Shown here one piece after another: positions 1-64,000 of a DNA stretch of 64,000 nucleotides. Each line of letters begins with the position of its first letter. Within the stretch, counting starts at the first letter, position 1. The stretch covers positions 186,001 through 250,000 of the forward strand of contig JAFCMP010000014.1 in assembly GCA_017506865.1 (NCBI GenBank), in the 5' to 3' direction. Position numbers and translations under genes: made by a program. The notes below the pieces were generated by a model. It was not told where the DNA came from and did not search any database. It saw only the letters and a program-made list of their open reading frames with translations. The stretch comes from Tribonema minus. Its lineage: Eukaryota; Sar; Xanthophyceae; Tribonematales; Tribonemataceae.

Positions 1-1047
1 GGCCTGACAAAGTAACGGTCTGCAGGCGTTGAACATGGGGATGCTCTGCAGGTGTCAAGCAACACTGCTGCTGCATACCGTTGTGCAACCGCAGTGAAAT
101 CGTCAACAGGCAAGGAGGAGGGATGACAAAGCCCCAACACGGTGGGCTGCAAGATGCCTCAATGAACGCCACTGGTGAAGCATAAGTCAGGCGTTGTCAA
201 CAAGGCACCACAGAGGTTTGTGGTACTTCATCGCATTGTGAAGCATGTGTACAATGACACAGGGACTTGAACTGCTGGGGGACTAGCAGCTCCAACGACA
301 TTTGTGATGCCAAGCAGGGTGGCATAGGATGCAGTCATGATGCAATGCTTAAGATGTTCAAAAAGTATTACTCATGCCGTAGGAAAGCGACCCAGTCTTG
401 CCATGCATGCTCTCGTTATGTCACCTTCATGTGAACAGCTGCAGCCATGTACGCCATGCAGACAGACAGACACAACGGCGCAGACAACTGATTGTGTGGC
501 AACGCACGTGCCGCTGCAAGTACTATTGAGGCAAGTGCATGTGAGTTCTTCTCTGGGACGCACAAACACACCACAACATCGACATCACGGCTGTAAACGA
601 CTCAAAAACCACACCCCTAGCCCTGCGCTAAATGGCACACGTCAAAAAAGGCATGCCGCATGCCCTCAAAAGTGCAGTAGTGCAGTGCAACGTTTGCCTG
701 CCGAGCTGAGACCAGTGGTCGCGTGTACCGGCTGACTGCCACTGCCGCTCTCTCCCGCCTTAAGCTAAATCAGACGCGAGCCTATGGCCAGTGCGCGCTA
801 GAGCAGCACTGTCTGTATGTGATGAAATTACATGATGGCTAGCAGTGAATGGAGGCGGTCACACCCAGGCCGCTAATCAGTGTATGTGAGCTGCAAAATT
901 GCCCGACTGAAGGTTTTGCGCGCCGCGCTGCGCTGCCGCCAGCGCCGCCGCCGCCGCCGCCGCCGCCACCGCCTCAGCTCTCCAAGCCACCGCGCGCTGT
1001 CGATCGCGCCTCCGAGCGCGACGTCTCACGCGCCGGTGCTGCGCCCC
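1..1047. other. 3' flank of GT2 copy A, no gene recognised
   Basis: This stretch lies downstream of the stop codon of the minus-strand GT2 gene. It contains a plus-strand open frame at 337-735 of skewed composition (His/Gln/Cys rich) that matches no family I recognise and shows no splice or domain support. From about 930 the sequence becomes GCC-repeat rich, which merges into the low-complexity C-terminal tail of copy A. I see no RNA gene or mobile element here. Confidence 0.5.
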
Positions 1048-4000
1048 TCAGTGCTGCCGCGCGGAGGGCGCGCCGCTGCCGCCGCTGCGGCTGCTGCCGC
1101 GCTCGCTGTCGCCGCGACCGCCGCCGCCGCCGCCGCTGCCGCTGCTGCTGCTGCGGTCGGTGCTCTGCACGCCGCTGCTGACCGTGCGCGAGCCGACGGT
1201 CGTCGCCGCCTCCACATCGTAGAATGGCGCCGCCGCCGCCGCCGCCGCCGCTGCCGCCGCCGCTGCCGCGTCGCCCGCCTTCCACAGCTCCGGCGACAGC
1301 GGCGGGAACGTGTTCATGGGCGTATTGGGCAGCTCCTGCAGCGCGGGGACGTGGGCGTTGGCGCAGCGCAGCGTGGCGCGCGCTTCGCGGCGCGCGCGGC
1401 GCCAGCCGTAGAGCACCATGCGCGGCGGGCCCGAGATCATCACCCAGAGGAAGACAGTCCAGCCGATGGAGAAGTAGAGGAGTTTGGGCTGGAAGCTGGA
1501 CGTCCAGAACTGCGTAAAGACGCCTTCGTCGGCGAGGATCTCGAGCACGGCCTTGGCCATCGCGCAGCCGCTGAGGAGGTAGACGAACACGTGCGGCGCG
1601 GCGTGGTAGAGGTTGGCTTTGAGGTCGAAGGAGACGTCCTTGCTCGTGACGGCGAAGCCCATCTCGACGCCGCAGAAGCCAATGAGGATCGCGCGGATGA
1701 GCGTCATGAAGACGGTGAAGTTGTCCTGCAGCGCGCGCAGGTAGTCGCGCCAGCACAGACGCCACCCCGCCAGGTACTGCATCACCATCATGAGCCCGAC
1801 CGCCGTGCCGCCGAACTCCAGGTACTCCTCGAAGGACACGGGGCCGAAGGAGATGGACGCGCCGGCAAGGATCGTGCTGTACATGATGACCCCCATCGCG
1901 CACACGGGGATGATGTAGAGGATGCCGACCGTGGACCAGAAGTAGAGCCAGCGCGCGCGCAGGTGCAGGCCCTTGGTGAAGAGCGGGTTGCCCGCGCGCA
2001 CGATCTGGATCGCGCCGACCGCCCAGCGCAGGCGCTGGACCTGCACGAGAAGGGTAGGTACAGGTATGGTTAGTGAGTAGGGTAGGTAGGTATGGGTAGT
2101 GATGCGTCAGCGCTCAGCGTGTGCATGATGGGGGGGGGGGGGGGGGCTGTGAGTAGGGGTAGGTAGGGTATGGTATGTGAGTGGGGTAGGTAGGGTATGG
2201 GTAGTGAGTGGGTAGGTAGGTATAGGGGGGGGTGGCACCGGGGATATCAGCGATGTGTCACGGCTCAGCGAAAGAGGGTGGCGTGAGGGGCGCAGGCGGC
2301 AAGCGCGCAGCAGATGCTGGCCGAGCCAGCGGCAAGCTGAACGCGTGGTTCTAGTACGAGAGGCACAGCGGCACTGATGGCGCGCTGGTGCGCAGGCGTG
2401 TATGGTCGCAACACACCCCCGCAAGCATGGTCGATGGCGCTTACTGCGCCCTACTGCAACTAGGTTCAAACTTGAAGTAGCATCAACATGATGAATCACA
2501 TAATGCAAGTGACGCACCATGAGCTCCTTGGGCAACGCGCCGCGCGGTCATGCAAACAAGTACTTGAACTTGAAGTGCAGTTCGCGACGACTCACCATGA
2601 AGGCGTTGAGCTCCTTGGGCGAGACGCCGCGCGTCATGCGCTGCAGGAAGTACTTGCACGTGTAGCCGTGCGCGCACAGGTTGAGCGACGTCTTGAAGTC
2701 CTCCGTGATGGACCCAGTGGAGAACCCCCCGACCTTCACCAGCGCGTGGCGGTTGAAGGTGACGCCGGTGCCGCAGCACGGCGTGCAGCCCGCGCCGTCC
2801 CACCCCGACAGCTGGCACTCGTAGAAGAACGCATACGACTGGCCCAGCAGGTCCTTGCTGTCCAGGTTGTAGAACGCCTGGGCGGTTACACAGAGCGAAA
2901 CGGCAAAGCGTCAGTGTCAGTTCCATGCAGCGGGGGCGCAGGTTTGAACAGGCCGATTACTGGGACGAGACTCTGCCGACGTATGCAGAAGTTGAGCTTG
3001 AAGTTCAACCTCCAATATCAGCGCTCCAACTACAACCTTCAACTTCAGCGCGCGCGCGCGACGGACGCACCTGCGGCGTCTGCAGCAGCCCCACGGTGTT
3101 GTCAAACTCGGCGCGCCGGCGCCCGCCCTCGACGTTGACGTCGCGGCGCGGCTTGGTGTAGAAGAACGGCGCCACGGTGCGCGCCATGCACGGCTCCGGC
3201 AGCATGTCGCAATCCAGGATGATGATGAGCTGGCCGCTGGAGCCCTCTTTGAGGATGACGTTGTTGAGGTTGCCGGCCTTGGCGTGGTGGGGGACGCCCG
3301 GAGTCTTGGTGCGCGCGACGTAGCGCGTGGACATGGCGCCCCGGTACATGAGCGCGTTGAGCTCCACCATCTCGCGCATGTCGGCGGACTGTTGCGAGGG
3401 CGAGGGGGCGGAAAGGGGAGGGGGGGGGGGAATGAGGGGGGGGAGGGGGTCAGCGGCGGCGCAGTAGCGGCTGTGCGCAACATGGCAGTTGGCCGTGAAG
3501 CAGCTGCCGCTTTGCGTGTGCGCGGCGCTGCGGTCGGGTTCTGCGCTAGGCAGTGCTGCCGATTTGTCTGCTGGACGTGAGCAGACGGATGAGACCTAGG
3601 GCAGGGCGGGGATGGTATGTACGAGCAGGCGCGTAGGCAGGGTATGTGTAAATGTAAGCGCTGCGCGGTCTCGCGTGCGACACTGACGCGGACGCAGGCG
3701 ACGTGTGCGACCAGCGGCAGGCACACCCAGCAGCAAGCGAGCGCACGGCGCGAGCACCACGTTGCGCAGTGAGACCAATGAGCGCGCACCTTGCCGTCGT
3801 CGCACACCCAGATGGTGATCTTGTACGCGGGGTAGTCCATGTCATAGCACGCCTTGAGCGTCATCTCGACGATCTCCGTGGGCTCGCTGTAGCACGGGAT
3901 CATGATGTCGACGGTGGGGAGGTCCTCATCGCGCAGGCCGAGCTGCGCCTGCGTCACGCGCTTGCGGAACTTGAGGTTCCACATCCACACCCAGTGCGTC

Positions 4001-4911
4001 ATGCCGAACAGGAATGAGACCGCCTCGGAGACGATGAAGGTCCACGCGCATGCGTCCTGCCACCACACGCCGCTGCGCGGGTAGTTGGCGGCGCGCCAGT
4101 AGATGAAGTACGCGATCAGCGCGCTGAGCGGCGGCATGAGGGCGCGCATCGCGTACGTGTACCACGGCGTCACGAAGTCCTCGTCCTCGGTGGAGCCCCA
4201 CGCGGCGACCTCCTGCGTGGCGGCGTCGACAATTGGTATTTGCTCCTGCAGAGCACTGCGCGCGCGCGAGACGTGCGCGGACGCGTACGCGCTGCTGCTG
4301 CAGCGCGACTGCAGGCGCAGCGTCGTCGCGACGGGCGACGTCAGGCTGAAGAAGATCTCGTTGGCGGGCAGGAACTTGGGGGGGTGGCTGATGCCGAGGC
4401 CCTCTGCGTCGAACGCGTCGCGCCCCTCCTCGCGCAGCACCGTGCCGTGGGTGCCCTCGCTGGGGACGGGCGACGCTGGAGCCCACTCATGGGAGGCCTG
4501 GGTGTCGTCGGCGTCGTCGTGTTCTGCCGACTGAGGCGTCAGGGTTACCTGTTGGTCACTGCTGTTGATCGCCGCCGCGGGCGGGGCCTCTGGTGCTGCT
4601 GCAGCAGCCTCCGCTGCTGCTTCCGCTGCCCCAGCTCGGTGCGATTGCATGGGTGAGCCGAAGAAGCGCCGAACGCGATTTGAGACAGGCGTGGCGTCTT
4701 GACTTTGAGGCGCGGCTTGTGCTGTTGCATGTTCTGTGCGCGCCATCCTCCTGCTTGCGATAGACTCGTCGTAGGAGGACAGCGAGGATATCGTGTTATT
4801 CGTATCGAAGGGCTGCCCTATATACTGCTCGGACTCCGCCGTCAGCACTTGTTGCGCATATTGCCGTGCTGTTTCGTCAAGTCGCTGCTGTTCTTGTGCA
4901 GGCTGCTGCAT
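1048..4911 (-). CDS. Cellulose-synthase-like family 2 glycosyltransferase, copy A
   Basis: Four exons, all joined in phase 0: 4911-3790, 3388-3071, 2877-2596, 2040-1048; 903-904 aa. The protein has a disordered N-terminus, two membrane helices (about residues 254-310), then a processive GT2 catalytic domain. The expected landmarks are all present: CDDGK (371-372 are the first Asp pair), DCD (433-435), the acceptor-site TED inside GSITEDF (538-540) and QRLRW (576-580), the Q-x-x-R-W signature of cellulose, chitin and hyaluronan synthases. Several C-terminal membrane helices follow, then a poly-Ala/Ser/Gly tail. By family it should polymerise a beta-linked glycan from a UDP-sugar at a membrane; the product cannot be read from sequence. 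Copy B (28948-33648) shares all three intron positions and most catalytic sequence, and has about 80 extra residues in the N-terminal region. The start was chosen because MQQP aligns with copy B MQQA. Confidence 0.88.
2041..2595 (-). repeat. Intron 3 of copy A: decayed exon-3 end copy plus pentanucleotide-like repeats
   Basis: Two repeat types occupy this intron. At 2511-2566 there is a degraded copy of the end of exon 3 (the CCCAAGGAGCTC..ATG block) followed by an intact GTGCGT donor, 78 bp beyond the real donor. Nearer the acceptor, the sense strand carries many variants of a ctaccctactcactaac unit and a 17-nt C tract (2130-2146). The same unit fills the end of intron 3 in copy B, together with a shared block containing catcatgcacacgct, so the intron was duplicated along with the gene. 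Confidence 0.8.
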
Positions 4912-5888
4912 GACTGCTGCCGGCTGGTTGGCGCTGCCTGCTCCTGCTCTGCTTTCCCCCTTGGAAGGCTTCGATCGATCTGTAGTGGCTACTTGCTCCT
5001 GCTGAATCCGACCGCAGACAGCGACAATCCGCGCAAGGTGCTACGCACTAAATCCAAACTTCCGTCTGCGCCAGTATCGTTAGGCTCTGCGTTGTGAGAG
5101 CTTCAGGTCAAGAGTAATGCAGAGCAAGGCAAGTTCTTTGGAAATATCTCGCTTCAGAAAAATTCTCTAATCTCAAAGCTGCTCTGAGCCTCTGGCTCCG
5201 GATCCGGAGCTGAAGCAATGCCGCCAGTGCCAGTGGAGCCATGCGCTGGCGCTGCCCCTCTCGGGAACACAACGGCAACCTCCTAAGTTTGCAAGTGTCG
5301 CACGATGCGACGGTTGTTGAAGCGTTGTGGTCAACCTCTCAAACCGGAAGCACGTTGACCGGCCCTGTCAAGTGTTGACTGAGAGCCTGCTCTATGACGA
5401 TGTCACAAGGCGCGGCGCCCGGCATCAGTCTGACTCAACAGCATGGGCACAGTCCATGTTGCACAGCACCGCGCCCATGGTGCACAGGATGAAGTTTCAA
5501 TTTGTACATGCGAAGACAGACGGCACAGAAGGCAACATCAGGACATGGTGTGGTGTCTTATTCACTGACAGTGGGACAAAGTCACGATGGTGGCCCACCA
5601 TTACCACCGCGCGAGCGCAAAACATGTTGCAACCGATCTGATCGACTGCTGGTGCTGGCTGAGAGAGATCTACACGCAGACGCACACCAGACAACGAATT
5701 TGGCATGACCGCACACCACACAGTCAGGCCCCGTGCACGCAGAGCACGGAATTTGCCCTCACACATGCACACTAACACACCTACTCAGAGCGAACCAGCG
5801 GGCACGACGTCGTGAAAAAACGCACGCGGCGCGGGCACGGCTGCAGCAGCGGCTGCTGCCGAGCGCTTTGTCAATCACGCTCGCGCTG
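4912..5888. other. Spacer between GT2 copy A start and VPS50 3' end
   Basis: This 977-bp stretch holds the upstream region of copy A and the 3' flank of VPS50, both on the minus strand. Open frames in it have no family resemblance. No clear TATA box or tRNA is visible. It does not resemble the 250 bp upstream of copy B, so the two GT2 copies appear to have different promoters. Confidence 0.5.
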
Positions 5889-8800
5889 TCATTCGCCGAC
5901 GGAGTCGCTGCTCGTCTCGCGCGCCATCGGCGCCAGCCGCGTGCCGCCGCCGTTGCCGTTGGGCGGCCGCAGCGGCGGCGGCGGCATGAGCCCCTGCGGC
6001 GCGCCGTCGCGCGGCGGCTGCTGCGGTGGCAGCGCGCCGGGGGCACCCCCTGGAGGCGGCTTCGCGCGCGTCATGGAGAACGACGTCGGCAGGTGGCCAA
6101 ACTTCTTGAGCGTGGAGGCCATGGACGCGACGCCGCCGCTGCTGCCGCCGCCGGCGTCGCCGATGCTGCCGCCGGCGCTGCCGTGGTGGCTGCCGCCGGC
6201 GCTGCCGCCGGCGCCGCCGACTGCGCCGCCGCCGCCGCCGCCGCCGTGCGCGCTTCCGGTGCTGCCGGTGCCCGCGGGGTGCTGCGGCATGGTGCCACTG
6301 CTGCTGCCATTGGATCTGTAGTCGCTGCGGCCCATGAGCGAGTTGAATGCGCCGGTGGCGGCCTTGGCTGCTGCCGACGTGGCTTCGCCGCCGACGCCGG
6401 CGGCCGCTGCGACGGCGGCGCCCGCCCAGTTGCCGGCGCTGCTGCCGCTGCCGCCTGCAGGCAGAGACGCGGGACAGAGGATATGTCACCGTAGTTGAGA
6501 AACGTGTTTGGTGGCACGAAAGGCGGCGGCGCCACATTGTGCGAATGGCAACCCACCCTTGGGGTATGTGTGCTCTGTTTAGGAGCAGCTTCTCTGAAAG
6601 CTCCCCAGTCCCACGTGCAAGCACGAGCGTGCCCGGCAGGGCATGTGCTTGAGAGTGTGTTTCATGCATCTTTGCTAGGAGAGATGGCCCAGTGCGAGCG
6701 CTGCAACGCATGCTGTGTGCGCCCCGGTGTTGTCGATGCAACATCAACGTATCCCGCGACAGCAACGTACAACTATGTAAAGCTTCGCGTTGATGCATCT
6801 CGCGACACTAATGGGCTTTGTCGTACAGGCACCGAGCTGCGTCGCATCGCCAACACCTGGGCACGCTGCTGGTGACTGCTGAAATTTGCACGGGGGCGCA
6901 GCGCCGCGCGCGTGCCGCCGAACCCCCCCCTTCTGACAAGGCGCAGGATTGTGGCATGGTCTGCGGATGCCACCGTCACGCAGACTGTGCCCCACTGCAA
7001 TGGTTCCCGTGCCCGCAGTGCTGCCAACGCTACACCCGAACGGCGCTGGTGCACCCAGGGCCTGTGAGAGCGCACGGTTGCAACCCCATGGCAACTGCAC
7101 AGGCGCCACATAGCATCGATTTGGCTCGCGTTGGAGCACAGCAGCCCCGCGCCCATCTCTCATGCCCTGTTTCCGTACAGCGTTGAGTACACTAGCGCGC
7201 TGAGCAGTGTGGCACCAGCGAGCCCGCTCAGCAAGCCCGGCCACGGCCGGCGGCGCAGCACCACAGCATCGGTCGCAGAGACAACTCCCCCCCCCCCCCC
7301 ACCTCAACAGCCGCAGGCCCCCCACACACAACCGCAGGTGCGTGCAGGGGGTGCCGCAACCGCTAGCAAAGACGACATTCAGAGCTCTTGAGGTTTCGTG
7401 AGAACCAGCACTCACCCATGGAGCCGCCGCCGCCGCCGCCGGCGCCGCCCGGCGACAGCGGCTGCCCCTGCGGCGGCGGCGCGAGCGCGCCCGACGCCGA
7501 CTTGGGCATCGTCGCGGGGCCCACGGCCCACTGGCGGTAGGGCGCGTACAGGCCCTCCACGCGCTCCACCGCGCGCCCGACCTTGCGCTTCTGCATGAGG
7601 CCTGCGGCGGCGGCGGCGGCAGCGGCGGCGGGGGGCGGAGGGGGCGGCGGGGAAGAGGAACAGCGGCGTGAGGCGGCGGAGCGGCGGCGGCGTGCACCGG
7701 GTCAGGGCGCGTGGTGAAGGGATGTTGCGCTACAACGAGGCACGCGCGCGTGCACGAGGCGTCTCGCGGCGCGTCGCTGGCAGAGTGCCGGGCCAGCATG
7801 GAGCGCACGCATGCGGTCGCTCGAACGAGCGTCAGCGCACTGAGCACCGATGCTGCAGCTGCCGCCGCTGATGCGCGGCTTTCGCACGATGGCTGGGGGG
7901 GGTTTGCCACTCACAGCGTGAGGCAGGTGCTTGCAGCAGAAGTCGGAGGGAGGGGGCGTGGGCTGCTGCTGCTGCTGCTGCTGCCAGCGTCAAGTCCCAT
8001 GCACAGCCGCGCTGCGGTACCATGCTCATGAAATGTATGCAACCACCATGGTGCGCAAATCCTCAACAACCACCTTAAATGCACAGCGATCACTGCAAGG
8101 GCCACCTCATGACACCTCATAGGCAGCAGCAGCAGAGCTCCTCAGCCGCTATGCGCACGCGTTCCAAGGACGTCCGAGCCTTAGGGTTCGGGTTAGAATG
8201 GGGTGAGAGCAATCCGAACCCTCATGGCGACTTGCGGAGCACGGTCTGCCTGAGCAACCAAATGGCTTAGCCCTGACCGCAACCCTAACCCTAGATGCTG
8301 CACCCGCTTGGGAGAGCATGCGGCCTCGACACAGTGAGATGTACGTGCAACAGATGACGCTTCGATTAGGTGTCTCGAACGCGCAAAGGCGCCACGCCCT
8401 AGTGGCCCTTAGCCTATCAACGCACCTGTGCCGCCGCCCGTGACGAGCGCGACCATGTGGTGCCTGTGGTACTGCGGCCAGTTCTGCTCCACCCACCGCA
8501 TGAGATCGTCCTCCAGGTAGAATGCGTTGATCTGCAGCGGGCGTTTAGCGAGGGACGGGAGCGAGGGGAGGGGGGGGGTGTAAGCACTGCGATGACATTC
8601 AACGAGGGAGGGGGGGGGGGGGGGGGGGGGGGGGAGGGACCAGCACATGCAGCAATCGCGCGCTTGGCAGGCGCGTGCGCAACCATGTGCGCAGAGCATT
8701 GATTGTGCTGCGAGCCTCGCTTGTGCTTCAGCGGAGGCAAAGTGCGCTGGCGCCGGATGGCAAGAGAGATGGGCAAGGTGGGCGGCAGCAGGGCCCCCCC

Positions 8801-10084
8801 GCCGCGAGTGGCACTGCAACCGCTGGCGCCGGCGTTGCGTCCACGTGCAAAGGCATGGCACTGAGCATATTTGAGGACGCATTGCGGCTCCAGGCTGCAA
8901 GCACGGCGCACGCCGGCGTCTTTCACAGTAGTCCAGCCACAAATTCATGAGTGCATGCGCGACACAACGGCGCAATGCGCGGAGCAATGCCGCATACGCA
9001 GTGAAGCGCCCCCCCGGGCGGCGGCGCGCACACGCGCACAGGCAGCGCCGGGCAGCGGAGCCAGCGCAAAGCATCAGAGCCCAAGGTGCAGGCCACACTA
9101 CACCGCACGCCGCCGTTGAACAATAGCCCCAAGACAGAGCCGCGTCGTGCGCTGCTGCGCACTCACCCAGCCAAAGACGTACGCGTGCGAGCGCGCGGGC
9201 GCCGCGGCGCCGCGCAGCGGGCGTATCGCGTCGAGCTCCGCGCTGAGCTCCTGCAGGTCCATGCACATGAGCGCGCGACCCTCCGTCGTGCAGCGGCGCC
9301 CGCGCGCGTAGCCCTCCACCAGCGCGTCTAGGATGGCCTGCGCGCAGCAGCGGCGGCGGCGGCAGCAGCGCGGGGTGCGTGTGACGTTGAGCGGCGCGGT
9401 GCGATGCAGCTGCTGCGTGCGCGCGAACGCGCGCGCCGTGTATTTGAGGCGGTGCTGTCGCGAGCGCTGCGCAAAGCTAGAGCGCCCTGGAGCACGACTA
9501 CATGATCGCGAAAGTTGGGCGGTGGGCACGGCGGCGGCGCGCCGCGCCATATGCGCGTTTTCTGTGCCATCAGGCGCCGACTTCGGCGCTGCGCATGGCA
9601 GCGCTGCGGCGATGGCTGGGGCGCTCGCAGACTGCGCTGCCCTACACGCAGCGCAGGGCAGCGCAAGCCAGGGGGGCGTGACACGGCGTCGCGCGCCGGC
9701 GCGCACGCGCACTGAGAGCACGCGGCGACAGCCTCAGGCGCTCGTTTGGAAGCAGCAACCCAGAGCGAGCTGGCACGAGTGCGCGGTGGTCCACTGCTCC
9801 ACATCACATGCCTGCTGGCGCGCCGCCTCCATCCGTGCCGCAACACCAACCGCGCGCGCCACCCAGCTGTTCCACACCGCCCCCCGAGTACCCCTCCCCC
9901 CCTCCCCACCGCGCGCAGCGCCGCGCACCGACGCAAAGCAGCAAGCAGCGATGCCCCCTATGACCCATCCAGCAGCACACGGCAGTCTATACCTGCCCCC
10001 AACCCTAAGCGTGCGTGCGAGTGCCCCCGCGCACCTGAATACACTCCCGGTACAGCACCGGGCGCGCCGCGGCGGGCAGCGGCA

Positions 10085-10115
<31 letters not shown>

Positions 10116-11812
10116 AGCGGCGCGCGGCGAGCCCGGCGGCGACGGCGGCGCGCGCGGCAGCGGTCCGTCCGGCGCCAGCAGCGCGTAAACGCGCTCCGCG
10201 CGCGCCGCGCACGCCTTGACGTAGTCGCTGGACTCGGTGCGCAGCGCAGTGAGCGCCCAGGGCGTCGCCTCGACAGCGGCGACGAGGCGGTCCTGCGCCG
10301 CGAGCAGCGCGCCCGCGCAGCGGTAGACGAAGCGCCGCAGCTGCAGCGCGGCGCGCGCGGTCGCGGCGACGTGCGCGGCCGCCCTGGCGCATGGCGCGGG
10401 CAGATCCGCATGGTGAGTGACAGAGTGAGAGAGTGGAGTGAACACGGCGCCGCGGCTGCCACGGAGACAGCTTGCAGCGCGCTTTCCAAGGACATGAGAT
10501 CAAGAGGCAGACAAGCGCGCCTGCGAGCATTCCTGGCAAGCTGCAGCTCGCTGAGCAACTATGCATAACTTTGCCTCGCACCACATTCACCGCGCTAGCA
10601 GCCACCGCAGCGCGCTCCCTCACCTCGCGCGCTCGTGCGGCGGCAGCAGGCGGTGCGCGTCCGCGTGCCGTTGCGCCGCCGCGAGGACCTGCACGACAAA
10701 CAGGCACGACTCCGCGGCGACGGCGCGCTCCGGCGCGGCGCACGCGTCGTCGCCCGCACGCGCGACGCACTCCGGCGGCGGCAGCACCGCGCGCGGCACC
10801 GGCGGCGGCATCGCCATGCCTGCCATCGCCGCCATCGCGCTGCTGCCCGGCGGCAGCGGCTTGTGCGGCAGCAGCGCCTCGACGAGCGAGTTGGACGGCC
10901 CGCCGAGCGAGCCCTCGCGCGCGGGGCTGCCGCCGCCGCCGCGCTCCGCGCCGCGCTGCGGCGACGGCGACGCGGACGACACGCCGGAGTTGCCGCCGCC
11001 CATGGGGCTCGTCGTGTTGGACGCGCGGCGCCGCGGCGGCGTGGGCGCCGTGCCGCTGCTGCTGGCGTACGCGGAGGAGGACTGCGGGGAGTAGGCGGCG
11101 CCGGCGGCGGAGGCGGCGCGCGGCGCGCCCGACAAGAGCGGCGGCGACAGCGGCGGTGACGACATCGCGGCGGCGGCGGCCTGCGGCGCGAGCGCGGCGC
11201 GCACGCGCTGCATGAAGTCCTTGAGGTCGACAAACTCCTCCTGCTCGGAGACGAGCGGCATGTGGCGCTCCTCGCCGACGCCGTACAGGCCCGCGACGCG
11301 CGCGGGCGGCGCAAAGAGCGTGAAGACGCAGTACAGGTACAGGTCCGCAAGGCCGCACAGGCCGCGGAACGCGTCGCCCGCGACGGGGCGCAGCAGCGTC
11401 ATCATCTGCAGGTAGTGCCCCGTGTAGCGCGCGATGCCGTTCAGCGCCGCCTGCGTCACGACCCACTTGCTGCCGTAGCGGTCCACCTCCTCTGGCGTCG
11501 CCGCCGCCGCCGCCGCCGCTGCCGCCGCCACGTCCTTGTCCTCCGCCGCCGCTGCGGCCGCCGCCGCCGCCGCCGCCGCGGCGTCGTCGATGAGCGCCCC
11601 CGGCTCCGCCGCGGCGCGCGACGCGTCGGCGGCGCTCATCTGGAAGGGGTTGCCGCGGGTGCCCCACTCCATGAGCAGCGACGGCGGCGACGTGCCGCCG
11701 CTGATCGCGTCTTTTATGGCGCGCGCGACGTCCGCGTAGCGGTGGCTGATGCCGCGGTAGGCGCCGCCCGCCGCGCAGAAGCGCCGCGCCGCCGCTGCCA
11801 CGAGGCCCGCCA

Positions 11813-11843
<31 letters not shown>

Positions 11844-14800
11844 AGCGGCGGCGGCGGCATCCAGCATGACGGGCACGCGCTGCCACTGCTCGTGCTCGAG
11901 CATCTGGCGCAGGACCGTCGCGGCCTCGGCGTGCGCGCCGCGGAAGAACTGCTCGCTCTTGTCCTGCAGGCAGCCTGCGCGCGGGCCGGCCAGCGAGCGG
12001 AGCGCCGATTTAATATTACCAGGTGGTGAGGTGTGGTGATGGTAAGTACTTCTGACGTATCTGAGAGTCGGTCGCGGGCGCAGCCCCGGTAGATGCGCAA
12101 GCAAGGCACCAGCGCTCAGTCCTCAGCCATCCAACTTAGAGCCTGGGATCGCAATCACGCGTGCGCGCGTCGGTGCACGACCCCACGATGGCAACCCGCC
12201 ATGTGTCCGCGGAATACAACAGCCCGCAGGCGCCACCACCTGAAGGCGGCGCGGGCGCGGGCGGCGCGCCGCGACGCACGCAACACACACGCGCAAGGCC
12301 TGCATACGTACGCACACGTCCGCCACGAAACGCGCACACACAGACACGAGATGCACACATGCATACGCGACGCGTACCCCGCAGCCGCGCGGCGCTCACG
12401 GCGTCGGACCACGCCGCGAGCTCCTGGCCGCCTGTGTCATGACCTGACAGCGGCGCGGGCGCCGTGACGCGGCAAACGAAACGCACACGCGCGAGAATGC
12501 ATACTTCATTTGAGGTACATGCACATACGTACCCCGCAGCCGCGCGGCGCTCGCGGCGTCGGACCCCGCGGCGAACTCCTCGCCGAGGCACGCGAGCATC
12601 TCCGCGGCGCCGAGCAGGCCGACAAAGTCCTCGAGCTTGAGGCCGCCGCCGTCCACGCACGCCGCGTCCAGCAGCGCCACCACGCGCTCCTCCACTGCCC
12701 CCCACAGCGCGCCGCGCTGCCGCCACAGGCGCTCGCGCAGCTGGTGCAGGTGCGGCTCGAGCGCCGCCGCGTCGGTGGCGTCGCCGGCGGCGGCGGCGGC
12801 GCCGGGCGGCGGCGGCGACGCCCTGGCGGGCGAGCGCTGCTGCTGCTGCCGCGACGCGGGCAGCGACTCCGGCGCGCCGATCGCGCAGCGGTGCAGCCAC
12901 TCGTCGTCCTCCGCGCGCTCGTCGAAGGGCGCGCGCAGGTACTGCAGCATGAGGTAGTGCGAGTGCAGCAGCTCCGCGCAGCCGCGGCACGCGCCGACGA
13001 GCGCCGGCAGCAGCGCCGCCGACGGCAGGCGCGCGAAGAGCGCCTCGAGGGAGCCGCCGCTGCTGCTGCGCGCCGCGGCGGCGCTGCCGGTGGCGCGCCG
13101 CGCCGCACCGGCGGGGCCCTCGGGGGAGCCGTGCGCGCTCGAGACGCCATCGAACGCCGCCGCGGCGCCTGCGATGCGGCAGCAGCAGCAGCGGCGCGGT
13201 CAGAAAGGTGGACCCGAGGAGTGAGAGCGACCGGCAAGCAAGTTTTGAGGGAATCGAAGAGCGGTTTGGAGGCGCGCCAGGGCGTCTGCGCTGCGCGCTG
13301 CGGCGCTGCCCGCCGTCAGATGGCACATGCGTTCGCCCGGTCGGTCTGTTAAAGCGCTTGCGCAGGTCAGCCCTTCAAGAACAAAGCGCACGCCCCGTAG
13401 TCCAGTGCAGCATCGTGATGACTCCCCATGCTCCGACTGGCTCAAGAGTTTCCTGCACTCGGGTGGCGTCGCCCTGCGCTCTCTGTTGGCAGGTATTTCT
13501 TGAGTCACATCTTAGGGTCACAGTTGGCGCTCCGTGCCGGACTGCGGTACGAAGGCACCGCTCCCTGTTGAGGCACAATAGACCCTCAGCGCACCACACC
13601 ACGCATGCAGACAGTGCGTTTCCACACACTGCGGAGCGCGACCTCGTTAGCACAAAACACGAGCATCATCATCGCTCCGCACCCAACATGCTCTCGGCGC
13701 TCACGCCGTCATTGCGTCCCCACCCCGCGCGCACGCACCTGCGCCGCCGCCGCCGTGCTCCGCCGCCTCTGCCGCCGGCGCGCCCTCCGCGACGCGCGTC
13801 GCCTCCTGCACCGCGTCCGCAATCTGCCTGTCCACTTCCTCGCGCATGACGCGCTCAATGTGCCGCGCCAGCAGCGCCAGGCCGCGCCCGGGGCCCGCCG
13901 TCGGCTCCGTCAGCGCCGCGCGCACCGCGACGCCCAGCGCCGACTGCGGCAGCAGCGGCGGCGGAGGCGGCGGCGGCACGCGCTGCGCGCGCGGCGGCGA
14001 CGCCATGCGCGGCAGCAGCCCGTCGCTGCCGTCGTCCGTGCTGCCGCCGCCGCCACCGCCGCCGCCGGTGAGGTCGTCAACAGGGCCGAACGCGGACGGC
14101 GCCGCCGCCGCCGCGGCACCGCCGCCGCTGCTGCCGACGTTGTCGGAGTCGTCCGAGGCGGCGTCCGTGGGCGCGTCGCCCGCCGCCTTGCCGTCCGGCT
14201 CCATCTGCCCCCAGCCCTCTGGCCACGCGTCCGTCGACTCCGGCACCGCGAACGAGAAGAAGTCCTCGGCGGCAGCAGCGCCGGCGGCAGCAGCGCCGGC
14301 GGCAGCAGCAGCGCCGGAGCCCGCCCTCGCGGCCGTCAGCAGCGGCGCCCCGTCCTCGCCGTCCGCGTCGCTGCCGCCCTCGCTCTCGTCCTCCTCAAAG
14401 TCGTTGAGCGCGCGGCCCGGCGGCAGCGGCGGCGGCGCAGGCGCCTGCGCGTGCGCGCCCGCGCGGCCGCGCGCCGCCGCCTCCGCCAGCACCGCCGACA
14501 GCGTCGGCTCCTTGGAGGGGCCCGCCGGCAGCACCTTGAAGGTGGCCGCGGCGAGCGCCGCAACAGCGGCGCCCTTGGCGCGCCCCGCCGCGGACGTTGG
14601 CGGCAGCGGCGGCGGCGGCGGCGGCGCGAGCGCGCCCGCGGCCTCCAGCAGCACGTACGCGCGCACGACGACGGCGTACTCCGCCGCCGAGAAGCGGCGG
14701 CACGTCGCGGCCGCGGTCGCCTCGACCTGTGAGGGGAGAGCGGCGGTGAGCGCGGGTGAAGACAGCAGCGCAGCTGTGTGCGTGCGCGCTGCGCAGCGCA

Positions 14801-15294
14801 GGAGGGATTCCGGGCGCGAAGCGTGAAGCTGGACTGCTTGGCGGAGCTGAAGTGAATCACTTCAGGCGAGGGCAGGAACGCAACGGCTGCGCATGGCACG
14901 CACGCGCCTTCGCGGTGTCCAGCACGTGCAGCAGCGGTCGGCGACCTCATCCGACGCGCTTGCGCTGCAGCGCGGAAGGGGCAGAAGCGCAGGCAGGCGT
15001 GCTGCTGCCGGACCAGGGGGGCGCTGTCCCTGATGCGACGCTCTGCACGGCACGACAGTGCAACGACAATGCGATTTGCGACCCGCGCGTGTCATTGCGT
15101 AAATGAAGGCTGGCCAGCGTCATGCTGGAGCGCTAAGCACCAACCGATTGGCACCCCCTCATTTCCCAGTAGACACATGGGGCGATCCGTTTGCTGCGGC
15201 GACTCCCGCCGCCACGAAGCAGCATTCATAGCCTGGGGCGTGCATTGCTGCATCCGCAGCTGGCGCAGGCGCTGCGCCACAGCAGCGCCGTCAT

Positions 15295-15335
<41 letters not shown>

Positions 15336-15342
15336 TGCAGCA

Positions 15343-15388
<46 letters not shown>

Positions 15389-18300
15389 GTCACGCACCTG
15401 CGCGCGCACGCGCGGCAGCACGCCCGCCGAGCGCTCCCGCAGCCCCCCGAGCGCGGCGATGTCGCGCAGGCCGCCCGCGCCGCGCGCCGCGAGCGCTCGC
15501 CGCAGCTCCGCCGCCATGTCCATCGCGAGCGCGAAGCGCCCAGCGTTGATGGCGGCGTTGATGGCCGCCTCCGCGGCGAGCGCCGCGCGCGTCGCGGCGG
15601 TGGCGGCGAGCAGCGCGGCGCCGCGCTCGCGCCGCGTGTGCAGGCGCAGCGCCTGCAGGATGCCGCCGCTGCCGCGGTCCGCGGCGTTGCGCAGGCGGCG
15701 GCGCGCGCTCGCGGCCTGCACGCCCGCCGTGGTGAGGTCGCTGTCGACGGCTTGCACCTGGGGGAGGGGGGGCGCGAGTGTGTGGGGGGGGGGGCGAGAG
15801 GGGAAAGGGGGGGGGGTCAGTCATGCTGCATTTCTAAGCATGCGCCGGCTTTATGCCCTTGGCGAGTGCTGCAGAAGCGGCTTGAATCTTCACCACGAGC
15901 GCGAGCGCGATGGCCTCCCGTGCCAGGCCCTTTCCGCACAGCCTGCATCAGCACACGTACGGCGTGTGACGGCGCGACCAGCGAGCACTAATGCAGTGCT
16001 TGCAAACCCATGTCACGGCGTCAGCGGCGAGCGTCATCAATGCTCAGCACGCAGCGACAGACCCACCTGCCTGCTTCATGCCCTCGGCGGCGAGCGCCGC
16101 GTAGTTGGCCTGGATCTTGCCCGCGAGCGGCGCGTGGCGGCCTCGCGTGCCAGGCCTAAGCTGTGCGAGCACTATAAATCACGGTCCCATCCAATGCTCG
16201 GCACGCAGCGACAGGCCGTTCTACCTGCTTCATGCCCTCTGCAAGCGCCGCGTGATTGGCCTGGATCTTGCCGCGAGCGAGCGCACGAGGTCTAAGCTCC
16301 GCGAAGGCCAGTCAGCTTGAAGTGTCACACACCATGCAGCGAGCGACTGACCGCTTTCTCCGTGCTGACGCGCGGCGCCGGCGCCGCCGAGCATCAGCAG
16401 ACAGGCCCGCCTACCTGCTTCGTGCCCTCGGCGAGCGCGGCGTAGTTGGCCTGGATCTCGCCGGCGAGCGCGCGCGTGATCGCCTCGCGCGCGAGGTCCT
16501 TGTCGCGCAGCTCGCATCAGCATACACGTGAGTGACAGCGCGACTGGCAAGTGGAGCCCAGTCTGTTCCACGACCCACCGTGCGTGCTCTGCAAGGACTG
16601 CCTACCTGCTTCATGCCCTCGGCGAGCGCGGCGTAGTTGGCCTGGATCTTGCCCGCGAGCGCGCGCGTTATCGCCTCGCGCGCGAGGTCCTTGTCGCGCA
16701 GCTCGCGCTCAATGTACTGGTCCAGCAGCCCCGCGGCGCCCGCGGGCATCTCGTCGATGACCTGCAGGACGGGGTCGAAGTGCGCGTCGTAGAAGCGCGC
16801 GTCGAGCGCGCCCACGACCTCGCCCTCGCTGCGCAGCTTGATGACGGCGAACGGGACCTGGAAGGGGTGTGTGTTGGGGGAGGGGGTCGCAGACACGGGG
16901 GAGGGGGGGGGGGGCACAGGATTAGCCTGGGAGGGGAGGGGAGGAGCGTCGCGGTCGGAAGTATACGGGCGAGGGGGGGGAAGGGGGGGCAGGAGGGATT
17001 TAGGGGGCGCTCCGGCTTCAGTGGTGGGGTGAGCTGCATCGCGGTCGGAGGCACACGCGGGGGGGGGGGGGGGGGGGGGGGGGGGGCGCGTGAATAGGGG
17101 TCGCTCCGGCTTCAGTGGTGGGGGTGAGCTGGAGGGCGTTGGCAGCAGTGGCACCGCATGGGACTGGGGCAGAAGCGCCATGATTGGCGGCATCGCGGTT
17201 GGCTGTGGGTGCGAGGGGGGGTGCGCGAGCTGGAAAGTATGGCGGCCGCGCTGACGCTGGCCAGCCTCCAGGGGGGCGTTAGTAGCGGCAGCACTGCATG
17301 GGAGGCATCATGGTCGGGCACCCAATCGTCCGCACGTTCGATGGACGACAGCAAACAGAGCACTGCGCCGCGCTGTGCGCGCCCGCAAGCATGCCGCAGC
17401 TGCGCGCAGCAGCCCCAGTGCGCCGTGCGAGGACGCTCGACCCTGTTTGCGTTGACGCTGAAGTGGTCGCGGCACCGTGCGGCTCTGCATGTGTCCAGCA
17501 GGCTGACAATGGTGAAGCGCGCGAAAGCGGAACACGACAAAGCCGGCCCCGCTTCGCGGCGCGCAGGCGGGCGCAACGGCAGGTCTTCGATCTGGCTGTG
17601 CAGCCCTGCCGCCGCGCAAGGGCATTGGGTAGGGTTATTTCAAGATGGTGCGGTCGTCATGATACTACTCCGCAGCAGGAGCGGCACAGGCGAAAAGCGC
17701 CGCTGCGGCGGCAGCTCACAGATATTCTCAAAGAATCCGCAGTGACAGCGCCTCGCGGGCCCCGGGCGCTCGGCGCCGCGGCAGCATCGCTGCAAGGGTG
17801 AGCGCCGCTGACCTCACGGGGGCAGGGAGCGAGCGCGTATGAACGCCTGCCGATCGCGACGAGTGCAGTGCTCGTCAGCGCGAGGCGACCGCTGCGAGGC
17901 GCGCGGTCTCGTACGGCACTACAAAACCTGCCCTACACACACGCTCAGTCAACCAAGCACAAGCGACCGTAAGCGACCGTGCAGAGCACTGCCACACGTT
18001 CAACGCACCGTGTCCGCAACCGGCAAGTCCGGTATCATATCATCGCCCGGGCCGCCCCCCTGCCCCACGGACCCCCCCAGTCCCCCCCTCGCACCCCCCC
18101 CGCCGCCCGTGCCGCCGCTGCCGCCACCGCCAGTTCCTCCGCCGCTCCCCCCCCCCCCCGCTGGTGCAGGTTGTTCATCACCGCGAGCGGCGACAGGCGC
18201 CGCTGCTGCTGCATCGGCGACCCGTCTGGCGTCGCCGTGGGGCTGCGCTTGCCGAGCAGCTTGGTGATGACGGGCGGCGGGCGCTTCGGCTGCCGCTGCA

Positions 18301-20070
18301 CGGAGGCGGCGGCGGCTGCGGCGGCGCACGCGGCGGCGGCGGTGGCGGCTTTCGCGTCGTCGCCGCCATCCGAGTCGTCGTCCGAGAAGTCCGTCGTGGC
18401 GGGGTCGCCGAGCGCTGACGCGTCGTACAGGTTGCCGAGCGACGCGTCGAGCTCGTGCAGATTGAGCAGGCCCATCGTCTCCAGCGCAGAGAACTGCGGC
18501 GCGCGCGCCGGGGGGGGGGGGGGGGGGGTTGAGGCGGGTGAGGAGCGGGGGAGGGGGGGGGGGAACGGCGTGCGATGAGAGCGGAGAGCGGCGCGACACG
18601 GGTTATGGGCGGTGCTGGAGCAGGGGGGGGGGGTTAAGAGGGGATCATCAGGGGGGGGGGGGTCGAGCTGTCATGTGCGGAGCGCTGCATGTGCGGCGGC
18701 CCAGCAGCGGCCGGGTGGTCGGCGCAATTGAGCGGCATAGGCAGCTGCAGGGCCGCGCAGTGGCGCGGCGCAGCGCAGCAGCGCGCTGATGCGTGCGCGT
18801 CCTGCGAGCCTAGGGGTGGGGTTAGGACGTCGCATCACCGCTCAGGTTATGAGGCGCGCACGCGCCGCAAACGTTTCAGACGCGCGGCCTGGAGGGAGGC
18901 GTTGCGGCAGCGACGCATGCGCGAGAACGGCAACAACGGGATGGAGAGGGAGTCGCTCGGCTGGGCACTTGCGCGAGAACGCACCGCGGGCGACCCCGCG
19001 GGCAAGAACTCACCCGCAGCCACAGAATCAACTGAAGCATGCAGCTGCGGGGGCGTGGCGGCAGCTCTGTGTGGTGTGTGAACCGGCGTGCTGCTGGCTT
19101 GGCCAGTGAGCCCGCGTGGACTGGTGGCGACAGATGCGCGCACGGCCACGACCGCATACGCATGGCAGAGGTGCCCAGTCTCATTGACATGGTGACGATG
19201 ATCACCATGGTAAAGCGCTATCGTGCTGCACACTTCAGAGCTGAACGTCTGATGGATACAAAGTCGGACGACGCCATCTCGCAGGCGGCTTTTGCGGTTG
19301 TTGCGCAGGCGCTCCCGTGTCGTGCGCGCGTGGAGAGACCGGCGCGCGTGCTCAGCGTCGCAAAGCGCAGCGTCTTTGAAGAAAAATTTGATGTCAACAA
19401 CTGTAATGCGCTGCCTGTTTGGAGAGCCTCTGCCACGACCAACACCTCAGGTACCTGTGCAGTCAGTGCTGCTGCGTCAAAACCCCCACATACGCCATGT
19501 GCAACTAGGTGGTTCATCTGTTGCTCAAGTTCATCTGACCTGCTAATCTAGTCGCACACTACGGCCGACCTGCTAGACTGCGGTGCACCTGCATGCACCG
19601 CAGCTGATAGCTTTACATGAGTGTTGTGCGCCTGTGGTAGCTAGCCTGTGCCGTCGTCCACATGCGGCCCGGACTTTGTAAAATACAGCCTTGTCCTGTT
19701 GCAGACAAGAAACTATGACGTGGGGCAAAGGTGGCCCAGCGAATATGCCAATCGACAAATCGGCGTTTTGACCTGGCATACCGCAGATCGCAGTAGTTCC
19801 AGCAGCATAATGATTGGCAACACTTGCCTTCAGAGACTGGAACTCCAACTTGGCCTTGATCTTGTTCAAGGTATCGTCCCTCTCCCGCTCCCTGTCTCTG
19901 GCATCTTGGGCCGATGGGGCCTTGTCAAACAGGCTGATGCGCCTCGCCCTGGTGACTGAGAATGGCGACGAACTCGTGGAATGCCGAGTGGAAGCTGGCC
20001 GCTTCACAGGCTCCTGCTGCTGCGAATTGGCCGCTGAGCCACCGGCACCTGCCGCTCCTGATTGCTCCAT
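5889..20070 (-). CDS. VPS50: VPS50/syndetin (CCDC132), EARP complex subunit
   Basis: Predicted exons: 20070-19828, 18493-18095, 16857-16606, 15757-15398, 14726-13739, 13168-12533, 11974-10624, 10383-10035, 9337-9167, 8531-8426, 7601-7416, 6454-5889; the sum is 5607 nt (1868 aa) and every join keeps frame. Syndetin is the specific subunit of the EARP tethering complex in endosomal recycling. Conserved blocks in family order: FYDAHFDPVLQVIDEMP in the Vps54-like N-terminus (residues 215-298); GNPFQM and YTGHYLQMMTLLRP then DLYLYCVFTLF in the middle (961-1410); AAESCLFVVQ; and the C-terminal signature VEGYARGRRCTTEGRALM (1527-1583), FYLEDDLMRWVEQNW (1584-1619) and LMQKRKVGRAVE (1620-1681). The protein is about twice the animal length, because of Ala/Gly/Pro insertions and a final 187-residue Gly/Ser/Pro tail absent from animal syndetin. 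Exon 1 is the least certain: it joins through a GC donor, and its sequence is not recognisably VPS50. Confidence 0.85.
12374..12432 (-). repeat. Degenerate copy of a VPS50 exon end and donor
   Basis: The sense strand repeats the end of the exon finishing at 12533 (AGCGCCGCGCGGCTGCGGGG followed by a GTACG-type donor), 155 bp further into the intron, with about 85-90 percent identity by eye. The copy keeps a GTACGC sequence at the donor position. It lies in the intron between the exons ending at 12533 and starting at 11974. Confidence 0.8.
15297..15387. repeat. CAG and GCG trinucleotide microsatellites
   Basis: About 13 CAG units, two interruptions, then an uninterrupted GCG run. They sit immediately inside the intron following the VPS50 exon that ends at 15398. 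On the sense strand this reads as GCC then CTG repeats directly after the donor GTGCGTGACG. The location is intronic, so this does not encode a homopolymer in the predicted protein. Confidence 0.85.
15846..16710 (-). repeat. Five-copy array of a VPS50 exon end with its splice donor
   Basis: The functional copy is the end of the exon 16857-16606 (sense GAGGGCATGAAGCAG then GTAGG). Four degraded copies follow in the downstream intron, with their exon/donor junctions near 16412, 16222, 16067 and 15848, giving periods of roughly 190, 190, 155 and 220 bp. Flanking intron sequence (cagcacgcagcgacag) is repeated too. Copy 2 (about 16412-16514) is open for about 31 codons in the original frame with only two residue changes visible (K to E, M to T), keeps GTAGG, and has an upstream AG at the exon-like start. 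Copies 4 and 5 have damaged donors. Confidence 0.88.
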
Positions 20071-21630
20071 CGCCCCGGAGCAGCTCCCCTGCTGCTTCAG
20101 CGACCGCAGCTCCCTGACGTCCTCGAGTGCTTTGGCCAGTCAAGCGTCCTCAACGCATCAACATCCCCCAGCAGCCTACACCATCAGCGAAAGCTGCGTC
20201 TTAGCCTCGCTTTCTGCTCTGATGGAAGTGGAACCGTTTTGAGAGATCCTTGAAAATGCCCCCCCAAAACGCCCTGCGGAAAGGGCTGAAACGCCTTGAA
20301 TCAAGGGGGCTAAATATGCAAAAAGCCCTGCAATGCATGCCAGCGCAAGGCATTCACATGTGCTCAAGGCCTTGAGGTCAGGGGCCCGTTAATGTCTTAA
20401 TGGGGCCTTGGCGCTAGGCATTGCGCCCTGGCGAAAGGCTGGGACTTCCCTTTACTGTAGATCCAATACTCGTGTCAAATTGGGGAAGGGGGGGGGCAGG
20501 GGACAAGGGAGATCCTCATTTTTGGTTCAGTCTTCACTGTGTAAATGCCATGCACATCAGTTTGTGTTGAATTCTTCGTTGTGGATGTGGCACCCGCTTC
20601 CAGGCAACAGGCGCATGCAAAGATATTGCAAAGATCCACAGCATGTGTGGCCCCACCTGCAGCCGCACCCTTTCTTGAAGTGGCTATTGTAAGCTAGATG
20701 GGACTGCAGTGCCCGCAGCGCACTGAAGGCACCTGCATGCCATACCTGCACCCACATTCGAGAATTCGCCATTCACTTGCTCTAGCCAGTGCTGCCTCTG
20801 CCCGCGGCGCACATAAATTGCCCAAGCGCAAGTAAGGTTATGCGACGCATTCGCGCACGCTTATGACAATGATGAGACACGATACATGAAGCGTCCCAAG
20901 AAACTACCCTTGAACATTTTCCATTGCAGTCCTACATAATTGCAGGCATGACAGCGTAACCATCGTGGCCGTTACGAAGAAGCTGCATTTGCTGAGGACC
21001 AAGGCAACTTTACCCAGCAATGCTTCTATCGCCAGATCTACGGTGATCTTACAACTTACAGCATAACAGCTGCTGACGTTAGCATTGACCTGACCTTGCG
21101 ATGTGCATACATGGGACGTCCAGCGATTACATTCAAGTGCGATGCAATGCAACCTTGTGCTCAGCTATGGTGATGCGCTGAAAGCTTATCGCCAAGCTGC
21201 GGCAACACCAACGTGCTGCTGAGCAGCGCAGCGCGAGCTCGCCGCATCGTGAACATGCGGATGCTGCCGTTTCGCAGCGCGCCCACGCAGCCTTGTGAGA
21301 ACGCCAGTGCAAACCTACATGGCCGTCGCGTGCATGGCGCGCTCGCCGCGCTGCGCTGTGCAGCGTGCGACGCAACGACTGCATGGGACCATCGCCTCAA
21401 TTGTCTGCGGTCGCCGCGCCATCCTGCTGCAGCGTGAAATGAAATGCGCATGCCAACGCACAGCACATACCGTTGCGAGCCTTTTGCCAAAGCAGCACCG
21501 GTCGCACGTCAGCAGCAGCGCTCCCCGCAAGCACCAGCACACACGCTCAAGCCCCCTGGCGGTCCGCGCGTGGATTTACATGTGTCATATTTTGCTGTGC
21601 CGTGCCAAAAACGCAACGCGATGCGACCCG
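20071..21630. other. Spacer upstream of VPS50 and downstream of RPL27a
   Basis: This 1.56-kb stretch holds the upstream region of VPS50 and the 3' flank of the ribosomal protein gene. No open frame in it has recognisable coding character. It is less GC-rich than the flanking genes. I see no tRNA, mobile element or clear repeat. Confidence 0.5.
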
Positions 21631-22167
21631 TCATGCCCGCAGCACGCACGCGCCGCCCGCCGCCCTGATCTTCTTCTCCGCGTCCTTGGAGAAGAACTTG
21701 GCCCTCACGATGACAGGGATCGACGGCAGCTGCCCCTTGCCGAGCACCTTGAAGAAGCCGTGGTCGACGACGTCGATGACGGGCGCCTTGCCCGCGTCGC
21801 CGCCCTTCGCGTCCGCGTCCGCGCCCTCCGGCAGCAGCGACCACAGCTTGTCGACGTTCACGACGGGGCAGTGGTCGCGGTTGCGCAGGAGGTGGAAGTG
21901 GCGCATGCCCACCTTGCCAAAGTAGCCGGGGTGGAACTTGTCCATGAGGATGCGGTGGTGGTGCTGCCCGCCGGCGTTGCCGCGGCCGCCTGGGTGCTTG
22001 CGGTGCTTGCCGATGCGGCCGTGGCCCGCGGACACGTGCCCGCGCTTCTTGCGGTTCTTGGACAGGCGGGACGGCTGCGCGGCAGCGGCGGCGGCGGCGG
22101 CGGCGGGCGCAGCAGCAGCAGCGAAAGGGGAACTTAGGTGCTGTTGTCTAGCAGTTGGCACCATCAT
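21631..22167 (-). CDS. RPL27A: Cytosolic ribosomal protein L27a (uL15)
   Basis: The main exon 22074-21631 encodes 147 residues with the family hallmarks [22 protein letters not shown] (first 20 residues diagnostic), [27 protein letters not shown] and the closing GGACVL. This is a structural protein of the large cytosolic ribosomal subunit. The canonical protein starts M-P-S-R; here PSRL follows directly after an acceptor (tgccgcgcag), and the only upstream ATG (22167-22162, ATGATG) is followed at once by GTGCCA. The simplest model is a first exon consisting of little more than the start codon, then an 87-nt intron, giving 148-149 aa, the usual length. Reading straight through would instead add about 30 residues of Ala/Pro-rich sequence. 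The gene is divergent from MPP beta, 475 bp away. Confidence 0.92.
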
Positions 22168-22642
22168 GGCCTCTGGCTCGTATCATGCTTACAGAATGGC
22201 GTTGTGCTGATAGAAAGCCATTGCCGACTACCTCGACAACTGGCTGCGAGTCAAGAATGGCAGGGTGGGGCTGCAAATGCAACCAGGCTTTGATGTGAAT
22301 GAGGATGGCAAGCCCAAGCTGAGCACTGATACGCGCCACCATTATTACGCAGCTGACGCTCGACGAGCTTTTGCACCGCGAGACCAAGCTCTTCACTTGG
22401 CGCAAAAGCTGCCATCACCGCCCGCGCTGCGCGAAGAAACCAGCTTATGCGCCCTTACAATGCCTGCTATGCGTCCCGTGCTCTGGCGCAGACTTGCAAC
22501 GACGCAAGAAACCCAATCGCTAAGCACGCCACTCACCATGACAGCACAGCAGCACAGGCACCAGAGGCTTCAAAACACCGTTCCTTGAAGTTGAGGCACA
22601 AACTTCACGTGCTCTTTGTGCGCCACCTACACTGAGCCGAGC
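22168..22642. promoter_or_regulatory. Shared divergent promoter region, RPL27A / MPP beta
   Basis: This 475-bp interval separates two start codons on opposite strands and must hold both promoters and 5' UTRs. No TATA box is obvious. An out-of-frame short open frame runs through it but has no family resemblance. Confidence 0.6.
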
Positions 22643-24950
22643 ATGCAGGGAGCGCCAGCAAGATTGCTGCGGAGTGTGCGGAGCAAATGGTCTGGTGGTG
22701 TCAATGGGCGGTTGCACCAGGCACGGCAGTTTTCGGTAGCTCAGCCGCAGTCAGCTTCCGTCGTCCAGACCAGCTCCGACCTCTTTCCGGATTACGTGCT
22801 CAACTGCCCTGAGACCAAGGTCACTACGTTGCCCAATGGTCTCAGGGTAGCTTCCGAGAAGTGGCACGGTGACACCGCCTGTGTGGGCGTGTTCATAGAC
22901 GCTGGCAGCCGCTATGAGACCGCCAAGAACAACGGCGTGGCCCACTTCCTCGAGCACATGGCCTTCAAGGGCACGCACAGGAGGCGCCAGATGGAGCTCG
23001 AGATCTCCGTGGAGAACATGGGGGCCCACCTGAACGCCTACACCAGCAGGGAGCAGACCGTGTACTACGCCAAGGTGTTCAAGGACAACGTGGGGGATGC
23101 CATGGATCTGCTGAGCGACATGCTGCTGCACAGCAAGCTGGATGACCACGCTGTGCAGAAGGAGAGGGACGTCATCATGCGGGAGATGAAGGAGGTCAAC
23201 AAGCAGAAGGAGGAGGTCATCCTGGACCACCTGCACGAGGTGGCGTTCCAGGGAACGGGCCTGGGCTGGACTATCTTGGGGCCCCCGGAGAACATCATGT
23301 CCCTGCAGAGCTCGGACATCAGGTAATCATCTGCCCTTCACAGTTCAACGTCAGCACAGCATAAAGTCAGTTGGGATGCCAGTTGCATTCACTGCCTCAT
23401 GATTACTTCAGCGGCCGCTGAGGCGCCATCGCGCTGCAGAATGCAGCTGCGCCGCGTCCTGGTGTCAATCGTCGCTGCGCTTGCGATGCGCCGCTGCAGC
23501 ATGCGGCATAGTCAAAGCATTGGGCCAATTGATAGTCAAATGCTGACCATTGCACTGTGCTTGACAAAGCACATGGGGAAATGTCGCCATGTGCATCAGG
23601 AAAGTTCCAGGGGGAAGTGCGACCTATCAGTAATCAATGTGACAGTAAAGGAACTTTTAAAGACACTAAATTCCTGCTGGAACAAAGTCATCGCAGCCAA
23701 CGGAGCTGTTGCGGCCTGGAGGGCGGAGCCGTCGCGGCCTGGAGGCCAGAGCTGAGTGAAATTGGCGGAGTTGAAGCTGCCAATTTGTGTCCTGTGCGCT
23801 GGTCCTGGCCAATCTGCGTATCTGGCGGTACATTGCAACCTGTGTTGTAGCTCTCAACGCCGGCCCACACGGTGCTTCTCTGGCACTGCACCTCTGGTGC
23901 GTCTCGTCATGCGGCGCGTCACTGAGCCAGGCAGCGCACATACGGCATGCAGTGAGGCAGGTGTTGGTGTTCGGACTGTACACCGCGCAGCATCGCGCAG
24001 GCCGTCGAGCGCTGCCACACCAGCACCCTCTGCGCGCCGCAGGTCTTCTGTAGCGCGCATCCGCCGTAGGTTGAAGCACAGAGAGGACCGTTCTTGCGTA
24101 TCGCAGTCACGGGTCAGAAACCCCTGTTAGTGTCCTATATATGGGCACTGTGCATGCCCAGAGACAGGCCGCGCGCTGCGCCCCTGGCTGACACACCGGC
24201 TCGAATGCGCCCGCGCGCACACACGCCTCTGCCAAAATTCCCGTTGTAATGACCCCCCCCCCCCCCCCCCCCCCCCCCCCGCGCCGCCGCCGCTTCAGGG
24301 AGTACATCCGCACGCACTACACGGCGCCGCGCATGGTCGTCGTGGCGCGGGCTCAGTGGACCACGCGCAGCTCGTGGCGCTCGCGGACCGCCACTTCGGC
24401 CACCTGCCGACGCGCCCGCCGCCCGGCGCGGTCGTCGACGCCGACCCCGCGCGCTTCACGGGCGCGCACAAGCGCGTGTCAACTCTCAGCGACGACGTCG
24501 CGCACCTCGCGCTCGCCTTCGAGGGCGTCGGCTGGCGTTCCGACTTCGCGCACACCTTCATGCTCATCCAGACGCTGCTCGGGCGCTGGGACAGGGCGGC
24601 GGGCGCGCGCGGCGCCGCGGGCGCGCTCGGCGCGGAGCTCGCGTCGCGCGGCCTGTGCCACTCGTACTCGACGTTCAACACGTGCTACAAGGACGCGGGG
24701 CTGCTCGGGCTGTACCTCATCGCGCCGCGCGAGACGCTCGGCGACGCGCTCGGCGTCTCGCTTGCGCACCTCATGCGCCTGTGCCGCGATGTCCCCGAGG
24801 ACGAGCTCGCGCGCGCCAAGACGCAGCTCAAGGTGAGGCGGCGGCGGCGGCGCCGCGCTGCTGCAAATGTTGACCGATGTGCAGCCGTGGCCGCTCGCCG
24901 GCGAGATTGATGTCGCATCCGTTGAGCCGAGACGCAGCTCAAGGGGAGGA

Positions 24951-24991
<41 letters not shown>

Positions 24992-25943
24992 GCTGCTGCA
25001 AACGTTAACCGATGCGCATCTGTGGTCACTGTTGACCGATGTGCATCTGTGGTCATTTGCCAGCGAGGTTGCTGTTGCATTTGTTGAGCTGATTGTGTCA
25101 ATGAGTTGTGTGCAGTTGGGGCGCAGCCGACAGCCGCGCATGTGGACGCACCGCGCCGCGCCTGCTTCAAGAGTGACGCTACCGCAGGAACACTTGTTTC
25201 ATTGAGCTTTTCGCCAGTGCTCACGTGCACTTGGCTGAGGTTTTCTGGGGGGGGGGGGGGGGGGGATGACAAGATGCAGCTGACTGGTGCACACCAGCGC
25301 TGGTTTGTTGCGCATGCGGTGCGGTGCGCTTAGATGTGCACTGCATGCACATGGTGATGGCATGCAAGTCCACGTGACTTGAAGTCCTGTGCATTTACCC
25401 TTATATTCGATGACTCTTGACGTGACCATTTGCTTGAATACCCCCGGTAACGCCCCCAGGACCCATCGTACTGAAGCAGGGACAGTACTCTGGTGTGTTC
25501 ATCGGTGTTCGCGTGCCTCGATTCTCGAAAGCATGATGCGAAAAGAGTCGCGCAGGCGCCCCCCACCGCCCCGTCGCTTTTGCATTTGCGAACGCGCGCA
25601 CACCCTGTTGCGGCGCCGCGCTGCACGCCGCGCTCGCGCCGCTCACGCATCCTCACATCTTGAGGTTGACGCTCCACTTCCGCCGCCGCCGCCGCAGGCC
25701 AGCATGCTCATGCAGCTGGACTCGTTCGCGCACGTGTGCGAGGACATCGGGCGGCAGATGCTCGTGTACGGGCGCCGCCTGACCCCCGCGGAGCTGTTCG
25801 CGCGCATCGACGCCGTCGAGCCCGCGGACATCATGCTGTGCGCGAACCGCTACTTCAACGACGAGGACTACGCGCTCGCCGCCATCGGCCCGCTGGACCA
25901 GCTGCCGAGCTACCACGACATACGGCGGCTGTGCGTGGCGTAG
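22643..25943 (+). CDS. PMPCB: Mitochondrial processing peptidase beta subunit, with apparent frameshift
   Basis: Exons 22643-23322, 24299-24832, 25698-25943. This is the catalytic subunit of the M16 metallopeptidase that removes matrix-targeting presequences. Exon 1 shows an Arg-rich presequence ([10 protein letters not shown]), then the zinc site HFLEH in [13 protein letters not shown] and the block [20 protein letters not shown]. Exon 2 has [21 protein letters not shown] and exon 3 has [19 protein letters not shown], both in family order. The frame breaks near 24345-24347: MVVVA is read in one frame, and [17 protein letters not shown] continues in another, as if one base were missing from the gtggcgcggg stretch. 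The break is in a GC-rich repeat-like context, so a sequencing error is possible; otherwise the copy is damaged. All splice joins otherwise keep frame. Start: first ATG at 22643 before the presequence. Confidence 0.88.
24253..24280 (+). repeat. 28-nt poly-C tract before the MPP beta exon 2 acceptor
   Basis: An uninterrupted run of 28 C ends 18 bp upstream of the acceptor cttcag of exon 2. It would act as an extreme polypyrimidine tract. It is one of at least eleven intronic C runs of 17 nt or longer on the sense strand in this window. Confidence 0.85.
24817..25080 (+). repeat. Tandem duplication across MPP beta exon 2 donor
   Basis: The exon end acgcagctcaag plus about 100 bp of intron is repeated 111 bp downstream (24932 onward), including the GCGG run and a block with ttgaccgatgtgcagccgtgg-like sequence, itself further repeated (gaccgatgtgcatctgtgg). 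In the copy the donor GTGAGG has become GGGAGG, so only the first donor looks usable. Confidence 0.85.
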
Positions 25944-28900
25944 CGGCGCTTCAGCGCGCGCGCGCGCGTGACGCGCGTTTCGCCGCCTCGATGCACTAAA
26001 GTTTATCTTTTCACTTTGCGTTTCGACTCGCGCACGCGTCGCGTCGTGCTGACAGGCGCTGCTGCTGCTGCTGTTGCTGCTGTCGCTGCTGATATGCTGT
26101 CCAGTCATGTGCGCTTTGCGCAACTGCTGCAGGGGCGCGCGAACGCCCCGTCTCTGTCCTGTGTCGCCGCATCAGCTGCGTGTACTAGAGAAGTCGATTG
26201 GTTGCCTATCCTTGTGTGCGCGTATATGTCATGTACCTTGACTTGTGACAGTGCCGCTTCTGTCATGCCCGAATGTGACTTTGTCGATCGAATTCATGGT
26301 CAAGCCTAGCATTGATTTGGTGCCAGCTGGCCAGTTTCAAGAAAGAGCTTTGCAGGGTTACAAGCTGGTACCATGTCAGGAACCGCCTAACAAACCAGGA
26401 AGTTGTCGCTAAGCATCCTGGCCCGTTTCAAGGAAAATGGGCTACAGCTGACATTTGGTGCATAAATGCGCGCATCATGTCTTCTGAAGTGCAGCACGTA
26501 TGGCGGCAACTGGGAAGCGTTTGGGCCAACATGCGATGGTGCTGAGCTAGTGTCTAATCTGTATTCTCTTGCTCTACCACTGCTGCACAAGCCAAGTGAC
26601 AGGCTGACGCACATTGTGGGAGACTGCTGCTCTCACGATTTCACTGAGGCTATGCAGAGCAGATACAGAGACCGGCGATAGGGGGGCGCGCATGTTGCGC
26701 GCCATGACACATGGGGGATTGAGTCTGACAGTCGTTGACAATTGAAATGTATGTAGCTGTGTGCAGCACGGCGAGGTGAAGGTAACCATTTTCCCTGGTG
26801 AGTTGCTGGGAGTTTCCGAGCTTGCAGACGACCAACGCTTCCCCATCTGCTCAACTGTCAACCAGAAGTTCAACTTCTCCGAGTTTCAACGGCCGCTGTG
26901 CGGGGTGCGTGCGTGCCCGCCGTTGAAAAATCTCAACGGCAGCCGCGCAGCCACGGCCGCCGTGCCCCACCGACTGCACCTTTATTGAAGCGTGTTCCCT
27001 CAAAGTCCCTCCCTCCTCAAGGATGGCACAAGTAGACGTGTCATGATCTAGCAGAAAACCAACTGCTGCGACAGGCATCTGTAGTTCAAGTGCTCACAGC
27101 CTGAAGCAGAGATCATACACCCTGCAAAAATGGGTGGCACATGACTTTGCTGATGCTGATGCGCAACTGCCATCCATTTGAAATATGTAACCATGTCAAC
27201 CTGACGGTGATGCATCATACTGTTGTTGTAGTGACGTTGCAGCTGACCAGGAAGGAGCTGCATGCATTTGCTGACACTAGCTGACCAATATGTTGCACAC
27301 CGCCACCATGGCGCAACTGCGTGTGATGGCCGTGCTGCATGACTCATGAAAGCAAATGTCACCGCAGAGCAGAAGCGACAACCTCGGCTCGTCAGCGGGG
27401 TGCACTTCGCGAAAGCACACGCTTCGCCAAAGCACTATGTGGCTCACACAGGTCGCCATCGGTGCCTGCTGTAAGTAGATTTCATCAGTTCGTTGCGAGC
27501 TACCCGCGCAGCAATTTTGTCATGATGCATCACAATGACATGCATCCTGTACATCTGTAGGACTCAATCATTACCGTGCAACATGCGGTCCATATGGCGC
27601 TTTGAAGGTTGAGAGTCTCTTCATGGTGCTGACCTATGATACAATTGTAGTGCCAGAGAGCCGCTTGTGCATACAGCATAAGACTGATTCACTTCGGAAG
27701 TCTTACTGTCACCAATAAGATCTGCTGTGTCACTGCGTTGTGCACGCCTAGTGCAAATGGGATTGCTTCGGCACAGTGCAAAAAAGACTACCCTCCAGAG
27801 TATGCATGCATGCACTGGGTGTGCAGTTCTGTAGGGCTTGCGAACATAAGGCTAGGCAAGTACGATGAGTAGACTGTAGGGGCTGAGCGTAGGCAAAATA
27901 GAATTGCATGACCGTGTGAACCTAGGCCTGTTGAACGAATGATCGTGAAGGATCCATGTCAAGCTCAACTTAGCCTCGGTGACAGCAAAGTTCAAGTGCA
28001 TGTGACCTCACCATCAGCTCCTTTAGTCAAGTGCACACCTACCTGAGTGAGCCTGTGTTGTTGACCGCAGAACGTATTGCCTGTGCATGGAAGCACAGAC
28101 TAAAGAGAAGAATGGAGGCGCGATAGCCTGTTTCTCAAGCATGTGTAGAACCAATGTCCATTCACCGAGAAGGTGTAGATCCCTCTGGGCGCACTCACAC
28201 ACGCTGCCCCGCAGCAGCAACCGCTGTGCTGCGCAGCACGTTCAACAATTATGCAAAAGCGCGCAGACACTCTCAAGATGCCTGAGGATCCATCTAGTTT
28301 GATGGTTGTGTGTGCCGCTTAGCCACGCATGCAATCGTCATCGCGCGACGCGCACGAAGTCATCGCGCGACGCGCACGAAGGCGGTGAATTTGATTTCGC
28401 CCTCGCACCGTCACGGGAAGGAAAACACCATCCTCGTCGCGCGGTGTATCGCACGCCTGTGGCACCGAAGGAAATCAATAACTATGATGCGACGTCGACT
28501 GCCAGGCGGGATGCTGCAACTATTTGCCCTGGGTTTATTGCACTCCTGGTGCGACTGCCCGCGTCGTCGCAGCGCTAAAAAAGCCGGAGGTTTTGAGTAC
28601 CCCCGAGACAAAATACAGCCTCTGATTGGTTGCTTGGCATGGCGCGTCCCCGCGAGCCGTAACCTGCCGGGACAGGGTGCTTTTGTTTGAAGAATCTCAG
28701 CGAAGCAGTTAGGGCAAATAGCCAAAGCCATCATCATACATAGTCAAATCTGACCTTGTAGAGCAGGGGGCGAACGGCAGAGGCAAGCGCACAGGCAGAG
28801 TGGGAGCTACAGCGCAGCTGCATCCAGTGTGCTTCGGCCCCTCACTATCTCAGCGACGCACGCAGCTGGCGGCTCCGAGGCACCACGAGAGGACGGTAGC

Positions 28901-28947
28901 GTAGCAGCGTAGGAGAGGGCCTGAGAGGCCAATCCGTTGCGCCAGCC
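25944..28947. other. Long spacer between MPP beta and GT2 copy B
   Basis: About 3.0 kb without a recognisable gene. It holds the 3' flank of MPP beta and the upstream region of copy B. A perfect two-copy tandem repeat of about 22 bp (tcatcgcgcgacgcgcacga core) is at 28338-28382. A short open frame at 28306-28690 overlaps it but looks non-coding. No tRNA or mobile element is visible. Confidence 0.5.
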
Positions 28948-31900
28948 ATGCAACAAGCCGGGGCTCACCAGAGCCTGGACCCAGAAGCACGGCGGCATGC
29001 GGAGGCTCTGCTCATGATGGAGTCCCGCAGCACTGTGGGAGGCGAGTCGTTCGACCCACAAAGGTCAGCCAACGCCCTCAGCAACTTCTCCTCGGTGGGA
29101 GGCTCCTCCTTCGCGGAGTCCACCACGAGCAGCAGCGTGGCTGGCGGGGACCTGGCGGGCCGTGGGGCTGCGGGAGGCGACGGCATATTCAAGACCAACA
29201 CCACCCCCCACTCCAACCGGGTGCATCGCTTTTTCGCCTCCCCCTCCAAATCTCGCCTTGGCCAGGTGCAGGAGGGCGATGCAGCGCCAGCAGCGGCAGC
29301 AGCAGCAGCATCAGCAGCGGCTCCCGTTGCAGCCGTGCCGGCAGCAGCGGAGACGCGGCATACCCGCGAGGAGAGCGCTGCGAGGGCACAATTCGACCAG
29401 TGGGCCGCCACATTGCGACCTGGAGCAGACAGGGAGTTGCGCCAGGGCTTGGAGTCATTCCTTGACGAAACCAACGTCTCCATGACGCAGGTAGCGGCCT
29501 GGCTCAACGACAGGTCTCCGCGGATGCCCGGGCGGGGCGCCGCATTCGACATGCATGACGAGCTCAAGCGATGCCTTGTGGACATGATCCACGACTCGCA
29601 CGGCACACGGGGCTTCGACGACTGGGTGGCGAATGGGGAGATCCCGCGGTCGCCCGGCAGCGAGGCCAGCAGCGCGGAGGTGCTGCAGGCGGAGGGGCGC
29701 GATGCCTTCGACGCTGACCGCCTCAACAAGCCCGTCAACGAGGTCTTCTTCACCCTCACCTCCCCCATCCCCGTCCGCCGCATGCAGTCTCGGCAGCCTA
29801 GCGCGTATGTCTCGGCACATCTGCAGCGGGCTCGCAGCGCCATGCAGGAGCAAATACCCATCGTCGACGCTGCCGCCGAGGAGGTGGCTGCGTGGGGTTC
29901 CACGGAGGACGAGGACTTCGTCACGCCGTGGTATACCTACGTGATGCGCGTCCTCATGCTGCCCCTCGGCGCCCTCATCTTCTTCTTCATCTATTGGCGC
30001 ATGTACAACTACCCCCGCAGCGGGGTGTGGTGGCAGGACGCGTGCGCGTGGACCTTCATCGTCTCGGAGGCAGCCTGCTTCCTGTTCGGCATGACCCACT
30101 GGGTGTGGATGTGGAACCTCAAGTTCCGCAAGCGCATCACCCAGGCGCAGCTGGGCCTCACCGACGAGGATCTCCCCACCATCGACTTCATGATCCCGTG
30201 CTACAGTGAGCCCACAGAGATCGTGGAGATGACCCTTAAGGCGTGCTACGACATGGACTATCCTGCCAACAAGATCACCATCTGGGTGTGCGACGACGGC
30301 AAGGTGCGTGCTTATGTAATTGCCTTGTGCGCCGGTGGTGTTAGCGTCGGCGGCAGTTGCCGCGCAGCGCGCCGGCGGCACGGATTTTTTTTTTTTTCAG
30401 CTTTGCAGTACACACAGCATTGTTGCAATTTGCCATGGCAGTTTACCATTTTACCTGTAAATTAAATACATACCAGCTGCGCGTAGGACCGTACGCGTGC
30501 CTGTTGCCTCTGCGCAGTTGATATTTTTTTGCACGCAGCTACAACTACACTGTGCGAACTACAGGTGACGCCCCCCCCGTGCCACTAGCCGTGGCTTGCA
30601 ATCTCAGCGCGCGCGCTCTCGCCTCTTTCTTGGCTTGCCGCTCAATCAAGTCTTCCACATGCACAACATGGCACGCACCTACGGATCAGGCTTGCGCAAT
30701 CTGCCGTCGCACGCGTGATGCCGGCTCTGTACGATATGATTGCTCGCTGCCGCAACGAGCCTACCCGTTGCCTGACGCCCCCCCCCTCGCGCGCGCCCAC
30801 AACTTGAGCTCACCGCTGCTTCTGTTGGCAATGGAACGCGCCTGCTGCCCCCCCCCCCCCCCCCCTTCTCCCGCCCGCACCAGTCGGACGACATGAAGGA
30901 GATGGTGGAGCTAACCTCGCAGGCGTACCGTGGCAAGATGACGACGCGCTACGTCGCGCGCATCAAGACCCCCGGCGTCCCCCACCACGCCAAGGCCGGC
31001 AACCTCAACAACATCATCCTCAACGAGGGCTCCAACGGCCAGCTCATCATCATCCTGGACTGCGACATGCTGCCGGAGCCGTGCATGGCGCGCACCGTCG
31101 CGCCGTTCTTCTTCACCAAGCCGCGCCGCGACATCAACATTGAGGGCGGGCGCCGGCGCGCTGAGTTCGACAACACTGTGGGGCTGCTGCAGACGCCGCA
31201 GGTGCGTTATTGTCGTCCGCGTGCCGTAAGGTTGAGTTTGAAGTTGAAGGTTCTCAGGCAGTTTTGCGTCTGCTGAGCTACGGACAGATGCAGTTTCAGT
31301 GTAGTGTTGCTGTTGGCGCACAGCCTTGGCTTGACTGCGATGCGCCAGGCGCAGCAGCGGTGACAGCATGAGGTTGACGGTGCGGTGAAGATGCAATGCA
31401 GGCTGGGCAGGTTGCGCACTGTTACATATCGCATCTGCGCTTTGCCACATGGTTATCGATTGTGTCCCTTGAGTTGACATTCCTGCAACCGTGTTAACAA
31501 ACTGTTCAACACACACAGTACCAACACCAGTGCTCAGCCTGATGCTTCCGCGTCCCGAAGATGCAAGCGTTTAAACCTGACTTAACCACAGTTGCACAGC
31601 AGCCCCACTACCCTGCGCGCCCCCCACACATACCTGACGCCTTGCCGTTTCGCTCCGCGTAACCGCCCAGGCGTTCTACAACCTGGACAGCAAGGACCTC
31701 CTCGGCCAGTCGTACGCCTTCTTCTACGAGTGCCAGCTGTCGGGGTGGGACGGCGCGGGCTGCACGCCGTGCTGCGGCACCGGCGTCACCTTCAACCGCC
31801 ACGCGCTGGAGAAGGTCGGGGGGTTCTCCGTGGGGTCCATCACGGAGGACTTCAAGACGTCGCTCAACCTGTGCGCGCACGGCTACACGTGCAAGTACTT

Positions 31901-33648
31901 CCTGCAGCGCATGACGCGCGGCGTCTCGCCCAAGGAGCTCAATGCCTTCATGGTGAGTCACCGCGAACTGTACTTCAATGTGCTTGAAGTTGAACTTGAA
32001 GTACAATGCGGCATTTCCGCCTTCGCCGCAGGCTTGAGTGGGCCTCTTGACCTCTAGCCTCAATGCCATGCACGCAGCGTATTGAGCGCAGCTCCACATG
32101 CGCAGCGTTGTTTGGCACTGCCTCTGCTCTCGTCCAAGCTGCCCCATTGTGTAGATTGCTGTGTAGTCATTGCCAGTTGCAGCGCACGCACATGCAGCGG
32201 CACTCGTGTGCCTGCGCAGTCCCATCGCTGTGACGATGGTCACCTGTCACATTGCAGCATGCTAGGTAGTTGGTGGTGACGATCTGTCACCGCACCATGT
32301 ACTGCTGTTAGTTGAGCAGAAACACTGCGCCTAGTGCTTGTGGTACCGCCCAACACCTTGCCATGTAAAGTTCTCCCCGTAGGATGATGCTAGGGTTAGG
32401 ACACAGCAGCTCCCCGCCGCTGCAGCACTCTAACTGCACACCTCACCTCTGCCCCCCCCCCCCCCCCCCCCCTCTCTCATCACCGCACACGCTGAGTGAT
32501 GGCGTGTCACTACCCACACCTAACCTACCCTACTCACTAACCATACCCTACCTACCCCTACTCACCCCCCCCCCCCCCCCCCATCATGCACACGCTCAGC
32601 GCTGACGCTCCTACCCATACCTACCTACCCTACTCACTAACCATACCCTACCTACCCTACTCACTAACTACCCGTACCTACCCTCCTCACGCAGGTCCAG
32701 CGCCTGCGCTGGGCGGTCGGCGCCATCCAGATCGTGCGCGCGGGCAACCCGCTCTTCACCAAGGGCCTGCACCTGCGCGCGCGCTGGCTCTACTTCTGGT
32801 CGACCGTCGGCATCGTCTACATCATCCCCGTGTGCGCGATGGGCCTCATCATGTACAGCACGATCCTCGCCGGCGCCGCCATCTCCTTCGGCCCGACGTC
32901 CTTCACGCAGTACCTGTACATCGGCGGCACGTCCGTCGGGCTCATGATGGTCATGCAGTACCTGGCGGGGTGGCGCCTGTGCTGGCGCGACTACCTGCGC
33001 GCGCTGCAGGACAACTTCACCGTCTTCATGACGCTCATCCGCGCGATCCTCATCGGCTTCTGCGGCGTCGAGATGGGCTTCGCCGTCACGAGCAAGGACG
33101 TCTCCTTCGACCTCAAGGCCAACCTCTACCACGCCGCTCCGCACATGTTCGTCTACCTCCTCAGCGGCTGCGCGATGGCCAAGGCCGTGCTCGAGATCAT
33201 TGCCGACCAGGGCGTCTTCAAGCAGTTCTGGACGTCCGGCTTCAAGCCGGACCTCCTCTACTTCTCCATCCTCTGGACGATCTTCCTGTGGGTCATGATC
33301 TCGGGCCCGCCGCGCATGGTCATCTACGGCTGGCGCCGCGCGCGCCGCGAGGCGCGCTCCGCCGTCAAGTGCACCAACTCGAACGTCCCCGCGCTGCAGG
33401 AGCTGCCCACGACGCCCATGAACACGTTCCCGCCGCTGTCGCCGGAGCTCTGGGCGAAGGCCGCGCCGTCCGCCACCGTCGCCGCGGAGGACTACGACTC
33501 GGAGGCGGCGACGACGGCCGACGCGTGGGCGCTCGGCAGCGCCGCCGGCCAGAAGGAAGTGCGCACCGACAGCTCCAGCGACGGCTCGGACCGCAGCAAC
33601 CTCGGCGGCATCGGCGCCGCTGCCGCCGCGCTGGCCGCGTTCCACTGA
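28948..33648 (+). CDS. Cellulose-synthase-like family 2 glycosyltransferase, copy B
   Basis: Exons 28948-30303, 30884-31201, 31671-31952, 32695-33648, all phase 0; 969 aa. Same architecture as copy A: Ser/Ala-rich N-terminus, membrane helices near 332-350 and 365-387, GT2 domain with CDDGK (Asp 449-450), DCD (511-513), ITED (616-618) and QRLRW (654-658), then C-terminal helices and an Ala/Ser tail. The acceptor-site segment GCTPCCGTGVTFNRHAL matches the corresponding part of bacterial BcsA-type synthases. By family it adds sugars processively from a nucleotide sugar and passes the chain across a membrane. Exons 2 and 3 are identical in length to those of copy A (318 and 282 nt), and intron 3 shares repeats with it, so this is an inverted duplication about 24 kb apart. 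The extra block around residues 150-230 (DQWAATLRPGADRELRQGLE region) is missing from copy A. Confidence 0.9.
31953..32694 (+). repeat. Intron 3 of copy B: C tracts and ctaccctactcactaac repeats
   Basis: The last 200 bp before the acceptor consist of repeated ctaccctactcactaac variants separated by two C homopolymers (32452-32472 and 32565-32582). The tcactaac element resembles a branch-point consensus and is present several times. Just inside the donor there is a 10-bp perfect inverted repeat, tgtacttcaa / ttgaagtaca (31969-31978 and 31996-32005). Most of the acceptor-side repeat is shared with copy A. Confidence 0.85.
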
Positions 33649-35278
33649 GCCGTGCTGCGCGGCGCTGCCGCGGCCGCCGCAGGCAGCAGCAGCCTGCGCC
33701 AGCGGCGGCGGCGGCACTACATGCGCGCACGGCGCGCGTCAGCGCCGCGGCTGCACCGGCGGCGGTGCCTAGCGCTGTCCTGCGGGTAAGCAGGCGGCGC
33801 GGCTGCTGCCGCGGCGGCGGCGGCGCACGCGATTGGCCAGGACGGGGGGTACTCTGGCGGGGGTAGAGCGGTGCGGCACGCTGCCTTTGGGCACGCCGCC
33901 ACGGCGCACTGGTTTTCGTACACAGCTGAGAGTGAAGAGACCCCGTCTGCGCTGCGGCATCCCCCCCCCCCCCCCTTCCCCCCCACCTCCCCCCCCCCCC
34001 CTTCCTTCCCTTGCATTTGGCGGGGAGAGACTTGTTGTTAGTGTGAGAGGACCGCGCGCGCGCGCGGACCGCCGGGGGAGCGGGGGGGGGGTGGGGGTTT
34101 GCAGGTTTCGCTACCGCAGAAGTTGAAGTTATGGGTGCATTGAAAATGATTACTCTCAAGCTGGCTCAGGTTATAGCCTTCGTATCCGTAGGGGCTATGT
34201 TCACATGGGAGCAAATCCGTTTGTCTGGCGGCGGTCTGTCTAGTGTACCCGGTGTGCGTTGCGGGCGGATGCAAGAGCGTCCCCCTCCCCCCCCCCCAGC
34301 CCCCCCCCCCCCCCCCCCCCAAAACAATCATTTTATTTTCCGTGCGCCCCCTTGTGTACATGAATGTCAGCCGCCGACCCGCAGCCATTTTAATGGACGT
34401 GTTAGCGACAAATTTTCTCAGCACAAACATGTTGTTATGCGTGTCTGCTGTGTCCTCACCTGCTGCTGCTGCTGTGCCTCTGCGAGTGCAGTGTGTCTTT
34501 TTGCATACAAGTTACCATTTCAGTGTGTGTGTGTGTGTGTGTAGTCCTGCACTGCTGAGATGCATGCTGGTGTTGAGCGCTGCTACATTAATAACGTCTG
34601 CATTGCATTGCAGTTGCCCAAGATAGCTTGCTGCGGTGTTTTTGTGTGACATCATGTGCTCCTGTTGACCCAAGTGGAATTACTGAGAGTGACAGCGGCC
34701 ACGCTCATGCAAGGTGAGGCCCTAAAAACTGTACATAGCGTTTGGATTGTTCAAAAAATGGTCGCCTGGCGTATGCTAGTTCTCCAGGTTCAGTCCTGAC
34801 TGAGCAAGGTGGCCCAGCTCACGAATTGAATGCAAGTGTGTGTCTTGAAAACTGCTTCTTGCAATGTAAAGCACGGTTTTCGCCTGCTCACAACTGGCTG
34901 TATTTCTGATGGAAGTACCACAGTAATGGCCGATGAGCATGGGAGCAGCAAGCGGCAAGTGTGGCAACCGTCACTGGGCAAAAAGCATGCACGGACGCAA
35001 TTGCTGTCAGCATCACATGCGACCACACGCCATTCGATTTGTGCATTTTCAACACATAGTGCTGCTTGCAGAGACACACGGCGTTGCCATGGCAAGCTTT
35101 CACAGTGCCGACTTGCCCCACCATGCACACCCATTCTCGCCCCGCCTGCCTGGGGGGGCCTTCCATGACACATGGAAACCGACTGGCGACACACACGCAA
35201 CACCCATGCATCAGCCGCTGCCGCGACCAATCTGCACAAATACGCTCGTCATCGGCTACATCCGGACGATGGCTGCTG
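33649..35278. other. Convergent 3' spacer between GT2 copy B and the TPR gene
   Basis: This 1.6-kb stretch lies between two stop codons on opposite strands. It includes C-rich tracts (around 33961-34008 and 34280-34320) and a short GT microsatellite near 34524-34543. I recognise no gene in it. An open frame at 34830-35289 has no domain character. Confidence 0.5.
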
Positions 35279-38200
35279 CTATTCTATAACCTGGACTGCA
35301 TCACTCATGCCGCCGCCGCCACCACCACCATCACCACTGCCACCAACGCCGCCGCCGCCGCCGCCACTGCCCCTGTTCAGCCAGTGCGTGAGCACCATGA
35401 CGTCAAGTGCGTAGAGCTGCGCCGGCGGCACCTCCAGACCGCATCCCCCCTGCGCTCTCCGCGCAGCAGCAGCGGCGGCGGCGGCGGCGGCAGCAGCGGC
35501 GGCGGCGGCGGCCTTGCACTGCCGCGCCTCGCGCAGCCGCGCCGCGTACACGTCCACGTCGGACTCTGTGCGAGAGCGCACGCGCAATAGACATACGAGA
35601 GTCAGGGCGATGCTGCTCGTGTGCTCAGCGCTGAGCGTTGCTGCTTTGGCTGCTCATTGGCTGAGCGATGCGACAGCGCAAGGGCACGGACCAAGTGCGC
35701 ATGCGTCTGAGTGCACATATGCTGCCTCCAGCTGCGCGCTGCTGCGCCGCGCGCGGCTGCAGCGCTGCGCCGCGCCGCGCGCCGCCGCCGCCGCCTCCGC
35801 GGCATCGTGTGCCTGCCCAGCGCCAGACTCCAAGAGATGGTGTGAGGGGTAGGGTGCATGCGCGGCAACTGGCTGTATGTTGGGAAGAGTCTGATCAGTG
35901 CAGCGGCAGCGCACGTACGCCTCGGTGCAGTCGGAAGTGCCGCGATCATGAACGATTGGACGGTTGAAATGCGCCTGTGGCGCAGCGCTGCGCTGCGAAT
36001 GGGCATGTGGGGGGCAGTGCGCGCAGCGCAAAGCGTGCACGGAAACATGCACATTGCATGTACTTCAAGAGGAGATGGGCCTACTTCCTGAGCGCACTAC
36101 TTTGGGAGTACACATTGGAAGTGTTGTATCAGAAGAATTAGCCTGAATCCAAAATCGTCATCGCAAAGTCTTCCGCTTCCAACGTCTTTCTCATCTTGGG
36201 GCAATGACGGTGAGAATGCGAGCACGCACCTTCGCCGAACGCGCGCGCGCGCAGCCACGCGCGGCACGCCGCCTCGCGCCGCCCGCCGCGCCACAGCAGC
36301 AGCGCCAGGTTGAACGCCGGTGCGACGGCGGCGGGCTCGAAGGCGAGCGCGGCGCGCAGGTGGCCGCAGGCCGCTGGCAGCAGCGCTGCGCCGCCGCAGC
36401 CGCCGCTGCTATCGCCGCCGCTGGCGCCGCCGGTGGCACCGCCGCCGCCGCTGCTGCCGCCGCCGCTGCCGCCGCCGCGCGCGGCGGCGGCCGCGGCGAG
36501 CACGAGCGCCAGCGCCACGTTGTTGTGCGCCATGCAGCGGGCGCGGCGCTGCGCAGGGGGGTGAGAGGCGAGTGCAACTGTGGCGTTGCTGTCCCTCGCA
36601 TTGCGCAATACTTGAAGTATGGAGGTGAAGATCGTGGCGTTGCTGTCCCTCGCGCTGCGCAATACTTGAAGCATGAAGGTGAACATCGTGGCGTGATTGG
36701 ACAACCAGCAACAGCCATGCGCGAACCTTTGCCGTTTGCCGCTGTTGCGCTGGGCAACGGCTGTTGCGCTGGGGGAACGAGGCGTGAAGCTCGAACTGCC
36801 GCTGCCACAACCACCCCTACCTCTCACCGCAAGGGACATGGTCTACAGACTGCAAAAGTGCACAAGTGACAGCGGCGTGCGCCGCGGGGGAGCTGCGGCA
36901 ACGCGTGTCGCAGTTGCCGACGGGTGGCAACTTCAAGCGCACGGGCGCGCAGCGCCCCATGTTCAGCGCTGCCCCTGCAGCCACGTGCCAGCGCCCGCAA
37001 CGGACTTGCCGACATGTCATCATCTTCTGCGCCCCCGGCGTGAGCGTCGCCTACCTACGCGCGCTTGCGAGGGGGGGGGGGGGCGCCAGCCCTGCTGCGT
37101 TGCCGCTACGTGTCCCCGCAACAATCAACCAGCTCGTTCATTACTGGCGACTTCCAAATGTATACAAATCGTATTTTCCCGAAGCAAAGCGCCACACACC
37201 TGTGCAGCCGACATATCGTCACCCTCCGCGCCCCCGCCGTGCGCGCCGCCCACCCGCGCGCGCTTGCGAGGGGGCGGCGGCGCCAGCCCGCCTGCGCCGC
37301 CGCCGCGCGCCGCCGCCGCCGCCGCCGCGGGCGCGCCGCCTGGCACGCTGACGCGGCGCCGCTGCAGCACGGCCAGGGCTGCGCGCAGCGAAGCACCGGC
37401 TTTGTGTCAGCGATCAACTGGGCATCGGCCAGCGCGGAAAGATGGCAGAGCACGCCCGGTCGACTTTTGCGAAGGTGCCGGAGGCAGCGCCGCCGGTGTG
37501 AGTGAGATGGTGCACAGGAGAGGGCCGGCCTTTGGGTGCGCGCATCCATCCCCACAGCAGAGCACGTGTGGTCAGAGGCAACAACCTAGAGCCCTGCCAA
37601 ACTGCCGGAGGCACCGCCGCCGGTGTGAGTGAGATGGTGCACAGGAGAGGGCCTCTCGGCCTTTCGGTGCGAATCTAGCTCCGCGGCCGACGCAGGTGGC
37701 AGCGCAGCAGCGGCTGCGATTCAACGCTAGCGCCTGACATGCGATCCCTGCGCAGCATGCAAAGGACCTGTGGTGACTGATGCGGGAAACGGAGTGCTCT
37801 CCGGTTGCTGGGGCAGAAAACACGCGCTGCTGCGCTACTCGGCGTGTACGCCGCAAGCATCAGGGGTAGGGTTAAACCCTAGCACCAGGGTTACGCCGCG
37901 CCGCTGCGCCGTCACGCGGCAGCAGGTGGCGGTGCCGCACGCGACCGTGGCGCTTACTGCGCGCCCAGCATAGCAACGCCCGTCCTGCCACCATGTACTT
38001 GCTTGCCACTACACACTTACCCCTCTTTGTACACGCCAGCACTTTGTACGGCGCCTCGCCCAGGCCCACAAGCGCGTCCGCCTTGAACAGCAGCATCGCC
38101 GGATCGTCGCCGCTGCCGCCGCCGCCGCCGCCGCTGCCGCCGCCTTCACTGCCACCGCCATCGCCACCGCCACCGCTGCCGCCGCCGCCGTCAGTGCCGA

Positions 38201-41200
38201 CAGTCCCCGTGTTGCCAGGCATGGGGCCATGTGGCGGTGCTGCTGGCGGCGGCGGCGCATGATCGCGACGGAGCGCTGCGGTGGTCACGCGCAGCGCGTC
38301 CCGCGGCAGGCCGCGCTGCAGCAGCACGTACGCGTACGCCCTCTCCGCCTGCGCGCAGCAGCGCGACGCGCGCGCTCGCACCTTGGCGACTTCTTGAGGT
38401 GGAATGGGCGGCCTCGGCGCAACTGTTAGAGGAGTCGGCAGCAGCCGATGCGCCTCAAAGGTAGCTTCCTCTCGAGTTCGAACAGGGTAACAGGTAAAAA
38501 TCACAGAAGTGATTCATATCAGTGATGACGCCCCGTTGTGTGCATGCGTGCCTCCTGTCATGGCTCAGCTCTGTGACACACGCTTGTTGAGGTTTGCAGA
38601 CTGCAATGAACGACGCACCTCCGCCGCTGACGGCCCCTGCTGCCGTTCAAAGTAGCAAGTCTGCTGCGGCGCGCCGCTGCCGCCGCCGCTGCTGCCGCCT
38701 TCACCCAGAGCGCCGCCGCCGTCGCCGCCGCCGCCGCCGCCGCCGCCGCTGCAGCGGCCCAGCGCCTCCAGCATCAGCTGCGCGTACTGCGAGCGCGCGT
38801 GGCGGCAGCGAACAACATCATGCTGACGTTTTTGTCGTCGCACAGCATCAAAAAGCGTGCCGTGTCTCCATGTCTGTGGCTCAGGGCCATACATCCTTCA
38901 CCATGCATGTCGAGGACCGTAACTTCAAAACCCGATCCTGCTGCACGAGGCACTGTGCACACGGGGCACAATGATGAGTCGGTGCGTTTTGGCCCGTGCT
39001 CCCCCCCCCCCCCCCCCCCGCCAGCCAAGCGATCTGCCACATGCATACTGTGTGTGTGATAGGTACGAGTACGGGGCATGTACACACGCGCTGCTGCACG
39101 CACCACTCTCACACGCACGCCGCTGCTGCAAAACCACGTACTTCAAGAGGCAGTTACACATACTTCAACTGGGGCGTCGCACACGTACCGGCCAGTCGCG
39201 CAGCTCCATGCTCGCGCGCGCGGCGAGCCACGCGATGCGTTCCAGCGGCACCGCCGGAAGCTGAGCGCTGCCACAGAGGTGCGCGGAGCCGCTGCCGCCG
39301 TCGGGCTCAGCGGCGCCGCTGCCGCTGCTGCTGCCGTCAGCGCCGCTGCTGCAGCGCGCGCCGCCGGTGCCGCCGCCTGCGGAGGGCCGCAGCCTGAGGC
39401 GTACGTACCGCTGCTGCGACCGACAACAAGAATTCCAGGCAACGACGTGTGAGAGTGGTAGGCGCCAGCAACGAGCCAGGGCGGCGGCGGTGCTGCCATG
39501 GCATGTACGCAGGGCATGCGCGCATACTGTCGATCAAGCGCATCGCATAACGACGCACATGCCAACTGCTGACTGCTATGTATGCACAATCGCCATCTCA
39601 AAGGGGCCCTTTCTTCTTCTTCGCCGCCCCCGCGCATGTGCGCGCGCCGTTGCCAACGGCGCCGACGCCGAGGCTGTCGCTGCCTGCGCCGCGTCGGGAG
39701 CGGCGGCGCGGGGGCGGCGGCTGCAGGCGGCGCCAACATGAGCTTTTGTGGGGGGGGACTGGGGGGCGGAAGGTGGTGACGCTGAGCATATGCAGACACG
39801 GCACTGGCGTGACCGTGCCGGGGGGGGGGGGGGGGGGGGGGGGGGACGGACGGTGGCGATGCTCCGCACAGCATTAGGAGGGCCGACGTAGCGGTGATCC
39901 AGCGCACTCTTAGACCATCGCTGCCATGGATGCTAGTAGAGCGGCGCTGCGCCGCACACAGCATACGCATCATGCATACACACTTTGAAAGACGTCGTCC
40001 GTTGTAGAGAGACGCGCTGGAGCGCGCGCTGGCGCTGAGCGCTGCTGCTGCTGCTGCTTGCAAACCGCGGCTGCGACTGCCCGGGCCCAGCGGCAGAGTG
40101 AGCGCCAATGCTGGACATGACATCACAGCGAGCGCCTCAGGGTGAGGGCTGAGGTTTACCAAGCCCGACCCTGAGGCTGACCCCAAATCTCAGGTACATG
40201 GAGTTTGCCATGACCATCGCACACACGTATCCTTGGCGAAACGTGCACCGTCGCTGCACCAGTGGCGCGCGTGCGTGCAGCCGCATGCTGAGCGCTGCTG
40301 ACACGCTGCGCGCGCATCGCTGACCGCGCGCACCGCCCCCCCCCCTCTGCAGCTGCACTGTGAAACCGCAACAGCCAGAGGGCGCCGTGACTCGACGTTG
40401 CGGCACACACACGCACACCTCCGCGTTCACGCGCGCCCCACGCCGTCCCCCTAAACATTTACGTGGCCAAAAACGTTCCGTGCAAAAAACGTTTCATGCA
40501 ACCCTACACTTGACGCACCTCCTCGTTCGTGCGCGCCCCGCGCCGTCCCCCTAACTCCCCCCCCTCCATCTCCGCGGCGAGCGCAACCAGAGCGTTCCTC
40601 GCGCGTTCCCTGTCGCCGGCGCTCCAGGCGACGCACGCGCCGCCGAACGCCGCCTCCGCCGCGCACGACGGCTGCACGGACTGCGCGCGCCTGCGGCAGC
40701 GGTTACAGCGGGGTGAAACTGTCAGTCCGCTTTCAGAGCCTCGTGCCGACCAAAGCGGCGGTGGAATCAGGTTGAAAGCTGGCAGTCCGCCTTCAGAGCT
40801 CGCGCCGGCCAAGCAGAGTTGAAGTAGCCCTGCTCGCTGACCCTGCTAGAGACATCCTCTCTGAAGGGGCGGAACGCGCTTGGGTCGTGCGTTTACGTCA
40901 CGCGAGTGACATCGGTCTATGCCAGCGGGGCACGCCAGCGGGTGAGCGTGCGACGGAGCATATGGCAGCGCTCTGCGGCAGCTGAGTGCTCAACTGCCGA
41001 AAGCGACGCGCTGCGCGCATGCCCGCTGCACCCTCAGCATCGGCACATTCTCCGTACGACTTCAACAACCTCAATCACATGTGGCCTGCGCACGGGCAAC
41101 ACGCAGAGTCAGCCATGCGCGTGACGCCCCGACCGCACCGCACTGCTGCCCTGTGCATAAGCGATTCGCAGAGCCGACAACGTCCAACTTCACTGCACCT

Positions 41201-44200
41201 GAAGAGCGTCGCGGCGCCCCCGTGGCGCCCGCAGCGCAGCGCTGCGCAGCCACCGGCCGCCAGCGCACGACTTCAACAACCTCGTATCATGTTGAGCACT
41301 GCTGCCTGTGCCCGAGCAACACACAGAGTCAGCCACGCACGCAAAACTCCGACCACACCGCACCTGAACAGCGTCGCGGCGTCCCCGTGGCGCCCGCAGC
41401 GCAGCGCCGCGCAGCCGCCGGCCACCAGCGCCTGCGCGCAGCCCTGCGCCGCCGCCGCGCCCGCTGCTGCGGCGACCTCGCGCACCGCCTGCGATTGGAG
41501 TGCACGGGAGGTAGCGCGCGTGTGAGCGCGGCACGGCGCGGTCAGGGTTTGTGCAAGCGCGTGGTGCCTGTGTGCGTGTGTGTTTGAGGGGGGGGGGGGG
41601 GGGGGGAGGGGGGAGATGATGGCGCGGCGGCTGCCTGATGATCGCAGCGCGGCGACCTCGCGCATTGCATGCGGACGGAGTGCGCAGCAGGCAGCACGTG
41701 CGTGAGCGTGGCATAAATTGGTCGAGGTTCATGTAAGTGGCCGCCTGATGATGACAGGCACAAGAGAGCTCCGCACCCCGACCCCCCCAGCCCTAGGGTT
41801 AGGGTTAGACTCCAGACCTGACCCCGCGCAGGCCGGACCGCCGGATGAGCCATGTGCTGCAGGAACGGCTGCCCCGCCGTGTGACGGGGACCATGTGAGC
41901 TACCGTTCCGATACAGTTCTGGACGAAGCAGAAGCAGCGGGTCATTGAAAGGTGCGCAGGGCACGGCAGGTGCCGACGCCTGACAGAAAACACACACACA
42001 GCTCAGGAACCAACCTGTGGTGCCTCGCCACCCCCGCGGCCGCCGCCGCCGCCGTGGCCAGCAGCAGCGAGCTTGAGCTGCGCCAGGCAAGCGCGCGCCG
42101 GCGCCAGGGCGGGATCCAGCTGCACGCACTCCGCCACAGCGGAGAGGGCATCTGGAGAGCCCTCCTCTGCGGCGGGCGCGCGGGGCGGTCAATGCGTCGG
42201 AGTTTAGGGTAAGGGTTAGAGCGGGTGCGGCGCAGCGCGAGACTGGAACGCGCGCGTCGGGTGCGCTGATGCGGTGCTCTGAGCCTCTGCGTGCAGGTGC
42301 AGCGAGGGTGCGTGGGGTATGCATTGGGGGGGGGGGGGGGCGCGCGGGGGTGTGTGTGCGCAAGGCGCGTTTCAGCACAGAGCCGTCCATGTCCTGGGAA
42401 GCGGAGGGCGCGACCGGGGAGCCCTCCTCTGCGGCATGCACGACGGTTGGTGCAGCCAAGTGAGAGGGTTTGGCGTGGTGCGACGCTACATTCCACGTGC
42501 CAGATGCACTGAGCGACTGCATGCGGGTGCGGAATGCAAGCAACGCTCATGCGCGATGCAAGCAACGCTCATGCCGTGCGCGCATGCAGGGCGGCCAGAC
42601 GGGCTGCGCAAGTCGCGTTCGAGCGCAGAGCGCTGTTCGTGCCAGGGAAGCAGCAAGTGAGACGTGCAGGCTGGGAGGGGGGGGGGGGGGGGGGGGGCAT
42701 AGGATAGCACAGGCACACCGGGCGCCGCAGTGTTCCTGTGCAGAACGTTGAGGATCTGATGCGTATCACAAAAGTCCATTGGGGCGGGGGGGGGGCAGTG
42801 AGGCCACGTGAGCAGTGCGGCGCACTGGACAGCGCTGCGTCATGCGCCGAGCGCTAAGCTCGCACACACCGCAAACACGTGGCGCCTGCCATTCTACACT
42901 TGACCAGATGGTGGCATCACGCCGCGGACCAGTGCATCAGCGAAGGCGACGAGCGGCGCCTCACGTCGCTCATGGCGGTGACACAAGCATGCTCTGCAGC
43001 GCATGCTGAGTAAACACAAGCATTTCGGCAGCCTCTTTACCTAGCAGGCAGAGCGCGTGCAGCATCTTAATGACGGCCGCGTCCTGCGCGCGCGCGTTGC
43101 GAGTGGCAGCACTCCCCGCGCCGCTGGCCTGTGACAGTTACAAGAAACGGCAGTTACAGAAGGGCAGAAGTGGGCAGGGGGCGGCGATGATGCCACGCGC
43201 GTCAGCACCGGCGGTGCAGTGACGTGACAAAAGAGTTGGTGGCACAGGCCGCAGCCCCCTGCACACCGTCAACTTCAAGTGATTAGGCGACCGAAAGTCG
43301 CCGGCAGAGCAGCTACTCGGCAGACATGCATCAGAGAGTGTGCAGAAACAAACTTCTGCTCAGGCATCGGTCCACCTCCACGCGCCGTGCACAACGCGTG
43401 ACGCACTCTGCCGGTCGCTGCGCGCACGTGCGACAGCTCGTCACAGCACCCCTAATCTCGCGGCAGCAAGGCAGGCGCCCTGCTCGTATTGCGGACCCTT
43501 CGCGGCACCGGCCTGCGCCAGTCCTTGGCGAGCATCGGACCGCCGCTGTGGCGTGGTAGCGTCGCCCGACTCAGGAGAGGGGTGCTTGCGTGCGATGCGG
43601 TGCTTCACCCTGACTGCGTTCCAGCTCGTCCCTTCTTGTAACCCCCACTGACTAGCTCCGCCGCCAGCAATGCTCACCGACTGTGTGCCGTGTTTCGTTG
43701 ACACATGAACCACGCTCGCCAGCGCTGCTGGGACAGCGCTCAGGGGGAGCGGCGCGCCTAACCCAACTCCCTAAACCCTACCCCAACCCCAAGCCCTGAT
43801 GTGCGTGGAAGACGCGCGCTAGCAGCGCCCTCATGCAGCGCAACCTCATTCAGCGGACGGCCGTACTGCAAGCCCGCGCCAGCAGCAACGCCAGCCGCAG
43901 TGACGCGACGATTCCGCAGTGGCGCCCAGCACTCTCCAATGGAGCGCGCGCAGGGCCCTCTGCAGCAGCGCTCGCCAGCGCCGCCGGCGCCGGGACCCTA
44001 ACCCTAGCCTGAAGGAGCAGCATGCGGCGTTGGAGGGGGTGCGTACACTCACCAGCGCCGCCAGCGCGGCACGCGGGGAGCTCTCGGAAGCGACGCCGTC
44101 GAGCAGCGCCACAACGCGTCTGCAGCAGCAACAGCAGCGGTGGCGGCAGCAGCAGCAGCAGCAGCGGCAGCGGCGGCGCAAAGGGTCTGCGGTCAAGCAG

Positions 44201-44483
44201 CGAGCGCTAATCCCAAACGTGATGTCTGGCTCAGCTCCCCGCAGCATGTGCGTGGACGCCTGTTCACGCGCCCGCAGCAGAATAGCAGCGGCGCAGAGGA
44301 GAACCGCCTGGGCACTCGGGGCGCGGACGTGGCAAACGCGAGTGCTGCAGGCGGCGACGGCCGAGCACTGACCTGGCCTGGTGCCACTGCCCCAGCGCCA
44401 TGTCCGCGCAGCACAGCGCCCACGCCAGGCGCGTGAGCCGCCGCGCCGGCGCTGCGCCTGCGCCGGGCGCCCGCCCGCACGTG

Positions 44484-44514
<31 letters not shown>

Positions 44515-47149
44515 CAGCGGCACGGGTGAGCCAGCTGGATGTCGGGACACCGTCAAAACGGGGGGATGTGAGAACTGCTGCCACACCAGGGTCATGGGCG
44601 GTGCCTGCCGTGCGTGCTCGTCAGCGCCAGGTGCGCGCGGGCGCGGACACAGCAGCGGCGTAGTAGCGCGCTGCAGTGCAGCAGCAGCGGCGGCGTGTGC
44701 GAGAGGGCTGGACACCGGGGAGCAGTCAGCGCGAGGGGCGCGGGCAACGAGAAGCGGGCGAAGTTGGACCGAGCACGAAAAGCGCAACCCCTTGGCTTGT
44801 GCGCATGGCTGGTGATGAATTCATGCGCAAGAGTGCACCGGAGACGCGCGCATCGGGACACAGAGCACACGGGCCTGCCGTGGGAGTCCCTGCGCGCGGC
44901 CCCACGCGTCACCGCCGACTGCTGGCGGAGAGGCGGCGTGTTGGCCTTGGCGACGCGCTAGCTGAGGTTAGCGTTAGGGCTCGGGGTCACTTCGAGTACA
45001 CGTGCGTCACCAGGGGGTTGGCTGGCACACGCGGCGCTCCGCCGTAAGGCCGCGCGCACGCTGGCGGAAGGCACGATAGAGCGCTGAGCACTGCTGATCG
45101 CATCGGATGCTCAGCACAGGCAGGAGAATTGAGCACCGCTGCACACCGCATTGGAAGTTGAGCACGAAAGAGCGCTGGGCACCGCGCAACACAGCGCGAG
45201 AGCGGGATGTGCACGTTGTGAGAAGGAGAAATGGCGCAATCATCGAGCGCTGCCTCACCTGCGTCAGTGCTCGCGCCGGCCCGCGCGAATGCGCGCGCCA
45301 AGAGCAGCAGCGCGCCGCTTCCGTGCGTGGGCGCCTGCACGCGCGGCAAGGGTGTGACGTGCCACGGTGTCGTGCGTAAATCGAGAGGCTTGCGGTTGGC
45401 GCTTGCGCCTGTGGGCAGGTTTCGACCAGAAGTAGCACTTCCTACATCATCCGTGACCATGTATTTTGATCTTCTCATGGTGCAATGTACACATCGGGCA
45501 AGCGCGTAGGGCAATCCACACATCAGTGGGGGGGGGGGGTCATGGCTTGTGTGTACATACTGTTGTGTATGATTACCATAGACTCTCCCGATGTACTGAG
45601 TATGACTCTGAGTTTGACTCGAAGTCTGCCTACTGCTGAGCAGCTGCTGCAAGCGCCTCAATGCAGCGCGACACTCCTTCGCGAGCCACGCCAGTCCGAT
45701 CATACAGCCAGGTCTGCATCATCACAAAGCTCCTCCTGAGCGGCCACCTCCGTGTCGTGCCAGAGTGGTAGTATGGGTTATACACATGGTCCTGAAATAT
45801 ATATCCTTCACGATATGCAAGCGGTCCCGTCTATGTGCTTCCATTCACTCATCTCCAGCAGCCACCGCCTCTCGCGGGGCCATCAAAAACTGTCACCAAC
45901 GCGACGCTCTTCTCACGGCGCCGGTCGCATATGGTACAACACGCTCCGCTGCCGTGAGGCGCATCCGACGACGTACTGACAGAGCTACCAGTCTGAAATG
46001 CAAATCCCCTACCTGCTGCTGAGCATCCGCCGCCGCCACCGCCGCCAGCGCCTCCGTGCAGCGCAACACCGTGTCGCGCGCGCGCGCCGCGCGTCCCCGC
46101 GCCAGCTGCGCCCAGGCGAGGTGGTACGATGCCTGCACGAGTAGCGCCACCATGGCGGGAGCTGCACGTTGACGTCGCCGCGGCGGCAGCAGCAGCGCGC
46201 AGCGGCGGAGCGGCGTCAGAGCGCACAGTTGGCGGCAGTGCATGGGCGCACAGGTTTGTGGGGGCGGTCAGCGCAGGCAGCTGCCCGGCATGAGCCGTTG
46301 TTTTTGATGGAGTCACTGTGTCGGAGTGCGGTGTCATGACGTGGACAATGAGTGCCGATGGACAGTGCCAATCTGCTGACGCATATGTGAATTATCTGCA
46401 TTGCATTGGCTTTGCAAAGAGAGCAGAGGCGACTGGCGTCGCCAGCACCTCAACGTGCAGACCAACAGCAGACTGACGCTCGCGTGCGCTGCCGCGCGCG
46501 GCACTTAAATGCACGCAGCACGCAATCAGCGCCGCCCTGACAAAGGTCAGGTGTTTTCGAATGACTGGCGAGTCATGAGCCTGCTGACACACAGGCAGTC
46601 GCATTGGCACAAAAGCGCCTGCCAAGGCACAGCAAAGTATCACAGAGTAGCGCATGGTCCCTGCGGGGGCCGGCAGCGAATGTCGCTAGCGGACTGCTGT
46701 CTACCGATAATGTGCAGTACCAGCCATCTGGTACAATGATGCTGCAAGGGTTCACGATGACCAACATAGAAGTTTTCTTTGACTGCGTATGTATGACGCT
46801 CCCCGCGTACGAGAGCCATCGCACCGAAATGGCGTGAACAGCAGATCTCACCTCGCGACTCCAGCAGGCCATCGACGCAGCCCTGCAGAGCCTGGCATCC
46901 GTCAGCATCGGCGTCCTTTTCACTTGCATCACATACCGCCACGCACAGCCTCGCAGCCGCTGCCACCACCGCTAAGCTCGCCTGGTCTTCGCTACCGCTT
47001 CCGCTGTTGGCGAGTCGTTCCTGCAATTGAGTGACAACACGTTTGCACAAGTCCAGCTGGCCATTGGCATATAGCCTGCTGGCGCGCTGCAGCGTTGCTC
47101 TGGCATCCTCTACTCCTGGCGTGCTCTCCACTTGTCCCATCCCGAACAC
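35279..47149 (-). CDS. TPR-repeat scaffold protein, CNOT10-like candidate
   Basis: A chain of exons that joins in phase: 47149-46852, 46161-46013, 45334-45259, 44457-44373, 44119-44053, 43128-43041, 42151-42015, 41488-41364, 40690-40519, 39260-39189, 38786-38619, 38381-38021, 37339-37200, 36548-36230, 35565-35279; 2544 nt, 847 aa. An extra exon near 44008-43860 is possible. The product is made of degenerate tetratricopeptide repeats, for example YANGQLDLCKRVVTQLQERL, LARGRAARARDTVLRCTEAL, AERAYAYVLLQRGLPRDALR and HLRAALAFEPAAVAPAFNLA. A basic PPPPRKRARV segment resembles a nuclear localisation signal. Order and spacing of the first repeats, of AYAYVLL..KADALVGLGE and of HNNVALAL..FNLALLL fit CNOT10 of the CCR4-NOT deadenylase, whose length is similar, but no unique signature is visible and another TPR protein is possible. 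Long Gly/Ala insertions interrupt repeats. Gene structure is moderately sure, function is not. Confidence 0.6.
36581..36700 (-). repeat. 54-bp tandem repeat upstream of a TPR-gene acceptor
   Basis: A unit beginning tggcgttgctgtccctcgc is present at 36581-36634 and 36635-36688, followed by the start of a third. Both copies contain aatacttgaag. It lies in the intron just before the exon starting at 36548. Confidence 0.85.
37008..37340 (-). repeat. Duplicated end of a TPR-gene exon
   Basis: The functional exon end (37200 upward, sense ..GACGATATGTCGGCTGCACAG then GTGTGT) is repeated 199 bp downstream at about 37008-37095, including the CCCCCTCGCAAGCGCGCG block that encodes the basic segment. 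In the copy the donor is lost (GGCAAGTCC). Confidence 0.75.
40416..40557 (-). repeat. Duplicated exon end and donor in the TPR gene
   Basis: The exon end finishing at 40519 (GGGGACGGCGCGGGGCGCGC.. then GTGCGT) is copied 100 bp downstream at 40416-40458. The copy reads GGGGACGGCGTGGGGCGCGC and ends GCGGAG followed by GTGTGC, so its donor is still plausible. Confidence 0.8.
41040..41720 (-). repeat. Tandem duplications around one TPR-gene exon, both sides
   Basis: The exon 41488-41364 has a copy of its end and donor 165 bp downstream (about 41196-41270; CTGTTCAG/GTGCGG versus CTCTTCAG/GTGCAG), with the surrounding intron block containing cgacttcaacaacctc repeated as well. On the upstream side its start and acceptor region (gcggcgacctcgcgca on the plus strand) recur near 41647-41720. 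The exon thus sits between two partial copies of itself. Confidence 0.75.
42380..42660 (-). repeat. Copies of a TPR-gene acceptor region
   Basis: The exon starting at 42151 is preceded on the plus strand by gagagccctcctctgcgg; the same word recurs at about 42415-42435. Blocks with cgcgttt/cagcacagagc and ccagggaagc recur near 42365 and 42610. These look like decayed tandem copies of an acceptor-exon junction lying in the upstream intron. Confidence 0.6.
45620..45745 (-). repeat. Decayed copy of TPR-gene exon 2 end
   Basis: The sense strand reads CGCGCTGCATTGAGGCGCTT followed by a GCAGCAGCTGCTCAGCAG block, close to the end of the exon finishing at 46013 (GCGCTGCACGGAGGCGCTGG.. CAGCAGCAG). The donor GTAGGG is reduced to TAGGC. 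If joined to exon 2 in phase it gives a stop after 11 codons, so I treat it as a relic rather than an exon. Confidence 0.6.
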
Positions 47150-47790
47150 TCAAACAAACACACAACAGCAAGGTTGAAGTCGCAGGGTCCTGCTCTGATC
47201 GAGATGAAGGTGTGTGTGATGTTGTGCTATTGAGGCTCCAAGCGCATTGGTGGAGACACAGCAGTCATTTCAAGTGCTTCAGTGCTGGCCGATCACTGTG
47301 TCGCTGCCTTCCAGCACCAGAACTTTTCTCGAAGATCAACTTCAACTGCAGATGGTGGTGACGCGCCTCATAGAAGAAGTGACCAACCACATTCACACTC
47401 AGACCCGTTGTGCCTTGATAGATCATATGCAACTCTTGTGCCTGCATTGCACCACATGTACACGCACTGCATACCGATAGGTTGGTGATCCAAAGGCGGC
47501 ATGAGGATCACTTCAAGAAATTCATCTGGCACACAACACGAACAGAAAGTTTGTGTGTATTAGTGCGAGTGTGAGTCACAAGTAACTCCAAAGCGGCTGC
47601 TGCCGCACTGCAGCTCATTCCGCTTGATCCCCATCGCCTCCCTGTATCCCCCCTTCACTGTGCCCCCCCCTCCCTCCCCCAAAAAATCATTTTTGTTGGG
47701 CTGCTGTGTGTGTTGATCCATGAAAATATGGCGCAGCATACCCCCCCCCTCCCCCGCCTATGACAGGCTGTGATGGTTCCCCCCATCTGT
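47150..47790. other. Spacer upstream of the TPR gene
   Basis: This 640-bp stretch holds the upstream region of the TPR gene and the 3' flank of the small plastid-targeted gene; both are on the minus strand. It contains a C-rich stretch near 47665-47690 and 47741-47756. Nothing else is recognisable. Confidence 0.5.
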
Positions 47791-50700
47791 CTATGTCTGT
47801 GCCTGGCTGTCCTTGGCCTTTTGTTTCTCCAGCCACGCCTCCGGGTTGGCAAAGTCGTACCCCGCTGCCGCTGCCTCGCGCTCCTCGTCCGTGGGCAGGT
47901 ACGCGCTGCAGGACGGCATGAAAGTGAAGTTGATGAGTTGCAGTATACTACATTTGAGCACTGCACACCTGTCACGGTGAACGCGAATATCACTTCTGCG
48001 CCCTCCCTACTTCGTGTGCAAATGTCAATCGCTCCACAATCACGTGATAGTCAAGAGTGTGTAACGGGCTGAATTGAATGCACATCAAGGGCATACTACT
48101 GTGACACTAATAATTAGGGGACGATTTCGAATTATCTTACAGGGTAGAAGTGCGGATGGAGGCCAGCACCCTGCGCCGCGCAGTAGACATCTTCTCCAAA
48201 GCGCAGCTGTGGATGTGGGAAAAGCACTACCAGACGGCAGGGCAGTCCCTCACGCACGCGGTGGTCATGCTCCCTCTCTCGGACCACTGGAAGAGAGTGG
48301 GGCACGTTTTTTAAGGTGTGCGAAGAGAGGAATTTGGCTACGGGTAGGGGAGAGAGGAAGTGCCCGAAGGTGACCAGCAGAGTTAGGGTTAGGGTTAGGC
48401 CTAACCCGTCTGTACCCTAATTATAAAGCCCTTCGCTAGATCTACACGTCTGTGATGCGCCTTGATGAGGAGACGGTCACGGCGTCTCGGTACGTCCCAG
48501 CGTTCACGGCCCGTCGAATTGCAATCGCTCAGGTATGCCATGTGGTAAACCCTAGGCTAGCCCTAGTGATTATTAGTTTCACAGTACATAGTAGTTCACA
48601 CTGTGCCGTGTCAGGGGTCGCCAGAACGCAGGCGGAAGTTTACCATTGCATCACGCGTGTTGTGGCCTCTTTGCATTATTAGCACGGGAAGCACACGAGA
48701 ACAGCGGTAGCACTACTACTGGTTGTTGGGTGATCACGTGCACGTGACTTGCCGTCAAAGCTTGTCAACCATGCACTTTTCACAATACATTCATTCTCGC
48801 TCAGGTACCTTTGTACTTGTCTTAATTAGGTAGTTCTCGCGTAAGCACTTTTGAGCCATTTTGCTCCTTCCTGGTTTCATGCCCAGTGCGTAGAATGACA
48901 CACGTTGAGCGTTTTGACATCACATGTCACGCATCATCTACAAGGGGCTTACAAGGCGTGTTGTTCAGTGCTATAACCATGTAAGGTACCATATGCCCGC
49001 GCATGGCATCTGTATACCAGCTCCCCATTCATGGGCAGGTATGCCTTCACGATAACAGAACAGTTGACAGTTGCTGATCTGCTGGACAGACGAGCACAGG
49101 TGCCTTTGGAGCATCAAACTGCAACTTCAAAGGCGTGCTTCGAAGTGCCAGTGCAAGTGTATAGAGCGGATGTACGAATCTGACATGCCTGTACTGCAGA
49201 GAGCTGCAGGTACACAGTGCACCACCATCTACAGAACAAAGGAACTGTGTATTGATTATTGAAAACGTGAGAATATCAACTGCTCTCTTGCGCTACCGCA
49301 TAGGCTGTAAGTTACAGCTGTACCTTCAGGCACAAATACAGCCATGGTATGCAAGCTCAGCTGCAGCCTGCTAACTTCAAAGCACCCCTTCATGCTCACA
49401 GCAGAGGTACATGGCCCGTTTTGCCATCATGTTGACAAGGCAAAATGGGCCAGTTGTGACTGGCGTTGCCGTATGCAATACCTTCTTGTTTGGTCCTGTG
49501 TACTACCAGTGTCGTCGAACAACCACAGTCATTTCAACAAAATAAAGCTGCAAGTCATCCGCAACCTACATAATTTCCCAGACCACCAATCGGAGAGTGC
49601 AGGTTTTGGCTTGCTGGTGGTCAAGCGCTAACATAAAAGGCAACAAACTGGCCACAGGAGGCATGCTTGCGCTGCTCTGCACTCACTTTGAAATTATACT
49701 GGTATATGCAGTCGCATAAAGTGCTGCTGCTTTCAACCGCCAGTTTCACCTTTTCGTGTACAAGCCTTGGCTGACTGCGAAACCTTGGCTGACTGTGAAA
49801 TCTTGGCTCACTGCAAGGCCGCAGCTGTATCATATCCTGATCGTCCCCCAAGAATCTGCTGTCAAGAAACGCTTCAAGTAGGCAACTTGGCATACCCAAC
49901 ACATTTCATAAAGCCGAGCACGGTGCGTGCCCAACACGTCGCGCGACAGGTTGCCGCCCGAAAACGTGCAACTTGCAGTAAACGCTGCTGCTGTGCCTGA
50001 GCAGTAACCCATCGTGGCCGTGGCGTGCACCAGCCATGCATGGGATGACGTGGGCGCGGTTGCCGTCGACAAGCATGGCATCACTACACTGCGGCCGTTG
50101 CCGCACATTGTGGAACAGAAAGGTTCTATTCCTGCATCAACGTTGCAGCACGACAAGACTCCACAAAGTGCCACAGGAAAGTTCTGGCTTAAGATAAGCG
50201 TCGCAGCACATGAATCCAGGGGAGCGGGCACTCACGAGATCCAGTCGAACGTTGGGTTTGGCTTGTCCTCCTGCCAGTGGCGAGTACAGCACTGGCATCA
50301 TGACGGCGGCAGCTGCTGAAATGAGTTTGTACCGAAATGAGCGTTACAGCACAAGAATCCAGGGGAGCGGGCACTCACGAGATCCAGTCGAACGTCGGGT
50401 TTGGCTTGTCCTCCCACACCTCCACCCTGTCGTTCTGCCTATCCCAGCTGGCATCCGCCGCGAGCTGCTCCAGCTGTGGAGCCGCAATCACCGCAACAGC
50501 ACAGCACGCCGACAATGCTCTTTGTCATGACTCTGGTTGTACTGGCAGTTTCCAAGTCAGCAGCCGCAGTCAGTATCGTAGCTCGTGGGTGTTGACTTTG
50601 GAACTTCAATATAACGGCTGCACTGCTACTAGATTCATACGCAGGCGCCAAGACAGAACAGCAGAGCTGTTGGAAAATTGACTCGCCATGAACGTCGCCA

Positions 50701-51723
50701 GTGCAAATCGGTGCGTCAGCAGGGTTCAGCTTGGCGGGCATGTTCATTTTCTTGCTACAGTGCTCAGTCGGGAACCTCTCGTGGTCAGCAGCGCGTTTGC
50801 CAATCAGGTTGTAAACGTGGTGCTGCAGACAGCTACATTGTTATCACAAGCGCACCGTCTGAAACAATGTACTTTTGATAATTTCGCTGCGTGAGTGCTT
50901 CACGCATGCGAACATGTGATGTTGACTCGGTGCAGTATTTGCGCGCAGCCAAAATTGGCATGCGCGCACTTCCACTCAGCGGTTACAGATGCTATTGCAT
51001 CCACTTGTATCAGATGTGTGAATAAGGCAGCCTCCCATGGATTGCTCATGCAATCACAAGGCAATTGGTGTATTGACTACAAGTTGTGCTATGGGTCCAC
51101 ACAAATGTAGAATGATGCCAACTAGCGCTGCATCACAAACAAGGTTTGACTGATCAAATAACCGAATTACACGATCAACTGCGCATCGAGGCAGCCTATC
51201 GCTTGCATCAAAGAAAGCACCTCGCTTGCTGCATGCTAATTTGCTCGCCACATCAACTCACACACCCACATAGAGGTGAAAAACAGGCATTGAAGTTGTT
51301 TGACAGGCACAGTTGACGATAAACAAACTGAGCGCTGCGCCTCTGGCAGACCGCCAACCTACGAAAGCAGGTTGTACGCCGCGTGTCAGGCTTCTTGACT
51401 GACACCGAACCGCTGACCGTGAGCAGCAGATCTGCCACCTTTGATCTTGCGTCGAACTTTGAGCAGCAAACAAGACGCAAACAGCTACTTGCGCAACGCG
51501 ACATGATGTTCTGTGTACTACAGCAGTAGATGGGCGGAAGCAAATCAGCACGCACCAGAGGGTTTTTCTTCGGCTCGCTCTTCCCATCCCATTTCATGCT
51601 CAGCACTGGTCGCAGGGCGACTGCAGTATGTTGCTGACACCAGGATCTGCTGGAAGGCGCCACAAATCCACTCACTGGCGCAGCCGCCGCCAAGGCAATC
51701 GATATGACACCTGCTGCCTTCAT
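47791..51723 (-). CDS. Small plastid-targeted protein of unknown function
   Basis: Three exons, 51723-51556, 50473-50379 and 47905-47791, join in phase (0, then 2) to give 125 aa. The N-terminus MKAAGVISIALAAAAPVSGF is a signal peptide followed by FVAPSSR, a bipartite plastid leader with a Phe at the cleavage junction (VSG-FVAP), as in the FCP gene of this window. The mature part is short, hydrophilic and rich in Trp, Asp, Glu and Lys: WDGKSEPKKNP, LEQLAADASWDRQNDRVEVW, KPNPTFDWIS, LPTDEEREAAAAGYDFANPE, AWLEKQKAKD. I do not recognise a domain. Further small exons could be missed in the 1.1- and 2.5-kb introns. It is divergent from the receptor gene, 484 bp away. The phase match and the plastid leader make a real gene likely. 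Confidence 0.68.
48383..48399 (+). repeat. Short interstitial TTAGGG array
   Basis: Two complete TTAGGG units plus a third partial one, followed by an inverted cctaaccc. Similar short arrays are at 8281-8292, 41794-41808 and 43995-44006. It lies in an intron of the small plastid-targeted gene. Confidence 0.8.
50205..50445 (-). repeat. 143-bp tandem duplication of an exon end and donor
   Basis: The end of exon 2 of the small plastid gene (sense ACGTTCGACTGGATCTC then GTGAGTGCCCGC) recurs 143 bp downstream with one or two differences. The copy at 50236-50275 retains an intact GTGAGT. Intron sequence after the donor (CGCTCCCCTGGATTC) is repeated too. Confidence 0.9.
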
Positions 51724-52207
51724 GGTCCTCCTTCCTGCACAGGCAGAGTCAGCAAGTGTGCGTCCAGAAGTGAGTGAGAGACCAGCAGCCGGACGCCATT
51801 CTGAGCATAGTTGGCGAGTGCAGCGCGCAGGCACGCCATATCGCCATCGCCACGGCCAATGCGGTCACGAGGTGCGGCATGCTGAGAAGCACTTGAGGCT
51901 CGCTGACTTGCAAACTGATGAGTTTTTGCCTTTACCTTTGCTGGAACGAGCCGCAGCAGCGCCTTGTCGCGTGCAGCAATCAGCACAACAGCAGCTTCTT
52001 CTTCAGCTTCTTCTGCAACTCTGGTGTATGAGCACCAGTACTTACCGTATTAAGGTATGGCTGCTCTCAACGGTTGAAGTAGTGCCGTAGTGGAGTGGAG
52101 TGCAGGCATGCACAGGAGCAGCAGCGATGGGCGGGCGTTGGTCCCAGGGATGAGGCCGCCTGCTGTTGGCGAGGCAATGTTGCAGCAGTAGCTTTCCAGG
52201 GAACAGG
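51724..52207. promoter_or_regulatory. Shared divergent promoter region, plastid protein / 7TM receptor
   Basis: A 484-bp interval between two opposite start codons. It must contain both promoters and 5' UTRs. I see no TATA box and no strong palindrome. Confidence 0.55.
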
Positions 52208-55200
52208 ATGTCTACGCTCTTCTCAACTGCCCAGCTGTCGGTGCTGGTCGACGTCGCCTTCGGATTCAGCATAGTGTCCCTGCTGGGCAGCGCCTTTATC
52301 TGCCTGAGCACATTCCTCTTCCCCAAGCTGCGCACGTTTGCTTTCAAACTGATCCTGGCTCTGGCCATATCCAACATCGGCCTGGACATCGCATATCTGC
52401 TGGGAAACCCAGCGTCTGCAAGTACGGCGCTTTGCTATGCACAGGGACTGGTGAGAGCAACTCTGCGGCGAACCTGTTCTATTTGAAACACACGAGTCAT
52501 GCACAGTTGGCTTCTACGCAATTCTGTAGTGTGAGGCCAAAGCCTACAGTAGCAGCAGTGAACAGGCATGCCTTCTGTGCTGATGTGAGGCAGCAGCAGC
52601 AGCAGCAGCAGCAGTTCAGATCTGCCAGATGTCGCTGTAGCCTTTTTTGGTTGGCAGACAGATTTGAACCACGATCGCTGCTGTCGTTGCAGCACACGTG
52701 CATGATGGGCACACACACAGTTTCCCCCTGACTGCGCTACTGCCAGGGCTGCTTGCTGTGCCTCGAGCCAGGCTGAGCGGCGCGCTTTATGTACTGCAGC
52801 AGCAGTCGCGCGCACCCCACACAGTCCACGTCTCCGCTCGCCACCTTTTGCGCGGGTACATTGCATGCGCCATCGCGTTCATGACTCAGCGACGTCATTG
52901 CCTTTCGCTGCTGCTCGGGGCGCACTGCACGCGCACATTCACATTTGAGTTGTATTCATGGGCTTTCTGTTGCCCTCGCGTCCAACATTCAGCAACTTCG
53001 TTGCCTTCCGCTGCTGCTCGCGACGCCGTGCATGCGCACATGCGCATCTACTTTACTGCACTGATGCGGCTCCGGCTGCCTTCGAGTGCCTATGGTTCAC
53101 CAACTTTGTTGCCTTCCGCTGCCTGCTCGGCGCGCGCTGCGTGCACAGATGCGCGTCTACTTTGCGTTGGTGGGGTTCCTGCTGACGACCACCATCACGC
53201 TCACGTGCTACCACATGGTGGTCAAGCAGGACCTCAGCATCACCGAGAGGTGAGCCATGCTGCGGTGCTGGCGCACAGCCGCAGTCCCCGGTGCAGAGGG
53301 CTCCTCCTCACTGGGCGGTGCAGATTCACCTACTGCGCGACGAGAGCGTCGTGCTCAAGCACAGCGTCATCTGCGGCCCGCCGCCGAATCACAGCAGCCG
53401 CTGCCGCTCGTGCGCCGGGAAACATGTCGTGCCGGCGGCACTGCCGAGCGCTGCTGCTGCTGCTGCCGCCGCCGCGGAGCGCTGCCTCACCATCGCCGCG
53501 CCGAGCACCACCTCTCCATCAACAGCTTCGCACTCCGATCCTCACCAGTCGCTCCCCCCCCCCCGCGCGCACAGGCTGCGGCGCATCATGGCGGTGTGCT
53601 GGTGCGCGCCGCTGCCGCTCGCGCTGCTGCCGCTGGCGACGCGCTCGTACGGCGACGCGGGCGCGTGGTGCAGCGTCGTCGCAAACGGCGCGGGCGACAC
53701 GGCGGGCGTCGTGTGGCGCTTTGCGGCACTGTATGCGCCGCTGTGGGCGGCAGTCGCGGCGAACCTGTGGATGCACGTTGCGGCGTCGCGTGTGCTGGGG
53801 CGGCTGGAGCGCGCTGCTGCTGCTGCGGGGGGGAGCGACGCGGAGAGCCCTGTGTCAGAGGTGAGCGCTGCCCTGCGCTGTGCGCGCTTGCCAGTACTCC
53901 CATCGAGAGCTGCGAGGCTGCAGTGCTCTGCGGCTGTGGTGGGAAGCAGCTGCCGCGTCGCATTCTGTGCGAGTGCATGTGAGGGGGGAGAAGCATCTTG
54001 CGTGGGCATGAGAGAGATTGATCGCCGAGAGAGCTCACGGCACACAGCAGTCGCGGTACATACGTGCCGCTTACGCGACTGGTGCGCGGCGCCTCCGCCA
54101 CACTTGCTATGTGTGCTATACATAGGTAAGCTCGTCGTGGTGTCACACGCGCTGGAGCGCGCCGCTGCTGCGGGGGGGGGCGGCTCGGGGGGCGACGCGG
54201 AGAGCCCCGCGTCCGAGATGAGCGCTGCGGGTGGGTATCACGGCCAGAAGTAAGGCGTGGTGAAGTTCAATGTTGAAGTACGCGCTGCATCTGCAGAATG
54301 GCAGTTGCCATAACCAGTTCTGTGCTGACACATGTACATTTGGGGCACCTGGTGCGGACATGTAGCGTGTGGTGGAACGGCTCGGTACCTGCAATACGAG
54401 AAAAGAATGCACTCATGGCGTGTCTGGTCCGCGAGCTGCGGAAGCACGGCGCAGCTGCATTCAATTGGCGCACGCCAGGCAAGTGCACGCGGACGAACCT
54501 TAACTCTAATTATCATGCTAATCTCGCAGCGTGTACTTGTTCAACAGCATCCCTAGGGAGCACCCTTGCGTAGATGCCGAGATCAACCAAATGGATAGCA
54601 GCATGCCGCAGTGTCGCACGCACTTGGACTTCCTGCTGCTGCTTCGCGCGCGATTTGCCGACATGCGCTTGTGAGGTGTGTGCGGGAGCATGTTCGTATC
54701 CGCAGAGGTGCGCTTCAGGCTTGTCCAGCGCGCGAGCGCTGCCAGAAGCGAAGAAAGGGGGGGGGGGGGGGGGGGGGGCTTCGTGGGTGAAATGGCGCCC
54801 CAAGGTGTAGTTGGTACAATGCAGGGTGTGCATACGGTATGTATAGGCTTGGCCAGCATGCCTCGCACCTTGTAGTGCAGTGATGCGCAGCAACGAAGAG
54901 CCGCATCCTGCAGCTCAACGAATGGGCTTGAGATGGCCGCATTGAGGCACTCGGAAGTATGGCACCGCCGTCAGCTTTGGACTGCTTCAAATCCCCTTCC
55001 GCATGATTTCAACATATGCTTCTCTGCTCCTTCAACATTGTGTGGAACAAGGTTGCGGGCTCGCCTGACCGCCAGATACCATATGACCAAAAGCGGTACC
55101 TTCTCATCAGCCTTTCTCATGTGCTGGTTGCCCTCTGCTCACCGCACATGCGCGCAGCATGTGATGACATCACCTGCGTGCTTTGCATGCGCCCCGCCCT

Positions 55201-56564
55201 CTCCCGCCTGTGCTTCACAAAGTATCATTCCCCCCCCCTCAACCCCCTCCCCCTCTCGTCATTGGCCGCTTGTGCCCTCTTGAGCGTGTGCTTCACACAG
55301 AGTATTCCCCCCCCCCAGACCCCCTCCCCTCGCAAAGCACTCACCCCCCCTCCCCCCCCCCTCAACCCCCTTCACCCCTGTCACATGGCCGCTTGTGCGC
55401 AGCACACGGGGCTGGTGCACGGTCAGTCGCGCGCGCTGGCGGTCATCGCGCGCCTGCGCATGTACCCCGTCGTGCTGTGCGTGTGCTGGAGCTGGGCGTC
55501 CGTCAACCGCGTGTACGAGCTCGCCGCGCCGGACGCGCCACAGTTCTGGCTGTACCTGCTCCAGTACTCCTTCCAGGTGCATGCGCGTGCATCGTAGCTG
55601 TACGGTCATTTTTAGAGGAACGCGGGCAGCGATGGACATGTTGGGGGCATCAGAACGTGTGACAGGCACAAGTAGTGTTAGCTCGTACCTGCTCCAGTAC
55701 TCCTTCCAGGTGCGCGCATGTGTACCGTCGCTGTACAGGGCAGTGCACGCGTGTACTGCCGCTGCTCGGGGCCCTATGAGAGCTTGAGCGACATCCAATG
55801 GCCTTCGCCTGTACCGGCTCTGTTCAGGCCGGTGAGCTTGTGTACTGTATCAGTATAGGCCAGTGCACTTGCGTACTGTGTCTGCATCAAGCCGGTTCTC
55901 CATCTGCATTTGCTTGACGTCACCTTCAGCGGGTGTGAAAGGAGACATATGCTGATTTGAGTTGGCAGCGTGCAACTAGATTTGAAGCTGGTGTGCGCCG
56001 CTCACGCTGTGGGTAAAATTACACTGGATCGCCGTGCGCGTGGCACGCGTTTGGCTAATGCTCGTGATGGCACACGTGCAGTGCCTGTGTGTACATTCGT
56101 ATGTGTTGAATGTTCCGGCGCGCACTGCATCGTGCAGCCATCATCGCTCCAGCCATGCTGACCCTGACATACAGTCAGCAGACTCGCGATACCGTGCGGT
56201 GCGCCGCGACACACGGCGCCCTGCGGGAAATCACGCTGACGGGGACCCCCCTGCTTGCCCCCTGTTTCCCCCCCACCCGCACCCCCCTCTTCCTCCCCTC
56301 CAGACGCTGAACGGCGTGCTCAACGCCATCGTGTACGCAGTCACGCCCAGCGTCGACGAAGAGTGGGCGCAGTGGGCGCAGCAGCTACACCGCAGAGGTC
56401 AGGCATGGGGCGCAGCGCGGCGGCGGCGGTGGCGACTGGGGTGGCCGTGGAGCGCTGCTGCTGGTGGCGGCGGCTCAGCTGCAGCCGCGGAAAGCGGTGG
56501 CGGCGGCAGCGGCGGCGGCGCGACGGCAGCTGCTGCTGGAATGCTAAGCGTCAAGCCGGAGTGA
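52208..56564 (+). CDS. Seven-TM receptor of the cAMP-receptor / GCR1 type
   Basis: Exons 52208-52450, 53149-53249, 53575-53860, 55403-55576 and 56304-56564 join in phase to give 354 aa. Exon 1 holds two helices with the loop FLFPKLRTFAFKLILALAIS. Exon 2 is the third helix (YFALVGFLLTTTITLTCYHM). Exon 3 covers helices 4 and 5 with an extracellular GAWCSVV segment, as in the cAMP-receptor family. Exons 4 and 5 cover helices 6 and 7, with YPVVLCVCWSWASVNRVYEL and TLNGVLNAIVYAVTPSV, the latter being the characteristic end of helix 7. The C-terminal tail is Gly/Ala-rich and short. The family comprises the Dictyostelium cAMP receptors and plant GCR1; ligand and G-protein coupling cannot be inferred. 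Exon 2 is the least certain, because its start lies among repeated upstream copies. Start codon: first ATG before helix 1. Confidence 0.78.
52880..53165 (+). repeat. Repeated acceptor-exon start upstream of receptor exon 2
   Basis: A unit ttgccttccgctgctgctcg followed by gcgcacatgcgcatctacttt occurs in three versions, near 52890, 52997 and 53108. The last contains the exon start used here (ATGCGCGTCTACTTTGCG after gtgcacag). The first two are degraded and in the upstream intron. Confidence 0.8.
53790..54240 (+). repeat. Duplicated end of receptor exon 3
   Basis: The exon 3 end (ggcgacgcggagagccc type, then gtgagcgctg after 53860) recurs 357 bp downstream, ending at 54217. In the copy the donor GTGAGC is ATGAGC, so it is disabled. 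Confidence 0.85.
55550..55760 (+). repeat. 133-bp tandem duplication of receptor exon 4 end and donor
   Basis: The exon end tacctgctccagtactcctt ending at 55576 is repeated exactly over about 24 bp, ending at 55709, and followed by GTGCGC. The intron parts after each donor are also related (cgtagctgtac versus cgtcgctgtac). Both donors look usable. Confidence 0.9.
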
Positions 56565-57378
56565 CTGTGGACATGCGGGCGGGTGCTGATGTGAAAACAG
56601 AGGGGCGGGGGCAGCTACGTTTAGCAGGATCTCCCCGACTGGAGGAGCGGGCGGTGTCAGCAGCGGCTCGGCAGCGGCGGCATCCGTGATGAGCGGCGGC
56701 GCGCAGAGCGTCGGGCCAGGTGGCAATGGCGCCCAGCTGCGGTGGCGTCAGGCGCGGGCTGTACGGAGCAATGAGCACCATAGTGGGGCAGTCCTTGAGC
56801 ACTTCTGCAGCAGCATTGACAGAGTGGCCGCAGCATCGTCACGCTGGTGGTGGTCTTCTGCGCAGTCGTAGCTCACCGCCGATGGTGGGCAGCGGCACAG
56901 GCGGCGGGTACGCAGCAGCCATGAGGCGCACAGAACGTCGGCAGTGATGCCGAGCAATGCTGTTTCATGCGGCAGCACCGCTTCCGCGCAACTAGCGAAG
57001 CGGCGTTCAGGCGAAGGCAGCATTTCACGGTGTCGACGGCAGCGTTGCGGCCGCGGTCGCCGAGGCTGCTGCCTGAAGGCACATGCGGCTTGCGCGCCGG
57101 TGTCGTGGTGTGTGTGAGTGAGCATATGTATGCGTTTGCGCTGAGGGGGAACAGCAGCGGTCAGAAGCAGCAACTGCTGCAGCAATACCGCAACCTCCCG
57201 ACTCGCACTTGTGCGCGGTGTGGCGTGAAGCAGTCGCTGCCTGATTCCACAGCCTCGGCGGGTGTGACCGCCGCTGTCGGCGGCGCCGTCCCGCTCGTGT
57301 GATCGGCGCTCTCGAGAGCTGCAGTGCCAGGGCCACAGCGATCGCCAACAGTGTTGCGCTGCAGCACAAGTGGCGCAT
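56551..57378 (-). CDS. Possible secreted-protein gene, structure unresolved
   Basis: The minus strand has an open frame beginning MRHLCCSATLLAIAVALALQ at 57378, which looks like a signal peptide. Further down, a frame containing VLKDCPTMVLIAPYSPRLTP and PQLGAIATWPDALRAA (about 56810-56690) has good coding character, and another, ALLGITADVLCASWLLR, is near 56930. These are in different frames and would need splicing that I could not settle. No family is recognised. This may be a convergent neighbour of the receptor gene, or chance. The exact exons and the stop codon are uncertain. Confidence 0.25.
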
Positions 57379-59110
57379 GGACGAGTCTCAGTTGGCCACC
57401 TCAGTGCCCGCCGCTCGGGAGTTGAAATGCGTGTCAGGTGCTCAGTAAAGTTGAATGACTGGCAGATGTTAGAACCATGGTGAGGCTCAGTAGAAATGCC
57501 GGCAGGGTGATGTGCGGCGCTACACGCCCCTCTCCCGCGCGCGCGCGAAACAGGCGTCGTCACGCGCGCACATGTCATATGCGCACACGCAGCTGCCCTG
57601 CATGTGCGCCTCTGCTTGTGCGCCTCTGCAGCATTCGCTGCGTCTGACACACACTGTGCGTGACGCGCTTCAATGACCGGTCCGATGTCAATGCATGTCG
57701 GCATCTGTAGGGATGTACGCCCTTCAATCACAGTCTTCACACGCCGATGGCGTGGTGTTTGTGTACTGTGGAAGTATGAAAACCAGGACTTCCCGGGTGT
57801 GTTTCAGTAGGTGTGAGTTGGCATCATACGCACTGCATTTGACATCATTACTTGATAACCCGGCTAGCATCTGTGTTTTGGTTTTCTGTTCTGTCGTTGA
57901 GTCCTGTGATGTACTTCGCTAGCTTTAACTGCAGCCTCTCCTGGCTCCCTTTGTATAGTTGCATGACACGCATCACTGCAGTTTACTCTGACAAACAACG
58001 GCAGAGGTCATTCCTCACATCACCACTAATTCCAAGCGATGCTTGTGGGGCGAGGGTGGTTTGTTCGTCATTTGTCAACGTAAGCATGCAAGCACACCCT
58101 GAAACGTATTTTTGAAACCGCCATGGGTCTCTACAGTAGTTGCGCTGATGCTGTGGCATCGCTCCCATCGCCTGCACCGCATGCACATTCGCTCTCCGCT
58201 AAGTTGACTTGTGAAGCAGCTGTCATATGGCTGAATGCAAGTATGATGCATTGTGGATCCGATGCAGCCATCGCGCATGCCTGACTGAAGTCATCATGAC
58301 CTGGCACAGGCCTGACGTAAAGCATGCGCACTGCAGGCAGCACTCATTTGACTGGCTGTTGTGTTTTGTGTACTGGTGACGCAGCGGAGGCTACAGCTTC
58401 ACAAATCACATGTGGGCAACACCACATGCACGCGCATTCGCCATGACGATACACTGCAGTCAGCAGTTGCATGGGGAATGTGCAAACACGACACTTCGCA
58501 TGGCCAATGGTGCAGCACGACAACAGGCGAGATGACCTGGCGTCACAATACAAATGGCCACTGGTGCGCGGCAGGCAAAACACACAAACGTGCACGATGA
58601 ACACATAAGCATAACGAGCTCAGTTGATTGTGCAGGTCCAAAAGAGCTGTATTGAAAAGAATGAGTGCTGCTGCCGCCATCCCGCAGCTACGCGCCACCT
58701 GCGCTGCACTGTGACGCTGTGACTCAACAACAGCCCTTCTAGAAGCCTACGGTTGAGAGCACTGTACTTGGAAGCACGCCGGAGCGGCTGGTGGAGACAT
58801 CTGCTTGGGATCGGAGAGACGGATCGTACTAGCCGACACTGACGCTTGCTGCACACGGTACGGCAAAGTGTGTAGCTGCGTCCTGAGCACTGACGCTGCA
58901 CTTGTGTTGGGGAAGTAGCCTCTCGGCTCTCAGCGCGCACCACACAACACGGCTAAACGGCGGCGAGGGCGGCTCGAACACCCCCCGCCCCCCCGTCTCA
59001 TACCAGCGCTACTACAGTTCGAATGGCGACAAACAAAAGTCCTCCCGAGCCCATGCGAGGGTTTGAACGAGGTGCTGTCCAGGTGGGAGCGCGCACCGCC
59101 CGCCATTTGC
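57379..59110. other. Spacer without recognised gene
   Basis: About 1.7 kb upstream of the possible minus-strand gene and downstream of the secreted-protein gene. Open frames here (for example 58620-58943 on the minus strand) have no domain resemblance. No tRNA, rRNA or mobile element is visible. Confidence 0.45.
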
Positions 59111-60165
59111 TTAGTAGCCGCCCATTGTGCCGCCGCCGGTGCTGCTGGACGAGGTCGTGACGACAGGGGGTGAAGTGACTGGGACAGAAGGGGTAGTCAC
59201 GGGCGGGCCGGGCACGGGGGGGCCCGGCACTGCGAGAGGCACACATAGAAGGCGCATGGGGGGACGTGTGAGAGGGGGAGGGTGCCCTGACGATGTGGTG
59301 CGCACTCTCCATTTGTTGAGCCATGTGGCCGGCTGGTGGTGCAGCCAACCGCGAACAGCGGTGCATCGGTGCGAGCAACACTCTGCTAGGCGTACTGTAC
59401 GCTCAGCGGCACCGCATACAAGTAGATCGATGCCCGCAACAGTGAGTTGTGTTGGAGCAGCACAGGCGGGCCACGTGTCTCTTAAGAATGTACTGCATAC
59501 TCATGAGCTGCAGCACTGCACCACATTAAATGCCGAAGCAAGCGTAAAGTGAAAGCGCGCGTCCACGCACTGTTGTGCCCGCGCAGCATGGCTCAGTAAG
59601 GTGAGCCTTTGAGTTGACACTGACCTGGCACGGGGGGTCCCGGGACTGGGACGGGGACAGGGATCGGGATGAAGTGCTCTGCAGCAGACCGGGAGAGCAG
59701 AAGGAGCGAGAGACATGCATGTAAACATTTCGGGGCCCGTAAATAGCACACTTGTAAGTACACACGGAAACTGAATGCAAACAGTGCCTCCGTTCATTGC
59801 TTAGAAGATGGTGCGGTCAAGCACGAGATGCAAACACATGGGGTTGAGTGAGCAAGCGCACACAGCAAGGGGGAAGCACATGGGTACTTACTCTTCTTGT
59901 GGTGGCGGCCATGGCCGCTGCTGCTGCTGCTGCCGCTGCTGCTGCCGCTGCTTGAGCTCGAGCTGGAGCTGCCGGAGCTGGAGGAGCTGCCAGAGCTGGA
60001 GGAGCTGCCAGAGCTGGAGCCCGAGGAGCTGTGGCCGCTGCTGTGGTGGCCGCTGCTACTGCTGTCGCTGTTCAGCTGACGCGAACCCCGAAGGTTTTCG
60101 GCAGAGGCGGAGGATGCAAGCAGAAGCATGCATGCCAGCACGGCAACCTTCACGAAGCTGTACAT
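59111..60165 (-). CDS. Secreted Ser/Gly-rich and Pro/Val-rich low-complexity protein
   Basis: Exons 60165-59892, 59678-59625 and 59229-59111 join in phase (1, then 1) to give 148 aa. The start MYSFVKVAVLACMLLLASSA is a signal peptide; an upstream in-frame ATG at 60255 would bury it, so 60165 is preferred. After the leader comes ENLRGSRQL, then a region of Ser/Gly repeats with His (SSSGSSSGSSSSSG type) ending HGRHHKK, then KHFIPIPVPVPVPGPPVPG and VPGPPVPGPPVTTPS, closing SSSTGGGTMGGY. This suggests a secreted structural or wall-associated protein; LRG-R-x-L motifs after signal peptides are frequent in stramenopile secreted proteins, by general knowledge. No enzyme domain is present. Divergent from the FCP gene. 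Confidence 0.75.
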
Positions 60166-60543
60166 GTTGGTTGCAGCGGTGTTCTGCGCTTGCTGGTGTG
60201 TGAGGGAAGCTCTGTGTGAGCTTGGCTGTGATGGTGCCATCCGGTCTTCACACACTTGACTGCTGAACGCATTCCTCCTCGGCAGAAGAGCGCTCTCTTA
60301 GAAGGTCTCCGAGGTACCGCTTCTCTCCTGAGGCACAGCAACGCGACGTTCCCTACGTGTCAATCCTGGTTGCCGCTGCTAGATCCTCGATCAGCAAAGA
60401 GGAACCCAACCGTTTGGAAGTTCCGTACTTCAACCCCCTCTTCCCCTTTCTTTTGCTTGAGCTGCTAAGATACTTTTTTAATACAGAGACAAAGCTTTCT
60501 GTTTGACATCACTCCCTAGTCACCCTAGCCCCTTCACAGCACC
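60166..60543. promoter_or_regulatory. Shared divergent promoter region, secreted protein / FCP
   Basis: A 378-bp interval between two opposite start codons. An A/T-rich element, tacttttttaatac, lies about 70 bp upstream of the FCP start, in a plausible TATA position. The 20 bp before the FCP start are C-rich. Confidence 0.55.
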
Positions 60544-62650
60544 ATGCAGACCACCATCGCTGTCCTCCTGGCATGCGTCGCTGGCGCGAGCGCCTTCGTC
60601 GCCCCGTCCAGCTTCGCTGGCTCTGCGCTCAAGGTGCGCTTTCAAAGTTCTAGATTTCATGTACCTGCTGACAAGCTGCCTAGCGATGCGGCTAGGATGT
60701 GAGCTGCAGTCGTGGATGCTTTGCAATGTTGCAAAGGCTGCGCGCAGCCCCATGCAACTGATATTCGCTTCATGTGGGCCATGGAGGAGCTGCGTGTGGC
60801 GTGGACGGACTGATGCCTTGTCAGCCCCTGTGCGACGGGGCGCAAGCTTGCTCGTGCTGCCTTCACGCGTGCTGCCTTCACGCGTGCTGCCTTGCTGGCC
60901 AGAGCGGCTACCGCACTAGCTCGCGTGCATCATGCTTCATGCATTGCATTGTGCTGTGCGTGCTCGACGGCGGGGCTGGTGGTCGCGTGCCTTCGTCGCC
61001 TGCCTGCCTGCCTGCCTGCCGGCCTGCCTGACTGAGGCGTCGCCACAGCTGAGCAGTATCAAATCCTCATGGCATCAGCTGCCGTGCTACGCTCTCTGGC
61101 AGTACTTGCAGCCAGTCGTAGTTCTTCCAAGCCCCTGCTCCCTTGTTGCAAAGCTCATGCCTTCTCTCTTCTTCTCTACTTGATAACTCTGCAGGTTGCC
61201 TCCACCTCCTCCACCAGCCTCAAGATGAGCGTGGACGAGCTGATCGGCGCGGACACTGAGACCAGCGGCGTCTGGGACCCCGCAGGCTTCGCCAAGGACG
61301 ACGCGGCACTCTACAAGTACCGCGAGGTGGAGCTCAAGCACGGCCGCGTGGCCATGCTCGCCACCCTGGGCGTCCTCGTCCAGTCCTTTGTCACCCTGCC
61401 CGACCCGGTCTTCGCCAACGGCGCCAAGCCCCAGACCGCTGCCTGGGAGCTGGTCACCAGCCGCCCCGAGGCGCTGGCCCAGATCTTCCTGGTGAGTGCA
61501 GGCGCAGGCGGCAGGACACATCTGTTTTGTCACAAGCGCTCTGGGGTGCGCGCGTTGCGACGCGTGCAGCCACGTGCGCCTGCCAAGGCCATTTATAAGG
61601 CAGTCGGTTTTGGCAGCTCATGTGCATCACAGCAAGTACTGCTGGCAGGGGTTGATGACATGATAATCTTGTCCAGGCGTAGGTGCCAAAGCGCTAGAGA
61701 AGACCCATGTAGCCACTTGTGGCCAGTCGCAAGCTTCATTGCGAACCAAGTCGTAGCTCTGCTGCATGTCGGTGCCATCGCACAACCCGGCACAGGAGCA
61801 CCACCATTCACTCATCCCTCGACCGCAAATCCACGCCCTGCTGCACCTCCAGGCCTGCGGCGCAATTGAGCTGCTGGTGCTCAAGCAGGACCCCGAGAAG
61901 CCGGCCGGCGACCTGGGCTTCGGTGCATACCCCGACACGGAGGAGGAGTTTGAGACGCTGCAGCTGAAGGAGCTCAAGAACGGCCGTCTGGCCATGATGG
62001 CGATCGTTGGCATGTTCGTGCAGGAGAAGCTGACCGGCCAGGGCCCCATCGAGCAGATCCTCGCTGGCCACGTGAGTGACCATATCACACCACATTATTG
62101 TCGTCCATGAGAACAACTGCTTCAAGCGAGACTGTGTGGTAGACGTACTCGCAGAGTCAGTGTTTTCACCTGGTTTTTGAGTCTTAGGGGGTTCTTCTTG
62201 TCTGCAATGACGCCACGGCACTCTTTATCTTTTGTTTTGTACCATATTCTGCCTGTTGCATCCCACTGCTTGGTGCATATGGAAGAATGCATGTGGCAGC
62301 CCAGCTACAAATGCCATCTCATCCGATGCCAGGGCGTTTATTATCGCCTTGGCTTTGCATGGATGGTTTTCATACGCTCATGACCAACTGCGACCACCTG
62401 CATGAATGCACTGCGAAAGTGACATTATGTGTCGTCAGTGATTCCCTGTGTGGCGCCAATACTTATGAATGCGCATGTTATCACCTGCACAATTGCACGG
62501 CTAAAGTGTTGCACCGTGTCTGACACTTACATGATGCACCCTGTCTGACATACTAGGCAAGTGTGCTCTGTCTCACCCCTTCTTTGCATGTCTGCTGGTT
62601 CCCTTGTGCCACAGGTCTCCCCCTTCGGCGACGGTCAGGGCGCCTTCTAA
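60544..62650 (+). CDS. Fucoxanthin-chlorophyll a/c light-harvesting protein
   Basis: Exons 60544-60633, 61195-61491, 61853-62071 and 62615-62650, all phase 0; 213 aa. Residues 1-30 form a bipartite plastid leader, MQTTIAVLLACVAGASAF then VAPSSF, with the Phe typical of secondary red plastids. The first transmembrane helix carries EVELKHGRVAMLA (74-86), the second follows ALAQIFLACGAIELLVL, and the third has LQLKELKNGRLAMMAIVG (about 165-182). The Glu/Arg and His/Asn residues of these motifs bind chlorophyll and form the inter-helix salt bridges in the LHC family. The protein should sit in the thylakoid membrane as an antenna. The short last exon, encoding VSPFGDGQGAF, matches the usual FCP C-terminus length. 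Intron 1 contains a GCCT tetranucleotide run at 61003-61029. Confidence 0.93.
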
Positions 62651-63863
62651 GCAACAGGTGCATGGCCTACACCACCCCTTTACATCAATTTTGACCCCTC
62701 AGCAATGGCACCGCCTGCCTTGGTCTTAACCGGCACTCCGTCGCACCTGTGCTTTATATATATGATGTGATTTTTGTGTACACACGAGTGCCCGTGCGTC
62801 TTTCTTCGCGCCGCTGCGTTGTCCCCATGACTGCATGCGCAAGTGCTTGCATGCTGAGACGCCTATTGATCACTTTTGTCACCTGCGTGTTCAAGGGCTC
62901 AATGGGCGCAATGCATTGTACGGGATCATGCAATTGGTTGTGTGCGCATGCAGGAACAATGCACAGTCGATTACTTTGTAGCAGCTGTGCAAGCGGGGTT
63001 GGTGTGCAGACGCATGTGATGACATGGTGTTTGTCCATGGCCGTTCTCCGGTGGGTGCATAAACATCACAGAGTGAATGCTTTTAAAAATTCACATAGTT
63101 CCTGATTATCATTCTAACTGTGAAATAAGCAAGCGTCATCTTACACTACAAGAAAGTTTGGTCATCATGTACTGTCCTGCTGCCTGCTTTGGTAGGGGTG
63201 GTTGTATGGAAAACATGCTCGTTGCACGCAATCGATTGCAACGAACACATACTCCCTGGTGGATTGGTGACCAACCACAATGCAAGGAAAAGAACTACCT
63301 AAGGTTTGCAGTTACGACCACGGACAAACCGCAGCAACTGTTCAGTCATCATACAGCAGACAACTAGGATCATGCCCTGCTGGCATGATCCCCTAGTCTC
63401 CAGAATGCTCTTGCCGCGCATTCACTTTACATAAGCCCAACCGTGCCAAATGTACCATGTGATGATGTAAGCCGGTCCAAAAAGATACACGTGCCAGAGA
63501 GGTGGGCGTTCTCAACGATCGCGCCCCTCCCCCAAACACGCTCCCGCAACTCGCTGATCAAAGTGTTTGCCAACTGTTCGCTGCTTGCCGCCGTTGCCTT
63601 TGTATGGCGACCCATCCAGGTTGCCCAAGTTCGTAGTGGCGCACTTCAGTGGCATCCGATGACTAGCAGGTGGAAAGCGCCAGGCTCAATCGGTCTCGTC
63701 ACATCGCAGCCTCTGTGAGTTACTTCCACCGTGATGGCAGGGGCCAGTTGCTGCTTCTATGGTGGCGTGCTTGCGCGCAGAAGAAATTGGCAAAGATCGT
63801 CAGTATAAGCCCTTGGACTGCCAATGTCCCTATGTGGGCTGTCTTGATGAAGTCCTTTACGCT
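62651..63863. other. 3' flank of FCP and unassigned sequence
   Basis: The first part is the FCP 3' UTR. The remainder has weak open frames on both strands; the minus-strand frame at 63427-63615 (KATAASSEQLANTLISELRE) has reasonable composition and might be an exon of the gene at the right edge. No family is recognised. Confidence 0.4.
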
Positions 63864-64000
63864 CTAAAGTTTCTCATTTGGGCCATCGAACCTCTCGTCC
63901 ATACTCTGCTCAAGTGAAGCGTCCTTTTTCGCAAGGACGTAAGGGTTGCTGTATTGACGGATCTCGATCCACTCAGCTTCCGTCCTGAGCCGCTCCATTC
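63864..64000 (-). CDS. Partial reading frame at the right window edge
   Basis: The minus strand reads MERLRTEAEWIEIRQYSNPY then VLAKKDASLEQSMDERFDGP and ends EKL with TAG at 63866-63864. The composition is that of real coding sequence and the frame continues after the TAG for 45 codons, including a hydrophobic segment (IGTLAVQGLILTIFANFF). It could be the end of a gene lying mostly outside the window, an exon with unrecognised splicing, or a broken gene. No family is recognised. Confidence 0.35.
   Translation of the reverse strand, partial: MERLRTEAEWIEIRQYSNPYVLAKKDASLEQSMDERFDGPNEKL

Follow-up and report, generated by a model that had tools for sequence, protein, structure and literature searches.

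Junction-spanning local duplications leave copies of exon ends and splice sites in introns, probably as a neutral route of intron growth

Comparing exons with their flanking introns in a 64,000-nucleotide stretch of genomic DNA (hereafter the window) and in a 314-kb survey sample of the same assembly, we found many duplicated stretches that cross exon-intron junctions, at donors as well as at acceptors, leaving part of an exon together with its splice signal inside the intron. A single junction may hold several such copies, and the pattern is limited neither to donors nor to the window. Judged from sequence comparison, the intron copies are probably a neutral route of intron growth, and we favour, with a probability of about 0.6, a reading in which short-range duplication recurs in fast-changing introns while the constrained exon provides a lasting template. 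Splice junctions seem to be caught in these duplications somewhat more often than chance and easier recognition explain.

Exon and intron calls were taken from self-trained gene models. The original prediction had named eleven duplications of exon ends in at least four genes of the window; ten were recovered, one relic in the TPR gene not being assignable to a single repeat, and the named items fall in six genes. In GT2 copy A, intron 3 holds (2520..2575, minus strand) a decayed repeat of the 3' end of exon 3 (2596-2877) that agrees with the exon end in 46 of 60 aligned columns; because this copy lacks 9 bp, the donor stands 78 bp from the copied donor while the offset is 87-90 bp. GT2 copy B, whose exon 3 is 96.8% identical to that of copy A, has no intronic copy, and the middle of the intron has turned over. 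The VPS50-like gene (Vps54_N domain match) carries two cases on the minus strand: a repeat, at 12373..12430, of the 3' end of exon 12533-13168 together with its donor (period 155; 48/53 exon bases identical, donor GT retained), and a five-copy array of exon end plus donor at 15844..16706, of which exon 16606-16857 is the strongest coding copy. On the plus strand, the MPP-beta gene (Peptidase_M16 and M16_C domains) repeats at 24926..24966 the 3' end of exon 24371-24832 and the region of its donor, with a period of 111 (37/41, in a partly GC-repetitive stretch), and more repeats follow up to 25092.

Three further copies belong to the TPR gene, on the minus strand: the 3' part of exon 37200-37378 at 37008..37119 (period 199, 75/92), the 3' end and donor of exon 40519-40690 at 40416..40454 (period 100, 32/36 exon bases), and the 3' end of exon 41359-41488 at 41183..41266 (period 165), with a weaker repeat also at 41053-41143. 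A small putative plastid gene repeats an exon end and donor (original 50337-50414) at 50194..50271 on the minus strand with a period of 143 and 93.6% identity over 78 bp; its exon, ending at 50379, was missed by the gene finder and the junction was read from the sequence. Finally, the receptor gene, on the plus strand, holds a copy of the 3' end of exon 53299-53860 at 54151..54228 (period ~357, 61/78) and one of the 3' end and donor of exon 55403-55576 at 55685..55736 (period 133), matching at 25/25 exon and 20/27 intron bases. Across the copies, exon parts differ by 0 to ~20% from their originals, in agreement with the earlier view that they are not an assembly collapse.

Spanning an exon-intron boundary was proposed as the property shared by the duplications, but crossing a donor boundary does not hold for every local duplication of the window. 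Exon 41359-41488 has its 5' end repeated in the upstream intron as an acceptor-type copy (41652..41713, minus strand, period 180), and other duplications are entirely intronic (37468..37671, minus strand, period 127-131, 88%; 36580..36694, minus strand, in tandem with period 54). A repeat at 52869..53078 (plus strand, period ~103) has a partner, 52972-53184, that covers the acceptor of exon 53149-53249, its exon part alone being a weak match (29/39). The proposal that introns here grow by local duplication is upheld for the abundance of local duplications and for their excess at junctions, but not for exclusivity to donors, acceptors and intron interiors being duplicated too.

The last 60 bp of each exon were searched in its own downstream intron and the first 60 bp in its upstream intron, with random other introns as control. 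Copies were found for 25 of 132 exon ends (random introns 0/132 and 0/134) and for 18/137 exon starts (control 1/136), against 1/94, 0/58 and 0/98 for internal exon segments copied into introns. Exon ends match their own downstream introns more often than by chance. Two of the 25 donor-side cases start from exons that are copies in one array. Two exons of the C13b array, themselves copies, were kept in the exon-end, flank-detection, codon-position and codon-difference counts, left out of the junction-centred identity, near/far and splice-signal counts, and not singled out in the 60-bp window, family and pseudo-junction counts. The expectation that boundaries exceed exon interiors and intergenic DNA was borne out with 60-bp windows, a nearby copy existing for 30/124 donors and 24/125 acceptors, compared with 83/1071 intron interiors, 12/237 windows of intergenic state and 9/232 exon interiors. 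Intron-internal windows are also repeated, at 8/117 to 16/112 across the 314 kb.

Real junctions were also compared with interior pseudo-junctions of the same introns, using three exon sets: relative to pseudo-junctions, spanning was 3.1-3.8 times as frequent at donors and 1.9-2.6 times as frequent at acceptors (donors 16/75 against 0.056, acceptors 11/75 against 0.057). At the level of repeat families, 26 of 41 lie at boundaries, where uniform placement predicts 10.4; three turnover models give P 1.1e-5 to 1.5e-7 for this count.

Duplications might nevertheless be uniform over introns and their margins, those at junctions being merely easier to see, a reading that we consider unlikely as the whole explanation. 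Repeats within intron interiors are indeed common (15/41 families), and with a doubled interior rate acceptors show no significant excess (P 0.36, 0.23 and 0.63 in the three exon sets), the strictest set giving P 0.13 for acceptors even without doubling and P 0.14 for donors with it. Among 82 introns, acceptor-centred windows (9/71) are also close to interior ones (57/604). Against pure recognition, the two larger exon sets show a donor enrichment of 3.6 and 3.8 fold, with P 0.0062 and 0.0086 despite the doubling, and in simulations boundary duplications are ~1.0-1.9 times as easily detected as interior ones. Since the exon copy does not decay, up to twofold of the junction excess may be recognition. 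Simulated nulls that include the detection bias place a share of 0.22-0.36 at boundaries, compared with the 26/41 observed, so that a plain neutral model leaves part of the boundary excess unexplained.

The reading based on a lasting exon template would fill this gap, an addition that is plausible but unproven. Short-range duplications, mostly in tandem and with periods of 50-200 bp, would strike the genome frequently; those falling entirely within an exon would be removed by selection, and those crossing a junction would be harmless as long as the original site stays in use. Because selection holds the exon constant, its intronic copies would retain a partner still open to recognition and recombination, and junction arrays would therefore stay visible, and re-expand, for longer than purely intronic ones. 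Fresh copies would arise beside the exon and older ones would sit deeper in the intron. On balance introns would lengthen and turn over, spare and probably unused splice sites being a by-product. More tentatively, exons could act as permanent templates that keep re-seeding their own ends and splice sites into the flanking introns, as an exon-anchored conveyor in which intron age rises with distance from the exon.

The sizes and arrangement of the repeats can be set beside this scheme. Periods of 50-199 bp account for 92/121 repeat clusters, units seldom exceeding 200 bp, and local hits are direct in 276 cases and inverted in 37 (overlapping hits within one array counted). Arrays comprise 2-6 decaying units. 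In 16 arrays the copy closer to the exon resembled it more in 40 pairs and less in 15 (permutation p 0.0028), the balance by score being 44 to 11 (p 0.0002); against the scheme, the best match was the nearest copy in just 9 of the 16 (6.2 expected). The intron part of the unit was detected at the place predicted by tandem duplication (z>4) in 19/35 cases. Also against the scheme, the z>4 share of exon-ascertained pairs, by identity bin, was 0.43, 0.43, 0.75 and 0.67, compared with 0.55-0.82, 0.74-0.94, 0.82-0.98 and 0.91-0.98 for simulated neutral tandem duplications, the intron flank thus being less alike than simulated in every bin. Individual loci differ: L006 holds an exact tandem unit of period 118, and exon 9004-9135 of L003 has, contrary to the scheme, young copies (41/42 and 40/40 identical) with an unrelated spacer and no full tandem unit, forming on both of its sides direct repeats around a short unrelated insert, as break repair with filler would leave them; other copies look like full tandem units.

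A mutational hot spot at junctions, with nicks, R-loop edges or nucleosome edges at exon borders seeding staggered breaks whose fill-in duplicates the junction, would also produce an enrichment of boundary families and spanned junctions, and it would fit the fall-off of unit sizes near 200 bp and the aligned segments that end at most 27 bp past the donor in 11/17 donor families. Fill-in and end joining at DNA breaks have been described as yielding small tandem duplications (PMC8355091), which resemble ours in being short direct repeats of nearby DNA, although the abstract of that article is silent on any preference for splice junctions. We regard such a hot spot as rather improbable, given that the first 60 bp of introns, expected to be hot as well, have a copy in only 8/77 cases against the interior rate in the same 82 introns.

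Selection could have retained the copies for a use in splicing, be it as spare sites, regulatory sites or alternative exons, but such retention appears doubtful. In its favour, GT is kept in 29/36 donor copies (donor matrix score of at least 4 in 28/36) and AG in 14/17 acceptor copies; 38 exon-copy pairs show 62 synonymous and 48 non-synonymous codon differences, their ungapped aligned segments being free of stop codons; and matching falls just beyond the donor hexamer, ungapped identity at donor copies (n=36) being 0.81 at +3..+6, 0.53 at +7..+12 and 0.36 at +21..+30, a fall that also tells against the favoured reading of tandem duplication. Against retention, the two sides of the copies evolve alike, copy-to-copy identity in junction-centred windows being 0.755 for the exon part and 0.732 for the intron part, with the exon part higher in 33/71 pairs. 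Differences between copies number 132, 165 and 242 at the three codon positions (one array being counted from three starting exons), a third-position share of 0.45 that we take to be near what mutation alone gives at GC-rich third positions, and several copies contain indels. The kinase, EF-hand and Vps54_N domains are read through without the intronic copies, since their alignments cross the points where these were omitted. Constraint on the copies was rejected as the main reading, intron-side ascertainment reversing the exon effect and junction-centred windows abolishing it, and the copies look as if they evolve neutrally.

Intron gain by AGGT tandem duplication, or introner insertion, shares with our cases the tandem duplication and AG|GT at junctions, but is very improbable: in 0/75 introns did the 3' end carry the gain signature of a repeated upstream exon end, and in 0/75 did the 5' end carry that of a repeated downstream exon start (mismatched controls also 0), and no element is common to the spacers within the 314 kb. 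Spacers of at least 20 bp numbered 19, from the 26 boundary families; 18 had no match on other pieces of that sample and one had two short matches, so that a shared mobile element was rejected, as the original prediction had supposed.

In AGGT intron gain, duplication of a piece of exon leaves two AGGT copies with a new intron between them (PMC3443670; Drosophila cases in PMC2891723); both systems involve local tandem duplication with AG|GT and exon sequence, but in our cases the junction is already there, the duplicated stretch runs across it, and an intron that was present before becomes longer. Introners, which a section heading of PMC9860276 places commonly in aquatic lineages, form families of inserts related to one another. 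They likewise change introns fast, whereas the spacers of our 314-kb sample are unrelated to each other. The arrays of 2-6 units also recall the tandem repeats (minisatellites) that occur in introns, but ours have an exon end as their anchor and show a gradient with distance from it. To our knowledge, intron lengthening without transposons is poorly documented, and the titles and abstract openings that we searched, covering few subscription journals, contained no report of genome-wide junction-spanning duplication arrays. With about one in five donor junctions carrying a recognisable self-copy (16/75 to 25/132), the genome offers a direct record of intron growth, allows the tolerance of spare splice sites to be measured, and lends itself to testing whether exons under constraint direct duplication in their surroundings.

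Probes of 301 and 1101 bp from the window and of 1400 bp from L019 found no second genomic copy beyond short matches. Contigs C90 and C179 were considered as an allele pair, being 93% identical over 10 kb, but the gene finder called no gene on them and they differ in codon composition (GC3 ~0.5); we take them to come from another organism and left them unused. An antenna protein with a leader of secondary-plastid type had PDB matches to chlorophyll a/c-type and related antenna chains, and, judging from this one protein, the intron-rich nuclear genome would be that of an alga with a red-type secondary plastid.

Introns in this window of Tribonema minus had been noted to carry degraded copies of the preceding exon's 3' end together with its donor, a feature that is true and recurrent: a self-comparison of the window listing local repeats located 10 of the 11 named duplications. 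At the VPS50-like exon (12533–13168), a copy 155 bp downstream includes the donor and repeats 48 of 53 exon bases, while the relic in the TPR gene was not assignable to any single repeat in the window. The window corresponds to C14:186001-250000 in a source assembly of 554 contigs (158 Mb), and our sample totalled 314 kb, made up of the window, 10 kb on either side, 18 other 10-kb pieces and one 50-kb stretch. Genes were modelled with a small hidden Markov gene finder self-trained on this sample, which settled on the donor AG|GTGAGT and the acceptor TGCAG|G. Pfam domains found in the predicted products were EF-hand, kinase, kinesin, PGK, M16 and Vps54_N, whereas a cellulose-synthase match did not reach its cut-off. 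Domain alignments of the kinase, EF-hand and Vps54_N products continue across the sites where copies had been omitted, which supports, without proving, the intronic nature of those copies.

Across the 314-kb sample, the last 60 bp of the exon had a copy in its own downstream intron in 25 of 132 cases (0/132 and 0/134 against random introns), junction counts being incomplete because the gene finder overlooked at least one exon, that of the small gene ending at 50379 (minus strand). The first 60 bp were copied in the upstream intron in 18 of 137 cases (control, 1/136). Copies were fewer in the intron at the opposite end of the exon: the upstream intron matched the last 60 bp in 2/135 cases, and the downstream intron matched the first 60 bp in 6/121. 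Internal exon segments had an intron copy in 1/94, 0/58 and 0/98 cases. Purely intronic 60-bp windows also had copies (14/125, 14/126, 8/117, 16/112 and 12/119). A two-sided search found a nearby copy for 30/124 donor and 24/125 acceptor windows, and for 83/1071 intron-interior, 12/237 intergenic and 9/232 exon-interior windows, these interior and intergenic classes being gene-finder states that are possibly mixed; foreign-contig windows gave 0/131. Among the 82 introns of 120–1500 bp, the counts were 20/77 at donors, 9/71 at acceptors and 57/604 in interiors.

The original interpretation, growth of introns by duplications spanning exon boundaries, was half right: the copies are part of a general short-range duplication in fast-changing introns. 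The 75 introns between confident exons held 41 repeat families, of which 17 cross the donor, 11 cross the acceptor (2 do both) and 15 cross neither, against 5.2, 5.2 and 30.6 expected under uniform placement. Simulations with duplications planted in 41 introns without detected repeats, slowly changing exons and the same detection gave a boundary share of 0.22–0.36 over eight settings, versus 26/41 observed. The cleanest control was provided by pseudo-junctions within the same introns, for three exon sets: donors were spanned in 20/100, 16/75 and 8/51 cases versus pseudo-junction rates of 0.055, 0.056 and 0.051, and acceptors in 16/100, 11/75 and 5/51 versus 0.072, 0.057 and 0.052. At the undoubled interior rate, P was 5.1e-7, 3.6e-6 and 0.004 for donors and 0.0021, 0.0035 and 0.13 for acceptors, so that both larger exon sets show a clear raw excess. 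At the doubled rate, an assumed upper bound for the advantage of one constant copy, P rose to 0.0062, 0.0086 and 0.14 for donors and to 0.36, 0.23 and 0.63 for acceptors; recognition therefore accounts largely, but perhaps not wholly, for the junction excess. Junction-spanning copies are conspicuous since one of the two copies, the exonic one, stays legible; persistence of the exon as a template is perhaps a further reason.

Constraint on the copies was first suggested by a mean identity of 92% in the exon parts of 35 exon–copy pairs versus 78% of aligned columns in intron parts at the expected place, where shuffled sequence already reaches 68–77%, and was undercut by intron-side and junction-centred ascertainment. 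Copy-to-copy identity was 0.815 for exon and 0.662 for intron under exon-side ascertainment (28 pairs), with the mirror image, 0.676 and 0.798, under intron-side ascertainment (14 pairs), and 0.755 and 0.732 in junction-centred windows, the exon side being higher in 33 of 71 pairs. Differences per codon position numbered 132/165/242 (one array counted three times), and several copies carry indels. Neutral decay is the simplest reading; against it, exon-ascertained copies lose ungapped matching sharply past donor position +6, and the intron part is detected less often than in simulations. Both deviations could stem from rapid intron turnover or from the exon refreshing its copy. As for other origins, intron gain by AGGT duplication left no signature in 75 introns, and a shared mobile element as spacer was rejected on spacers that are mutually unrelated within the 314-kb sample.

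A GT2 (cellulose-synthase-like) gene occurs in two inverted copies, A and B, at 1048–4625 (minus) and 29272–33648 (plus), with exons 84–97% identical. Intron ends align better than middles between them, and exon 3 is 96.8% identical beside a hardly alignable intron middle, a comparison suggesting rapid intron turnover. The exon-3 copy present in A is missing from B (Smith-Waterman 45 vs 18), so either A acquired it or B has lost it. Elsewhere in the sample, an exon of a cellulose-synthase-like gene (piece L003, 9004–9135, minus) has end copies on either side, its first 40 bp near-identically copied upstream and its last 42 bp downstream, each ~90 bp away across unrelated spacers.

Two or more copies were found at 16 of the 40 junctions with any copy (Smith-Waterman cut-off 34). 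In these arrays the nearer copy was more exon-like in 40 pairs versus 15 (p 0.0028), and in 9 of the 16 arrays no copy matched better than the very nearest one (6.2 expected); repeated duplication at the junction, displacing older copies, would leave such a gradient. Of 121 clusters of local direct repeats in the whole sample, 92 had a period of 50–199 bp, a range whose lower limit is partly a product of the method. Numbers fell off steeply around 200 bp, from 17 clusters at 175–199 to 3 at 200–224. Ten clusters had periods of 350–399 bp, which may be double units. A nucleosome- or Okazaki-sized limit is our guess.

In the intron after position 7832 of another piece (L002), degenerate CCCTAA telomere-type repeats adjoin an exon-end copy. 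(Nearly) uninterrupted runs of 26–40 G or C bases lie in the window at 17059–17086, 24253–24280, 34281–34320 and 39820–39845. A predicted antenna-protein gene (about 60540–62071) has a leader of secondary-plastid type (motif ASAFVAP); this argues against a plain green alga, despite GC-rich codon use. Finally, two pieces, C90:789001-799000 (L033) and C179:177063-187062 (L034), combine a GC content of 52% with reading frames that stay open over long distances and an unbiased GC3, and are 93% identical to each other over 10 kb; their contigs seem to represent a second organism within the assembly.
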